Shown piece by piece: positions 1 through 64,000 of a stretch of DNA of 64,000 nt. Below the pieces are notes generated by a model that had not been told where the DNA came from, did not search any database, and was given only the letters and a program-made list of their open reading frames with translations. The translations under genes and the position numbers were made by a program. The DNA lies in contig NW_023601433.1 in the NCBI RefSeq assembly GCF_014898055.3, positions 20,387,641 to 20,451,640 on the forward strand, in the 5' to 3' direction. Within the stretch, counting starts at the first letter, position 1. The number at the start of each line of letters is the position of its first letter. Source of the DNA: Talpa occidentalis (Eukaryota; Chordata; Mammalia; Eulipotyphla; Talpidae).

Positions 1-31
1 AGCTCTCCGCCCGGCACACCCGCACGCTCCT
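1..31. other. Flank of unknown origin
   Basis: Thirty-one GC-rich bases precede the first TGCTGCACC, which is the LTR start of the B/C/D family. I cannot assign them. They may be host flank or more of a duplicated U3. Confidence 0.3.
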
Positions 32-262
32 TGCTGCACCTCCCCCTGCAGTGACCCTTAGGGCTAATGGCTTGCGCCACGGTCCCTAGGTCCGGCTGGG
101 CAACCAGCGCGCACGGGGAGAACAGCAAAACCCCCTGAAGATATACCTGCTGCACCTCCTCCTGCAGTGACCTCTAGGAATCCCTAGGTCCCGCTGGGCA
201 ACCAGTGGGCAGGAGGAGAACAGCAAAAAACCGCCTGAAGACATAGATAAGACGGAAGCCTG
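32..262 (+). repeat. Tandem duplication in the U3 of the B LTR
   Basis: Two adjacent copies start with TGCTGCACCTCC at 32 and 148, a period of 116 bp. Both contain CTGCAGTGACC, a CTAGGTCC(G/C)GCTGGGCAACCAG block and GAACAGCAAAA. The C LTR has only one copy. U3 repeats of this kind commonly carry enhancers. No function is shown here. Confidence 0.75.
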
Positions 263-589
263 TTGAAAGATAACGACCACCAGGAGCCACTACAGGAATG
301 CTGTCCGCACGGAAACTTATCTCACCTTCTCTAGACCCACAAACTTTATTCTAATACAACTGTCCCTCTAAAATCTTTTCTCTTTCTCTGTTTAAAAGGT
401 CATTGGTTTGCCGATTAAAAAAGAACATATGAAATCTAATAACTAGGCTGATTCAAATGAAACATTACTAAACTCTGTGTATTAATAGAACTGCTAGCTT
501 AATAATTTCTCTGTTATATACTTAGCCTTGTTAGTATTAATCTAAATGATAAAAATATTACATTGTGAAAAGTAAAATTCACCCGTGTT

Positions 590-595
590 AATTAA
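590..595. repeat. Target-site duplication of provirus A, left copy
   Basis: AATTAA lies directly before the TGTCCGGG end of provirus A and recurs at 4752-4757. A 6-bp duplication is typical of betaretroviral integration. Confidence 0.9.
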
Positions 596-935
596 TGTCC
601 GGGCCAGCCGGGCAGATCAACGGGGTACCCGGGGGAGGAAGCAGGGGCTTGGTATGGGACAGGGGTACGCGAGGAGTGGAGACAAAGCCAGGATCATCGC
701 CAGTCTCATTTATTCAGGAATGTGTACAATGTTATATAGGGTTCAGAGGAGGAGGTCTCTCGTTATCTCTAGCAAGGAGAGACCACCAATGCAAACAAGC
801 CACAGTAGCAAGCAGGGGGAAAGGTTCAGTCGTCACAATAGGAAACTTGAAACCTTCCCTGGAGCTAACATTCAGTACCTGCTTCAGGCAAGAACCCGGA
901 TGTTCAGGTCTGGGCCTCAAGTTTGGGACCCGACA
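596..935 (-). repeat. 3' LTR of provirus A
   Basis: This is one of two near-identical 340-bp copies (the other is 4412-4751). On the minus strand it begins TGTCGGG and ends CCGGACA. A TATATAA-type box (complement of 732-738) lies about 20 bp upstream of an AATAAA signal (complement of 709-714), so promoter and poly(A) signal are both present. Confidence 0.93.
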
Positions 936-953
936 TATCCTCCTTTTCTATTA
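936..953 (-). promoter_or_regulatory. Polypurine tract of provirus A
   Basis: On the minus strand the bases directly before the 3' LTR read AATAGAAAAGGAGGATA. This is a purine-rich run in the position of the plus-strand DNA primer. Confidence 0.7.
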
Positions 954-984
954 TTTCTAATGAGAGAGCGAAAAGACAAAAACC

Positions 985-1112
985 CCTCGGGGACTGCGCC
1001 TGTCTTAGGTCGTCAGGAGTCACAGACGTGTGGCGATTTAGCACCTCAAGCCATTTTGAGTCTGCCCCCGATCTTACCCATCATTGGCTGACCAGTCCAT
1101 CGCACAGGGGAA
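985..1112 (-). promoter_or_regulatory. CTE-like RNA export element of provirus A
   Basis: It lies between env and the polypurine tract, which is the position of the constitutive transport element in simian type D retroviruses. On the minus strand it contains CAGCCAATGATGGGTAAGAT (complement of about 1071-1090) and ACCTAAGACAGGCGCAG (about 994-1010), followed by a CCCCGAGG block. These resemble the two strands of the NXF1-binding loop of the known CTE. Only one such pair is evident, so it may be a half-size element. A homologous stretch lies in both LTRs of provirus E. The assignment is by recalled motif similarity, without a structure prediction. Confidence 0.72.
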
Positions 1113-1127
1113 GGGAGTCTTATTTCT

Positions 1128-2891
1128 TCAGAATGAGCATAAGTCTGAGTAAGAGCCTCCCTTATCTCGCATCTCCAACTTATGGTAATGTACCTGAATG
1201 GGTTTTGCCTGAAGGGCCTGAATTTGTTGTCTTACAAAAGAGATTATTCTGTTAAAAATGTAAGGACCCACGACAACCAATATCAAAAGGGTTAATAGGG
1301 GACCCATGAGGGGAAGAAGGTAAGGTAAGAGTCCATTGAGACCAGTCCAGAGTGGATTTTCAGCTAGTTCCTGGCGTCTTCTTTCCAGGTCATCTTGTAA
1401 CTGTCGGATTTTATTGCGGACAATTCCTGATTTGTTGGCGTAGAAACAGCATTTCTCCTGCAGGACCAAGCAAATACCCCCCTTTTCCGCAGTTAGCAAA
1501 TCAAGGCCCCGTCGATTTTGAAGGACTACCTCAGCTAAGGAGTCAACCTGATCCTGAAGATCCTGAATAGTACTAGAAAGAGCATGAACATCATTAATAA
1601 GTTGTTGAGACAGTTTAGTATATTGTGAGAGAGATATGCCTAATCCAGCTGTCCCTGAGGCCACAGCGGCAGTTATACCCAGGCCTGCAAATAAGGGAAT
1701 CAGGTGTACTGCTCTCTTACTTCTACTGAAAAAATGGTCAACCGTTGGAATGGGCATGGGCTCACTTCCAGGAACCACGTTTATGTCAGGTAGAAGGAAC
1801 CCCAATACACATTGACCAGTCCAATTAGTCGGCAATGCGGTATACGCCCAGTTATTTCCACAAATGAAAACAGTGTCCACGGGAGGACAAAGAGGAGAAT
1901 TCACCTGAGAGGTGACATTGGTAAAAGTGGAGCAATTTGAAAAAGCTAGTGCGCCCAAGTCAAGAGAGGTATTAAGATCGGAAGTGAAACAATGCGCCTC
2001 AAAAAACGGGATAGGCTGAACCAAGATGGGAACCGAGAAAGAACAATTATGGTAGGGCGCAAGTGAGGAATTGGTTGTTGGAAAGGCTAAAGGCACAGGG
2101 AAACCCATTTGTAAACATAGCCAACAATTATTGGCCAGTGAGGAATTTGTTAAATTAAGTAAATTGAACGAAGAGTTGAGGATATTAAAAGTATTGTAGT
2201 CAATGCCCAACTTTTGTCTTTCAGCAGGAAGGGCAAGTGGATGATAGCTAAGCGCAGGGGGAAGGCGTGGTGCAAGCTGTTTTAAGACTGTACTGACAAA
2301 GTGATCTCTGGCTTTGTCTTGAGGACCTCCTCCATCGGTGACATGTACTGGGGCAGTAGTTGCCCAACACACTGTGTCACCGACCTTTTTGTTAGCACCA
2401 CAGGTGGTCAGCAAGGTAGAGGCCAGTGGCTGATTTGCAGGGGACTTCCTGATAAGAACAGCAGTATAATAAGTCTTATTATTATTGGCCATGCATTCAG
2501 AAAAGGTCTTGTAATGTTAGGGGGAAAAGGATGTCCCAAAGCTAATTTCATATAGGCTTTGTGGACTCCACCCCCACCCCAGGGTTGCTCTATAACAGTA
2601 ACACGAGGAGTGTACTGACTCAGCAAAGGAAGTGCAGGTACACTGCCGTCCATGTGAGGGGCCACCTATAGCTGTCCGGAGGCATTTATAGCGGGACTTA
2701 CGGCTGGAGCCTGCAACAGTGACCAAATATGCGATGTGGCCAGGGCAAGTAATGTAAGAGACATACCCATTAGGAGCGGTAGAGAAATAGCCCCACCTGT
2801 ACTCACAAGGTTTACCATGAAGATGTTGAGTCAAAGGCACAATCTTGCCTGGATCCTTGAAGCCGGCAAAGGCCGAAGAGAAAAGTAACAT
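1128..2891 (-). pseudogene. env: Type D-like retroviral Env, one premature stop (provirus A)
   Basis: Two ORFs in the same frame (2891-2517 and 2492-1128) are separated by one TAA at 2517-2519; together they span about 587 codons, close to type D Env length. The upstream part holds a cysteine-rich SU start. The downstream part has a CWLC motif near its residue 123, many N-glycosylation sites, a furin-type RSKR near 257-260 followed by a hydrophobic fusion peptide, the conserved LQNRRGLDLL segment, a CX6CC motif (CLVLQEKCC), a membrane anchor and a tail with YHKL. The CX6CC and CXXC pair marks a gamma/type D Env, unlike the Env of B-E. The stop would prevent a full-length product unless read through. 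Confidence 0.88.
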
Positions 2892-3024
2892 CTCAGCATA
2901 GAGGATGAGTCAGGAAGCGGTCACCATGCTGTAACAAATCTGTAACAAATCTGACAAGTCCTTCAGGCAACCATCGGGCCGCATCATGAGTCTGTGAAGA
3001 GACACATACAGATCCCCTTCCCCA
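2892..3024 (-). other. Junction between gag remnant and env in provirus A
   Basis: This short stretch joins truncated gag to env. No dUTPase, protease, RT or integrase motif is found, so the deletion that removed pro-pol lies here. It contains a direct repeat of TAACAAATCTG (about 2933-2953). It may retain the end of pol and the env splice acceptor, but I cannot define them. Confidence 0.5.
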
Positions 3025-4259
3025 GATCAGAACTGGGTTAGGGCTGTACAGAGATCCTGAAATTTAGTCCTCCAAAGTAAATGATCTCCGCCATCAAGGA
3101 CAGCCTTTACTAAAGTTTGCCAATCTAGGGGAGTGAGCCACCCTTCAGATAGAATCAAGAATTGTGAGAGTGAAAAGGGCACTAGCACCATACTGGGTAA
3201 TGGCGGTTTTTAATTCCTTTAAATGTTGAAAATTATGTGGCTGGTGATAACGGCGGAGGTGGCCTTGAGCATCTGGAGCTTCAATAACTGGAAAGACAGA
3301 AGCCGCGGAAAAGGGCTTTTTTGGGAGGCGGGAAAGCGGACAAAGCCGCGGGAGCCGGGGGAGGAGTTAAAGTGGCTTCGGCGCTAACCCCGCCCCATAA
3401 TGGCGGCTTTAAGGTGACGTCAGTTTCAAGCCTGCCCCTTAACGGCGGCTTTGAAGTGGCCTCGGCGTCACCCCTCCCCCATAATGGCGGAGCGGGATCT
3501 GAGTTGGATGAAGAAGTTAACTGAATCTGTTGAAGTTGAAGGGAAAGTTTATGATAACGAGCCTGTAGGCGCATGCGCTCCTCAAGGTGGGCGATTTTGG
3601 TTTTTAAGGTCGAGACTAGGGTCAGCGAGTTGTGAGGGCACAGAGGCAACAGCGGCCGTGTAATAAGGAGGAGAGTGGGGATTGTAACGTGCAGCATCCT
3701 CCTCCAGGTTGCTCCAATCTACCTCGCCTGCCTCAGGATCCTCCCCTTTTGCGATAGTGGGGGTAGGTTGCGAAGCAACTTTGATTTCGCTTTTGGAGTT
3801 AAGCAGTGGAAAAACTCCGCCCTCTTCTTCAGATGAGCAAGGAGGGTTTGTAGCTACAAAAGTAAACTTGCTCAAAGAGGGATAAATTCTGTTTTTCTTT
3901 TTTATTTTGGGCCGGTCGGGAGAGGCCCTTTCATTTTTCTCTAAAGGTTCTTTTTGTTCTTCTTTGGATGGATCATCCTCCGCATCACTGTGAAACGGAA
4001 TTAAGTCCTCACAGCGATCATTGGGGGATGGGGCCTCTGCCGTGCTGGGAGAAGCACTTCTAAGCAGTTGTTCTGTTTCCCCCACCCTTTTCCATCTTTT
4101 TTGATTTATTGTGCCCTCTTGAGGGAACCAAGGACACAGGTCTTGAACAAAATCAAAAAAGTGGAGTAGATCCTTTTTTGTGACCCTGACTCCTCGCGTC
4201 CTAAGTGCCACTTTTAATTGCTTCACATATATCTCATGCTGGCTTTTTTCCTGCCCCAT
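3025..4259 (-). pseudogene. gag: N-terminal Gag remnant (provirus A)
   Basis: The start at 4259 gives MGQEKSQ, with Gly2 for myristoylation, and a matrix domain with the betaretroviral CPWFPQEG motif near residue 43. This frame stays open to 3582. Similar-quality sequence continues in another frame (3697-3281), with a charged helical stretch and three 14-residue PPLW/R repeats. It then passes into a capsid start (PVIEAPDAQG, about 3290). A frameshift lies near 3147, and capsid similarity ends near 3025. The rest of capsid and nucleocapsid is absent. Confidence 0.82.
3372..3497 (-). repeat. Three 42-bp tandem repeats in gag of provirus A
   Basis: Three adjacent 42-bp units each end in (ATAA/TTAA)(T/C)GGCGGCTTT or a close variant. 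In the 3697-3281 reading frame they encode 14-residue repeats starting PPLWG, PPLRG and PPLWG. The period is a multiple of three, so the frame is kept. Confidence 0.75.
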
Positions 4260-4391
4260 GATTCAGACGCTGTACCTGAGCTTACCTTATCCACGACGCG
4301 GCAGGGTCCCACGTCGATAAGGCTTCCTCCTGAGCTAGCTAGCTTCCTTTTCGGGCATCTTCTCCCTCTGTAAGTTCTTCCTCGTACCCGG

Positions 4392-4409
4392 GCCCCACTC
4401 TGGGCGCCA
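4392..4409 (-). other. Primer binding site of provirus A (tRNA-Lys type)
   Basis: On the minus strand TGGCGCCCAGAGTGGGGC lies two bases after the 5' LTR. It differs at two positions from the tRNA-Lys1,2 primer site, which provirus D carries unchanged. Confidence 0.85.
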
Positions 4410-4411
4410 AA

Positions 4412-4751
4412 TGTCCGGGCCAGCCGGGCAGATCAACGGGGTACCCGGGGGAGGAAGCAGGGGCTTGGTATGGGACAGGGGTACGCGAGGAGTGGAGACA
4501 AAGCCAGGATCATCGCCAGTCTCATTTATTCAGGAATGTGTACAATGTTATATAGGGTTCAGAGGAGGAGGTCTCTCGTTATCTCTAGCAAGGAGAGACC
4601 ACCAATGCAAACAAGCCACAGTAGCAAGCAGGGGGAAAGGTTCAGTCGTCACAATAGGAAACTTGAAACCTTCCCTGAAGCTAACATTCAGTACCTGCTT
4701 CAGGCAAGAACCCGGATGTTCAGGTCTGGGCCTCAAGTTTGGGCCCCGACA
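4412..4751 (-). repeat. 5' LTR of provirus A
   Basis: This is the second 340-bp LTR, with TG...CA ends and the same TATA box (complement of about 4548-4554) and AATAAA (complement of 4525-4530) as the 3' copy. It sits upstream of the PBS and would drive transcription leftward. Confidence 0.93.
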
Positions 4752-5098
4752 AATTAATAGTAATAGTGAGTAGTTAAAACAAAAAGTAATCATATAAAAC
4801 AAAAAGAAAAATTAATAGCCTATCTACTTAGGAATGCGCCTGGGTCCAGATGTAAATCACTGCCCTGTCAATGATAAGCTAAACCTATAAGCAAGCTGAT
4901 TTCTTCACTGTTGTTCGCCATTCCTATGCTTTTAGAAAACATATATATACTGGTCACCAACTCAAATAAAATTACACTCAGATTTTCACTCTTGAAGTGT
5001 GTCTGTTTGTCATTTCTTTAACCGAATCCCTGACCACCCTGCGCAGTCTCTCAACCCTGAAACGGCCTCATCGTTCACTGCTGTGCTGGTCCACGGCA
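4752..5098 (+). repeat. 5' LTR of provirus B, right part
   Basis: It continues the LTR interrupted at 595, starting with the second AATTAA copy (4752-4757). It contains a TATATATA box near 4940 and AATAAA near 4966, and ends CCACGGCA. It aligns with 57640-57981 of provirus D. Confidence 0.88.
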
Positions 5099-5100
5099 GG

Positions 5101-5120
5101 TGGCGCCCATACGTGGGGGC
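5101..5120 (+). other. Primer binding site of provirus B (tRNA-Lys type)
   Basis: TGGCGCCCATACGTGGGGGC follows two bases after the LTR. It is the Lys1,2-type site with small changes and extra bases. The matching place in D is the unaltered TGGCGCCCAACGTGGGGC. Confidence 0.85.
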
Positions 5121-5607
5121 CCAAATTCAAATATTGCTGAGTTTTTCCACCCAAAGGAGAGGTGAGTAACGAAGAGATTGCGTTTGGGTAAGCTATCTCC
5201 CTTCTTTTGTGTGAGTGTGAATGTGATTCCCTTAAAAATACCCTCTTTTAAAAGTCAGGGATAGGATCCTCACTGAAGCGTCCGGAGCTTGCTGGTAAAG
5301 GGTGATCAGTTTGAAATAATGAGAAGTTTTTCTAAGAGTGAATGCTCGTGGTGCTGTGTGTGTGTGAGAGTGTATGAATACGGCTCCACGGCCTCGTAGC
5401 TACGGAGTCTGAGTGGGCTGCACCCGCGATTCCCGTGGAGGAACATCATATGGCATAACGGTCATCTGCTCTTCGGAGTAGCCTGGTCCGGGACTTATAC
5501 AGACAGACCTTAGCTAAGACGCCTCCGCAAGTTCCTGCGAGGGACATGGGCCGGACAGCACAGTTGAAAGAAATCTCTGCTTGAGTGAACGAAAGCACCA
5601 CGAGACT
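5121..5607 (+). other. gag leader of provirus B with major splice donor
   Basis: This is the untranslated leader between PBS and gag. GAGAGGTGAGTAAC at about 5157-5170 is a good splice donor (AG|GTGAGT, cut after 5161), expected for spliced env RNA. The same site in D and C reads AG|GTAAGT. The packaging signal should lie here but cannot be pinpointed by eye. Confidence 0.7.
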
Positions 5608-7248
5608 ATGGGTCAACAGCAGACCAAAAATAGAGATCTTTTTCTATCTATATTAAAAAATATGATTGAAACACGAGGTATTAAAGTAAATAAAAAAGCT
5701 CTACTGCAACTTTATGAATTCATATTACAGGTATGCCCGTGGTTTCCAGAAGAAGGCAGTCTGTCACTGGAAACTTGGAAGAAAGTAGAAAAAGAAGTGA
5801 GAGAGTGTTATGGCCTTAATGGACCATCTCAGATTCTGAAACAGGCTTTGTCTTTGTGGGTACAAATTAAAGATTTGCTGGTTGATGCCACTGAGGCAGA
5901 ATTGTGGGAAGGCCAACAGGATGAAGTTCAGGATAATCCTAAAAACAATAATGATCTAAACACGTCATTATTCGCTCAAGCCTCTGCTCCCGTATTGAAG
6001 GAATCCCTTTCCCAGTCAGAGGATGAGTTTAATGATCATGAATATACTGAAATGATAGATAAATTGACTTTCAGAAATGAAAAACCGTCCCACCCAACCG
6101 CTAACCTTTTTCCAGTTGTTACCAAACCTAAAATTGTATTAGATAATAATCCTAATCATATCAAGGCCCATTGAGGGCCGCTGGGTGGCATTCTAGGATC
6201 AGCAATGGAGGCCAGTAAGACGGGAGATTTTTCATTTGCCATTCCCGTGGCCGGACCTCCGACTTTGACTCGTGCTGACGACGATGGCCCTGCATGGGAG
6301 GCCATCCCTATAAAAACCCTAAAAGAATTATAGTTAGCTGTTCAGACAACAGGTCATAACTCCCCTTATACTTATCAAATTATTGACATGCTATCGGCCA
6401 CTTGGATGACCCCTTATGATTGGCATAATCTTGCCAAGGCTGTACTTCCCTCGGGAATGTATGTATTATTTCGCATGGAATATGAGGACCAAGTACATGC
6501 CTTCCTTAAGAAACACGATGATGAGGTCAAGGCTGAGAAAATTTCCCTTTCTATGTTCATGGGAACAGACAAATATGCTGAGGTACGCAGACAAGCTGCC
6601 CTTCCAAAAGATGTCCTAGTTGAAATTAATAAACTAGCAGTTGCCTCATGGAAAAATCTTCCTTCACCTGAGCATAAACCCACTAATCTCACTGATATAC
6701 ACCAACGCCAGGATGAAATGTACCAGGATTTTGTGGCTAGATTAGAAACTGCTCTGGATAAGGTTCTTCCATACTCCGGAGCACGAGATTTGTTGTTTAA
6801 ACAACTTGCATGGGAAAATGCTAATTCCCTTTGTAAAGAATTAATTAGACCCATAAGAAAAACTGGTACGCTTCAAGATTACGTTAAAGTTTGCTTAGAT
6901 GCTTCCCCAGCGGTTGTTCAAGGCATTGCATATGCTGCAGCAATGAAAGGACAACCTTTCACCGCCTTTGTTCAGTCAATGCCTCATGGACGGCGTATCC
7001 ATCAGGTTACTTGCTTCAACAGCAGCCAGCCAGGCCACACCTCCAAAAATTGCCTAAACAAGGCCCAGGTAATTGCTGACCTTAAACGTCCTAATACCCC
7101 AGGTCCATACCCTCGTTGCAAAAAAGGCAATCATTGGGCCACTGAATGTCATTCTAAATGGCATAAAGATGGTCATAAATTAAATCCTACTCCTAATCAG
7201 TCAGTTGACTCAAAAAACTTCCAGAGGGGCAAGCCCTCAGCCCCGTAA
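5608..7248 (+). pseudogene. gag: Gag of provirus B, interrupted
   Basis: ATG 5608 gives MGQQQTKN, a myristoylation-type start. The upstream in-frame ATG at 5581 is less likely because MGQ is conserved in A, C and D. Matrix has CPWFPEEG. A TGA at 6172 and a TAG near 6331 interrupt the region before capsid. The 286-residue frame 6388-7248 holds most of capsid, including the major homology region (QRQDEMYQDFVARLETAL), and nucleocapsid. Both zinc knuckles have lost a cysteine: CFNSSQPGHTSKNC lacks the second and YPRCKKGNHWATEC the first. Several independent lesions make it a pseudogene. Confidence 0.9.
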
Positions 7249-7259
7249 AAGAAGGAGGG
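7212..7259 (+). promoter_or_regulatory. gag-pro -1 frameshift signal (slippery site plus pseudoknot)
   Basis: The slippery heptamer AAAAAAC (7212-7218) is in phase as A AAA AAC in the gag frame. Seven bases later GGGGC (7226-7230) can pair with GCCCC (7240-7244). CCCTC in the loop (7234-7238) can pair with GAGGG (7255-7259), which makes an H-type pseudoknot. The -1 frame leads into the dUTPase reading frame. This is the known MMTV-type arrangement. It is also visible in C, D and, in part, E. Confidence 0.85.
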
Positions 7260-7633
7260 TCTCATCAACAATCCCCTCAGCCCAATTCCCCTCCCCGAGT
7301 GTCAGTTCATGACCTCCCCCAGGGCAACCCGGGCAGTGCTGGTTTAGAACTAGCTACCATCAAGGATGTTTTATTATCTTCCACAGATGGTGAGCAATTA
7401 GTTGAAACCTATTTAAAGGGACCGCTGCCTACTGGCTTGGTCGGACTAATAATTGGTTGGAATTCAAATTACAAAAAGAATTTTGAGGTTTTACCTGGTA
7501 TTGTTGATGCGGATTTTACAGGACGAGTCAAAGTTATGATCCGTCTGTTAAAGGAAACTATTCAAATTCACAAAGATCAAAGAATAGCTCAAATTCTACT
7601 TTTAAATTATGTTAAACTTCCAAACCCAATTTT
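7249..7633 (+). pseudogene. pro: dUTPase domain of Pro, cut by L1 (provirus B)
   Basis: In the -1 frame relative to gag lie dUTPase motifs: GSAGLELA (about 7330), GIVDADFTG (about 7497) and KDQRIAQILLL (about 7577). Betaretroviruses encode this trimeric dUTP pyrophosphatase in front of the protease. The reading frame ends where the L1 inserted; the remainder resumes at 10012. Confidence 0.88.
7618..7633. repeat. Target-site duplication of the L1, left copy
   Basis: TTCCAAACCCAATTTT is repeated at 10012-10027. C and D have the uninterrupted version of this site. Confidence 0.88.
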
Positions 7634-7863
7634 TTTTTTTTTTTTTTTTTTTAGAAAAACTGTAAGAGGCTTTATTTTTTTTTTTTTTTAAATATTAAAT
7701 TTTATTTTTATATTCCCCCATACAATTGCAAACGCCCCATTCTGATCCCAATCCTTCCCCTCCCGCCCCCCACCCCCCAAAAAGTGTCTCTGGTTCATAG
7801 TTTTTTGTTGATTTTGATTTTCACTTTCTTATATTCATTTTCCTGGTCCCTTATTTAAGTTTT
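7634..7863 (-). other. L1 3' UTR with two A-tracts and a possible short 3' transduction
   Basis: After the ORF2 stop comes a G-rich stretch (complement of about 7757-7785) typical of L1 3' UTRs and capable of forming a G-quadruplex. The UTR reaches an A-tract (complement of 7675-7689) containing AATAAA (7671-7676). About 20 non-L1-like bases follow, then the terminal A-tract. This suggests the RNA used a downstream poly(A) site and carried a short piece of its source flank. Confidence 0.65.
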
Positions 7864-10011
7864 CTAGATTCCTGCTATGAGTGAGACCATCCGGTATTTT
7901 TCTTTTTCTTTTTGGCTTATTTCGCTGAGCATGATCCCTTCCAGTGCCATCCATGTTGCTGCAAATTGCATGTGTTTATCTTTTTTGAATGCTGAGTAAT
8001 ATTCCATGGTATATATGTACCACATCTTCTTGATCCAGTCATCTATTTTGGGCATTTGGGTTGTTTCCAAAGCTTAGCTATTGTAAACAGTGCTGCTATA
8101 AACATAGGAGTGCAGGTGCTCTTTGGAATTGATGTTTCTGTGTCCTTTGGGTAAATACCTAGGAGTGGAATTGCTGGATCATATGGAAGCTCTATGTTTA
8201 GTAGGTCCAGAAATCTCCACACAGCTCTCCATAGTGGTTGGACCAGTTTGCACTCCCACCAACAGTGCACAAGAGTTCCTTTTTCTCCACATCCTCGCCA
8301 ACATTTGTTGTTGCTAGTTTTTTTAATATGTGCCATTCTCACTGGTGTGAGATGGTATCTCATGGTAGTTTTGATTTGCATTTTCCTGATTACAAGTGAT
8401 GTTGAACATTTTTTCATATGTCTGTTGGCCATTTGCATTTCCTCTTCAGAGAAGTTTCTTTTTAGCTCTTCTGCCCATTTTTTGACTGGATTATTTTCTT
8501 TGTTGTTGCTGAGTCTCATCAGCTCTTTGCAGATTTTTGTGATCAGTCCTTTATCATTAGTGTTGGGTGCAAAAATGTTCTCCCAGTTGGTGGGGTTTCT
8601 CTTTGTTTTTGTTATTGTCTCTTTTGCTGTGCAGAAGCTCTTTAATTTGATGTAGTCCCAGCTGTTTATCTTTCTCTTCACTATCACTGCTTTGGGTGAT
8701 GTGTCTGTAAAGATGTCTTTGATGTGCAAATCCCGTAGTGTTTCGCCTATATTTCCTTCTATGTATTTTATGGTTTCAGGTCTTATGTCTAGTTCTTTAA
8801 TCCATTTTGAGTTGATTTTTGTGTATGGTGTGAGGTAGTGGTCAAGCTTCATTCTTTTGCATGTAGCGACCCAGTTTTCCCAGCACCATTTATTGAACAA
8901 ACTTTCTTTGCTCCAATGCATAGTCTTTGCTCCTTTGTCAAAGATTAGTTGACCATAAATCTGTGGGTTTATTTCTGGATTTTCTATTCGATTCCATTGG
9001 TCTGTATGTCTGTTCTTGTGCCAATACCATGCAGTTTTGATGATTATGGCTTTGTAGTATAGTTTGAAGTCTGGGAGTGTGATGCCTCCATTTCCTTCTT
9101 TTTTTTTCAGTAGAGCTTTAGCTATTCGGGGTTTTTGGTGATTCCATATGAATTTCATCAATAATTGTTCTATTTCTTTGAAGAATGCCATTGAGATTTT
9201 GATTGGAATAGCATTGAATCTGTATATTGCTTTTGGTAGGATGGCCATTTTAATAATGTTTATTCTTCCAATCCATGAGCAGGGGATGTCTTTCCATTTC
9301 TTTGTGTCTTCTTCTATTTCTTTTAACAGTGTTTTATAGTTTTCTTTGTATAGGTCCTTTACCTCTTTTGTTAGATTTATTCCCAAATATTTGATTTTTT
9401 TTGTTTCGATAATAAAAGGGGTGGTTTTTTTGATTTCTTCTTCTTCAGATTTATTGTTTGTGTATAGGAAGGCTACTGACTTTTGCGTGTTGATTTTGTA
9501 TCCTGCCACTTTACTGAATTGATTGATGAGTTGAATTAGTTTTTCTGTGGAGATTTTGGGGTTCTCTATGTATATTATCATATCATCTGCAAATAGTGAT
9601 AGTTTGACTTCTTCTTTTCCTATTTGGATTCCTTGGATGTCTTTCTCTTGTCTTATTGCTCTGGCTAGGACTTCCAGTATTATATTGAAAAGCAGTGGTG
9701 AGAGTGGACATCCTTGTCTTGTTCCAGATCTTAATGGAATTGCTTTCAGCTTTTCACCATTGAGAATGATACTGGCTGTTGGCTTGTCATAGATGGCCTT
9801 TATGATGTTGAGGTATGTTCCTTGTATCCCAAGAATTTCAAGGGCTTTTATCATGAATGGGTGTTGCACTTTGTCGAAAGCTTTCTCAGCATCTATTGAT
9901 ATTATCATATGGTTTTTATATTTCTTTTTGTTGATGTGTTGGATAACGTTGATTGATTTTCGGATGTTAAACCATCCTTGTGCCCCTGGAATGAATCCAA
10001 CTTGGTCGTGG
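7864..10011 (-). pseudogene. L1 ORF2 C-terminal part (RT and C-terminal domain)
   Basis: The frame is open from the 5' truncation (HDQVGFIPG) to 8043. It contains the RT blocks [28 protein letters not shown] and the catalytic FADD in [10 protein letters not shown], then the cysteine-containing C-terminal region. Near 8050 a one-base loss in an A-run gives a stop. The true C-terminus ([19 protein letters not shown] to SLIAGI) continues in another frame to 7864. ORF2 normally encodes endonuclease and RT for retrotransposition. This copy has no endonuclease. Confidence 0.93.
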
Positions 10012-10427
10012 TTCCAAACCCAATTTTAAAGGACAAACGGGGGGATGGTGGTTTTGGTTCCACCGAGGTCGTAGCTTTGACACAGCCCATTACAAAACAG
10101 AGACCTTTACAAACAATATATGTTGATGGTCATCCTTTACAGGATTAATGGACACTGGTGCTGACAAGTCATGCATAGCTGGAAAAGATTGGCCCTCATC
10201 ATGGCCCATTACTAATTCCTCTTCTACATTAATTGGCTTAGGCATGGCAAACAATGTAGCTCAAAGCTCACGGCTTTTATATTGGCAAATGACTGGACAT
10301 GCTGGTTTTTTTCCAACCATATGTAATTCCTTCCTTACCCTTTTCATTATGGGGCCGTGACATAATGGAATCCATGGGGTTAATTCTCGACGCTCCTGAT
10401 CTAATAGATGAACAGGCTTTTACTTAG
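10012..10427 (+). pseudogene. pro: Protease part of Pro (provirus B)
   Basis: Past the second L1 target copy the dUTPase tail leads into an aspartic protease with the DTGADKS active site at 10149. A -1 frameshift just before it (about 10135) and another near 10310 break the frame. The C-terminal part is in the frame ending DEQAFT and stops at 10425-10427, where a -1 shift into pol is expected. The intact relative reads ITNSSSTLIGLG in the flap region. Confidence 0.82.
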
Positions 10428-11692
10428 GGGCCATTGCGGAAAATTTATTTGCTGACAAAATTTCCTGGAAAAATGATAATCCGGTCTGGATACCTCAATG
10501 GCCCCTTACATCTGACAAAATCCAGGCTATACATGACATTGTCACTGACCAGTTACAAAAAGGTCATTTAGAACCCTCTAATAGCCCGTGGAATACTCCT
10601 GTCTTTGTAATTAAAAAGAAGTCAGGAAAATGGAGGCTTCTTCAGGACCTCCGCACAATTAATGATACTATGCATGATATGGAAACCCTTCAACCAGGCC
10701 TCCCTTCCCCTGTAGCAGTGCCAAAACAAAATCATATTATAATTATTGATCTGCAGGACTGTTTTTTCACTATTAAACTTCACCCCGATGATTCTCCCCG
10801 GTTTGCTTTTAGTGTTCCATCTGCTAATTTCAACCAACCATGGCAACGATTTCAATGGAAAGTACTGCCTCAAGGCATGAAAAACTCCCCTACTTTATGT
10901 CAAAAATTTGTTGATCAGGCTTTACAAGCTACTAGGGAAAAGTTTCCTGATGCCTATATTATTCATTACATGGATGACATTCTTCTAAGCCACCCCTCTA
11001 AAGAAGGTGTGGAGTCAATTTTACAATGCTTAATTTCTGATCTTACCTCCTTTGGTCTTGTCATTGCTCCTGACAAGATTCAGCGTGACCGCCCACTTAA
11101 CTATTTGGGAAAAACTATTCATGATGATTTTATCATGACTCAAAATCTCCAAATCCGTCTTGATAAACTTTCCATGTTAAATGACTTTCAAAAATTGCTT
11201 GGAAATATTAATTGGATTCGTCCTTATCTTAAGATTACTACTGGTGATTTACACCCTCTTTTTGAAATTTTGCAAGGAGATCCTAATCCTAAATACACTC
11301 GGACTTTAACGGCCGAGGCCCTTTCAAAGATACATGTGGTTGAACAGAGACTTTCTGAAGCTAAGGTCTCCCAAATTGACTATATGTCACCCTGGGAATT
11401 ACTTGTCCTTAAAACTGAATTTGCTCCTACTGCCTGCCTATGGCAATCTGGTATTCTTGAATGGCTCTATTTGGCACACAACCAAACAAAAATGGTCACA
11501 TCTTATGCCTCCATGTGTGCATTTCTGATTATGAAAGGTTTAACACGCTCCAAGGAACTGTTTGCCAAACTTCCCACCACTATTGTCATCCCATATACTA
11601 AAACACAGTTTGAATTTCTGCCTCAAAATGACGATGACTGGGGCATAGCCTTACTCAATTTTCCTGGTCAGGTTAAATTCCACCTGCCCTAG
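10428..11692 (+). pseudogene. pol: Reverse transcriptase of Pol (provirus B)
   Basis: The frame is open from just after the pro stop ([13 protein letters not shown] at about 10480) to a TAG at 11690-11692. The RT core holds LQDLRTIND, the [13 protein letters not shown] catalytic block, [13 protein letters not shown] and the YMDD centre at 10967-10978. Thumb and connection sequence follows. The terminal TAG replaces CAG in C and D, so the domain is complete but cut off from RNase H by one nonsense change. Confidence 0.92.
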
Positions 11693-12151
11693 CACCCTAT
11701 TTTAAAATTTGCGACGGAAACTGCTTTTACTTTTCCAAGAATCGTTTCCTCGCAGCCTTTGCCCGGGGCTACTGTTGTGTTTACCGACGGTTCCTCGTCT
11801 GGAATATCGGCAGTTTATCATCCTAATCAGCCTCCTATACAACAATTTTCTAAAATCATCTCTGCCCAACAGGCTGAAATCATCGCTGTGAAACTTGCTT
11901 TAAAACATTATCAGTGTCCTCTAAATCTATACTCTGATTCTAAATATGTGGTTTCTTTGTTCCCGGCAATTGAAACCGCCTTAATATCTGGGTTATCTCA
12001 CATCTCCTTCCTGCTGGCTCATTTACAAGCCCTGCTACGAGCCAGAACACATAAATTGTTTATTGGCCACATCAGAGGTCACTCTAACCTACCTGGACCT
12101 CTGTCCTTAGGCAACCACATGGCGGACTTACTAAGTCCCCAGCTGTTTTGA
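11693..12151 (+). pseudogene. pol: RNase H domain of Pol (provirus B)
   Basis: It continues the RT frame after the [11 protein letters not shown] (about 11782) holds the first catalytic Asp, QQAEIIAV the Glu, YSDSKYV the second Asp, and [11 protein letters not shown] the histidine loop. A small deletion at about 12130 (versus D) shifts the frame and ends it at 12149-12151, just before integrase. Confidence 0.88.
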
Positions 12152-13095
12152 CGGTGACTCAGGCTCAAGAGAGCCATGCCCTTCACCACCAAAATGCTAA
12201 TGCTCTACGTCACCATTTCCAAATTACTAGAGAACAAGCCAGACAAATAGTTCGTGAATGTCCCTCCTGTCCGGACGTACATCATCCTCCCAAATTGGGA
12301 GTTAATCCCCGAGGTTTGAAACCTCAGGTCCTCTGGCAAATGGATGTAACTCATCTCCCCTCTTTTGGGACACTCTGCTTTATTCATGTAACCGTTGATA
12401 TTTTCTCCCATGCCGTGCACGCCACTGCCCGCACTGGCGAGGCAGTCAAGGATGTTATTCAGCATCTTATTGCGTGCTTTACTGTTTTGGGTAAGCCAGT
12501 TAAATTAAAAACCGACAATGCTCCAGCATATACTTCAAAATCGTTTCAATCATTTTGTTCCCAATGGCGTATTGCTCATGTTACTGGCATCCCATACAAT
12601 CCTCAAGGACAAGGTATAATAGAAAGAACCCATCAAACGTTGAAAACCCAAATTGACCATCTGCAAAATGTTGCCCGTCTTTATTCCCCTCAACATCTCC
12701 TTCAACATGCCCTATTTGTGATTAATCATCTTAACTCTGATGACAAAGGTATTATTACTCCTATGGTGCGGCATTGGGGATACACTGATGTCTCCAATCT
12801 GCCTCAGGTAAAATGGAAAGACCTACTCACTGGCGCCTGGAAAGGCCCAGATTTACTACTTGCCTCAGGGCGAGGTTATGCTTGCATTTTTTCTCAGGAT
12901 GCCGACTCCCCTGTCTGGATCCCGGACAGACTCATCCGGCACTACCCGCCGGTCTGGAGCGCGAGCCCAGGTTCTCCGTCACCAACGGCAGATGGCGCGC
13001 TTGACGAGGAAAATGTGTCATCTTCAGCTCCAGCGGGAAACTCCCAGCTGCCTTCCAACATGGGATCACATAAAGGCCCTCACGACGATGGCTGA
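12148..13095 (+). pseudogene. pol: Integrase of Pol, frame open (provirus B)
   Basis: The domain is open to 13095. It has the HHCC zinc domain (H-H spacing in [14 protein letters not shown], then CPSC), the catalytic D,D35E residues in [16 protein letters not shown] and GIIERTH, and a C-terminal DNA-binding part with [13 protein letters not shown]. It is the best preserved large domain in provirus B but is uncoupled from RNase H by the frameshift before it. The C-terminal tail overlaps the start of env, as in related betaretroviruses. Confidence 0.9.
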
Positions 13096-13577
13096 ACATC
13101 TAGTTCAACAAAATAATGCTCCATGCACAACCACATCAATTTTCCTGGCTATCATTGCCATCTTGGCGACTCAATCCACGCCTGTAAAGTCGGCCCATTT
13201 TTGGGCTTATGTACCCGAGCCGCCTTTTCTGCATCCCGTTCCCTGGACTGAAAATTCTGCCATAAAAGTTTACATCAATGACACTAACCTCCTTGGTGGG
13301 TTAGCTGATTTTCACCCTGAACATATGGTTTCTTCCCCTATTGATTATGAGGGTTTGTCTGATGACCCTCCACTCTGTGTCTTTGCTAACTCTGTATCCC
13401 TTCCTGGTTGTATGATGCTACACTATGTTTCTATGCTCACTGATGCACCACCTCGTACCCCTCCGGAGAACCACCACACGGACAACAGAGATCGTGTTGT
13501 CTGGGGTTTGACGTTTATGGCCTTGGACCAACTGACGGCAGACAATGAAATCCGCACCTTCGCCTCACCATCCTTTA
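12860..13577 (+). pseudogene. env: Env N-terminal part, truncated by satellite (provirus B)
   Basis: It overlaps pol in a different frame. An arginine-rich N-terminal stretch ([22 protein letters not shown]) resembles the Rec/Rem nuclear localisation region of class II Envs. A hydrophobic signal sequence (SIFLAIIAILA) follows, then SU starting FWAYVPEPPFLHPVPW. Similarity to the Env of C ends at about 13577, where satellite DNA starts. The ORF then runs on meaninglessly to 13738. Most SU and all of TM are missing. Confidence 0.87.
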
Positions 13578-16500
13578 GCCAGGGACAAGCGGCGACCGCG
13601 GCCTCTTCCAGAACTGCATGCCTACAGGCCGGCGAAGAAGAAAGCCCCGGGCAAACCAGCACCACTCAAAGGGGAATTGTCTGCACCTGGCACAGCAGTA
13701 CTGATGAGACCCAGGCTCCGCCCCTGGGGGGAGCCTGACCCCGCCCACCCGACTCTGGTGCGCACAGGTGCACTTCCTAGGGCCACCCCTAGGGGGCGCT
13801 AGTGAGGGGGGGTTCGGGGACCCTCAGCCCACACGGAGCTGGGGCCAACCCTGTACCCATGGGGGTACGGGATTGTCCTCCCCCATGGGGAAACGGGGCA
13901 CTCTTCCCCTTCGCAGAAGCCCAAACCTTCCTCCCGGGGCACACCTGCACCCTACTCTCGCACTCACAGACCCAGCGGCGGGGCCGTGCACCCACAGACA
14001 CCTTAGACAGAGGGCCGGGGTCCCGGTCAGGGGACGGCAACCCCTGGAAGCCAGGGACAAGCGGCGAACGCGGCCTCTTCCAAAAGTGCAGACACACAGG
14101 CCGGTTACGGAAAAAAGCCCCGGGCAAGCAAGGACCACTCAAAGAGAAAGAGTCAGCACCTGGCCCAGCAGCGTTTGATGAGCCCCAGGCTCCGCCCCTG
14201 GCCGGAGCCTGACACTGCACTCCCGACTCTGGCTGTGCAAGGTGCACTTCCTAGGGCCGCCGCTAGGGGGCGCTGGTGATGGGATACAGGGACCATCGGT
14301 AACCACCAGGCTGGGGCCACCCCTGCACAATAGGGGCACGGGCTTGTCCTATCCCATTGGGGAACGGGGCCCTCTTCCCCTGCGCGGAAGCCCAAATCTT
14401 CCTTTCGGGGCACGCCTGCACACTCCTCTCGCACTCACAGCCCCAGCGGCGGGGCCGTGCGCCCGCAGACGCCCTACATGGAGGGCCGGGGTCCCGGTCA
14501 CGGGAGGTCACCCACTGGAAGCCAGGGAGAAGCGGCGACCGCGGCCTCTTCGAAAACTGCAGGCACACAGGCCGGTTACAAAAAAAGCCCCGGGCAAGCC
14601 AAGACCAGTCAAAGGGTAAGTGTCCGCACCTGGCCCAGCAGGCTGATGAGCCCCAGGCTCTGCCCCTGGCCGGAGCCTGACCCCGCCCACCCGACTCTGG
14701 CTGCGCACAGGTTCACTTCCTAGGGTCGCCGCTAGGGGGCACTGGTGAGGGGGTTCGGGGACACTCAGCCCCCACCGGGCTGGGGCCACCCCTGCACCCA
14801 TGGGGGTAGTGATTGTCCTCCCCCATGTGGGAACGGGGCCCTCTTCCCCTAAGTAGAAGCCCAAACCTTCCTCCCGGGACACGTCTGCACCGTACTCTCG
14901 CACTCACAGCCCCAGCGGCGGGGCCGTGCGCTCACAGAAGCCCTAGACGGAGGGCCGGGGTCCCGGTCAGGGGAGGGCACTCCCTGGAAGCCAGGGACAA
15001 GCGGCCACCGCGGCCTCTTCCAAAAATGCAGGCACACAGGCCGGGGCGGAAAAAAGCCCCGGGCAAGCCAGCACCACTCAAAGGGGAAGAGTCCGCACCT
15101 GGCCCAGCAGCGCTGATGAGCCCCATGCACCGCCCCTGGCAAGAGCCTGACCCCACCCAACCGAATCTGGCTGCGCACAGGTGCATGTCCTAGGGCCGCC
15201 GTTAGGGGGCGCTGGTGAGGAGGTTCGGGTACCCTCACCCCCACTGGGTTGGGGCCACCCCTGCACCCATGAGTGTATGGGATTGTCCTCCCCCATGGGG
15301 GAACGGGGCCCTCTTCCCCTTCTCGGAATCCCAAACCTTCCTCCCGGGGCACTCCTGCACCCTCCTCTCGCACTCACAGCGCCAACGGCGGGGCCGAGTG
15401 CCCGCAGACGCCCTAGGAGGTGGGCCAGGGTCCCGGTCAGGGGAGGGCACCCCATGGAAGCCATGGACAAGCGGTGACCGCTGCCTCTTCCAAAACTGCA
15501 GGCACACAGTCCGGCGCGGAAAAAAGCCACGGACAAGCCAGCACCACTGAAAGGGGAAGAGTCCGCACCTGAGCCAGCAGTGCTGATGAGCCCCAGGATC
15601 CGCCCCTGGGGGGAGCCTGACCGCGCACACCTGACTCTGGCTGCGCACAATTGCTCTTCCTAGTGCCGCCGCTAGGGGACGCTGGTGAGGGGTTTCAGGA
15701 CCCTCAGCCCCCACCGGGCTGGGGCCACCCCTGCACCCATAGCGGTACGGGATTGTCCTCCCCCATGGGGGAACGGGGCCCTCTTCCCCTTCGCAGAAGC
15801 CCAAAATTCCTCCCTGGGCACGCCTGCACCCTCCTCTCGCACTCACAGCCCCAGCGGCGGGGCTGTGCGCCCGCAGAAGCCCTAGAGGGAGGGCCGGGTC
15901 CTGGTTAGGGGAGGGCACTCCCTGGAAGCCAGGGACAAGCGTCGACCGCGGCCTCTTCCAAAACTGCAGGCACACAGGCAAGCACGGAAAAAAGCCCCGG
16001 GCAAGCCAGCACCACACAAAGGGAAGAGTCTGCACCTGGCACAGAAGCCCTGTGAGCCACGGGCTCCGCCCCTGGCCGGAGCCTGACCCCGCCCACCAGA
16101 ATCTGGCTGCGCACAGGTGCACATCCTAAGGCCTCCGCTAGGGGGCGCTGGTGAGGGGGGTCGGGGACCCTCAGCCCCCACCGGGCTGGGGCCACCCCTG
16201 CACCCATGGGGGTACAGGATTGTCCTCCCCATGGGGGAACGGGGCCCTCTTCCCCTTCGCGGAAGCCCAAACCTTCCTCCCGGGGCACCCCTGCACCCTC
16301 CTCTCGCACTCACAGAACCAGCGGCGGGGCCGTGTGCCCGCAGATGCCCTAGACGGAGGGCCGGGGTCCCTGTCAGGGGAGGGCAGCCCCTGAAAGCCAG
16401 GGACAAGCGGCGTCACGGCCTCTTCCCAAACAGCAGGCACACATGCCGGCTAGGAAAAAGCCACGGACAAGCCAGCACCACTCAAAGGGGAAGTGTCCGC

Positions 16501-19500
16501 ACCTGTCCCAGCAGCGCTGATGAGCCCCGGCTCCGCCACTGGCCGGAGCCTGACCCCGCCCACCCGAATCTGGCTGTGCACAGGTGCACTTCCTAGGGCC
16601 ACCGCTAGGGGGCGCTGGTGAGTGGGTACGGGGACCCTCAGCCTCCACGGGCCTGGGGCCACACCTGCACCCATGGGGGTACGGTTTTTGACCTCACGCA
16701 TGGGGGAACGGGGCCCTCTTCCCCATCGCGGAATCCCAAATCTTATTCCCGGTGTACGCCTGCACCCTGCTTTCGCACTCACAGCCACAGCGGCGGGGCC
16801 GTGCGCCCGCAGACGCCCTAGACCGAGGGCCATGGTCCCGGTCAGTGGAGGGCACCCTCTGGAAGCCAGGGACAAGCGGCGTGAGCAGCCTCGTCCAAAA
16901 CTGCATGCACACAGGCCGGCGCGGAAAATAGCCCCGGGCAAGCCAGCACCACTCAAAGGGGAAGAGTCCGCACCTGGCCCAGCAAGGCTTTTGAGCCCCA
17001 GGTTCCGCCCCTGGCCGGAGACTGACCCCGCCCACCTGACTCTAGCTGCGCACAGGTGCACTTCCTAGGGCCGCCGCTAGGGGGCGCAGGTGAGGGGGTT
17101 CGGGTCCCTCAGTTCCCACCGGGCTCGGGCCACCCCTGCACCCAGGGGGGTACGGGATTGTCCTCCCCCATGTGGGAACTGGTCCCTCATCCCCTTCGCG
17201 GAAGCCCAAACATTACTCCCGGGGCATGCCTGTACCCTCCTCTCGCACTCACAGCCCCAGCGGAGGGGCCGTGTGCCTGCAGACGCCCTAGACGAGGGCC
17301 AGGGTCCTGGTCAGGGGAGGGCACCCCCTGGAAGCCAGGTACAAGCGGCGACCGTGACGTCTTCCAAAACTGCAGGCACACAGGCCGGCGCGAAAAAAGC
17401 CCCGGGCAAGCCAGCACCACTCACAGGGGAAGAGTCCGCACATGGCCCAGCAGCGCTGATGAGCCCCAGGCTCTGCCCCTGGGGGGCGGCAGATCGCGCC
17501 CACCCGACTCTGGCTGCGCACAGGTGCACTTCCTAGGGCCGCCGCTAGGGGGCGCTTGTGAGGAGGTTCGGGGACCCTCAGCCCCCACCGGGCTGGGGCC
17601 ACACCTGCACCCATGGGGGTACGGGATTGTCCTCCCCCATGGGGGAATGGGGCCCACTACCCCTTCGCGGAAGCACAAACCTTCCTCCCGGGGCACGCCT
17701 GCACCCTTCTCTCTCACTGACAGACCCAGCGACAGGGCCGTGCGCCCGCAGACAACCTAGATGGAGGGCCGGGGTCCCGGTCAGGGGAAGGCACCCACTG
17801 GAAGCCAGGGACAAGGGGCGACCGCGGCCTCTTCCAAAACTGCAGGCACAGAGGCCGGCGCAGACAAAAGCCCCGGGCAAGCCAGCATCACTCAAAGGGG
17901 AAGAGACCGCACCTGGCCCAGCAGCGCTGATGAGCCCTAGGTCCGCCCCTGGCCGGTGTTTGACCCTCCACACCAGACTCTGGCTGCGCACAGGTGCACT
18001 TCCTAGGGCCGCCGCTAGGGGGCGCTGGTGAGAGGATTTGGGGACCCTCAGCCCCCACCGGGCAGGGGCCACCACTGCACCCATGGAGGTATGGATTTGT
18101 CCTCCCTCATGGGGGAACGGGGCCTTGTTCCCCTTCGCGGAAGCCGAAACCTTCCTCCCGGGGCACCACTGCGCCCTCATCTCGCACTCACAGCTCCAGC
18201 AGCGGGCCGTGCGCCCGGAGACGACCTAGACGGAGGGCCGGGTCCCCGTCAGGGGAGGGCACCCCCTGGAAGCCAGGGACAAGCGGCGACCGCGGCCTCT
18301 TCCCAAACTGCAGGCACACAGGCCTGCTCAGAAAAAAGCCCCGGGCCATACAGCACCACTCAAAGGGGAAGAGTCCGCACCTGGCCCAGCGGCGCTGATG
18401 AGCCCCAGGCTATGCCCCTGGTAGGAGCCTGACCCCTCCCACCTGATTCTGGCTGCGCACATTTGCACTTCCTATGGCCGCCGCGAGGAGGCCCTTCTGT
18501 TGGGGTTCAGGACCCTCAGGCCCCTCCAGGCTAGGGGGACTTCTGCACCCATGGGGGAACGGAACTATCCTCCCCCTAGTTGGAACAGGGCCCTCTTCCC
18601 CTGGGGAAGCCCTAACCTTCCACCCAAGGCACAATCACCTCCTCTCGCACTCACAACCCCAGCGGCGGGGCCGTGCGCCCGCAGATGCCCAAGACGGAGG
18701 GGCGGGGTCCCACTCAGGGGAGGGCACCCCCTGTAAGCCTGCGACAAACAGCGACCGCGGCCTCTTCTAAAACTGCACGCACACAGGCCGGCGCGGAAAA
18801 AAGCCCCGGGAAAGCCAGCACCACTCAAAGGGGAAGAGTCCTCACCGGTCCCAGCAGTGCTGCTGAGCCCCAGGCTCCGCCCCTGGCCGGAGCCTGACCC
18901 GCCCACCCAACTCTGGCTGCGCACAGGTGCACTTCTTAGGGCGGCCGCTAGGGGCTGCTGGTGAGGGGTTCGGGGACCCTCAGCCCCCTCGGGACTAGTG
19001 GGACATCTGCACCCATGGGGGTATGGAACTTTCCTCGGCATGTTGGAACGGGGCTGTCTTCCCCTCGGGGGAAGGCTAAATCATCCTCCCGGAGCATGCG
19101 TGCACACTCCACTCGCAATCACAGCCCCAGCAGCGGGGCCTTGCGCCACAGATGCCCTAGACCGAGGGCCGGGGTCCCTGTCAGTGGAGGCCATATCCTG
19201 TAAGCCAGGGACAAGCGGCTTCCCCGGCCACTTCCAAATATGCAGGCACACAGGCCGGCATGTAAAGACCCGGGCAGCCAACACCACTCAAAGGGGAAGA
19301 GTCATCACTGGCCCAGTAGCGCTGATGAGCCCTAGGCTCCGCCCCTGGCCGGAGCCTGACCCCACCACGCGACTCTTGCTGTGATCAGGTGCACTTCCTA
19401 GGGCCGCCGCAAGAGGGCGCTGGTGAGGGGTTTCGGGGACCCACAGCCCCCACCTGGCTGGGGCCACGCTGCACCCATGGGGCTCCGGGGTTGTCGTCCC

Positions 19501-20518
19501 CCATCGGGGAACGGGGCCCTCTTGCCCTTCGAGGAAGCCCAAATCTTCCTCCCGGGACACGCCTGGACCCTCCTCTCGCACTCACAGCCCCATCGGCGGG
19601 GCCGTGCGACTGCAGACGCCCTAGAGGAGGGCCGGGTTCCCTTTCAGGGTAGGGCAACCCCTGTAAGCCAGAGACCAGCGGCTACCGCGGCCTCTTCCCA
19701 AACTGCAGGCACACAGGCCGGCGAGGAAAGCCCCGAACATGCCAGCACCACTCAAAGGGGAAGAGTCCGCACCTGGCCTAGCATCGCTGATGAGCTCCAC
19801 CGTGGACTGAGCCTTATCCCGCCCACCAATCTCTGGCTGCGCATAGGTGCATTTCCTAGGGCCGCCGCTAGGCGGCGCTGGTTAGGGGGATCGGGGACCC
19901 TCAGACACTCGGGGCTAGGGGGACCTCTGCACCCATGGGGAAACGGAACTTTCCTCTCCCATGCGGGAACGGGTCCTTCTTCCCCTCGGGGGAAGCTCAA
20001 ACCATCCTCCTGAAGCACGCCAGCACCTTCCACACGAACTCACAGCCACAGCGGCGAGGCCATGCTCCTGCAGACGCCCTAGAAGTAGGGCCGCTGTCCC
20101 TGTCAGGGGAGGGCAAATCCTGTAAGCGAGAGACCAGCGGCTACCACGGCCTCTTCCAAAACTGCAGGCACACAGGCCGGCTCGCAAAGCCCCGGGCAAG
20201 ACAGCACCACTCAAAGGGGAAGAGTCCGCAGCTGGCACAGCATTGCTGATAAGACCCAGGTTCCGCACCTGGCCAGAACCTGACCCCGCCCACCCGACTC
20301 TGTCTGCGCACAGGTGCACTTCCTACGGCCGCCGCTAGGGGGCGCTGGTGAGGGGGTTCGGGGACGGTCAGCCCCCTCGGGGCTAGGGGAACCTCTGCAA
20401 CCATGGGGGAACGGAACTTTCTTCCCCCATGGGGGAGCGTTGCCCTCTTCCCCTCGGGGGAAGCCCGAACCCTCCTTGCGAGGCACACCAGCAACCTCCT
20501 CTCGCACTCACAGCCCCA
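13577..20518 (+). repeat. Macrosatellite array, segment 1 (about 15 units of about 468 bp)
   Basis: The unit recurs with core spacings of 458-474 bp. Landmarks in order are CACTTCCTAGGGCCGCCG, the AGGGGGCGCT core, GGGGACCCTCAGCCCC, CACCCATGGGGGTACGGGAT, CCCCCATGGGGGAACGGGG, a CTCGCACTCACAGCCCCAGC block, AAGCCAGGGACAAGCGGCGA, AAACTGCAGGCACACAGGCC, and GGCTCCGCCCCTGGCCGGAG. The unit is GC- and CpG-rich. Many long open frames occur on both strands and are repeat artefacts. At 18.5-20.5 kb several units belong to a divergent subtype. I do not recognise this satellite. Confidence 0.95.
13780..20350 (+). promoter_or_regulatory. CTCF-like motifs, one per unit, array segment 1
   Basis: CCGCTAGGGGGCGCTGG matches the vertebrate CTCF core (CCASYAGRKGGCRSY) at all but one position. 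Exact AGGGGGCGCT cores start at 13791, 14265, 15204, 16140, 16607, 17547, 18017 and 20337. Near variants lie at 14734, 15674, 17079, 19412 and 19870. The units at 18487 and 18950 have lost the motif. All face the same way. The motif contains CpGs, so binding could depend on methylation. Binding is inferred, not shown. Confidence 0.72.
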
Positions 20519-20705
20519 GCATTTCTTTTAATCATCTTTGTGGCAGCTTCTGGTGGTCATTATTTCTTGGCAGGCATTCGGCTTCTCTGCATCTTAGGTA
20601 GTTTGCTGTTCTCCCCTTGCGCGCATGGTTCCTTGCCCACGCCGGACCTCAGGGACCATGGCAACAGCCATTAGCCCTGAAGGTCACTGCAGGGGGGGTG
20701 CAGCA
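20519..20705 (-). repeat. 3' LTR fragment of provirus C
   Basis: Only the first 187 bp of U3 remain, matching 28660-28846. At 20518/20519 it joins satellite sequence ending CAGCCCCAGC, with a 2-3 bp microhomology (GC/AGC). Promoter, R and U5 are lost. Confidence 0.9.
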
Positions 20706-22792
20706 GGTCCCCCTTTGTTTTTAGAACGAAGTTGGTAAGCATACATGTCACACTGGATGCGGTAGATGGACCTGTGAAGTGAGCGGACACAGAAGGGAAC
20801 AAACAAACAGAGAAGCAGGACAAGTAGGGAAAGAACAAGGAAGGAGAGAACAAGATGATACCAGTGAGTAGGAGTTAAAGATTGGAGAGTGGAAGCCAGA
20901 GAATGGGCAAAGGAAGAGACTGAATTATCTAGGTGAGATTTACTGACAGCAGAGATTTCAGACTGAAGAGATGCAAGGTCATGAGAGAGGTCATTGTCAT
21001 GCCAGATGCCCAATAGGTGATGTTTAGTAAGATTCCAATGTAGAGAGGAATTATAACGTAAAGGTGTAACACAAATGAAACGAAACTGAACGTGGCAGCG
21101 AGTGGATAATTGCTGCTTAAGCAGCTGAACTTCATCTCCAATGGCAATAACAATTTCTTCCAGGGCATTTATCTTTCTTTCTAACTTGTAGTCAATGTCC
21201 CGCTGCACAGAGAGTGCCATGGTCACATTTTTGGTAAGGTCATTTACAAAAGAAGCTGTCTTAGCTTCCTGAATTAAAGCAACAGAGGAGGTAGCTTAGG
21301 AGGTAACCAGGGAAATTAGAGCAGCAATTCCTAGAATAAGGGTGGCAATAAAACGTTTAGGACGAAGAAGGGCATGTACTTCATCTAAAATTTGCATGGC
21401 AGTATTATCATACCAAGGCATATCATGTAAATCAACAGGTAACATAACATAGGGGGGTCTTTTAAGTAAGACCACCACAGGATATACACGAGCAAGAGAG
21501 GGGGTAATACAATTAGTAACAACACAGCCAGAACAATGTACAGAGTAAGAAGTCCCACGCAATTGAATGCGTGTAGCTGAGGCATTTCCCAGAAGTAGAG
21601 CGAAGGGATATTCAACGCAGGGACGCACTGGGATCTTAGCGGTTTCCTGTCCAGGTTGTTTGAAGTGTATATCATCAAAGGCAGCGGAAAGATGAAAGAG
21701 TTCAGGCTGAAAATAAGTCTTATTGTGATGATTAAAAGCATACATGGGTGGCACCCATCCAACAGAAAACTTTCTATAGGGAAGGGTTGGAACAGCAAAT
21801 GAAAAATCATATACAGTAAACTGAGACATAAGAGGGGATATAGGCATTGCTTGAGAAAAACCACAGTGCAGCCAAACTGGGTAGGAAATAAGGGAATCCC
21901 AGAATTGGTCAATATCCCGGTATTTTTGAACACAGTTGGGAAAAGGGGGAGTAAAGGGCGGTGAGGAGAAGGTGCGGATTCCATTGTCCGCCGTTAATTG
22001 GTCCAAGGCCATGAACGTTAAATCCCAGATGACACGGTCTTTGTGGTTTGTTCGATGGCTTTTAGGGGGAGTGCGAGGTGGTGCATCAGTGAGCATGAAA
22101 ACATAATGTAGCATCATACAACCAGGAAGGGATAGAGAGTTAGCATAGACACAAAGTGGAGGGCCATCAGATAGGCCCTCATAATCAATAGGGGAAGAAA
22201 CCATGTGTTCAGAGTGAAAATCAGCCAAGCCACCAAGAAGGTTGGTGTCATTAACATATACCTTTATGACAGAGTTTTCTGTCCAGGGAACCGGGTGCAG
22301 AAAAGGTGGTTCGGGAACGTAAGCCCAAAATTGGGCCGATTGTACAGGTGCGGACTGAGTTGTCAAAACGGCAATAATTGCCATGAAAATTGATAAGGCA
22401 GTGCGTGGAACATTATTTTGTTGCACCAGGTGTTCAGCCATCATCGCGAGGGCCTTTATATGACCCCAGGTTGGAAGGCGTTTGGGATGCTCCCGCAGGA
22501 GTTGAAGGCGACGCATCCTCCTCGTCAAACGCGCCATCTGCCGTCGGTGGCGGAGAGCCTGAGCTCGCGCTCGGGACCGGGACCGACGGGCAGTGGCGGA
22601 TGAGGCAGTCTGGAATCCAGACAGGGGAGTCGGCATCCTGAGGAAAAATATAAGCATAACCTCGCCCTGAGGCAAGCAGTAAATCTGGGCCTTTCCAGGC
22701 TCCAGTGAGGAGGACTTTCCATTTGACCTGAGGCAGATGGGAAACGTCAGTGTATCCCCAATGCCGCACCATAGGGGTGACACCTTTGTCAT
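20684..22792 (-). pseudogene. env: Env of provirus C, one in-frame stop
   Basis: About 703 codons in one frame are broken by a single stop at 21296-21298. The N-terminus overlaps pol; the true start is uncertain. It has an arginine-rich Rec/Rem-like stretch ([20 protein letters not shown]), a signal sequence, SU beginning FWAYVPEPPFLHP, an RPKR furin-type site and the fusion peptide FIATLILGIAAL. The stop falls just after the fusion peptide. TM follows with a heptad region, a CX-type loop, a membrane anchor and a C-terminus reading into U3. It is a betaretroviral (HML/MMTV-type) Env, unlike that of A. Confidence 0.88.
20706..20722 (-). promoter_or_regulatory. Polypurine tract of provirus C
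   Basis: On the minus strand AAAAACAAAGGGGGACC directly precedes the LTR start TGCTGCACC. It fixes the LTR boundary for the B/C/D family. Confidence 0.82.
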
Positions 22793-23415
22793 CCGAATTA
22801 AGATGATTAATTACAAACAGAGCATGTTGCAAAAGATGTTGAGTGGAATAAACGAGCTACATTTTGTAGACGGTCAAGTTGAGTTTTTAATATTTGGTGA
22901 GTTCTTTCTATAATACCTTGACCTTGTGGATTGTAAGGGATGCCAGTAACAAGAGCAATATGCCATTGGGCACAAAATGACTTAAATGATTTGGAAGTAT
23001 ATGCAGGAGCATTGTCAGTTTTTAATTTTAATGGCTTACCCAACACCGCAAAACAAGCAGTAAGGTGTTGAATAACATCCTTCACTGCCTCACCAGTACG
23101 GGCAGTGGCATGAACAGCATGTGAGAAAGTATCAACAGTTACATGAACAAAACAAAGTCTCCCAAAAGAGGGGACATGAGTTACATCCATTTGCCAGAGA
23201 ACATGAGGCTTTAAGCCTCGAGGATTAACTCCTAGTTTGGGAGGATGATGAACATCCGGACAAGAAGTACATTCATGAACAATTTGTGTGGCTTGTTCTC
23301 TAGTAATTTGAAAACGGTGACGCAGAGCATTAGCATTTTGGTGATGAAGAGCATGGCTCTCTTGAACCTGAGCCACCGTCATGACAGCTGGAGATTTTGT
23401 AAGTAAATCAGCCAT
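22434..23415 (-). pseudogene. pol: Integrase of provirus C, frameshifted
   Basis: The frame from 23415 holds the HHCC and DDE motifs ([27 protein letters not shown]). Near 22850 a 2-nt deletion relative to B (CGTTTATTCC versus CGTCTTTATTCC) shifts it. The C-terminal part ([11 protein letters not shown] to KGPRDDG) continues in another frame to 22434. Provirus D has the same 2-nt deletion. Confidence 0.87.
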
Positions 23416-23820
23416 CTGATTACCTAAGGACAGGGGTCCAGGCAGATTAGAATGACTTCTAATGTGGCCAATAAATAATTTTTGTGTTCTGGCTCATAGC
23501 AGTGTTTGTAAGTGAGCCGATAAGGAAGAAATATGGGATGACCCACATATCAAGGCAGTTTCAATTGCCGGAAACAATGAGACCACATATTTAGAATCAG
23601 AATATAAATTCAAAGGACATGTGTAATGCTCTAAAGCAAGTGTTACAGCAATGATTTCAGCCTGCTGAGCAGAAATTCCTTTAGAGAAACGCTGTATAGG
23701 AGGCTGATCAGGATGATATACTGCCGAAATTCCAGAGGAGGAACCGTCAGTAAAAACAACGGCAGCTCCATGCAGAGGCTGTGAGGAAATAATTCTTGGA
23801 AAATAAAAGCAGTTTCCGTC
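23416..23820 (-). pseudogene. pol: RNase H of provirus C, broken
   Basis: [16 protein letters not shown] and YSDSKYV motifs are recognisable. They are out of frame with RT because of an indel near 23815. A TGA near 23492 (CTATGAGCC, where B has CTACGAGCC) also interrupts the domain and is shared with D. Confidence 0.82.
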
Positions 23821-25097
23821 GCAAATTTTAAAATAGGGTGCTGTGGCAGGTGGAATTTGACCTGATCAGGAAAATTGAGTAAGGCTATGCCCCAGTCATC
23901 GTCATTCTGAAGCAGAAATTCAATGTGTGTTCTAGTATATGGAACAACAATAACGGAGGGAATTTTGGCAAACAGTTCTTTAGAACGTGTTAACCCTTTC
24001 ATTATCAGAAATGCACACATAGAGGCGTAAGATGTGACCATTTTTGTTTGAATGTGTGCCAAATAAAGCCATTCAAGAATACCAGATTGCCACAGGCAGG
24101 CAGTAGGTGTAAATTCAGTTGTAAGAACAAGTAATTCCCATGGTGATGAATAATCAATTTGAGAAACTCTAGCTTCAGAAAGTTTTTGTTCAACCAGATG
24201 CAGTTTTGAGAGAGCCTCGGGTGTCAAGGACCGAGGTGATTTAGGGTTAGGATCTCCCTGTAATATCTGGAAAAGAGGGTGTAAATCACCTGTAGTAATT
24301 TTAAGATAAGGACGAATCCAATTAATGTTTCCAAGTAACTTTTGAAAATCATTTAATGTGGAAAGTTTATCAAGGCGGATTTGAAGATTTTGAGTCATGA
24401 TGAAATCATCATGAATGTTTTTTCCCAAAGAGTTAAGTGGTCGATCACGCTGAATTTTGTCAGGAGCAATGACAAGACCAAAGGAGGTCAGGTCAGTAAT
24501 TACACATTGTAAAAGCGTTTCCACACCTTCCTTAGAGGAGTGGCTCAGGAGAATGTCATCCATGTAATGAATGATATATGCATCAGGAAATTTATGTCTG
24601 GTAGCTTGTAAAGCCTGATCAACAAATTTTTGACATAAGGTAGGAGAATTTTTCATGTCTTGAGGCAGGACTTTCCATTGAAAGCGTTGCCAGGGTTGGC
24701 TAAAATTAGCGGATGGAACACTAAAGGCAAACCGAGGAGAATCATCAGGGTGTAGTTTAATAGTGAAAAAGCAGTCTTGCAAATCAATAATTATGATATG
24801 ATTTTGTTTTGGAACAGCTACAGGGGAGGGGAGGCCTGGTTGAAGGGCTCCCATGTCATGCATAGTGTCATTAATTGAGCAGAGGTCCTGAAGAAGCCTC
24901 CATTTTCCTGACTTCTTTTTAATTACAAAGACAGGAGTATTCCACGGACTGTTAGAGGGCTCTAAATGCCCTTTTTGTAATTGGTCAGAGACAATGTCAT
25001 GTATAGCCTGGATTTTGTCAGATGTAAGGGGCCATTGAGGTATCCAGACAGGATCATTGTTTTTCCTAGCAATTTTATCAGCAAATAAATTTTCCAC
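23643..25097 (-). pseudogene. pol: Reverse transcriptase of provirus C
   Basis: The open frame from 25097 ([13 protein letters not shown]) runs through [35 protein letters not shown] and [13 protein letters not shown] to the YMDD centre (complement of 24555-24566), thumb and connection. Two changes from the conserved pattern in B are DLRTIND to DLCSIND and QGMKNS to QDMKNS; D shares both. The last 70 or so residues of the ORF are out of frame after the indel near 23815. Confidence 0.9.
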
Positions 25098-25400
25098 AAT
25101 GGCCCCTAAGAAAAAGCCTGTTCATCCATTAAATCAGGAGCAGTGAGAGTTAACCCCATAGATTCCATCACATCACAGCCCCATAACGAAAAGGGCAAGG
25201 AAGGAATCACATATGGCTGAAAGAAACCAGAATGCTCATTCATTTGCCAATGTAAAAGCTGAGAGCTTTGAGCTACATTGTCTGCCATGCCTAAACCAAT
25301 TCAAGTAGATGAGGAATTAGTAATGGGCCATGACGAGGGCCAGTCTTTGCCAGCTAGGCATGACCTGTCAGCACCAGTGTCCAATAATCCCGTGAAGGGG
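25098..25400 (-). pseudogene. pro: Protease of provirus C
   Basis: The DTGAD active site is encoded near 25370-25384 on the minus strand, preceded by GHPFTGLL. The frame MADNVAQSSQLLHWQ (from 25288) forms the C-terminal half and ends at 25106. The stretch between is open or nearly so. It would cleave the Gag polyprotein as a dimer. It is the only copy here besides B with a DTG triad. Confidence 0.75.
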
Positions 25401-25890
25401 TGCCCATTAACATATATTGTCTGTAAAGGTCTCTGTTATGTAATGGGCTGTGTCCAAGCCAGGACCTCGGTGGAGCCGAAACCACCGTCTCCCCGTTTGT
25501 CTTTGAAAACTGGGTTTGGAAGTTTGACATAACTTAAAATTAGAATTTGAGCTATTCTTTGATCTTTGTGAATTTGAATAGTTTCCTTTAACGGAGGGAT
25601 CATAACTTTGACTCGGCCTGTAAAATCCGCATCAACAATACCTGGCAACACCTCAAAATTCTTTTTGTAATTTGAACTCCGACCAATTATTAGTTCGACC
25701 GAGCCAGCCGGCAGCGGTCCCTTTAAATATGTTTCAACTAATTGCACATCTTCTGGGGAAGACAATAAACCATCCTTGAAGGCAGCTAGATCCAAACCAG
25801 CACTGCCCGGGGTGCCCCGGGGGAGGTCATGAACTGACACTTGGGGAGGGGAATTGGGCTTAGGGGGTTGTTGGTGAGACCCTCTTTCTT
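25401..25890 (-). pseudogene. pro: dUTPase domain of provirus C
   Basis: The frame 25840-25436 has GSAGLDLAA, GSVELIIGRSSNYKK, GIVDADFTG and KDQRIAQILIL, the ordered dUTPase motifs. The site where the L1 sits in B is uninterrupted here (CCAAACCCAGTTTT, about 25504-25517). Confidence 0.86.
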
Positions 25891-25927
25891 TTACGGGGCT
25901 GAGGGCTTGCCCCTCTGGAAGTTTTTT
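25880..25927 (-). promoter_or_regulatory. gag-pro frameshift signal of provirus C
   Basis: The minus strand has AAAAAAC (complement of 25921-25927), then GAGGGGC...GCCCC and the downstream GAGGG. The spacing and pairing are the same as in B. Confidence 0.8.
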
Positions 25928-27532
25928 GAGTCAATTGACTGTTTAGAATTAGGGGTTAATTTATGGCCATCCTTATGCCATTTAGAACGACATTCGTTGG
26001 CCCAATGATTACCTTTTTTGCACCGAGGGCATGGGCCTGGTGGGATAGGGCGTTTAAGTTCAGCAATTACTTGGGCTTTCTTTGGGCACTTTTTGGAGGT
26101 TTGGTTGGGCTGGCCGCAGCTAAAGCATGAAACCTGATTGTTACGACGCCCATGAGGCATTGACCGAATAAAAGTGGCAAAAGTTTGTCCTTTCAGTGCT
26201 GCAGCATATGCAATGCCTTGAACAACCGCTGGGGAAGCATCTAAGCAAACTTTAATGTAATCTTGAAGTGTACCAGTTTTTCTTATGGGTCTGATTAATT
26301 CTTTACAAAGGGAATTAGCATTTTCCCATGCAAGTTGTTTAAACAACAAATCCCGTGCTTCAGAAAATAGAAGAACCTTATCCAGAGCAGTTTCTAATCT
26401 AGCCACAAAATCCTGGTACATTTCAACCTGGCGTTGGTGAATATATCGGTGAGATTAGTGGGTTTGTGCTCAGGTGAAGGTAAATTTTTCCATGAGGCAA
26501 CTGCCAGTTTATTAATTTCAACTAGGACATCTTTTGGAAGGGCAGCCTGTCTGCGTACATCAGTATATTTGTCTGTTCCCATGAACATAGAAAGGGAAAT
26601 TTTTTCAGCCTTGACCATATCATCATGTTCCTTAAGGAAGGCATGTACTTGGTCCTCATATTCCATGCGAAATAATACATACATTCCTGAAGGAAGAACA
26701 GCCTTGGCAAGATTAAGCCAATCATAAGGGGTCATCCAAGTGGCCGATCACATGTCAATAATTTGATAAGTATAAGGGGAGTTATGTCCCGTTGTCTGAA
26801 TAGCTGACTGTAATTCTTTAAGAGTTTTTATAGGAATAGCCTCCCAGGTAGGACCATCGTCATGGCGAGTCAAGACCGGAGGTCCAGTCACGGGAAAGGC
26901 AAATGAAAAATCTCCCGTTTTACTGGCCTCTCTTGCTGATGCCAGAATGCCACCTAGGGGTCCTTGAAGGACACAATCGTGAGGAAGATATTTAAGTAAT
27001 GCAGTTTTAGGCTTAGTAACAATTGGAAAAAGAGTGGCAACTGGGCGGGAGGGTTTGTCATTTTTGAAAGTTAATTTATCTAGCATTTCAGCATATTCAT
27101 GATCATTAGGCTCATCCTCTGCATGGGAAAGGGATTCTTTTAATATAGGAGCAGAGGCTTGAGCGAGTAATGGTGTTATTTCTAGATTTTTGTTGTCTTT
27201 AGTATTATCCTGAACCTCTCCCTGTTGACTGTCCCACAATTTGCCTCGGTGTCATCAATCAACAAATCTCTAATTTGTACCCACAAGGACAAAGTCTGTG
27301 TGGGGACTTGAGATGGCCCATGAAGCTCAAAAAATTCTTTTACTTCTTTTCCTACCTTTTTCCAAGTTTCCAGTGACAGAATGCCTTCTTCTGGAATCCA
27401 CGGGCATACCCACATTATGAATTCATAAAGTTGTAACAAAGCTTTTTTATTTACTTTAATTCCGCGTGCTTCAATCATATTTTTCAGTATAGAAAGAAAA
27501 AGATCTCTGTTTTTGGTCTGTACTTGACCCAT
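25891..27532 (-). pseudogene. gag: Gag of provirus C, several breaks
   Basis: The start at 27532 gives MGQVQTKN. Matrix has CPWIPEEG. A one-base loss near 27235 (GAGGCAAATTG versus GAGGCAGAATTG in D) shifts the frame. A TGA at 26748-26750 and a frameshift near 26445 follow. Capsid carries the major homology region (MYQDFVARLETALDKV). In nucleocapsid the first knuckle reads CFSCGQPNQTSKKC, with Gln for the zinc-binding His. The second (CPRCKKGNHWANEC) is intact. Confidence 0.88.
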
Positions 27533-28018
27533 GACCTCGTGGTGCTTTTCTTCACTCACCCAAGATCTTTATTTCAACTGTGCTGTCCGGCCCGTGTCCC
27601 TCGCGGGAACTTGCGGAGGCGTCTTAGCTAAGGTCTGTCCGTATAAACCCCGGACCAGGCTGCTCCAAGGAGCAGATGACCGTTACGCCTTATGACGTCC
27701 TCCACGGGAACCGCGGGTGCAGCCCACTCAGACTCCGTAGCCCTAAGGCTCTGGAGCCGTATTCATACACTCTCACACACACTCAGCACTACGAGAATAT
27801 TTACACTTAGAAGAACTTCTCACTGTCTCAAACTGATCACCCTTTATCAGTGAGCTCCGGACGCCCCAGTGAGGATTCTATCCCTGAATGTCTAAAAAAG
27901 AAGGGTATTTTAGGAGAAATTCACTCACACACTCACACAAGAAGGAGATAGCTTACCCAACGCAACCTCTTCGTTACTTACCTCTCCTTTGGGTGAAAAC
28001 AATGAAATGCAAGGTCGG
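27533..28018 (-). other. gag leader of provirus C with splice donor
   Basis: This is the leader between PBS and gag. The minus strand reads GGAGAG|GTAAGTAAC, with the cut between 27982 and 27981, a near-perfect donor. It is a direct counterpart of the D leader. Confidence 0.7.
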
Positions 28019-28036
28019 GCCCCACGTTGAGCACCA
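28019..28036 (-). other. Primer binding site of provirus C, altered
   Basis: TGGTGCTCAACGTGGGGC on the minus strand has two C-to-T changes from the Lys1,2 site carried by D. Confidence 0.85.
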
Positions 28037-28038
28037 CT

Positions 28039-28846
28039 TGCCATGGACCAGCACAGCGATGGACGATGAGGCTGTCTCAGGGTTGAGAGATTGTGCAGGG
28101 TGGTCAGGGATTCGATGAATAAATGACACACAGACACACTTCAAGAGAGTGGAAATCTGAGTGCGCTTTTATTAAGTTAGTGGTCAGTATATATATGTTT
28201 TTTCTAAAGGCATAGGAACAGTGAATTTCAAAGAGATCAGTTCGCTCATAGGCTTAGCTTAATTGACAGGGCAGTGATTTATGTCCGAAGATACACCTGG
28301 ACCTAGCCTCATTCCTAATTGGACAGGTTATTAACGCTTTCTATATTCTTGTACTAACTACTGCCACTTTTACTTACTTATGTTTACTCATAATTAATTG
28401 TCATAGGTAAATTTATATTATAATGCAGTTAATATCAAAGGTACTAAGGTTAAGCACATAATAGAAAGATTATTAAACCAACAATTCTATTATAACACAG
28501 TGTTTAGGAATGTTTCATTTGCATTAGCCTAATTATTAAATTACGTATGCTTTTTAATTAGCAATCAAAGACCAGAAAATGGAAAGATTTTAGAAAGACA
28601 GTTGTAGCAGAATAAAGTTTGTGGGCCTTGAGAAATCGAGATAAGGTTCCAGGTGGTGAGCATTTCTTTTAATCATCTTTGTGGCAGCTTCCGGTGGTCA
28701 TTATTTCTTGGCAGGCATTCGGCTTCTCTGCATCATAGGGAGTTTGCTGTTCTAGCCCTGGGCGCATGGTTCCTTGCCCACGCCGGACCTCAGGGACCAT
28801 GGCAACAGCCATTAGACATGAAGGTCACTGCAGGGGGGGTGCAGCA
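28039..28846 (-). repeat. 5' LTR of provirus C (808 bp, complete)
   Basis: On the minus strand it runs TGCTGCACC...CCATGGCA. It contains TATATATA (complement near 28190) and a poly(A)-type AATAAAAGC before R. It meets the array at 28846/28847, where satellite resumes with GAGGGCAGCCCC. Confidence 0.92.
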
Positions 28847-29059
28847 GAGGGCAGCCCCTTTAAGCCAGGGACAAGCGGCGACCGCGACCTATTCCAAAAC
28901 TGCAGGCACACAGGCCGGCGCGGAAAGCCCCGGGAAAGCCAGCACCACTCAAAGGGGAAGAGTCCCCAACTGGCCCATCACCGCTGATAAGACCCAGGCT
29001 CCGCCCCTGGCAGGAGCCTTATCCAGCCCACCCATATCTGGCTGCGCAAAGGTGCACTA

Positions 29060-32000
29060 CTTAGGGCCGCCGCTAGGGGGCGCTGGTGAAGGGTTCAGGG
29101 ACCTTCAGTCCCAACGGGGCTAGGGGGACATCTGCACCCATGGGGGTACGGAAATTTCCTCTGCATGTGGGAACGGGACTGTATTCCCCTCGGGGGAAGA
29201 ATAAATCATCCTCCCGGGGCACGCCTGCACCCTCCACTCGCACTCACAGCCCCAGCGGCGGGGCATTGCGCCCGCAGACGCCCTAGACCGAGGGCCGGGG
29301 TCCCTGTCAGTGGAGGCCACCCCCTGTAAGCCAGGGACAAGGGGCGTCACAGGCCTCTTCCAAAAGTGCAGGCACACAGGCCGGCATGGAAAGACCCGGG
29401 CAGCCAGCACCACTCAAATGGGAAGAGTCCTCACTGGCCCATCAGCGCTGATGAGCCCTAGGCTCCGCCCCTGGCCAGTGCCTGACCCCACCCACCCGAC
29501 TCTTGCTGCGAACAGGTGCACTTCCTAGGGCCGCCGCTAGGGGGCGCTGTTGAGGGGGTTCGGGGACCCTCAGGCCCCACTGGGCTGGGGCCACCCCTGC
29601 ACCCATGGGGATAAGGGATTGTCCTCCCCCATGGGGAACGGGTCCCTCTTCCCCTTCGCTGAAGCCCAAACCTTCCTCCCGGGGCACGCCTGCATGCTCC
29701 TCTTGCACTCACACACCAGCGGCAGTGCCGTGGCCCCGCCGGCGCCCTAGACGGAGGGCCGGTGTCCGGGTCAGGGCAGGCACCTCCTGGAAGCCAGGGA
29801 CAAGCTGCAACCGCGGCCTCTTCCAAAACTGCAGGCACACAAGCCGGCCCAGTAAAAAGCCCCGTGCAAACCAGCACCACTCAAAGGGGAAGAGTCCGCA
29901 CCTGGCCCAGCATCGCTGATGAGTGCCAGGCTCCACCCCTGGCCAGAGACTAACCCCGCCGACCCGACTCTGGCTGCGCACAGGTGCACTTCCTTGGGCC
30001 GCCGCTAGGTGGAGCTGGCGATTGGGTTCAGGGACCCTCAGGCTCCACGGGCCTGGGGCCACACCTGGGCCCAAGGGGGTACGGGATTGTCCTCCTCATG
30101 GGGGAACGGGGCACACTTCACCTTCGCGGAAGCCCAAACCTTCCTCATGGGGCATGCCTGCGCCCTTTCTCTTGCACTCACAGCCCCAGCGGTGGGGCCC
30201 TGCGCCCGCAGACGCCCTAGACGGAGGGTCGGGTCCCGGTCAGGGGAGGGCACCCCCTGGAAGCCAGGGACAAACGGCGACCGCGGCCTCTTCCAAAACT
30301 GCAGGCACACAGTTCGGCGCGGAAAAAAGCCTTGGCAAGCCAGCACGACTCAAAGGGGAAGTGTCTGCACCTGGCCCAGCAGCGCTTGATGAGCCCCAGG
30401 CTAAGCCCCTGGTAGGAGCCTGACACCGCCCACCCGACTCTGGCTGCGTGCAGGCGCACTTCCTAGGGCCGCCGCTAGGGGGCGCTGGTGAGAGGGGGTT
30501 TGGGGACCCACAGCCCCCACCGGGCTGGGGCCACCCTTGCAGCCATGGGGTTACGGGATTGTCCTCCCCCAAGGGGGAACGGGGCCCTCTTCCCCTTCGC
30601 GGAAGCACAAACCTTCCTCCCGGGGCACGCCTGTACCCTCCTCTCGCACTCACAGCCCCAGCGGCGGGGTCGTGCGCCCGCAGACACCCTAGACAGGGGG
30701 CAGGGTTCCCGGTCAGGGGAGGGCACCCCCTGAAGCCAGGGACAAGCAGCGACCGTGGCCTCTTCGAAAACTGCAGGCACACAGGCCGGCCCGGTAAAAA
30801 GCCCCGGGCAAGCCAGTACCACTCAAACGGTAAGTGTCCACACCTGGCCCAAAAGCTCTGATGAGCCCCAGGCTCAGCCCTGGCCGGAGCCTGACCCCGC
30901 CCACCCGACTCTGGCTGTGCACAGGTTCACTTCCTAGGGCCGCCGCTAGGGGCGCTGGTGAGGGGGTTCGGGGACCCTCAGCCCCCACCGGGCTGGGGCC
31001 ACCCCTGCACCCATGAGGGTACGGGTCTGTCCGCCCCCATGGGGGAACGTGGCCCTCGTCCCCTTCGAGGAAGACCAAACCTTCCTCCCGGGGCACACCT
31101 GCAACCTCCTCTCGCACTCACAGCTCCAGCGGCGGGGCCGTGCTCCAAAGACACCCTAGACGGAGGGTCGGGTTCCGGGTCAGGGGAGGACACCTCCTGG
31201 AAGCCAGGGACAAGCGGCGACCAAGGCCTCTTCCAAAACTGCAGGCACACAGGCTGGCGTGGAAAAAAGGCCCGGGCAAGCCAGCACCACTCAAAGGGGA
31301 AGAGTCCGCACCTGGCCCAGCAGCGCTGATGAGCCCTAGGCTCCGCCCCTTCCGGAGCCTGACCCTGCCCACCGGATTCCGGCTGCGCACAGGTGCACTT
31401 CCTAGGGCCGCAGCTAGGGGGCGCTGGTGAGGGGTTCAGGGACCCTCTGCCCCCACAGGGCTGTGGCCACCCCTGCACCCATGGGGGTACGGGATTGTCC
31501 TCCCTCATGGGTAACGGGCACTCTTCCCCTTCGAGGAAGCCCAAACCTTCCTCCTGGGGCACCCCTGCACCCTCCTCTCGCACTCACGGCCCCAACGGCG
31601 GGGCCGTGTGCCCGCAGACGCCCTATACGTTGGGCCGGGGTCCCGGTCAGGGGAGGGTACACCCTGGAAGCCAGGGACAAGCGGCGACCGTGGCCTCTTC
31701 GAAAACTGCAGGTACACAGGCCGGCGCGGAAAAAAGCCCTGGGCAAGCCAGCACCACTCAAAGGGGAACAGTCCGAACCTGGCCCAGCAGCGCTGATGAG
31801 CCCCAGGCTCCGCCCCTGGACGGAGTCTGACCCAGCCCACCCGACTCTGGCTGCGCAAAGGTGCACTTCCTTGGGCCGCCGCTAGGGGACGCTGGTGAGG
31901 GGCTTCGGGTACCTCAGACTCCACCGGGCTGGGGCCACACCTGCACCAATGGGGGTACGGGATTTTCCTCCACATGGGGTAACGGGGCCCTGTTCCCCTT

Positions 32001-35000
32001 TGCGGAAGCACAAACCTTCCTCCCGAGTAACGCCTGCACCATCCTCTCGCACTCACAGCCCCAGCGGCCGGGCCGTGCGCCCGCAAACGCCCTAGACAGA
32101 GGGCCGGGGTCCCGGTCAGGGGAGGGCACCCACTGGACTGCATGGACAAGTGGCGACCGTGGCCTCTTCCAAAACTGCAGGCACTCAGGCTGGCGCGGAA
32201 AAAAGCCCCGGGGAAGCCAGCACCACTCAAAGAGGAAGAGTCCGCACCCAGCCCATCAGCGCTGATGAGCCCCAGGCTCCGCCCCTGGGGGGAGCCTCTT
32301 CCGCCCACACGACTCTGGCTGCGCACAGGTGCACTTCCTAGGGCTGCCGCTATGGGGCGCCTGTGAGGGTGTTCGGGGACCCTCAGCCTCCACGGGCCTG
32401 GGGCCACCACTGCACCCATGAGGGTACGGGATTGTCCTCCCCCATGGGGGAACGGAACCCTCTTCCTCTTCGTGGAAACCCATCTTTCCTCCCGGGGCAC
32501 GCCTGCAACCTCCTCTGGCACTCACAGCCCCAGCGATGGGCCGTGCGCCCGAGGACACCCTAGACTGAGGGCCGTGGTCCCAGTCAGGGGAGGGCAACCC
32601 CTGGAAGCCAGGACTTGCGGTGACCGCGGCCTCTTCCAAAACTGCAGGCACAAGGCGGTCGCAGAAAAATGCCCCGGGCAAGCCAGCACCACTCAAAGGG
32701 GAAGAGTCCGCACCTGGCCCAGCAGTGCTTGATGATCCCAAGGCTCCGAACCTGGCCGGAGACTGACACAGCTCATCAGACTCTGGCTGCGCACAGGAGC
32801 AATTCCTAGGGCCGCCGCTCGGGGGCACTGGTGAGGGGGTCGGGGACCCTCAGCCCCCACCGTGCTGGGGCCACGCCTGCACCCATGGGGGTACGGGATT
32901 GTCCTCCCCCATGGGGGAACGGGGCCCTCTTCCCATTCGCTGAAGCCCAAAAATTCCTCCTAGGCACGCCTGCACCATCCTCGCACTCACAGCACCAGCG
33001 GAGGGGCCGTGCGCCCGCAGACGCCCTAGACAGAGGATATGGGTTCGGTCAGTGGAGGGCACCCACTGGAAGCCAGGGACAAGCGGCGACCAAGGCCTCT
33101 TCCAAAACTGCAGGCACACAGGCAGGATCGGAAAAAAGCCCCGGGCAAGCCAGCACCACTCAAAGGGGAAGAGTCCGCACATCGCCCAGGATCGCTAGAT
33201 GAGCCGCAGGCTCTGTCCCTGACCGGAGCCTGACCCCGCCTGCTGACTCTGGCTGCGCACAGGTGCAGTTCCTAGGTCCGCCGCTAGGGGGCGCTGGTGA
33301 GGGGGTTCGGGGACCCTCAGTCCCCACTGGGCTGGGGCCACACCTGCACCCAAGGGGGTACGGGATTGTCCTCCCACATGGGGGAACGGGGCCCTCTTCC
33401 CCTTCACAGAAGCCCAAACCTTCCTCCCGGGGCACGCCGGCACCCTCCTCTCACACTCACAGCCCCAGCGGCGGGCCGTGCGCCCGCAGACGACCTAGAC
33501 GGAGGGCCGGGGTCCCGGTCAGGGGAGGGCACCCCCTGGAAGCCAGGGAAAAGCGGCGACCGTGGCCTCTTCCCAAACTGCAGGCACACAGGCCGGTGCG
33601 GAAAAAAGCCCCGGTCAAGCCATCACCACTCAAAGGGGAAGAGTCTGCATCTGGCGCAGCAGTGCTGATGATCCCCAGGCTCCGCCCATGGCCGGAGCCT
33701 GACCCCGCCCACCCGACTCTGGCTGTGCACAGGTGCACTAATTAGGGACGCCGCTAGGGGACGCTGGTGAGGGGGTTCGGGGACCCTCAGCCCCCACCGG
33801 GCTGGGGCCACCCCTACACACATGGGGTACGGGACTGTCCTCCCAAATGGGGGAATGGGGCCCTCTTCCTTTTCGCGGAAGCCAAAACATTCCTCCCGGT
33901 GCTCGACTGCACCCTCCTCTCGCTCTCACAGCCCCAGCGGCTGGACCGTGGACCCGCAGATGCGCTAGACTGAGGATCGGGGTCCCGGTCATGGGAGGAC
34001 ACCCCCTGGAAGCCAGGGACAAGCGGCGACCACGGACTCTTTCAAAACTACAGGAACACAGACGGCCAAAAAGCCCCGGGCAAGCCAGCACCACTCAAAG
34101 GGGAAGAGTCCACACCTGGCCCAGCAGCGCTGATGAGCCCAAGGCTCCGCCCCTGGCCCGAGCCTGTCCCCGCACACCCGAATCTGGCTGTGCACAGGTG
34201 CACTTCCTAGGGCCGCCGCTCGGATACGCTGGTGATGGGGTTCGGGGACCCTCTGCCCCCGCGGGCCTAGGGCCACCCCTGCACCCATGGGGGTACGGGA
34301 TTGTCCTCCACCATGGGGGAACGGGGCCATCTTCACCTTCGCGGAAGCCAAACCTTCCTCCCCGGGCACGCCGGCACCCTCCTGTCGCACTCACAGCCCC
34401 AGTGGCGGGGCCGAGCGTCCGCAGACGCCCTGGACTGAGGGCCGGGGTCCCGGTCAGGGGAGGGCACCCCCTGGAAGCCAGGGAAAAGCGGCCAATGCGG
34501 CCTCTTCCAAAACTGCAGGCACACAGGCCGGAACGGAAAAAAGCTCCGGACAAGCCACCACCACACAAAGGGGAAGAGTCCGCACCTGGCCTAGCAGTGC
34601 TGAAGAGCCCCAGGCTCCGCCCCTGGCCACAGACTGACCCCGCCCACACGACTCTGGCTGCGCATAAGTGCACTTCCTAGGGCCGCCGCTAGGGGGCGCT
34701 GGTGTGTGGGTTCGGGGACCCTCAGCCCCCGCGGGCCTAGGGCAACCGCTGCACCCATGGGGGTTGGGGATTCTCCTCTCCCATGGGGGATCGGGGCCCT
34801 CTTCCTCGTCGCAGAAGCCCAAACCTTCCTCCTGGGGCACACCTGCACCCTCCTCTCGCACTCACAACCCCAGCGACGGGGCTGTGCACCCGCAGACGCC
34901 CTAGACGGAGGGCCGGGGTCCCGGTCAGGGGAGCGCACACCGAGGAAGCCAGGGATAAGCGGCGACCACGGAGTCGTCAAAAAATGGAGAAACACATGCC

Positions 35001-36100
35001 GGCGCGGAAAAAAGCTCCGGGCAAGACAGCACCACTCAAAGGGGAAGAGTCCGCAACTGGTCTTGCAGCGCTGATGAGCCCCAGGCTCCGTCCCTGGCCG
35101 GAGACTGACCCCGTCCACCCTACTCTCGCTGCGCAAAGGTCACTACATAGGGACGTCGCTAGGGGGCGCTGGTGAGGGGGTTCGGGGCCCGTCAGCCCCC
35201 ACCGGGATGGGGCCACCCCTGCACCCATGGGGGTACGGGATTGTCCTCCGCCATGGGGGAACGGGGCCCTCTTCCCCTTCGCGGAAACCAAAACTTTCCT
35301 CCCGGGGCACGACTGCACCCTCCTCTCGCACTCACAACCCCAGCAGCGGAGCCGTGCGCCCGCAGACGCCCTAGACGGTGGGCCGGGGTCCCGGCCAGGG
35401 GAGAGTACCCCCTGGAAGCCAGGGAGATGCGGCAACCGGGGCCTCTTCCAAAACTGCAGGCACACAGTCCGGCGCGGAATAAAGCCCAGGTCAAGCCAGC
35501 ACCACTCAAAGGGGAAGAGTCACCAACTGGCCCATCAGCGCTCGTAAGACCCAGGCTCCGCCCCTGGCGGGAGCCTGACCCCGCCCACCCGAATCTGGCT
35601 GCGCACAGGTGCACTAATTAGGGCCGCCGCTAGGGGGCGCTGGTGAGGGGTTCGGGGACCCTCAGCCCCCTCCGGACTAGGGGGATATCTGCACCCATGG
35701 GGGTACGGAACTTTCCTCCGCATGTGGGAACGGGGCTGTCTTCCCCTCGGGGGAAGGCTAAATCATCCTCCCGGGGCATCATGCACCCTCCACTCGCACT
35801 CACAGCCCCAGCGGCGGGGACTTGCGCCTGCAGACGCCCTAGACAGAGGGCCGGGGTCCCTGTCAGTGGAGGCCACCCCCTGTAATCAGGGACAAGCGGA
35901 GTCCCCGGCCTCTTCCAAATGTGCAGGCACAGGGGCCGGCATGGAAAGACCCGGGTAGCCAGCACCACTCAAATGGGAAGAGTCCTCACTGGCCCAGCAG
36001 TGCTGATGAGCCCTAGGCTGCGCCCCTGGCCGGAGCCTGACCCCACCCACCCGATTTGCTGCGAACATGTGCACTTCCTAGGGCTGCTGCTAGGGGTTCG
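29060..36100 (+). promoter_or_regulatory. CTCF-like motifs, array segment 2
   Basis: Exact AGGGGGCGCT cores in CCGCTAG-type context start at 29075, 29539, 30477, 31416, 33286, 34691, 35161 and 35632. One-base variants lie at 30948 (one G short), 31884 and 33756. Units at 30007, 32352, 32819, 34219 and 36092 have degenerate cores. Orientation is the same throughout. Confidence 0.72.
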
Positions 36101-36336
36101 CTGGTGAGGGGGTTCTGGGACCCTCATCCCCACCCGGGCTGGGAACAACCCTGAACCCATGGGTGTACGGGATTGTCCTCCCCCATGGGGGAACGGGGCC
36201 CTCATCCCCTTCGCGGAAGGCCAAACCTTCCTCCCGGGGCACGCCTGCACCCTCCTCTCGCACTCACAGCCCCAGCGGCGGGGCCGTGCGCCCGCAGATG
36301 GCCTAGACGTAGGGCCGGGGTCCCGGTCAGGGGAGG

Positions 36337-36342
36337 GCACCC
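36337..36342. repeat. Target-site duplication of provirus E, left copy
   Basis: GCACCC directly precedes the LTR end and is repeated at 44265-44270. The paralogous unit at 54430-54435 has a single GCACCC in the same context. Confidence 0.93.
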
Positions 36343-37147
36343 TGCGACAGACCAGCTCAGCGGTGGCGGTAGATCGAGACAGTCTCAGGGTTGAGTGAGA
36401 ACGAGCAAAAGGTGGTCGAAGGAATTAGGGCGGGGGACAAGAAAGAATGACACACAGACACACTCAAGGGAGAGTGAAAATCTGAGTGTAATTTGCTCAA
36501 ATCATTACGCATATTTATACATTTTCAAAAGGCATTAGGTCACACAAAATCTATTTTCCCAGCATAACAATGTTTCTTGTTACCTAGGCATAGAATACAA
36601 TTTTCTAGCTAATAGTTTACAAGTTGCTAAGCATATGTGGGTACATTTCCTGAAACTGATTTTTACATATATAGAAAAAGTCAGGTAAGAAAATTAATTA
36701 TGGGCAAGTTGCTAAGTTACTACTTATTCAGAAACAATGATTAACTGGTTAATGGTTAAACTGCTTTGTAGGTAATTCCATCAGGCTTGCTTGTAGGCAA
36801 CGCTCTCAGCAGCCTTGTTTTCAAGCAAAGAAGGGGTTTTTTACTGCAGGCTTATTGCCTAGATTGGGCTTATAGGCTTGTAGGCCTTGTTTGATCTGAA
36901 CGCCAAAGTTTATTATGATGAAGCCCCTCGGGGACTGCGTCTGTCTTAGGTCATCAGGAGTCACAGACATGAGGCTGGCCAGTGCCTTCTTTAGTCTGCC
37001 CCCAATCTTACCCGTCATTGACTGTCCAGTCCAGCGCACAGGGGAAGAGGGTCTTACGTACTCTATTTGTGAGCATCCACAGTACAGCCACTCTTTATTA
37101 ATGGTGGCACAGTGGCATTGCCAACCATGGAGGCAGGAGCTGCCACA
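36343..37147 (-). repeat. 3' LTR of provirus E (805 bp)
   Basis: On the minus strand it runs TGTGGCAGC...TGTCGCA. It contains TATAAATA (complement near 36508) and a CTE-like stretch in U3. It differs from the 5' copy only at TGCGACAG/TGCCACAG, GAACGAGC/GAACAAGC and GGTCGAAG/GGTCAAAG. Confidence 0.95.
36921..37046 (-). promoter_or_regulatory. CTE-like element inside the 3' LTR of provirus E
   Basis: On the minus strand it reads GGACAGTCAATGACGGGTAA, then a GATTGGGGGCAGAC segment, a spacer of about 40 bases, GACCTAAGACAGACGCAG and CCCCGAGG. It is homologous to 985-1112 in provirus A and to type D virus CTE motifs. Unlike the known arrangement it lies within U3, about 100-230 bp from the LTR start, so it is copied into both LTRs. 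Confidence 0.7.
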
Positions 37148-38155
37148 GTTCCCCCTTTATTTTTAAATTTAAGCTGCATTAAATGTACATCACGACGCAG
37201 TGATGTAATGGACTTACTGAGGAGTTTCAGAAACACCGGCATCAGGAGGCAACACACCAAAATAACAAGCATAATTACTCCAAAAGAAATGAGAAAATGT
37301 AGCCAATTGGATGGCGCTAAGGATCGTAAAGACTCTGAAAACGCAGAGGCAAAATCAGATAAGGCAGGTTCAGACAGGTGGGCTTGACTCATGGCTGAAA
37401 TTTCGGAGAGAAGTCAAATCGTGGCTAGTATTACTTTCACGCCATATGCCAAGTAAATGCTTTTTAATAAAAGCCCAATCATAGGAAGAATTATAAGGTT
37501 TGGGCATAACACAAATAAATCTGAATTGAGCATGGCACCGGGTAGAGAGAAGCCGTTTAATTTGCTGAACTTCTTCACCAAGTGCCAACACTGTCTTCTC
37601 CAAAGCATTCAGTTTCTGTTCTAGCTTTTGATCAATATCATGTTGCAGAGCTAAAGGCAAAGTAACATTTTTTGTGAGATCATTAACAAAATGAGCAGTA
37701 TGTGTTTCCTGAACCAGGGCAACAGACGAAACTGTAAGAGAAGTCACAATAGCAATTAAGGCAGCAATACGTAAAATAAGCGTAGCAACAAAATGTTTAG
37801 AATGAATTAAAGCATTGACTTCCTGAATAATTTGTAAAGCAGTATTGTCAAACCATGGGGTATTTTGTAAATCAACAGGTAATATAACATAAGAAGGTCT
37901 ATTTAACATAACCATAGTAGAAAAATTATGAACAATATTAGGAGTTAGGCAATTAGACAACACACATTTAGAACAGGTGACAGAATAGGAATTCCCATGG
38001 CAGGAAATGTTCATTGTGTTGGCAGATCCAAAAAGCAATGTATAGGGGTATCCAATGCAGGCACAAAGATTGAAATTCCATACGGCGTAGATATCTTGTC
38101 TGGTGCTAAAAAGTTTGATAGTATTCACAGCAGCAAAAAGACGAAAAAGTTCAAG
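37063..38155 (-). pseudogene. env: Env TM region of provirus E
   Basis: The 252-residue frame 38128-37370 covers the end of SU (CACIGYPY, CSKCVLSNC), a degenerate cleavage site (HSKH where C has RPKR), the hydrophobic fusion peptide VATLILRIAAL and the TM ectodomain with CHAQFRFIC. A frameshift near 37390 separates the membrane anchor (FGVIMLVILVCCLLMPVF) and tail, which run to 37063 inside the LTR. Most of SU is absent, so no functional Env is possible. Confidence 0.85.
37148..37165 (-). promoter_or_regulatory. Polypurine tract of provirus E
   Basis: AAAAATAAAGGGGGAAC on the minus strand directly precedes the LTR start TGTGGCAG. Confidence 0.82.
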
Positions 38156-39577
38156 TAAGCACGAGTCCCATTGGAAGTGGTGAAGAAGTAGGTGATCTGT
38201 GACTTTTCAGGTTTCAGTCAGTGCAGAGGAGGAACCAAGGTGTTGGTTTAATTTAGCAGGGACCAGATGGGTGAATTAGCATCATTAAACAAGTATTAGA
38301 TAAATTAATAAAAAGGAACAAAAAAATTAGTGTACCATATAGATACTTTGTACATTTTTTACATAGAGGTGACTCAATAGGAAAGACAAAAATACCTTTT
38401 ATACCAGACCTTTTTTTTTTTTTGAAATAAACACATTTAAACAAAGTAAATTTTTAATATTTAACATAATTTTAAGGCATATATGTCTTGAATTATATTA
38501 TAAAATTTGAACTAGTTTTTGTTTACCAAAAATAAAAAAAAATTTTTGATAGTGATTGTAAGATTTGTTTTTATGAGAATTTATATAGGCGCCATTTATA
38601 ATTAGTCCTCTAGAGGTCAAAAACAAAACAAAATAAAACAACACAAAACAAAACACAAAGACAGACAAACAGATACAGAGATATCTTGATATATATATTT
38701 AAGATTTTGGCCATATGTATATATTTTAAGAGATAGTTATTTTATTAATTTTTGTGACGTCACTGAGGTTTTTCAATGAGTTAAAAGCTAAAAACTGTGC
38801 AGAAAATAAGTATCTAATTTTAATTATTACCAAAGACCTTGGGCTCGAGACCACAACAATCAGGCAGTTTTATTAACTTTTTTAGATAAGAGAATATTTT
38901 TTGAGTTTATATTTTTAAGAAGTGATTATTTGGCTTTAGGTTGTCAATGCTTTATTATACTGAGAGCAAGTATATATTAAAACAAAAAAGAATACTGTTA
39001 TTTTGATAACAGAAGAAGAGGGAAATTTTTACAGTTTGTTTGTTTTTAGGCTTTTATTAAAATTTGAGGTTTGAATTTAGCTCAAATATGTTTGTATTAT
39101 TATTTAATTTTTTTTTAGGTTAATTAATTTTAACAAGAAATTTAACCTTTTACAGGTCCAATAAGTAAATCTAAAAACTTTTATTCAACCAATAAGCATT
39201 TTGTATAGCTTGTTAGCAAATTCAAAATAACTCAGCAGTTTTTTCCTTAGACAATTTAGACTTTAAAATTCAGAAAAAACATAGGGAAATAAAACTTTTT
39301 TCCTAGAATGAACCAAAACAGTTTAGTCCCCCACAGCAGGAAGGCAGTAGAGACTTGCCAGTGATCCCAACACTGGAGAAAAAGTCCAGGCAGCTGCTTG
39401 TTGAGATCAGGGGCAGCCCCCACCCATCCGTTGCAGTGGGTTTAGAATATTATTATAAAAACCTTTAGTTATATTATATAGTTATATTTAACCATTTTTT
39501 ATTACCTTAGCAATAGTAAATGAACTTTAAATACTATTATTTAGAAATATTTTATTTATTTATTTTAAAAGAATAAA
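38156..39577. other. AT-rich non-coding filler in provirus E
   Basis: This stretch stands where integrase and SU should be. It is strongly AT-rich, with A- and T-runs, an (A)nC repeat near 38620-38660 and no retroviral motif or convincing ORF. A GC-richer patch at 39325-39440 interrupts it. Its origin is not recognised. It has no visible LTR or transposon ends. Confidence 0.6.
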
Positions 39578-41110
39578 TGGCCTAACCACATACTTAGAAT
39601 CAGAAAACAAAGTTAAAGGCTGAGCAAAATGCTCAAGTGTCATAATGACTAATTATTTCAGCCTGCTGAGCAGAGACATTTTTAGAGACTTTTTGTAAAG
39701 GTTCATCTCTAAGACTATAAACTGCAAAGACTCCAGATGAAGAGCCATCAGTGAAAATGACCTTTGTATTGGGTACAGGTTCAAAATTAATAATTTTTGG
39801 AAAAATAAGTTTAGTTTTTCTGCAAATTTCAATAATGGATGTTGAGGCAAATGAAATTTAACTTGTCCTGAAAAATTTTGCATGGCAACTCCCCAATCAT
39901 TATCATTTTGCAATAAAAATTCAAATTGGATTTTATTATAAGGAATCGTAATATTTGCAGGATCCCGTCCAAAAAAGTTCACAAGATCTGAAGATGCCTT
40001 TAATTATTAAAAATGCACACATGGATGGATATGCCATCACCACACATGTTTGTACATGGGAGAGATGCAACCATTCCAAAATGCCCTCCTGCCATAAGCA
40101 GGCTGTAGGAGTATAGGTAGTTTGCATGATCAACAAATCCCACGTTTTAGAATAATCAATTTGAGTAACTCTTGCTTCTGAAATTTTCTGTTCAACTAAA
40201 CGAAGGCTTTGTAATGCCTCCGGAGTCAAGGCACGAGGAGATCAAGGATTTGAATTGCCTTGTAGAATTGCAAAAAGTGGATGTAAATCTCCGGTAGTAA
40301 TTTTCAAATAAGGCCTGACCCAATTGATATTACCTAGTAACTTTTGAAAGTTATTTAGAGTTTGCAATTTATCAATACGAATTTGTAAATTTTAAGTCAT
40401 AATGTGATCATCATAAATGATTTTTTCTAAATAATTTAAAGGCTGATCCTTTTGAATTTTATTTGGTGTTACTACCAGACCATAAGCTGTCAATTGTTCT
40501 ATCAAATGGGTTAAAATTGAGTCTGCAACATCCTTTAAAGGATGACTTAAAAGAATATCATCCATATAATGAATAATATATGCCTCTGGGAATTTAATTC
40601 TAGTAACCTGCAAGGCCTGATTAACAAATTTTTGACACAAAGTAGGAGAATTTTTCATTCCTTGGGGCAAAACTTTCTATTGATATCTTTGCCATGGTTG
40701 TTGAAAATTGTTAGATGGAATACTAAAAGCAAATTTTTGACAATCATCTGGATGTAATTTTATTGTAAAAAAGCAGTCTTGTAAATCAATAATAATAACA
40801 TAATTGTCTTTTGGAACTGCTACAGGAGAAGGCAATCCTGGCTGTAGGGCACCCATATCCTGCATAGTGGCATTTACTGCTCTCAAATCTTGCAAAAGTC
40901 GCCACTTGCCAGATTTTTTTTTTAATACAAAAAACAGGAGTATTCCATGGACTTGTAGAGGCTCTAAATGCTCCTTAAGTAATTGTTCCTGAACTATAGT
41001 TTGGATAGCCTGGATCTTTTCTGCTGTCAGGGGCCATTGATTGATCCAGACAGGAGTTTTGTCTTTCCAACTGATTTTATCAGCATATTTTTGATTTTCA
41101 ATGGCCCCTA
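39578..41110 (-). pseudogene. pol: RT and partial RNase H of provirus E
   Basis: Fragments in several frames cover [51 protein letters not shown] and the YMDD centre (complement of about 40555-40566), then connection ([14 protein letters not shown]) and the first RNase H motifs to SDSKYV. Stops include a TAA near 40395 (ACTTAAAAT where B has ACTCAAAAT). RNase H ends abruptly at the AT-rich filler. The sequence is clearly diverged from B/C/D. Confidence 0.85.
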
Positions 41111-41400
41111 TAAAAAAGCCTGTTCATCAATCACATCTGGAGTAACTAGAGACAATTGCAGAGATTCCATGATGTCATGTCCCCATAAGGAGAACGGCAA
41201 TGCAGGAATTACATAAGGCTGAAACAAACCTTTCTGAGTCCCTAATTGCCAGGATAATATTTGTGAACTTTGAGCCACATTATTGGCCATACCCAATCCA
41301 ATCAACGTGGAAGAAGAATTTAAAACCGGCCATGTAGCGGGCCAGTCTTTTCCCGCAATACATGATCTATCTGCTCCCTATGTCTAATAATCCTATAATT
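41111..41400 (-). pseudogene. pro: Protease of provirus E, active site altered
   Basis: The frame GHPIIGLLDIGSR ends in a stop near 41383. The DTG active-site triad reads DIG, and a shift follows. The C-terminal half MANNVAQSSQILSWQ (41305-41108) is recognisable and ends DEQAFL. It cannot be an active aspartic protease. Confidence 0.78.
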
Positions 41401-42230
41401 GGATGTCCATTAATAATTAATTTTTTCAATGGCCATTCTTTTGTAATGCTCTGGGTCCATGCAATTACATCCGTGGATCCAAAGCCTTCATCACCTCTTT
41501 TTTCTTTTAAAATTGGATTAGGCAATTTAACATAAGATAGCACAAGAATTTGTGCAATACGTTGATCTTTGTGAATTTGTATTGTTTCTTTTAAAGGCCG
41601 AACCATGACTTTAACTTTCCCTTCAAAATCTGAGTCAAGGGCCTCCCCAGTGGCGCAGCGGTTGAGCGCTGGGTTGCGAACCTGCCCGCGGCCTCTGCGG
41701 CGCCGGTTCGATCCCCGGCTGCTCCCCGGCCACCAGAGGAGGGTCCCACATGGCGCACAGACCTCTCCTGCCGCCCGCTGCTCCCCTCAGCAGTGTACTT
41801 TGGTCTTCTGCCTGCTCTGCTCCCCGCTCTGGCTCTGGTGAATTCTCTCACCCTCCCGCGCTTCTGACTGTACCCAGTGCATGTATAAACAAAATGAACA
41901 AATAAATAAATAAATAACATGCCTCTATTTAAAAAAAAAAAAAATCTGAGTCAATTATTCCAGGTAGAACTTCAAATTTTTTTTTTTTAATAATTTGAAC
42001 TACGGCCAATTATAAGTCCGACCGTTTCTTGTGGAAGCGGTCCCTTTAAGTAAGTGTCAACTAAATGAACTCCATCCGTGGCTGACATGATAACATCAGC
42101 CATGGCTGCAGGATCTAATCCTGCACTTCCAGGAGTGGCTCTTGGCAAATCATGTACGGCTACATTCGTAGCAGGCGCAGGTGTTTCCTCAGAGCTTATT
42201 TGCGCCAGAGTAGACCCTCTTTCATTTAGG
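41401..42230 (-). pseudogene. pro: dUTPase of provirus E, split by a SINE
   Basis: The part right of the SINE (41955-42230) encodes the GSAGLDPAAMADV-like N-terminal motif and the PLPQETVGLIIGRSS region. The part left of it (41624-41401) has FEGKVKVMVRPLKETIQIHKDQRIAQILVLSYVK. The SINE lies in the DSDF motif. Confidence 0.82.
41625..41954 (+). mobile_element. tRNA-derived SINE 1 (with target duplications)
   Basis: The SINE body is about 41639-41940, flanked by AAAATCTGAGTCAA at 41625-41638 and 41941-41954. It starts GGGCCTCCCCAGTGGCGCAG, with an A-box-like GTGGCGCAGCGGTTGAG and a B box GGTTCGATCCC. A non-tRNA body follows, then an (AAAT)n stretch, CATGCCTCTATTT and poly(A). It is the best preserved of three copies. 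I do not know the family name. Confidence 0.92.
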
Positions 42231-42961
42231 GGGCTGAGGGCTCGCCCCTCTGAGAGGAGAGTTTTTTTGTTTTTTTGTTTCTGATTCTCTTCTATTTGTT
42301 TTAATTTATGTCCATCCTTATGCCACTTACTGTTCCTGGAGGAGGGGTGTGCAGCCTCTTTGGTTTAGAGCATTAACATTTTTTTTTCTTGCTAAAATAA
42401 TTTGGAGCCATAAGAGTATTCTGTGGCACGGGGTTTTGTTTTGGTTCTGTTGTCCTACAAAGATCAGCAAATGCTTCTTCAAAGTCACTATCATCCTCAT
42501 CACCCATAACTTCTGCATATTCAGGATCTCCAGGGAGACAATCTACAAGTTCTTCTTCTGCAGTAGGTGCAGTAGGGAACACAGCACCCGAATATGTTTT
42601 AGATTTATTGGCAAAAGGAACAGCTTCCTGATCACTACTTTCTTCTGAGATTTCTCCTTTCCATAGATCTGCTTCTGTAGTATCAACTAATAAATTTCTA
42701 ATTTGTACCCATAGAGGAAAAGCCTGAACGGGCACCTGTGTAGGGCCGTTTTGAATATAAAATTTTTGATTTTCTTTTCCTACACGTATCCAATTTGTCA
42801 AAGACAAACTGCCCTCTTCAGGAAACCCAGGGGCAGATTCTTAAAATAAACTCATAAAATTCACTGAGGGACCTGTTACTTATTGTCATCCCTCGGCTTT
42901 TTAACATGTGACTTAAAACAGAAAGGAAAAGTCCTCTATCTCTAGAGTGAGAATGTCCCAT
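42231..42961 (-). pseudogene. gag: Gag of provirus E, capsid deleted
   Basis: ATG at 42961 gives MGHSHSRDRGLF. Matrix reaches CPWV, where a one-base shift occurs, then continues from MSLTNWIRVGK (42807) with an acidic p-region to 42373. Sequence then jumps to the nucleocapsid C-terminus (SGIRMD, equivalent to KWHKDGH in B) near 42315. Capsid and the zinc knuckles are absent. The A-rich slippery region and GAGGGGC...GCCCC stem of the gag-pro signal remain near 42225-42270. Confidence 0.82.
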
Positions 42962-43439
42962 TTTTATAGATTACTCGTCCTCTTTAACTGGTCATCCTTT
43001 ACCAGCGGGCCCGCGGCGCCCCGACGAGATCCCTATCCTTCGACTAAATTTTTAGAAAAAAAAAAAGTGGAGAGATAGCTTACCTCAAGCTCGTTCTTCC
43101 AAACACGTCTTCTTCTTAAGGAAATACCTAGAGAGTTTTTCGCCTAGAAAGCGAAACTAAAAACACTCAGCGATGCTCGGCTGACCGTACTCCACGCGGA
43201 GTATTAGAAAGCCTTGGTATAGGGGTGACCGTACAAGCCCCGGTCTTGGACTCCACAAGGAGACCCCACTAAACCTTATGGCTTTCGCGGAACTGCAGCT
43301 ACGAGCCCACACAGGCTCCGCGGCTCAAGAGAGCCTTGGAACTCAAACACAATTACTCACACAAACATACACGCACTCTCACAAAGCAGAGAAAGCCGAT
43401 TCTTCCAGCTTCACTGAGCCCCACTGTTTGGGACTCGTG
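42962..43439 (-). other. gag leader of provirus E
   Basis: This is the untranslated leader between PBS and gag. It resembles the leaders of B-D in layout, with a purine-rich start and several GTGAG-type segments. A donor-like GAGGTAAGC (complement near 43077-43087) is visible. Confidence 0.6.
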
Positions 43440-43457
43440 CCCCACGTTCGGGCGCCA
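43440..43457 (-). other. Primer binding site of provirus E (tRNA-Lys type)
   Basis: TGGCGCCCGAACGTGGGG on the minus strand follows two bases after the 5' LTR. It looks like a Lys site with one extra base relative to the Lys1,2 version. Confidence 0.83.
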
Positions 43458-43459
43458 CC

Positions 43460-44264
43460 TGCCACAGACCAGCTCAGCGGTGGCGGTAGATCGAGACAGT
43501 CTCAGGGTTGAGTGAGAACAAGCAAAAGGTGGTCAAAGGAATTAGGGCGGGGGACAAGAAAGAATGACACACAGACACACTCAAGGGAGAGTGAAAATCT
43601 GAGTGTAATTTGCTCAAATCATTACGCATATTTATACATTTTCAAAAGGCATTAGGTCACACAAAATCTATTTTCCCAGCATAACAATGTTTCTTGTTAC
43701 CTAGGCATAGAATACAATTTTCTAGCTAATAGTTTACAAGTTGCTAAGCATATGTGGGTACATTTCCTGAAACTGATTTTTACATATATAGAAAAAGTCA
43801 GGTAAGAAAATTAATTATGGGCAAGTTGCTAAGTTACTACTTATTCAGAAACAATGATTAACTGGTTAATGGTTAAACTGCTTTGTAGGTAATTCCATCA
43901 GGCTTGCTTGTAGGCAACGCTCTCAGCAGCCTTGTTTTCAAGCAAAGAAGGGGTTTTTTACTGCAGGCTTATTGCCTAGATTGGGCTTATAGGCTTGTAG
44001 GCCTTGTTTGATCTGAACGCCAAAGTTTATTATGATGAAGCCCCTCGGGGACTGCGTCTGTCTTAGGTCATCAGGAGTCACAGACATGAGGCTGGCCAGT
44101 GCCTTCTTTAGTCTGCCCCCAATCTTACCCGTCATTGACTGTCCAGTCCAGCGCACAGGGGAAGAGGGTCTTACGTACTCTATTTGTGAGCATCCACAGT
44201 ACAGCCACTCTTTATTAATGGTGGCACAGTGGCATTGCCAACCATGGAGGCAGGAGCTGCCACA
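43460..44264 (-). repeat. 5' LTR of provirus E (805 bp)
   Basis: It is the near-identical partner of 36343-37147. It joins the array at 44264/44265 with the right GCACCC. Its CTE-like stretch is at 44038-44163. Confidence 0.95.
44038..44163 (-). promoter_or_regulatory. CTE-like element inside the 5' LTR of provirus E
   Basis: This is the identical copy of 36921-37046. As part of U3 it is outside the primary transcript of the 5' LTR. The 3' LTR copy would be the transcribed one. Confidence 0.68.
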
Positions 44265-47200
44265 GCACCCCCTGGAAGCCAGGGACAAGTGGAGACTGCG
44301 GCCTCTTACAAAACTGCAGGCACACAGTCCGGTATGGAAAAATGCCCCAGGCAAGCCAGCACCACTCAAAGGGGAAGAGTACGCACCTATCCCAGCAGCG
44401 CTGATGAGCCCCAGGCTCTGCCCCTGGCCGAAGCCTGACCCCGCCCCCCCGACTCTGGCTGCGCACAGGTGCACTTCTTAGGGCCGCCGCACGGGGGCGA
44501 TGGTGAGGGCTTCCGGGTACCCTCAGCTCCCACCGGGCTGGGGCGAACCCTGCACCCATGGGAGTACGGTATTGTTCTCCCCCATTGGGGAACGCTGCCC
44601 TCTTCCCCTTCACGGAAGCCCATACCTTCCTCCTGGGGCACGCCTGCACCCTCCTCTAGCTCTCACAGACCCAGCGGCGGGGCCGTGCGCCCGCAGACGC
44701 CCTAGACGGAGGGCCGGTGTCCCGGTCAGGGGAGGGCACCCCCTGGAAGCCAGAGACAAGCGGCGACCAAGGCCTCTTCCAAAACTGCAGGCACACAGGT
44801 CGGCGCGGAAAATAGGCCCGGGCAAGCCAGCACCACTCAAAGGGGAAGAGTCCGCACCTGGCCCAGCTGCGCTGATGAGCCCTAGGCTCCACCCCTGGGG
44901 GGAGCCTGACCCCGCCCACCGGACTCTGGCTGCGCACAGGTGTACTTCTAGGGCCGCCACTAGGGCGCGCTGGTGAGGTCTTTTGGGGACCTTCAGCCCC
45001 CACCGGGGTGGGGCCACCCCTGCACCCATGGGGTTACGGGATTGTTCTCACCCATGGGGGAACGGGGCCCTGCTCCCCTTCGCGGAAGCACAAACCTTCC
45101 TCCCGGGGCACGCCTGCACACTCCTCTCGCACTCACAGCCCCAGCGTCGTGGCCGGGCATCAGCAGACGCCCTAGACGTAGGGCCTGGGTCTTGGTCAGG
45201 TGAGGGCACCCCCTGGAAGCCAAGGACCATCGGCTCCCGCGGCCTCTTACAATACTGCAGGCACACAGTCCAGCCTGGAAAAAAGCCCCGGGCAAGCCAC
45301 CACCTCTCAAAGGGGAAGAGTCCGCACCTGGCTCAGCAGCGCTTGAGGAGCCGCAGGCTCCGCCCTGGCCGGAGCCTTAACACGCTTACCCGACTCTGGC
45401 TGCGCACAACTACACTTTCTAGGGCTGCCGCTGGGGGGCGCAGGTAACGGTGTTCGGGGACCCTCAGCCCCCACCAGGATGGGGCCACCCCTGCACCCAT
45501 GGGGGTACGGGATTGTCCTCCCCCATGGGGGAACGGGGCCCTCTTCCGCTTCGCGGAAGCCCAAACCTTCCTCCCGGGGCACGCCTGCACCCTCCACTCG
45601 CACTCACAGCCCCAGCGGCGGGGCAGTGCGCCCGCAGACGCCCTAGACGGACGGTCCGGGTCCCGGTCAGGGGAGGGCACCCCCTGCAAGCCAGGGATAA
45701 ACAACGAGCATGGCCTCTTCCAAAAGCGCAAGCACACAGCCCGGCACGGGAAAAAAGCCCCGGGCAAGCCATCAGCACTCAAAAGGGAAGAGTCCCCACC
45801 TGGCCCATCAGTGCTGATGAGCCCCAGGCTCCGCCCCTGCCGGAGCGTGACCCCGCCCACCCCACTCTGGCTGCGCACAGGTGCACTTCCTAGGTCCGCC
45901 GCTATGGGGCCCTGGTGAGTGCTTTCGGGGACCCTCAGTCCCACTGGGCTGGGGCCACCCCTGCACCCATGTGGGTACGGGATTGTCCTCCCCCATGGGG
46001 GAACGGGGCCCTCGCCCCTTCGCGGAAGCCCAAACCTTCCTCCCAGGGCACGCCTGCAAACTCCTCTCGCTCTCACAGCCCCAGCGGCGGGGCCGTGTGC
46101 CCGCAGACGCCCTAGAAGGAGGGCCGGGTTCCCGGTCAGGGGAGGGCACCCCCTTTAAGCCAGGGAAAAGCGGCGACAGCGGCCTTTTCCAAAATGCAGG
46201 CACACAGGCTGGCGCGGAAAAAATGCCCGGGCAAGTAAGCACCACTCAAAGGGGAATAGTCCGCACCTGGCCCAGCAGCGCTGATGACCCCTAGGCTCCC
46301 CTACTGGCCGGAGCCTGACCCCCTCCAATCTGACTCTGGCTGCGCACAGGTGCACTTCCTAGGGCCGTCGCTAGGGGGCGCTGATGAGGGGTTCGGAGAC
46401 CCTGAGCCCCCACCGGGCTGGTGCCACACCTGCAACCATGGAAGTATGGGATTGTCCTCCCCCATGGGGTACCGGGGCCCTCTTCCCCTTCGCGGAAGCC
46501 CAAACCTTCCTCCCGGGGCACACCTGCACCCTCCTCTCGCACTCACAGCCCCAGCGGTGGGGCCGTGTGCCCGCAGACGCCCTAGACGGAGGGCCGGGTT
46601 CCCGGTCAGGGGAGGGCACCCCCTGGAAGCCAGGGACAAGCGGTGACTGCGGCCTCTTCCAAAACTGCAGGCACACAGGCCGGCACGGAAAAAAGCCCCG
46701 GGCAAGGCAGCACCACTCAAAGGGGAAGTGTCCGCACCTGGCCCAGCTTCGTTTGATGAGCCCCAGGATCGCCCCTGGCCGGAGTCTGACTCCGCCCATC
46801 CGACAATGGCTGCGCACAGAAGCAATTCCTAGGGCCGCCTCTAGGGGGCACTGGTAAGGGGGTCGGGGACCCTGGGCCCCACCGGGCTGGGGCCACCGCT
46901 GCACCCATGGTGGTAAGGGATTGTCCTCCCCCATGGGGGAACAGGGCCCTCTTCTCCTTCGCGGAAGCCCAAACTTTCGTCCCGGGGCACGCCTGCAACC
47001 TCCTCTCGCACGAACAACCCCAGAGGCGGGGCCGTGCGCCCGCAGACGCCCTTGACGCAAGGTCGGGTTCCCAGTCAGGGGAGGGCCCCATTCTGGAAGC
47101 CAGGGACAAGCGGCTACCAAGGCCTCTTCTAAAACTGCAGTCACACAGGCCGGCACGGAAAAAAGCCCCGGGCAATCAGCAGCACTCAAAGGGGAATAGT

Positions 47201-49003
47201 CCGCACCTGGCCAAGCAGTGCTGATGAGCCCCAGGCTCTGCCCCTGGCCAGAGACTGACCCCCCCCACTCCACTCTGGCTGCGCCTAGGTGCACTTCCTA
47301 TGGTCGCAGCTAGTGCGCGCTGGTGAGGGCTTCTGGGAACCCTCACCTCACACCTGGCTGGGGCCACCCCTGCACCCATGGGGGTACAGGATTGTCCTCC
47401 ACATGGGGGAACGGGGCCCTATTCCCATTCGCGGAAGCCCAAACCTTCCTCCTGGGGAATGCCTGCACCGTCCTCTCGCACTCACAGCCCCAGCGGCGGG
47501 GCCGTGCGCCTGCAGACGCCCTAGACGGAGGTCCATTGTCCCGGTTAGGGGAGGGCACCCCCTGGAAGCCAGGGACAAGTGGCGACCGTGGCCTCTTCCA
47601 AAACTGCAGGCACACAGGTCGGCTCGGAAAAAAGCCCCGCGCAAGCCAGCACCACTCAAAGGGGATGAGTCCGCACCTGGCCCAGCAGCGATGATGAACC
47701 CCAGGCTCCGCCCTGGGCCGGAGCTTGAGCCCGCCCACCCGAATCTGCTGCGCACAGGTGCACTTACTAGGGCCGTCGCTAGGGTGCGCTGGTGAGGGGT
47801 TTCGGGGACCCTCAGCACCCACGGGCCTGGGGCCACACTTGCACCCATGGGGGTACGGATTGTCTTCCCCCATGGGGGAACGGGGCTCTCTTCCCCTTCG
47901 CGGAAGCCCAAACCTTCATCCCGGGGCACTCTTGCACCCTACTCTCACACTCACAGCCCCAGCGGCGGAACCTTGCGCCTGCAGACGCCCTAGACGGAGG
48001 GCCGGGGTTCCGGTCAGGGGAGGGCACCCCCTGGAAGACAGGAAAAAGCGGCGACCGCGGCGTCTTAAAAAACTGCAGACACAGGCCGGCTCGGAAAAAA
48101 GCCATGGGCAATCCAGCCCCAGTCAAATGGGAAGAGTCTGCACCTGGCCCAGCAGCGCTGATGAGCCCAGGCTCCGCCCCTGGCCAGAGACTGACCCTTC
48201 CCACCCGAATCTGGCTGCGCACAGGTGCACTTCCTAGGGCCACCGCTAGGGGGCGCTGGTGAGGGGGTTCGGGGACCCTCAGCCCCCACCGGCCTGGGGC
48301 CACCCCTGCACCCATGGGGATAAGGGATTGTCCTCCGCCATGGGGAACGGGTCCCTCTTCCCCTTCGCGGAAGCGCAAACCTTCCTCCCGGGGCACGTCT
48401 GCATGCTCTTCCAGCACTCACAGCCCCAGCGGCGGGGCCCTGCGCCCGCCGACGCCCTAGACGGAGGGCCAGGGTCCCGGTCAGGGCAGGGCACCTCCTG
48501 GAAGCCAGGGACAAGTTGCAACCGCGGCCTCTTCCAAAAATGCAGGCACACAAGCCAGCGCGGTAAAAAGCCCCATGCAAACCAGCACCACTCAAAGGGG
48601 AAGAGTCCGCACCTGGCCCAGCATCCCTGATGAGTCCCAGGCTAAGCCCCCAGCCAGAGCCTGACCCCGCCCACCCGACTCTGGCTGTGCACAGGTGCAC
48701 TTACTAGGGCCGCCGCTAGGAGGCGCTGGCGAGGGGGTTCGGGGACCCTCAGCCTCCACGGGCCTGGGGCCACACCTGGGCCCATGGGGTTACGGGATTG
48801 TCCTCCCCCATGGGGGAACGGGGCACACTTCACCTTCGCGGAACCCCAAACCTTCCTCCCGGGGAACGCCTGCACCCTCCTCTCGCACTCACAGCACCAG
48901 CGAGGGGCCGTGCGCCTGCAGACGCCTTAGACGGAGGGCCGGGGTCCTGGTCAGGGGAGGGCACCACCAGGAAGCCAGGGACAAGCGGCGACCGCGGCCT
49001 CTT

Positions 49004-49335
49004 AAAAAACTGCAGGCAGGGCCTCCCTGGTGTCGCAGCGGTTGAGCGCTGGGTTGCGAAGCTGCCCGAGGCCTCTGCGGCACTGGTTCAATCCTCGGCT
49101 GCTCCCAGGCACTGGAGGAGGGTCCCACATGGCGCGCAGACCTCTCCTGTCGCCCGCTGCTCCCCTCAACAGTGTACTTCGGTCCTTCTGCCTGCTCTGG
49201 TTCCCGCTCTGGCTCTGGTGAATTCTCTCACCCTCCTGCGCTTCTGGCTGTACCCAGTGTATGTATAAACAAACAAACAAAAACTAACTAACTAAATAAA
49301 AACATGCCTCTATTAAAAAAAAAAAACTGCAGGCA
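49004..49335 (+). mobile_element. tRNA-derived SINE 2 in a satellite unit
   Basis: The body 49019-49320 is flanked by AAAAAACTGCAGGCA at 49004-49018 and 49321-49335. It is the same family as SINE 1. The A box is GTGTCGCAGCGGTTGAG and the B box GGTTCAATCCT. Confidence 0.92.
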
Positions 49336-52300
49336 CACAGGCCGGCTCGGAAAAAAGCCCTGGGCAAGCCAGCACCAGTCAAATGGGAAGAGTCCGCATC
49401 TGGCCCAGCAGCTTGATGAGCCCCAGGCTCAGTCCATGGCCGGAGCCTGACCCCGCCCAACCGACTCTGGCTGCGCACAGGTACAATTCCTAGGGCCGCC
49501 GCTAGGGGGAGCTGGCGATCGGGTTCCGGGACCCTCAGCCCCCACAGGGCTGGGTCCACCCCTGCACCCTTGGGGGTACGGGATTGTCATCTCCCATGTG
49601 GGAACGGGGCCCTCTACCCCTTCGCGGAAGCCCAAACCTTCCTCCCGGGGCAAGCCTGCTACCTCCTCTTGCACTCACAGCCCCAGCGGCGGGGTCGTGC
49701 GCCCGCAGATGCCCTAGACGGAAGGCCGGGGTCCAGGTCAGGGGAGGGCAACCCTGGAAGCCTGGGACATGCGGCGACCGCGGCCTCTTCCAAAACTGCA
49801 GGCACATAAGCCGGCGTGGAAAAAAGCCCCTAGCAAGCCAGCACCCCTCAAAGGGGAAGACTCAGCACCTGGCCCAGCAGCGCTGATGAGCCCCAGGATC
49901 CGCCCCTGGCCGGAGCCTGACCCCGCCCAACCGACTCTGGCTGCGCACATGTGCACTTCCTAGGGCCGCCGCTAGGGGGCGCTGGTGTTGGGGTTCGGGG
50001 ACCCTCAACCCCCACCGGGCTGGGGCCACCCCTGCACCCATGGGGGTAAGGGATTGTCCTATACCCTGGGGGAAAGGGCCCTCTTCCCCTTCGCGGAAGC
50101 CCAAAACTTACTCCCGGGGCATGCCTGCACCCTCCTCTCGCACTCACAACCCCAGCGGCGGGGCCGTGGGCCCTCAGACGCCCTAGACGGAGGGCCGGGG
50201 TCTTGGTCAGGGGAAGGCAACCCCTGGAAGCCGGGGACAAGAGGCGACCGCGGCCTCTTCCCAAACTGCAGGCACACAGGCCGGCGCGGAAAAAAGCCCC
50301 GGGCAAGCCATCACCACTCAAAGGGGAAGAGTCTGCATCTGGCCCAGCAGCGCTGGTGATCCCCAGGCTCCGCCCCTGGCCGGAGCCTGAACCCGCCCAC
50401 CCTACTCTGGCTGTGCAGAGGTGCACTTCCTAGAGACGCCGCTAGGGGGCGCTGGTGAGGGGTTTCGGGGTCCCACAACCCCCACCGTGCTCGGGCCACA
50501 CCTGCACCCATGGGGGTACGGGATTGTACTCCACCATGGGGAAACGGGTCCCTCATCCCCTTCGCGGAAGCCAAATCCTTTCTCCCGGGCACGCCTCTTC
50601 CCGCCTCTCGCACTCACAGCCCCAGCGGCGGGGCCGTGCGCCCTCAGATGCCCTAGACGGAGGGCCGGGGTCCTGGTCAGGGGAGGGCAACCCCTGGAAG
50701 CCAGGGACAAGCGGCGACCGCGAACTCTTCCAAAACTGCAGGCACACAGGCCGGCGCGGAAAAAAGCCCCGGGCATGCCAGCACCACTCCAAGAGGAAGA
50801 GTCCGCATCTGGCTCCTCATCGCTGATGATCCCCAGGCTCCGCCCCTGGCCGGATTCTTACCCTGCCCATCCGACTAAGCTGCGCACAGGTGCACTGTCA
50901 AGGGCCGCCGCTAGGGGGCGCTGGTGAGGGTATCGGGGACCCTCAGCCACAACAGGGCTGAGGCCACCCCTGCACCCATGGGGGTACGTGATTGTCCTCC
51001 CCCGTGGGGGAATGGGGCCCTCTTCCCCTTCGCGGAAGCCCAAACCCTCCCTGGGCACCACTGCGCCCTCCTCTCGCACTCACAGCCCTAGCGTCGGGTT
51101 GTGCGCCCGCAGAAGACCTAGACGGAGGGCCGGGGTCCGGTCATGGGAGGGCACCCCCTGGAAGCCGGGGACAAGCGGCGACCGCGGCCTCTTCCCAAAC
51201 TGCAGCCACACAGGCCGGCGTGGAAAAAAGCGCCGGGCAAGCCATCACCACTCAAAGGGTAAGAGTCTGCATCTGGCCCAGCAGCGCTGATGATCCCCAG
51301 GCTCCGGCCCTGGCCGGAGCCTGAACCCGCCCACCGGACTCTGGCTGTGCACAGGTGCACTAACTAGGGACGCCGCTAGGGGGCCCTGGTGAGGTGGTTC
51401 GGGAACCCTCAACCCCACCGGGCTGGGGTCACGCCTGCACACATGGGGGTATGGGATTGTCCTCCCCATGGGGGAACGGTGCCCTCTTACCCTTCAAGGA
51501 AGCCCAAACTTTCCTCCCGGGGCACGACTGCACCCTCCTCTCGCACTCACAGCACAAGCGGCGGGGCCGTGCGCCCGCAGACGACCTAGACGGAGGGCCG
51601 GTGTCCCGGTCAGGGGAGGGCACCCCCTGGAAGTAGGGACAAGCGGCGACCGCGGCCTCTCCAAACTGCAGGCACACAGGCAGGCGTTAATAAAAACCTT
51701 GGGCAAGCCAGCACCACTCAAAGAGGATGAGTCCGCACCTGGCCCAGCAGCTTGATGAACCCCAGTCTCCGCCCCTAGCCGGAGCCTGACCCCGCCCACC
51801 CGACTCTGGGTGCGCACAGGTGCACTTATTAGGGCCGCCGCTAGGGGGCGCTGGTGAATGGGTTCGGGGAACCTTAGCCCCCACCGGGCTGGGGCCACCC
51901 CTGCACCCATGGGTGTACGGGACTGTCCTCCCGAATGGGGGAACGGGGCCCTCCTCCCGTTCGCGGAAGCCAAAACATTCATCCCGTTGCACGCCTGCAC
52001 CCTCCTCTCGCTCTCACAGCCCCAGCGGCGGGACCGTGGGCCCGAAGACGCGCTAGACGGAGGACCGGGGTCCCGGTCAGGGGAGGGCATCCCCTGGAAG
52101 CAAGGGACAAGCGGCGACCACGGACTCTTTCAAAACTACAGGCACACAGACCGCCACGGAAAAAAGCCCCGGGCAAGCCAGCACCACTCAAAGGGGAAGA
52201 GTCCACACCTGGCCCAGCAGCGCTGATGAGCCCAAGGCTCCGCCCCTGGCCAGAGCCTGTCCCCGCCCACCCGAATCTGGCTGCGCACAGGTGCACTTCC

Positions 52301-54429
52301 TAGGGCCGCCGCTCGGGTATGCTGGTGAGGGGGTTTGGGGACCCTCAGCCCCCGTGGCCTAGGGCCACCCCTGCACCCATGGGTGTACAGGACTGTCCTC
52401 CCGAATGGGGGAACGGGGCCCTCCTCCCGTTCGCGGAAGCCAAAACATTCATCCCGTTGCACGCCTGCACCCTCCTCTCGCTCTCACAGCCCCAGCGGCG
52501 GGACCGTGGGCCCGAAGACGCGCTAGACGGAGGGCCGGGGTCCCGGTCAGGGGAGGACACCCCCTGGAAGCCAGGGAAAAGCGGCCAACGCGGCCTCTTC
52601 CAAAACAGCAGGCACACAGTCCGGAACGGAAAAAAGCCCCGGACAAGCCAGCACCACACAAAGGGGAAGTGTCCGCACCTGGCCAAGCAGTGATGAAGAG
52701 CCCAAAGCTCCGCCCCTGGCCACAGACTGACCCTGCCCACGCGACTCTGGCTGCGCAAAGTGCACTTCCTAGGGCCGCCGCTCTGGGGCGCTGGAGAGGG
52801 GGTTCAGTTTCCCACAGCCCCCACCGGCCTGGAGCCACCCCTGCACCCATGGGGGTACGGGATTCTACTCTCCCATGGGGGATCAGGGCCCTCTTCCTCG
52901 ACGCGGAATCGCAAACCTTCCTCCTGGGGCACACCTGCACCCTCCTCTCGCACTCACAGCCCCAACGGCGGGGCTGTGCACCTGCAGACGCCCTAGACGG
53001 AGGACCGGGGTCCCGGTCAGGGGAGCGCACACCCTGGAAGCCAGGGATAAGCAGCGACCACCGAGTCGTCCTAAACTGCAGAAACACATGCCGGCACGGA
53101 AAAAAGCTCTGGGCAAGCCACCTCCACTCAAAGGGGAATAGTCCGCAACTGGTCTTGCAGCGCTGATGAGCCCCAGGCTCCGTCCCTGGCCGGAGACTGA
53201 CCCTGTCCACCCGACTCTCGCTGCGCAAATGTCACTACATAGGGACGTCGCTAGGGGGCGCTGGTGAGGGGGTTCGGGGACCGTCAGCCCCCACCAGGAT
53301 GGGACCACCCCTGCACCCATGGGGGTACGGGATTGTCCACCGCCATGGGGGAACGGGGCCCTCTTCCCCTTCGCGGAAACCAAAATCTTCCTCCCGGGGA
53401 AACGACTGCACCCTCCTCTCGCACTCACAACCCCGGCAGCGGGGCCATGCGCCCGCAGACGCCCTAGATGGTGGCCCGGGGTCCCGGTCAGGGGAGGGTA
53501 CCCCCTGGAAGCCAGGGAGAAGCGGCAACCGGGGACTCTTCCAAAACTGCAGGCACATAGTCCGGCGCAGAATAAATCCCAGGGCAAGACAGCACCACTC
53601 AAAGGGGAAGAGTCCCCAACTGGCCCATCAGCGCTGGTAAGACCCAGGCTCCGCCCCTGGCGGGAGCCTGACCCCGCCCACCTGAATCTGGCTGTGCACA
53701 GATGCACTACTTAGGGCCGCCGCTAGGGGGCGCTGGTGAGGGGCCTGGGGACCCTCAGCCCCCACCGGCCTAGGGGGATATCTGCACCCATAGGGGTAAG
53801 GAACTTTCCTCCGCATGTGGGAACGGGGCTGTCTTCCCCTCGGGGGAAGGCTAAATCATCCTCCCGGGGCACGCGTGCACCCTCCACTCGCACTCACAGC
53901 CCCAGCGGCCGGGCCTTGCGCCCGCAGACGCCCTAGACCGAGGGTCGGTGTCCCTGTCAGTGGAAGCCACCCCCTGTAAGCCAGGGACAAGCGGAGACCC
54001 GGCCTCTTCCAAAAGTGCAGGCACACAGGCCGGCATGGAAAGACCCGGGCAGCCAGCACCACTCAAATGGGAAGAGTCATCACTGGCCCAACAGCGCTGA
54101 TGAGCCCTAGGCTGCGCCCCTGGCCGGAGCCTGACCCCACCCACCCGATTTGCTGCGAACAGGAGCACTTCTTAGGGCTGCCGCTAGGGGGCGCAGGTGA
54201 GGGGGTTCGCGGAACCTCATCCCCACCCGGGCTGGGAACACCCCTGAACCCATGGGTGTACCGGATTGTCCTCCCCCTTGGGGGAACGGGGACCTCATCC
54301 CCTTCGCGGAAGGCCAAACCTTCCTCCCGGGGCACGCCTGCACCGTCCTGTCACACTCACAGCCCCAGCGTAGGGGCCATGCGCCCGCAGACGGCCTAGA
54401 CGTAGGGCCGGGGTCCCGGTAAGGAGAGG

Positions 54430-54435
54430 GCACCC
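54430..54435. other. Paralogous empty site of provirus E
   Basis: A single GCACCC sits in a unit whose left flank matches 35.9-36.3 kb and whose right flank matches 44.3-45.0 kb. The distance to the left TSD (18093) minus that to the right TSD (10165) is 7928, exactly provirus plus one 6-bp duplication. Confidence 0.85.
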
Positions 54436-56347
54436 CCTGGAAGCCAGGGAAAGCGGAGACTGCGGCCTCTTACAAAACTGCAGGCACAAAGTCCGGTACG
54501 GAAAAATGCCCCGGGCAAGCCAGCACCACTCAAAGGGGAAGAGTACGCACCTGTCCCAGCAGCACTGATGAGCCCCAGGCTCCGCCCCTGGCTGGAGCCT
54601 AAGCCCGCCAACCCGACTCTGGCTGCGCACAGGTGCACTTCCTAGAGCCGCCGCCAGGGGGCGCTGGTGTTGTGGTTCGGGTACCCTCAGCGCCCAAAGG
54701 GTTGGGGCCAAACTTCACCCATGGGAGTACGGGATTGTCCTCCCCCATGGGGGAACGGTGCCCTCTACCCCTACGCGGAAGCCCAAACCTTCCTCCCGGG
54801 GCACGCCTGCACCCTCCTCTCGCACTCACAGCCCCAGCGGCAGGGCCGAGCGCCCGCAGACGCCCTAGACGGAGGGCCGGGGTCCCGGGCAGGGGTGGGG
54901 ACCACCTGGAAGCTAGGGACAAGCGGCGACCGCGACCTCTTCCAAAACTACAGGCCACAGTCGGGCGCGGAAAAATGCCCCGGGCAAGCCAGCACCACTC
55001 AAAGGGGAAGAGTCCGCACCTGGCCCAGCAGCGCTGATGAGCCCCAGGCTCCGCCCCTGAGTGGAGCCTGACCCCGCCCGCCGACTCTGGCTGCGCACAG
55101 GTGCAGTTCCTAGGTCTGCCGCTACGGGGCGCTTGTGAGTAGGTTCTGGTACCCTCATCCCCACCCGGGCAGGGAACACCCCTGCACCCAAGGGCGTACG
55201 GGATTGTCCTCCACCATGGGGGAACGGGGCCCTCATCCCCTTCTCGGAAGGCCAAACCTTCCTCCCGGGGCACGCCTGAACCCACCTCTCACACTCACAG
55301 AACCAGCGGCTGGGCCTTGCGCCCGCAGACGGCCTAGACGGAGGGCCGGGGTCCAGGTCAGGGGAGGGCACCCCCTGGAAGGCAGGTACAAGCTTCGACC
55401 CTGGCTACTTCCAAAACTGCTGGCACTCAGGCCGGCGCGGAAAAAAGCCCCGGGCAAGCCAGCACCACTCAAACGGGAAGAGTCCGCACCTGGCCCAGCA
55501 GCGCTGATGAGACCCAGGCTCCGCCCCTGACCGGAGCATGACCCCGCCCGCCGACGCTGGCTGCGCACAGGTGCAGTTCCTAGGTCCGCCGATAGGGGGC
55601 GCTGGTAAGGGGGTTCGGGGACCCTCAGCCCCCACCGGGCTGGGGTCACCCCTGCACCCATGGGGGTACGGGATTGTCCTCCCAGTTGGGGGAAAGGGGC
55701 CCTCTTCCCCTAAGCGGAAGTCCAAAACTTCCTCCCGGGGCACGCCTGCACCCTCCTATTGCACTCACAGCCCCAGCCGCGGGGCCGTGGGCCCGCAGAC
55801 GCCCTAGATGGAGGGCCAGGTCCCGGTCAGGGGAAGGCACCCCCTGGAAGCCAGGGACAAGCGGCTACAGCGGCCTCTTCCAAAACTGCAGGCCTACAGG
55901 CAATCGCGGACAAAGCCCCGAGCAACCCAGCACCACTCAAATGGGAAGAGTCCCCAACTGGCCCATCAGCGCTGGTAAGATCCAGGCTCCGCCCCTAGCC
56001 ATAGCCTGACCCCGCCCACCGGAATTTGGCTGCGCACAGGTGCATTTACTATGGCCGCCGCTAGGGGGCGCTGGTGAGGAGGTTCTGGGACCCTCAACCT
56101 CCACGGGCCAGGGGCCACACCTGAGCCCATGCGGTTACGGGATTGTCCTCCCCCATGGGGGAACGGGGCACACTTCACCTTCGCTGAAGCCGAAACTTCC
56201 TCCTGGTGCACGCCTGCACCCTCCTCTCGCACTCACAGCACCAGCGAGGGGCCGTGCGCCCGCAGACACCTTAGACGGAGGGCCGGGGTCCCGGTCAGGG
56301 GAGGGAACCACCTGGAAGCCAGGGACAAGCGGCGACCGCGGCCTCTT

Positions 56348-56675
56348 AAAAAACTGCAGGCAAGGCCTCCCTGGTGGCGCAGCGGTTGAGCGCTGGGTTG
56401 CGAAGCTGCCCGCGCCTCTGCGGCTCCGGTTCAACCCCGTGCTCCCCGGCCACGGAGGAGGGTTCCCACATGGCGCGCAGAACTCTCCTGCCGCCGCGCT
56501 GCTCCCCCTCACAGTGTACTTCGGTCCTTCTGCCTGCTCTGGTCCCCGCTCTGGATCTGGTGAATTCTCTCACCCTCCTGCGCTTCTGACTGTACCCAGT
56601 GCATGTATAAAAAAACAAACAAAAGCTAACTAAATAAATTAAAAAATGCCTCAATTAAAAAAAAAACTGCAGGCA
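56348..56675 (+). mobile_element. tRNA-derived SINE 3, duplicate of SINE 2
   Basis: The body 56363-56660 is flanked by the same AAAAAACTGCAGGCA at the same unit position as SINE 2. The flanking units match too (CAGGCTCAGTCCATGG, CACAGGGCTGGGTCCACC). It is therefore a duplicate of that insertion, not an independent event. Confidence 0.9.
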
Positions 56676-57309
56676 TACAGGCCGGCTCGGAAAAAAGCCC
56701 TGGGCAAGCCAGCACCAGTCACATGGGAAGAGTCCGCACCGGGCCCAGCTGCGCTGATGAGCCCCAGGCTCAGTCCATGGCCGGAGCCTGACCCCGCCCA
56801 ACAGACTCTGGCGGCGCACAGGTGCACTTCCTAGGGCCGCCGCTAGGGGGAGGTGGCGATTGGGTTCCGGGACCCTCAGCCCCCACAGGGCTGGGTCCAC
56901 CCCTGCACCAGTGGTACGGGATTGTCCTCCCCAATGTGGGAACGGGGCCCTCTACCCCTTCGCGGAAGCCCAAACCTTCCTCCCAGGGCACGCCTGCTAC
57001 CCTCCTCTCGCACTCCACTCACAGCCCCAGCGGCGGGCCGTGCGCCCGCAACGCCCTAGACGGAGGACCGGGTCCCGGTCAGGGGAAGGCACCCCCTGGA
57101 AGCCAGGGACAAGCGGCTACAGCGGCCTCTTACAAAACTGCAGGCACACAGGCCAGCGCGGAAAAAAGCCCGGGCAAGCCATCACCACTCAAAGGGGAGG
57201 AGTCTGCATCTGGCCCAGCAGCGCTGAGGATCCCCAGGCTCCGCCCCTGGCCGGAGCCTGACCCCGCCCACCCGACTCTGGCTGTGCACAGGTGCACTAA
57301 CTAGGGACG

Positions 57310-57409
57310 NNNNNNNNNNNNNNNNNNNNNNNNNNNNNNNNNNNNNNNNNNNNNNNNNNNNNNNNNNNNNNNNNNNNNNNNNNNNNNNNNNNNNNNNNNN
57401 NNNNNNNNN
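57310..57409. other. Assembly gap (100 N)
   Basis: Exactly 100 N, the usual placeholder for a gap of unknown size. It hides the boundary between the array and provirus D and the first part of its LTR. Confidence 0.98.
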
Positions 57410-57981
57410 AAACTTTATTCTGCTACAACTGTCTTTCTAAAAAACTTTCCTTTTTCTGGTCATTGATTGCTAATTAAAAAGCATACATAATTTAATAATT
57501 AGGCTAATGCAAATGAAACATTACTAAACACTGTGTTATAATAGAATTGTTAGTTTAATAATCTTTCTATTATGTGCTTAACTTTAGTACCTTTGATATT
57601 AACTGCATTATAAAATAAATTCACCTATGACAATTAATTATGAGTAAACATAAGTAAGTCACTAGTAGTAGTTATTACAAGAATATAGAAAGCGTTAATA
57701 GCCTATCCAATTAGGAATGAGGCTAGGTCCGATCTAACTTCGGACATAAATCACTGCCCTGTCAATTAAGCTAAGCCTATGAGCAAACTGATCTCTTGAT
57801 GTTCATGTTCCTATGTTAGAAAACACATATATATACTGACCCTAACTTAATAAAAGCGCACTCAGATTTTACTCTCTTGAAGTGTGTCTGTGTGTCATTT
57901 ATTCATCGATCCCTGACCACCCTGCGCAATCTCTCAACCCTGAGACGGCCTCATCGTCCATCGCTGTGCTGGTCCACGGCA
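57410..57981 (+). repeat. 5' LTR of provirus D, start hidden by the gap
   Basis: It starts inside the LTR at AAACTTTATTCTGC, which matches the complement of about 28610-28622 in C. It has TATATATA near 57827, AATAAAAGC near 57850, and ends CCACGGCA. It contains the uninterrupted AATTAA site (about 57632) where provirus A inserted in B. Confidence 0.9.
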
Positions 57982-57983
57982 GG

Positions 57984-58001
57984 TGGCGCCCAACGTGGGG
58001 C
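57984..58001 (+). other. Primer binding site of provirus D (tRNA-Lys1,2)
   Basis: TGGCGCCCAACGTGGGGC is the unaltered 18-nt Lys1,2-type site, two bases after the LTR. Confidence 0.92.
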
Positions 58002-58486
58002 CCGACTTGCATTTCATTGTTTTCACCAAAGGAGAGGTAAGTAACGAAGAGGTTGCGTTGGGTAAGCTATCTCCTTCTTGTGTGAGTGTGTGAGTGATGA
58101 TTTCTCCTAAAATACCCTTCTTTTTTAGACATTCAGGGATAGAATCCTCACTGGGGCGTCCGGAGCTCGCTGATAAAGGGTGATCAGTTTGAGACAGTGA
58201 GAAGTTCTTCTAAGTGTAAATATTCTCGTAGTGCTGAGTGTGTGTGAGAGTGTATGAATACGGCTCCAGAGCCTTAGGGCTACGGAGTCTGAGTGGGCTG
58301 CACCCGCGGTTCCCGTGGAGGACGTCATAAGGCGTAACGGTCATCTGCTCCTTGGAGCAGCCTGGTCCGGGGTTTATACGGACAGACCTTAGCTAAGACG
58401 CCTCCGCAAGTTCCGCGAGGGACACGGGCCGGACAGCACAGTTGAAATAAAGATCTTGGGTGAGTGAACAAAAGCACCACGAGGTC
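58002..58486 (+). other. gag leader of provirus D with splice donor
   Basis: GGAGAG|GTAAGTAAC at about 58031-58045 is a near-perfect major splice donor (cut after 58036). The rest is non-coding leader up to ATG 58487. Confidence 0.72.
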
Positions 58487-60118
58487 ATGGGTCAAGTACA
58501 GACCAAAAACAGAGATCTTTTTCTTTCTATACTGAAAAAATATGATTGAAGCACGCGGAATTAAAGTAAATAAAAAAGCTTTGTTACAACTTTATGAATT
58601 CATTATGCGGGTATGCCCGTGGTTTCCAGAAAGAAGGCACTCTGTCACTGGAAACTTGGAAAAAGGTAGGAAAAGAAGTAAAAGAATTTTTTGACCTTCA
58701 TGGGCCATCTCAAGTCCCCACACAGACTTTGTCCTTGTGGGTACAAATTAGAGATTTGTTGATTGATGACACCGAGGCAGAATTGTGGGACAGTCAACAG
58801 GGAGAGGTTCAGGATAATACTAAAGACAACAAAAACCTAGAAATAACACCATTACTCGCTCAAGCCTCTGCTCCTATATTAAAAGAATCCTTTCCCATGC
58901 AGAGGATGAGCCTAATGATCATGAATATGCTGAAATGCTAGATAAATTAACTTTCAAAAATGACAAACCCTCCCGCCCAGTTGCCACTCTTTTTCCAATC
59001 GTTACTAAGCCCCAAACTGCATTACTTAAATATCTTCCTCACGATTGTGTCCTTCAAGGACCCCTAGGTGGCATTCTGGATCAGCAAGAGAGGCCAGTAA
59101 AACGGGAGATTTTTCATTTGCCTTTCCCGTGACTGGACCTCCGGTCTTGACTCGCCATGACGATGGCCCTACCTGGAGGCTATTCCTATAAAAACTCTTA
59201 AAGAATTACAGTCAGCTATTCAGACAAGGACATAACTCCCCTTATACTTATCAATTATTGACATGTTATCGGCCACTTGGATGACCCCTTATGATTGGCT
59301 TAATCTTGCCAAGGCTGTTCTTCCTTCAGGAATGTATGTATTATTTCGCATGGAATATGAGGACCAAGTACATGCCTTCCTTAAGGAACATGATGATATG
59401 GTCAAGGCTGAAAAAATTTCCCTTTCTATGTTCATGGGAACAGACAAATATACTGATGTACGCAGACAGGCTGCCCTTCCAAAAGATGTCCTAGTTGAAA
59501 TTAATACACTAGCAGTTGCCTCATGGAAAAATTTACCTTCACCTGAGCACAAACCCACTAATCTCACCGATATACACCAACGCCAGGATGAAATGTACCA
59601 GGATTTTGTGGCTAGATTAGAAACTGCTCTGGATAAGGTTCTTCAATTCTCTGAAGCACGGGATTTGTTGTTTAAACAACTTGCATGGGAAAATGCTAAT
59701 TCCCATGTAAAGAATTAATTAGACCCATAAGAAAAACTGGTACACTTCAAGATTACATTAAAGTTTGCTTAGATGCTTCCCAGCGGTTGTTCAAGGCATT
59801 GCATATGCTGCAGCAATGAAAGGACAACCTTTTGCCACTTTTATTCAGTCAATGCCTCATGGGCGGCGTAACAATCAGGTTTCATGCTTTAGCTGTGGCC
59901 AGCCAAACCACACCTCCAAAAATTGCCCAAACAAAGCCCAAGTAATTGCTGAACTTAAACGCCCTATCCCACCAGGCCCATGCCCTCGTTGCAAAAAGGT
60001 AATCATTGGGCCAACGAATGTCGTTCTAAATGGCATAAGGATGGCCATAAATTAACCCCTAATTCTAAACAGTCAATTGACTCAAAAAACTCCAGAGGGG
60101 CAAGCCCTCAGCCCTGTA
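58487..60118 (+). pseudogene. gag: Gag of provirus D, many small frameshifts
   Basis: ATG 58487 gives MGQVQTKN. Compared with C there are extra or missing single bases near 58540 (extra A), 58630 (extra A), 58890 (missing C), 59215-59250, 59704, 59780 and 59998 (missing A). Capsid is open from 59263 with the major homology region. The first zinc knuckle is complete (CFSCGQPNHTSKNC), unlike in B and C. The second (CPRCKK...) is broken by a lost A. Confidence 0.86.
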
Positions 60119-60131
60119 AAAGAAAGAGGGT
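60084..60131 (+). promoter_or_regulatory. gag-pro frameshift signal of provirus D
   Basis: AAAAAAC at 60084-60090 is followed by GAGGGGC, CCCTC and GAGGG as in B. The spacer is one base shorter and the 3' half of stem 1 reads GCCCT. Confidence 0.72.
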
Positions 60132-60862
60132 CTCATCAACAACCCCCTAAGCCCGATTCCCCTCCCCAAGTGTCAGTTCATGACCTCCCCCGGGGCACCC
60201 GGGCAGTGCTGGTTTGGATCTAGCTGCCTTCAAGGATGTTTATTGTCTTCCACAGAAGATGTGCAATTAGTTGAAACTTATTTAAAGGGACCGCTGCCGG
60301 CTGGCTCGGTCGGACTAATAATTGGTCGGAGTTCAAATTACAAAAAGAATTTTGAGGTGTTGCCAGGTATTGTGGATGCGGATTTTACAGGCCGAGTCAA
60401 AGTTATGATCCGTCCGTTAAAGGAAACTATTCAAATTCACAAAGATCAAAGAATAGCTCAAATTCTAATTTTAAGTTATGTCAAACTTCCAAACCCAGTT
60501 TTAAAAGACAAACGGGGAGACGGTGGTTTCGGCTCCACCGAGGTCGTGGCTTGGACACAGCCCATTACAAAACAGAGACCTTTACAGACAATATATGACA
60601 GGTCACATGCATAGCTGGCAAAGACTGGCCCTCGTCATGGCCCATTACTAATTCCTCATCTACTTTAATTGGTTTAGGCATGGCAGACAATGTAGCTCAA
60701 AGCTCTCAGCTTTTACATTGGCAAATGAATGAGCATTCTGTTTTCTTTCAGCCATATGTGATTCCTTCCTTGCCCTTTTCGTTATGGGGCCGTGATGTGA
60801 TGGAATCTATGGGGTTAACTCTCACTGCTCCTGATTTAATTGATGAACAGGCTTTTACTTAG
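60119..60862 (+). pseudogene. pro: dUTPase-protease of provirus D, active site deleted
   Basis: dUTPase motifs GIVDADFTG and KDQRIAQILIL are present in the frame 60180-60614. A missing base near 60196 disrupts the GSAGL motif. About 42 bases, including the protease DTG, are missing at about 60597 relative to B and C. The C-terminal protease part MADNVAQSSQLLHWQ resumes at 60680 and stops at 60860-60862. Confidence 0.84.
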
Positions 60863-62550
60863 GGGCCATTGTGGAAAATTTATTTGCTGATAAAATTGCT
60901 AGGAAAAACAATGATCCTGTCTGGATACCTCAATGGCCCCTTACATCTGACAAAACCCAGGCTATACATGACATTGTCTCTGACCAATTACAAAAAGGGC
61001 ATTTAGAGCCCTCTAACAGTCCGTGGAATACTCCTGTCTTTGTAATTAAAAAGAAGTCAGGAAAATGGAGGCTTCTTCAGGACCTCTGCTCAATTAATGA
61101 CACTATGCATGACATGGGAGCCCTTCAACCAGGCCTCCCCTCCCCTGTAGCTGTTCCAAAACAAAATCATATCATAATTATTGATTTGCAAGACTGCTTT
61201 TTCACTATTAAACTACACCCTGATGATTCTCCTCGGTTTGCCTTTAGTGTTCCATCCGCTAATTTTAGCCAACCCTGGCAACGCTTTCAATGGAAAGTCC
61301 TGCCTCAAGACATGAAAATTCTCCTACCTTATGTCAAAAATTTGTTGATCAGGCTTTACAAGCTACCAGACATAAATTTCCTGATGCATATATCATTCAT
61401 TACATGGATGACATTCTCCTGAGCCACTCCTCTAAGGAAGGTGTGGAAACGCTTTTACAATGTGTAATTACTGACCTGACCTCCTTGGTCTTGTCATTGC
61501 TCCTGACAAAATTCAGCGTGATCGACCACTTAACTCTCTGGGAAAAAAACATTCATGATGATTTCATCATGACTCAAAATCTTCAAATCCGCCTTGATAA
61601 ACTTTCCACATTAAATGATTTTCAAAAGTTACTTGGAAACATTAATTGGATTCGTCCTTATCTTAAAATTACTACAGGTGATTTACACCCTCTTTTCCAG
61701 ATATTACAGGGAAATCCTAACCCTAAATCACCTCGGTCCTTGACACCCGAGGCTCTCTCAAAACTGCATCTGGTTGAACAAAAACTTTCTGAAGCTAGAG
61801 TTTCTCAAATTGATTATTCATCACCATGGGAATTACTTGTTCTTAAAACTGAATTTACACCTACTGCCTGCCTGTGGCAATCTGGTATTCTTGAATGGCT
61901 TTATTTGGCACACAATACAACAAAAAGGGTCACATCTTACGCCTCTATGTGTGCATTTCTGATAATGAAAGGGTTAACACGTTCTAAAGAACTGTTTGCC
62001 AAACTTCCCTCCGTTATTGTTGTTCCATATACTAGAACACAGTTTGAATTTCTGCTTCAGAATGACGATGACTGGGACATAGCCTTACTCAGTTTTCCTG
62101 GTCAGGTCAAATTCCACCTGCCACAGCACCCTATTTTAAAATTTGCAACGGAAACTGCTTTTACTTTTCCAAGAATTATTTCCTCACAGCCTCTGCATGG
62201 AGCTGCCGTTGTTTTTACTGACGGTTCCTCCTCTGGAATTTCGGCAGTATATCATCCTGATCAGCCTCCTATACAGCGTTTCTCTAAAGGAATTTCTGCT
62301 CAGCAGGCTGAAATCATTGCTGTAACACTTGCTTTAGAGCATTACACATGTCCTTTGAATTTATATTCTGATTCTAAATATGTGGTCTCTTTGTTTCCGG
62401 CAATTGAAACTGCCTTGATATCTGGGTCATCCCATATTTCTTCCTTACTGGCTCACTTACAAACACTGCTATGAGCCAGAACACAAAAATTATTTATTGT
62501 CCACATTAGAAGTCATTCTAATCTGCCTGGACCCCTGTCCTTAGGTAATC
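60863..62550 (+). pseudogene. pol: RT and RNase H of provirus D
   Basis: The frame from 60871 covers the RT N-terminus and catalytic block to a lost A near 61316. The next frame carries YMDD at 61401-61412. Between about 61485 and 61550 a lost T and an extra A put some 20 residues out of frame, then RT connection and RNase H motifs ([23 protein letters not shown]) continue. The TGA at 62472-62474 is shared with C. The histidine loop lies beyond it. Confidence 0.88.
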
Positions 62551-63532
62551 AGATGGCTGATTTACTTACAAAATCTCCAGCTGTCATGACGGTGGCTCAG
62601 GCTCAAGAGAGCCATGCTCTTCATCACCAAAATGCTAATGCTCTACGTCACCGTTTTCAAATTACTAGAGAACAAGCCAGACAAATTGTTCGTGAATGTC
62701 CTTCTTGTCCGGATGTTCATCATCCTCCCAAACTAGGAGTTAATCCTCGAGGCTTAAAGCCTCAAGTTCTCTGGCAAATGGATGTGACTCATGTCCCCTC
62801 TTTGGGAGAATTTGTTTTGTTCATGTAACTGTTGATACTTTCTCACATGCTGTTCATGCCACTGCCCGTACTGTGAGGCAGTGAAGGATGTTATTCAACA
62901 CCTTACTGCATGTTTTGCGGTGTTGGGTAAGCCGTTAAAATTAAAAACTGACAATGCTCCTGCATATACTTCCAACTCATTTAAGTCATTTTGTGCCCAA
63001 TGGCATATTGCTCATGTTACTGGCATCCCTTACAATCCACAAAGTCAAGGTATTATAGAAAGAACTCACCAAATATTAAAAACTCAACTTCACCGTCTAC
63101 AAAATGTAGCTCGTTTATTCCCCTCAACATCTTTTGCAACATGCTCTGTTTGTAATTAATCATCTTAATTCGGATGACAAAGGTGTCACCCCTATGGTGC
63201 GGCATTGGGGATACACTGACGTTTCCCATCTGCCTCAGGTCAAATGGAAAGACCTCCTCACTGGAGCCTGGAAAGGCCCAGATTTACTGCTTGCCTCAGG
63301 GCGAGGTTATGCTTATATTTTTCCTCAGGATGCCGACTCCCCTGTCTGGATTCCAGACTGCCTCATCCGCCACTGTCCGTCGGTCCCGGTCCCGAGCGCG
63401 AGCTCAGGCTCTCCGCCACCTACGGCAGATGGCGCGTTTGACGAGGAGGATGCGTCGCCTTCAACTCCTGCGGGAGCATCCCAACCGCCTTCCAACCTGG
63501 GGTCATATAAAGGCCCTCGCGATGATGGCTGA
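62551..63532 (+). pseudogene. pol: Integrase of provirus D
   Basis: HHCC and QMDVTH are in the frame from 62553. Small indels at about 62805-62880 break it. [10 protein letters not shown] and GIIERTH continue from 62881. The 2-nt deletion near 63115 is shared with C, and the C-terminal part runs from 63134 to 63532. Confidence 0.85.
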
Positions 63533-64000
63533 ACACCTGGTGCAACAAAATAATGTTCCACGCACTGCCTTATCAATTTTCATGGCAATTATTGCCGTTT
63601 TGACAACTCAGTCCGCACCTGTACAATCGGCCCAATTTTGGGCTTACGTTCCCGAACCACCTTCTGCACCCGGTTCCCTGGACAGAAAACTCTGTCATAA
63701 AGGTATATGTTAATGACACCAACCTTCTTGGTGGCTTGGCTGATTTTCACTCTGAACACATGGTTTCTTCCCCTATTGATTATGAGGGCCTATCTGATGG
63801 CCCTCCACTTTGTGTCTATGCTAACTCTCTATCCCTTCCTGGTTGTATGATGCTACATTATGTTTTCATGCTCACTGATGCACCACCTCGCACTCCCCCT
63901 AAAAGCCATCGAACAAACAACAAAGACCGTGTCATCTGGGATTTAACGTTCATGGCCTTGGACCAATTAACGGCGGACAATGGAATCCGCACCTTCTCCT
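63174..64000 (+). pseudogene. env: Env N-terminal part of provirus D, cut by window end
   Basis: It overlaps the end of pol. It has an arginine-rich N-terminus ([20 protein letters not shown]), a signal sequence and SU starting FWAYVPEPP. A small deletion near 63662 (ACCTTCTGC where C has ACCTTTTCTGC) breaks the frame. SU similarity to C then continues to the window end. Confidence 0.83.

Follow-up and report, generated by a model that had tools for sequence, protein, structure and literature searches.

Alpha-satellite higher-order repeats are young, homogeneous multimers that lie beside diverged monomers, and some monomers retain a protein box that others have lost. Human pericentric gamma-satellite is another described system close to the locus analysed here, and the study that a review cites in connection with it is reportedly that of Kim et al. 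2009. According to that review, gamma-satellites contain sites for both CTCF and Ikaros and allow permissive chromatin (PMC8122249). Satellites described in two bats, Artibeus lituratus and Carollia perspicillata, are centromeric and pericentromeric, one of them with a unit of 1388 bp (PMC12467311). The DXZ4 repeat, as described in two further papers, resembles the present locus in that CpG-rich tandem units each carry a CTCF-type site in one orientation (PMC6985041, PMC8662614). Here we describe a satellite with a 470-bp unit in a 64,000-nucleotide stretch of the Talpa occidentalis genome (the window), which we read, with a probability of roughly 60%, as a dispersed, GC-rich, probably pericentromeric satellite with latent, founder-inherited, methylation-gated candidate CTCF sites. 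In a literature search, no title described this satellite family, a weak negative given that a unit sequence is unsearchable as text.

All 58 satellite unit starts that were located with unit anchors in the window share one orientation, in agreement with the approximately 59 units of a preliminary description. The complete units (n = 53) span 459–472 bp, with a modal size of 470 bp (16 of 53), and the GC content is 65–68% in 2-kb windows of the arrays and 72% in the unit consensus. The same description gave 13577–57309 as a macrosatellite. The interval is not continuous: proviruses and SINEs split the repeat into five pieces, such that the satellite makes up 26.9 of the 43.7 kb, the remainder being proviral and SINE-like. 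A tRNA gene scan of the whole window returned no genes. The features of the window are the following.

4812..13576, plus strand: retroviral, with domains of Gag, reverse transcriptase and integrase, ending at the array start (domains, self-comparison)
13577..20520, plus strand: 470-bp satellite block 1, ~14.8 units (TRF, unit anchors)
14257..14275, plus strand: CTCF-like 19-mer, example CCGCCGCTAGGGGGCGCTG, at consensus unit position 211-229 (exact match, consensus, matrix scan)
20521..28846, minus strand: retroviral stretch between blocks 1 and 2 (self-comparison, domain search)
28847..36342, plus strand: 470-bp satellite block 2, ~16 units (TRF, unit anchors)
36343..44264, minus strand: second, younger provirus, separating block 2 from block 3 (self-comparison, domain search)
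44265..49018, plus strand: 470-bp satellite block 3, ~10 units (TRF, unit anchors)
49019..49322, plus strand: SINE-like insertion with an A-rich tail and a unit-sequence target duplication, AACTGCAGGCA (self-comparison)
49323..56362, plus strand: 470-bp satellite block 4, ~15 units (TRF, unit anchors)
56364..56662, plus strand: SINE-like insertion at the same unit point as the 49019 element (self-comparison)
56663..57309, plus strand: terminal satellite piece, directly followed by an N gap at 57310-57409 (self-comparison, N run)
57410..64000, plus strand: further retroviral copy beyond the gap, 97% identical to 20521-28846 (self-comparison)

The first retroviral stretch is itself split by an L1 piece at ~7634–10011. 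The stretch between blocks 1 and 2, betaretrovirus-like by our reading, has terminal direct repeats of ~186 bp that are 95% identical and a reverse-transcriptase domain in 23643–25121. The terminal repeats of the younger provirus (~805–814 bp) are 99.4% identical, and this element is flanked by a clean 6-bp target duplication, GCACCC (36337–36342 and 44265–44270), which indicates that it inserted into a pre-existing array. The two SINE-like elements lie 7.3 kb apart at an identical point of the unit, so that we read the pair as a local duplication.

The CTCF-like 19-mer contains three CpGs. Exact matches in the window to the core, AGGGGGCGCT, number 27 on the plus strand and 0 on the minus strand, and those to CCGCTAGGGGGCGCTGG 17 and 0, respectively. 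Scored with a CTCF matrix of the MA0139.1 type, the consensus 19-mer reaches 19.41 bits (p = 1.7e-7 with a uniform and 1.3e-6 with a GC-rich background) and passes the usual threshold of p 1e-4, the runner-up sites in the consensus unit being weak (9.8 and 9.5 bits). Sites anywhere in the unit at p<=1e-4, p<=1e-5 and p<=1e-6 are present in 50, 38 and 26 of 57 units, compared with 22.2, 3.2 and 0.35 in dinucleotide shuffles. Given that the units are paralogues, we also computed the probability of an equally good site in one consensus unit, which is 0.0018 (20000 dinucleotide shuffles). When the best plus-strand site within 80 bases around the homologous place was taken for each unit, 43 of 58 units scored >=10 bits and 38 of 58 >=13 bits (the same matrix). 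Judged by its letters, a good copy of the CTCF recognition sequence is present in about two thirds of the window's units. These results bear out the preliminary description in its number of exact cores (27), in the fit to the CTCF consensus with G for A at one position, given the strong matrix score, and in the constant place of the motif in most units; the comparison with shuffled units that it proposed gave 38 of 57 against 3.2 at p<=1e-5, and the outcome that it named as damaging, most units below threshold, was not seen, with 50 of 57 reaching p<=1e-4. The motif could conceivably be read by another zinc-finger protein, for instance a KRAB zinc-finger silencer or, in the male germ line, CTCFL/BORIS, with CTCF being irrelevant; the CTCFL recognition sequence is much like that of CTCF, and KRAB-ZNF targets commonly include provirus-rich repeats. 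CTCF, however, is the simplest reader of the motif, and we consider this alternative very unlikely.

An exact 17-mer occurs 1073 times in the whole genome, 618 times forward and 455 times reverse, whereas the control, the same pattern read backwards, has 0 matches genome-wide. Placement by contig rests on the first 100 of the 1073 matches: among these, there are at least 22 on C1 (12 at 2.31 Mb and 10 at 73.61–73.65 Mb), at least 45 on C2 (62.31–62.66 Mb), at least 2 on C93, at least 16 on C162, at least 9 on C184 (43.98–45.41 Mb) and at least 6 on C243. Additional blocks lie on C364, C730, C795 (26.86, 31.13 and 31.61 Mb), C796 and C1208, so that five or more contigs longer than 90 Mb carry the satellite (C1, 155.7; C2, 107.0; C184, 103.4; C364, 90.9; C795, 153.2 Mb). 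The block containing the window extends over at least 20.372–20.466 Mb (samples L037 and L038 contain the satellite), and the samples at 20.352–20.357 and 20.481–20.486 Mb (L039–L042) contain none. Opposed orientations are found even beside the window (minus in L035; both orientations in L038, which has 100 N, the order being uncertain across the gap). The unit thus recurs at many sites, on more than one contig and in either orientation, which rejects a single DXZ4-like locus; the architectural repeat that the preliminary description thought possible is not supported in that form. The clusters seen among the matches and blocks listed fall in a few long contigs, internally on C2, C184, C364 and C795 and at two places on C1, which would fit a pericentromeric position; the second C1 cluster, 2.3 Mb from the contig end, and the C795 blocks, which span 4.8 Mb, argue against it.

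A subfamily, 76–81% identical, is organised as 1.38-kb (1384-bp) trimers, in which the motif is kept in two of the three monomers and lost in the third. Individual trimers diverge by 0.3–0.5% from the trimer consensus, compared with ~16% between units of the window, and this contrast, along with the clusters on long contigs, would fit a functional centromere satellite, with the homogeneous trimers as the kinetochore core and the diverged monomers of the window as old flanks, as in alpha-satellite. The trimer array on C1, however, spans ~18 kb at a distance of 2.3 Mb from the contig end, and the CENP-B box (taken as TTCGNNNNANNCGGG) has 0 matches on either strand of the consensus and the window, the closest approach in the consensus being 6 of 9 fixed bases. 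To our knowledge, this box is not required by all centromere satellites; on balance, we regard a centromeric function as unlikely.

Neighbouring units are no more similar to each other than pairs in general (0.841 vs 0.838). The window consensus is the same as that of the C2 and C730 blocks over 471 model columns, and the consensus of the C364 blocks agrees with these two, with L027 on C795 at 96.6%. Such star-like divergence from one founder implies that the motif copies are mostly inherited. Motif mismatches average 1.53 in window units (55 of 56) and 1.41 in units outside the window (147 ungapped of 168), compared with 1.98 and 1.80, respectively, in context-matched simulations, so that retention somewhat above simulation leaves room for weak selection. 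This excess, the strong site in most units, the single orientation in the window and the preservation of 19 of 19 motif bases in consensuses that are only 76–84% identical overall (a single monomer in L017 and in L023, together with L036 and L020) would be expected of arrays whose role is to offer dense CTCF sites in a set orientation and, in the manner of DXZ4, halt loop extrusion at chromosome centres. Yet, among 453 19-base windows, the motif ranks only 60 in conservation on 12 family consensuses and 95 on 8 divergent ones; on single units, its rank is 69 in the divergent and 196 in the near set, and adjustment for base and CpG context brings these to 32 and 84. The loss of the motif from one of the three trimer monomers and the blocks in both orientations also argue against a dedicated architectural repeat, which we judge distinctly unlikely. 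The idea that no other part of the unit is conserved as well as the motif was considered and rejected: many other stretches rank higher, the best-kept 19-base windows being at consensus 83–112 and 153–176. Transitions occur at a rate of 0.064 at CpG and 0.027 at other C/G, and with an excess of only ~2.4-fold, heavy germline methylation is not obvious.

As a separate observation, substitutions among units are strikingly transversion-rich, with a transition/transversion ratio near 0.6, and if general, such divergence bears on satellite copying. The spectrum is random-like, and the trimer consensuses compared with the window consensus give the same one, which rejects base-calling noise as the entire source of the excess. 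That spectrum, the N gaps, the inverted neighbours and the 38 indels (29 of a single base) between the two recent proviral copies beside the gap, a pair that may include some noise, are what noisy or misjoined repeat units would produce. Against an assembly artefact stand the 91–94% identity of colinear unit pairs at a spacing of 18.1 kb, the clean 6-bp target duplication, the close agreement of trimer copies and the repetition of the spectrum in their consensuses, and we consider it extremely improbable.

Under the preferred reading, that of a dispersed satellite with founder-inherited sites, the founding unit would have happened to hold a strong CTCF-type site, which amplification would have spread to every unit; the units would later have diverged independently, and in the window about two thirds still have a site that ought to be bindable if unmethylated. 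The sites most likely are latent or occasional CTCF sites in heterochromatin, gated by CpG methylation, and any action would putatively be like that of human gamma-satellite, with patches of pericentromeric chromatin kept open and cohesin stopped locally. Far more speculatively, oriented, methylation-sensitive putative CTCF sites ~470 bp apart, in opposed pericentromeric blocks on several, perhaps most, chromosomes, might act as dense, genome-wide cohesin barriers that methylation switches, perhaps in early embryos or the germ line, and that help to cluster or insulate centromeres; we think this improbable. If the sites are used, the satellite would offer a natural setting in which to ask whether dense CTCF arrays at centromere flanks stop cohesin and open heterochromatin, with monomers with and without the motif as natural internal controls. 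Even if unused, it would exemplify a transcription-factor site made abundant through satellite amplification alone, a caution against arguments from motif density.

Like alpha-satellite, the satellite described here combines homogeneous multimers with diverged monomers, and a box is kept or lost by monomer; it differs in being GC-rich, with a 470-bp unit and without the CENP-B box. DXZ4 is one X-linked locus that CTCF occupies on the inactive X, whereas the 470-bp satellite occurs on C1, C2, C184, C364, C730, C795, C796 and small contigs and, unlike DXZ4, in both orientations genome-wide. The following unit comparisons are by description. The DXZ4 unit is 3 kb, compared with 470 bp here (PMC6985041). 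The bat 1388-bp unit is close in length to the 1384-bp trimer, but that family is 57.3% A+T, in contrast to the GC-rich satellite here (PMC12467311). Protection of a transgene from silencing is a feature of the gamma-satellite class. The gamma-satellite unit is 220 bp rather than 470 bp, but the likeness extends to a GC-rich tandem satellite, clusters that measure tens to hundreds of kb and CTCF recognition sequences (PMC8122249).

Within the window, Tandem Repeats Finder detected four long arrays, each repeating every 470 bp, and a unit-start search identified 58 unit starts, 53 of which gave complete units. Given that retroviral stretches and SINE-like insertions separate the arrays, the repeat occupies 26.9 kb in five pieces and is not the single 43.7-kb macrosatellite of the preliminary description; the count of 27 exact cores made there by eye was reproduced, with 27 copies of AGGGGGCGCT on the plus strand and none on the minus strand. 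The mobile elements include:

36343-44264: provirus; end repeats 99.4% identical; 6-bp duplication GCACCC on both sides
594-4754, minus strand: element with 345-bp end repeats, 99.1% identical; env with an open 462-aa frame of the TLV_coat family; also a Gag_p10 domain
8043-10025: L1-like fragment with reverse-transcriptase sequence and an open frame of 660 codons, lying within the retroviral stretch 4812-13576

As its flanking duplication indicates, the provirus at 36343-44264 inserted into a pre-existing unit. Local duplications occurred in the block, given that two SINE-like insertions 7.3 kb apart (49019 and 56364) share an identical insertion point in the unit, and that units at 34008-35414 and 52096-53507 match at 91-94%. 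Three copies of another provirus, 96-97% identical, lie in or beside the block (20521-28846, 57410-64000 and the neighboring locus L039), which suggests that provirus and satellite were duplicated together.

Scored with the MA0139.1 matrix (highest possible score, 26.1 bits), the consensus 19-mer CCGCCGCTAGGGGGCGCTG at unit consensus positions 211-229 reaches 19.41 bits (p = 1.7e-7 with a uniform and 1.3e-6 with a GC-rich background), the runner-up sites in the unit scoring 9.8 and 9.5 bits. A shuffled consensus unit equals the site of the real one in 0.18% of 20,000 trials. When the 80 bases surrounding the homologous position are considered, 43 of the 58 units score at least 10 bits and 38 at least 13 bits; the 33 sites of at least 15 bits in the whole window are all on the plus strand and inside the arrays. 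The comparison with shuffled units that had been proposed as a check upheld the motif: among 57 units, 50, 38, and 26 carry a site at p of 1e-4, 1e-5, and 1e-6, respectively, compared with 22.2, 3.2, and 0.35 after dinucleotide shuffling. This enrichment far exceeds chance, but the units are paralogues, and what counts as independent is a single founder that carried a single site.

The window units are star-like, with an identity of 0.841 between adjacent units vs 0.838 for all pairs, and nearly equal identity between and within blocks. In 400 simulation runs that used the divergence and substitution types of each unit, the motif was expected to accumulate 1.98 mismatches in the window vs 1.53 observed (55 ungapped of 56 units), and 1.80 vs 1.41 in units elsewhere (147 ungapped of 168). 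The share of motifs with at least 13.14 bits is 0.709 vs 0.571 simulated in the window and 0.694 vs 0.611 elsewhere, values that 1.8% and 1.0% of the 400 simulations reach, respectively. The motif is, however, unremarkable in conservation when set beside the remaining 19-base windows of its unit: it lies at about the 81st percentile in 53 window units and, among 453 such windows, ranks 196 in near and 69 in divergent units, 84 and 32 when adjusted for base and CpG context, and 60 and 95 on family consensuses. Because the motif somewhat exceeds the simulation and yet does not stand out within the unit, selection on it is taken to be at most weak. The best-conserved stretches of the unit, at consensus 83-112 and 153-176, include CACCACTCAAAGGGGAAGAGTCC and the GC-box-like GGAGCCTGACCCCGCCCACC and do not include the CTCF-like site.

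Three CpGs fall within the 19-mer, one of them created by the unusual G. Methylation of core CpGs blocks CTCF, and the H19 control region contains CTCF sites with such CpGs. Transitions at unit CpGs are only about 2.4 times as frequent as at other C/G positions (0.064 vs 0.027), so that germline methylation of the units is neither excluded nor obvious.

Across the genome searched (2.075 Gb, 2034 contigs; window at C364:20387641-20451640), the exact 17-mer occurs in 618 forward and 455 reverse copies, and the same pattern read backwards in none. Among the 100 of these 1073 places that were listed, 45 are on contig C2 (62.31-62.66 Mb), 22 on C1 (12 at 2.31 Mb, 10 at 73.61-73.65 Mb), 16 on C162, 9 on C184 (43.98-45.41 Mb), at least 6 on C243, and 2 on C93. 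A whole-unit query (140 matches, with 12 of the 560 candidates scored) revealed the satellite on C364, C730, C795, C796, and C1208 as well. Clustering inside long contigs, as seen here, would be expected of a pericentromeric satellite, but the second C1 cluster lies near one contig end and the C795 satellite (26.86, 31.13, and 31.61 Mb) spreads over 4.8 Mb. The single orientation of the units is only local, because divergent plus-strand units lie to the left of the window (L036 and L037, 77-78% identity), minus-strand units to the right (L035), and units on both strands, with a 100-N gap, in L038; no satellite units were found in L039-L042, sampled around the window.

Units in eight loci (L017, L018, L020, L023, L024, L031, L033, and L036) average 78-80% identity to the window consensus. 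L017, L018, L023, and L024 are 1.38-kb trimeric higher-order repeats with copies 0.3-0.5% off their own consensus, and each trimer consensus holds the motif unchanged in one monomer, variant in another, and replaced by a G run in the third. Subfamily motif variants score 17.0-17.5 bits (12 of 20 loci scanned). Over 471 model columns, the window consensus is identical to those of L022 (C2) and L030 (C730) and 96.6% identical to that of L027 (C795).

The divergence of the units is rich in transversions: 876 transitions vs 1397 transversions in 56 window units, ratios between 0.41 and 0.75 in all 18 other loci with at least 6 units, and 2154 vs 4181 at non-CpG positions of 224 near units. The overall satellite ratio is about 0.6, and that of window singletons 0.43; trimer consensuses, nearly without single-copy noise, are also transversion-rich relative to the window consensus. 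Changes go towards A or T, with transitions and transversions contributing about equally. The ratios are 1.84 and 2.28 for two proviral comparisons at about 13% divergence, mostly 1.15-3.3 for proviral pairs 82-96% identical, and at least 1.7 for SINE-like copies elsewhere; reported human values are 2.10 for germline mutations (PMC13102968) and 1.78 for segmental duplications vs 2.06 for unique DNA (PMC10172114). Low ratios also appear in L1 pairs (51 transitions to 41 transversions; 11 to 17), proviral pairs of roughly 70% identity (ratios of about 0.6-1.2), recent proviral copies (37 to 62; 51 to 67), and two SINE-like copies within the array (10 to 14). One possible source of the transversion excess is error-prone copying while the satellite was being amplified.

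For DXZ4, which the preliminary description had named as an example of an array of CTCF sites, the features for comparison come from PMC6985041 and PMC8662614. In mouse cells, Ser224-phosphorylated CTCF is described as enriched in pericentric regions during mitosis (PMC6361588), and a study of sequence composition in six bat genomes describes peaks of CpG and binding sites in the interior of Rhinolophus ferrumequinum scaffolds (PMC9264310). The nearest precedent found for a satellite with CTCF sites is the human gamma-satellite, whose sites for CTCF and Ikaros are reported to accompany permissive chromatin (PMC8122249).
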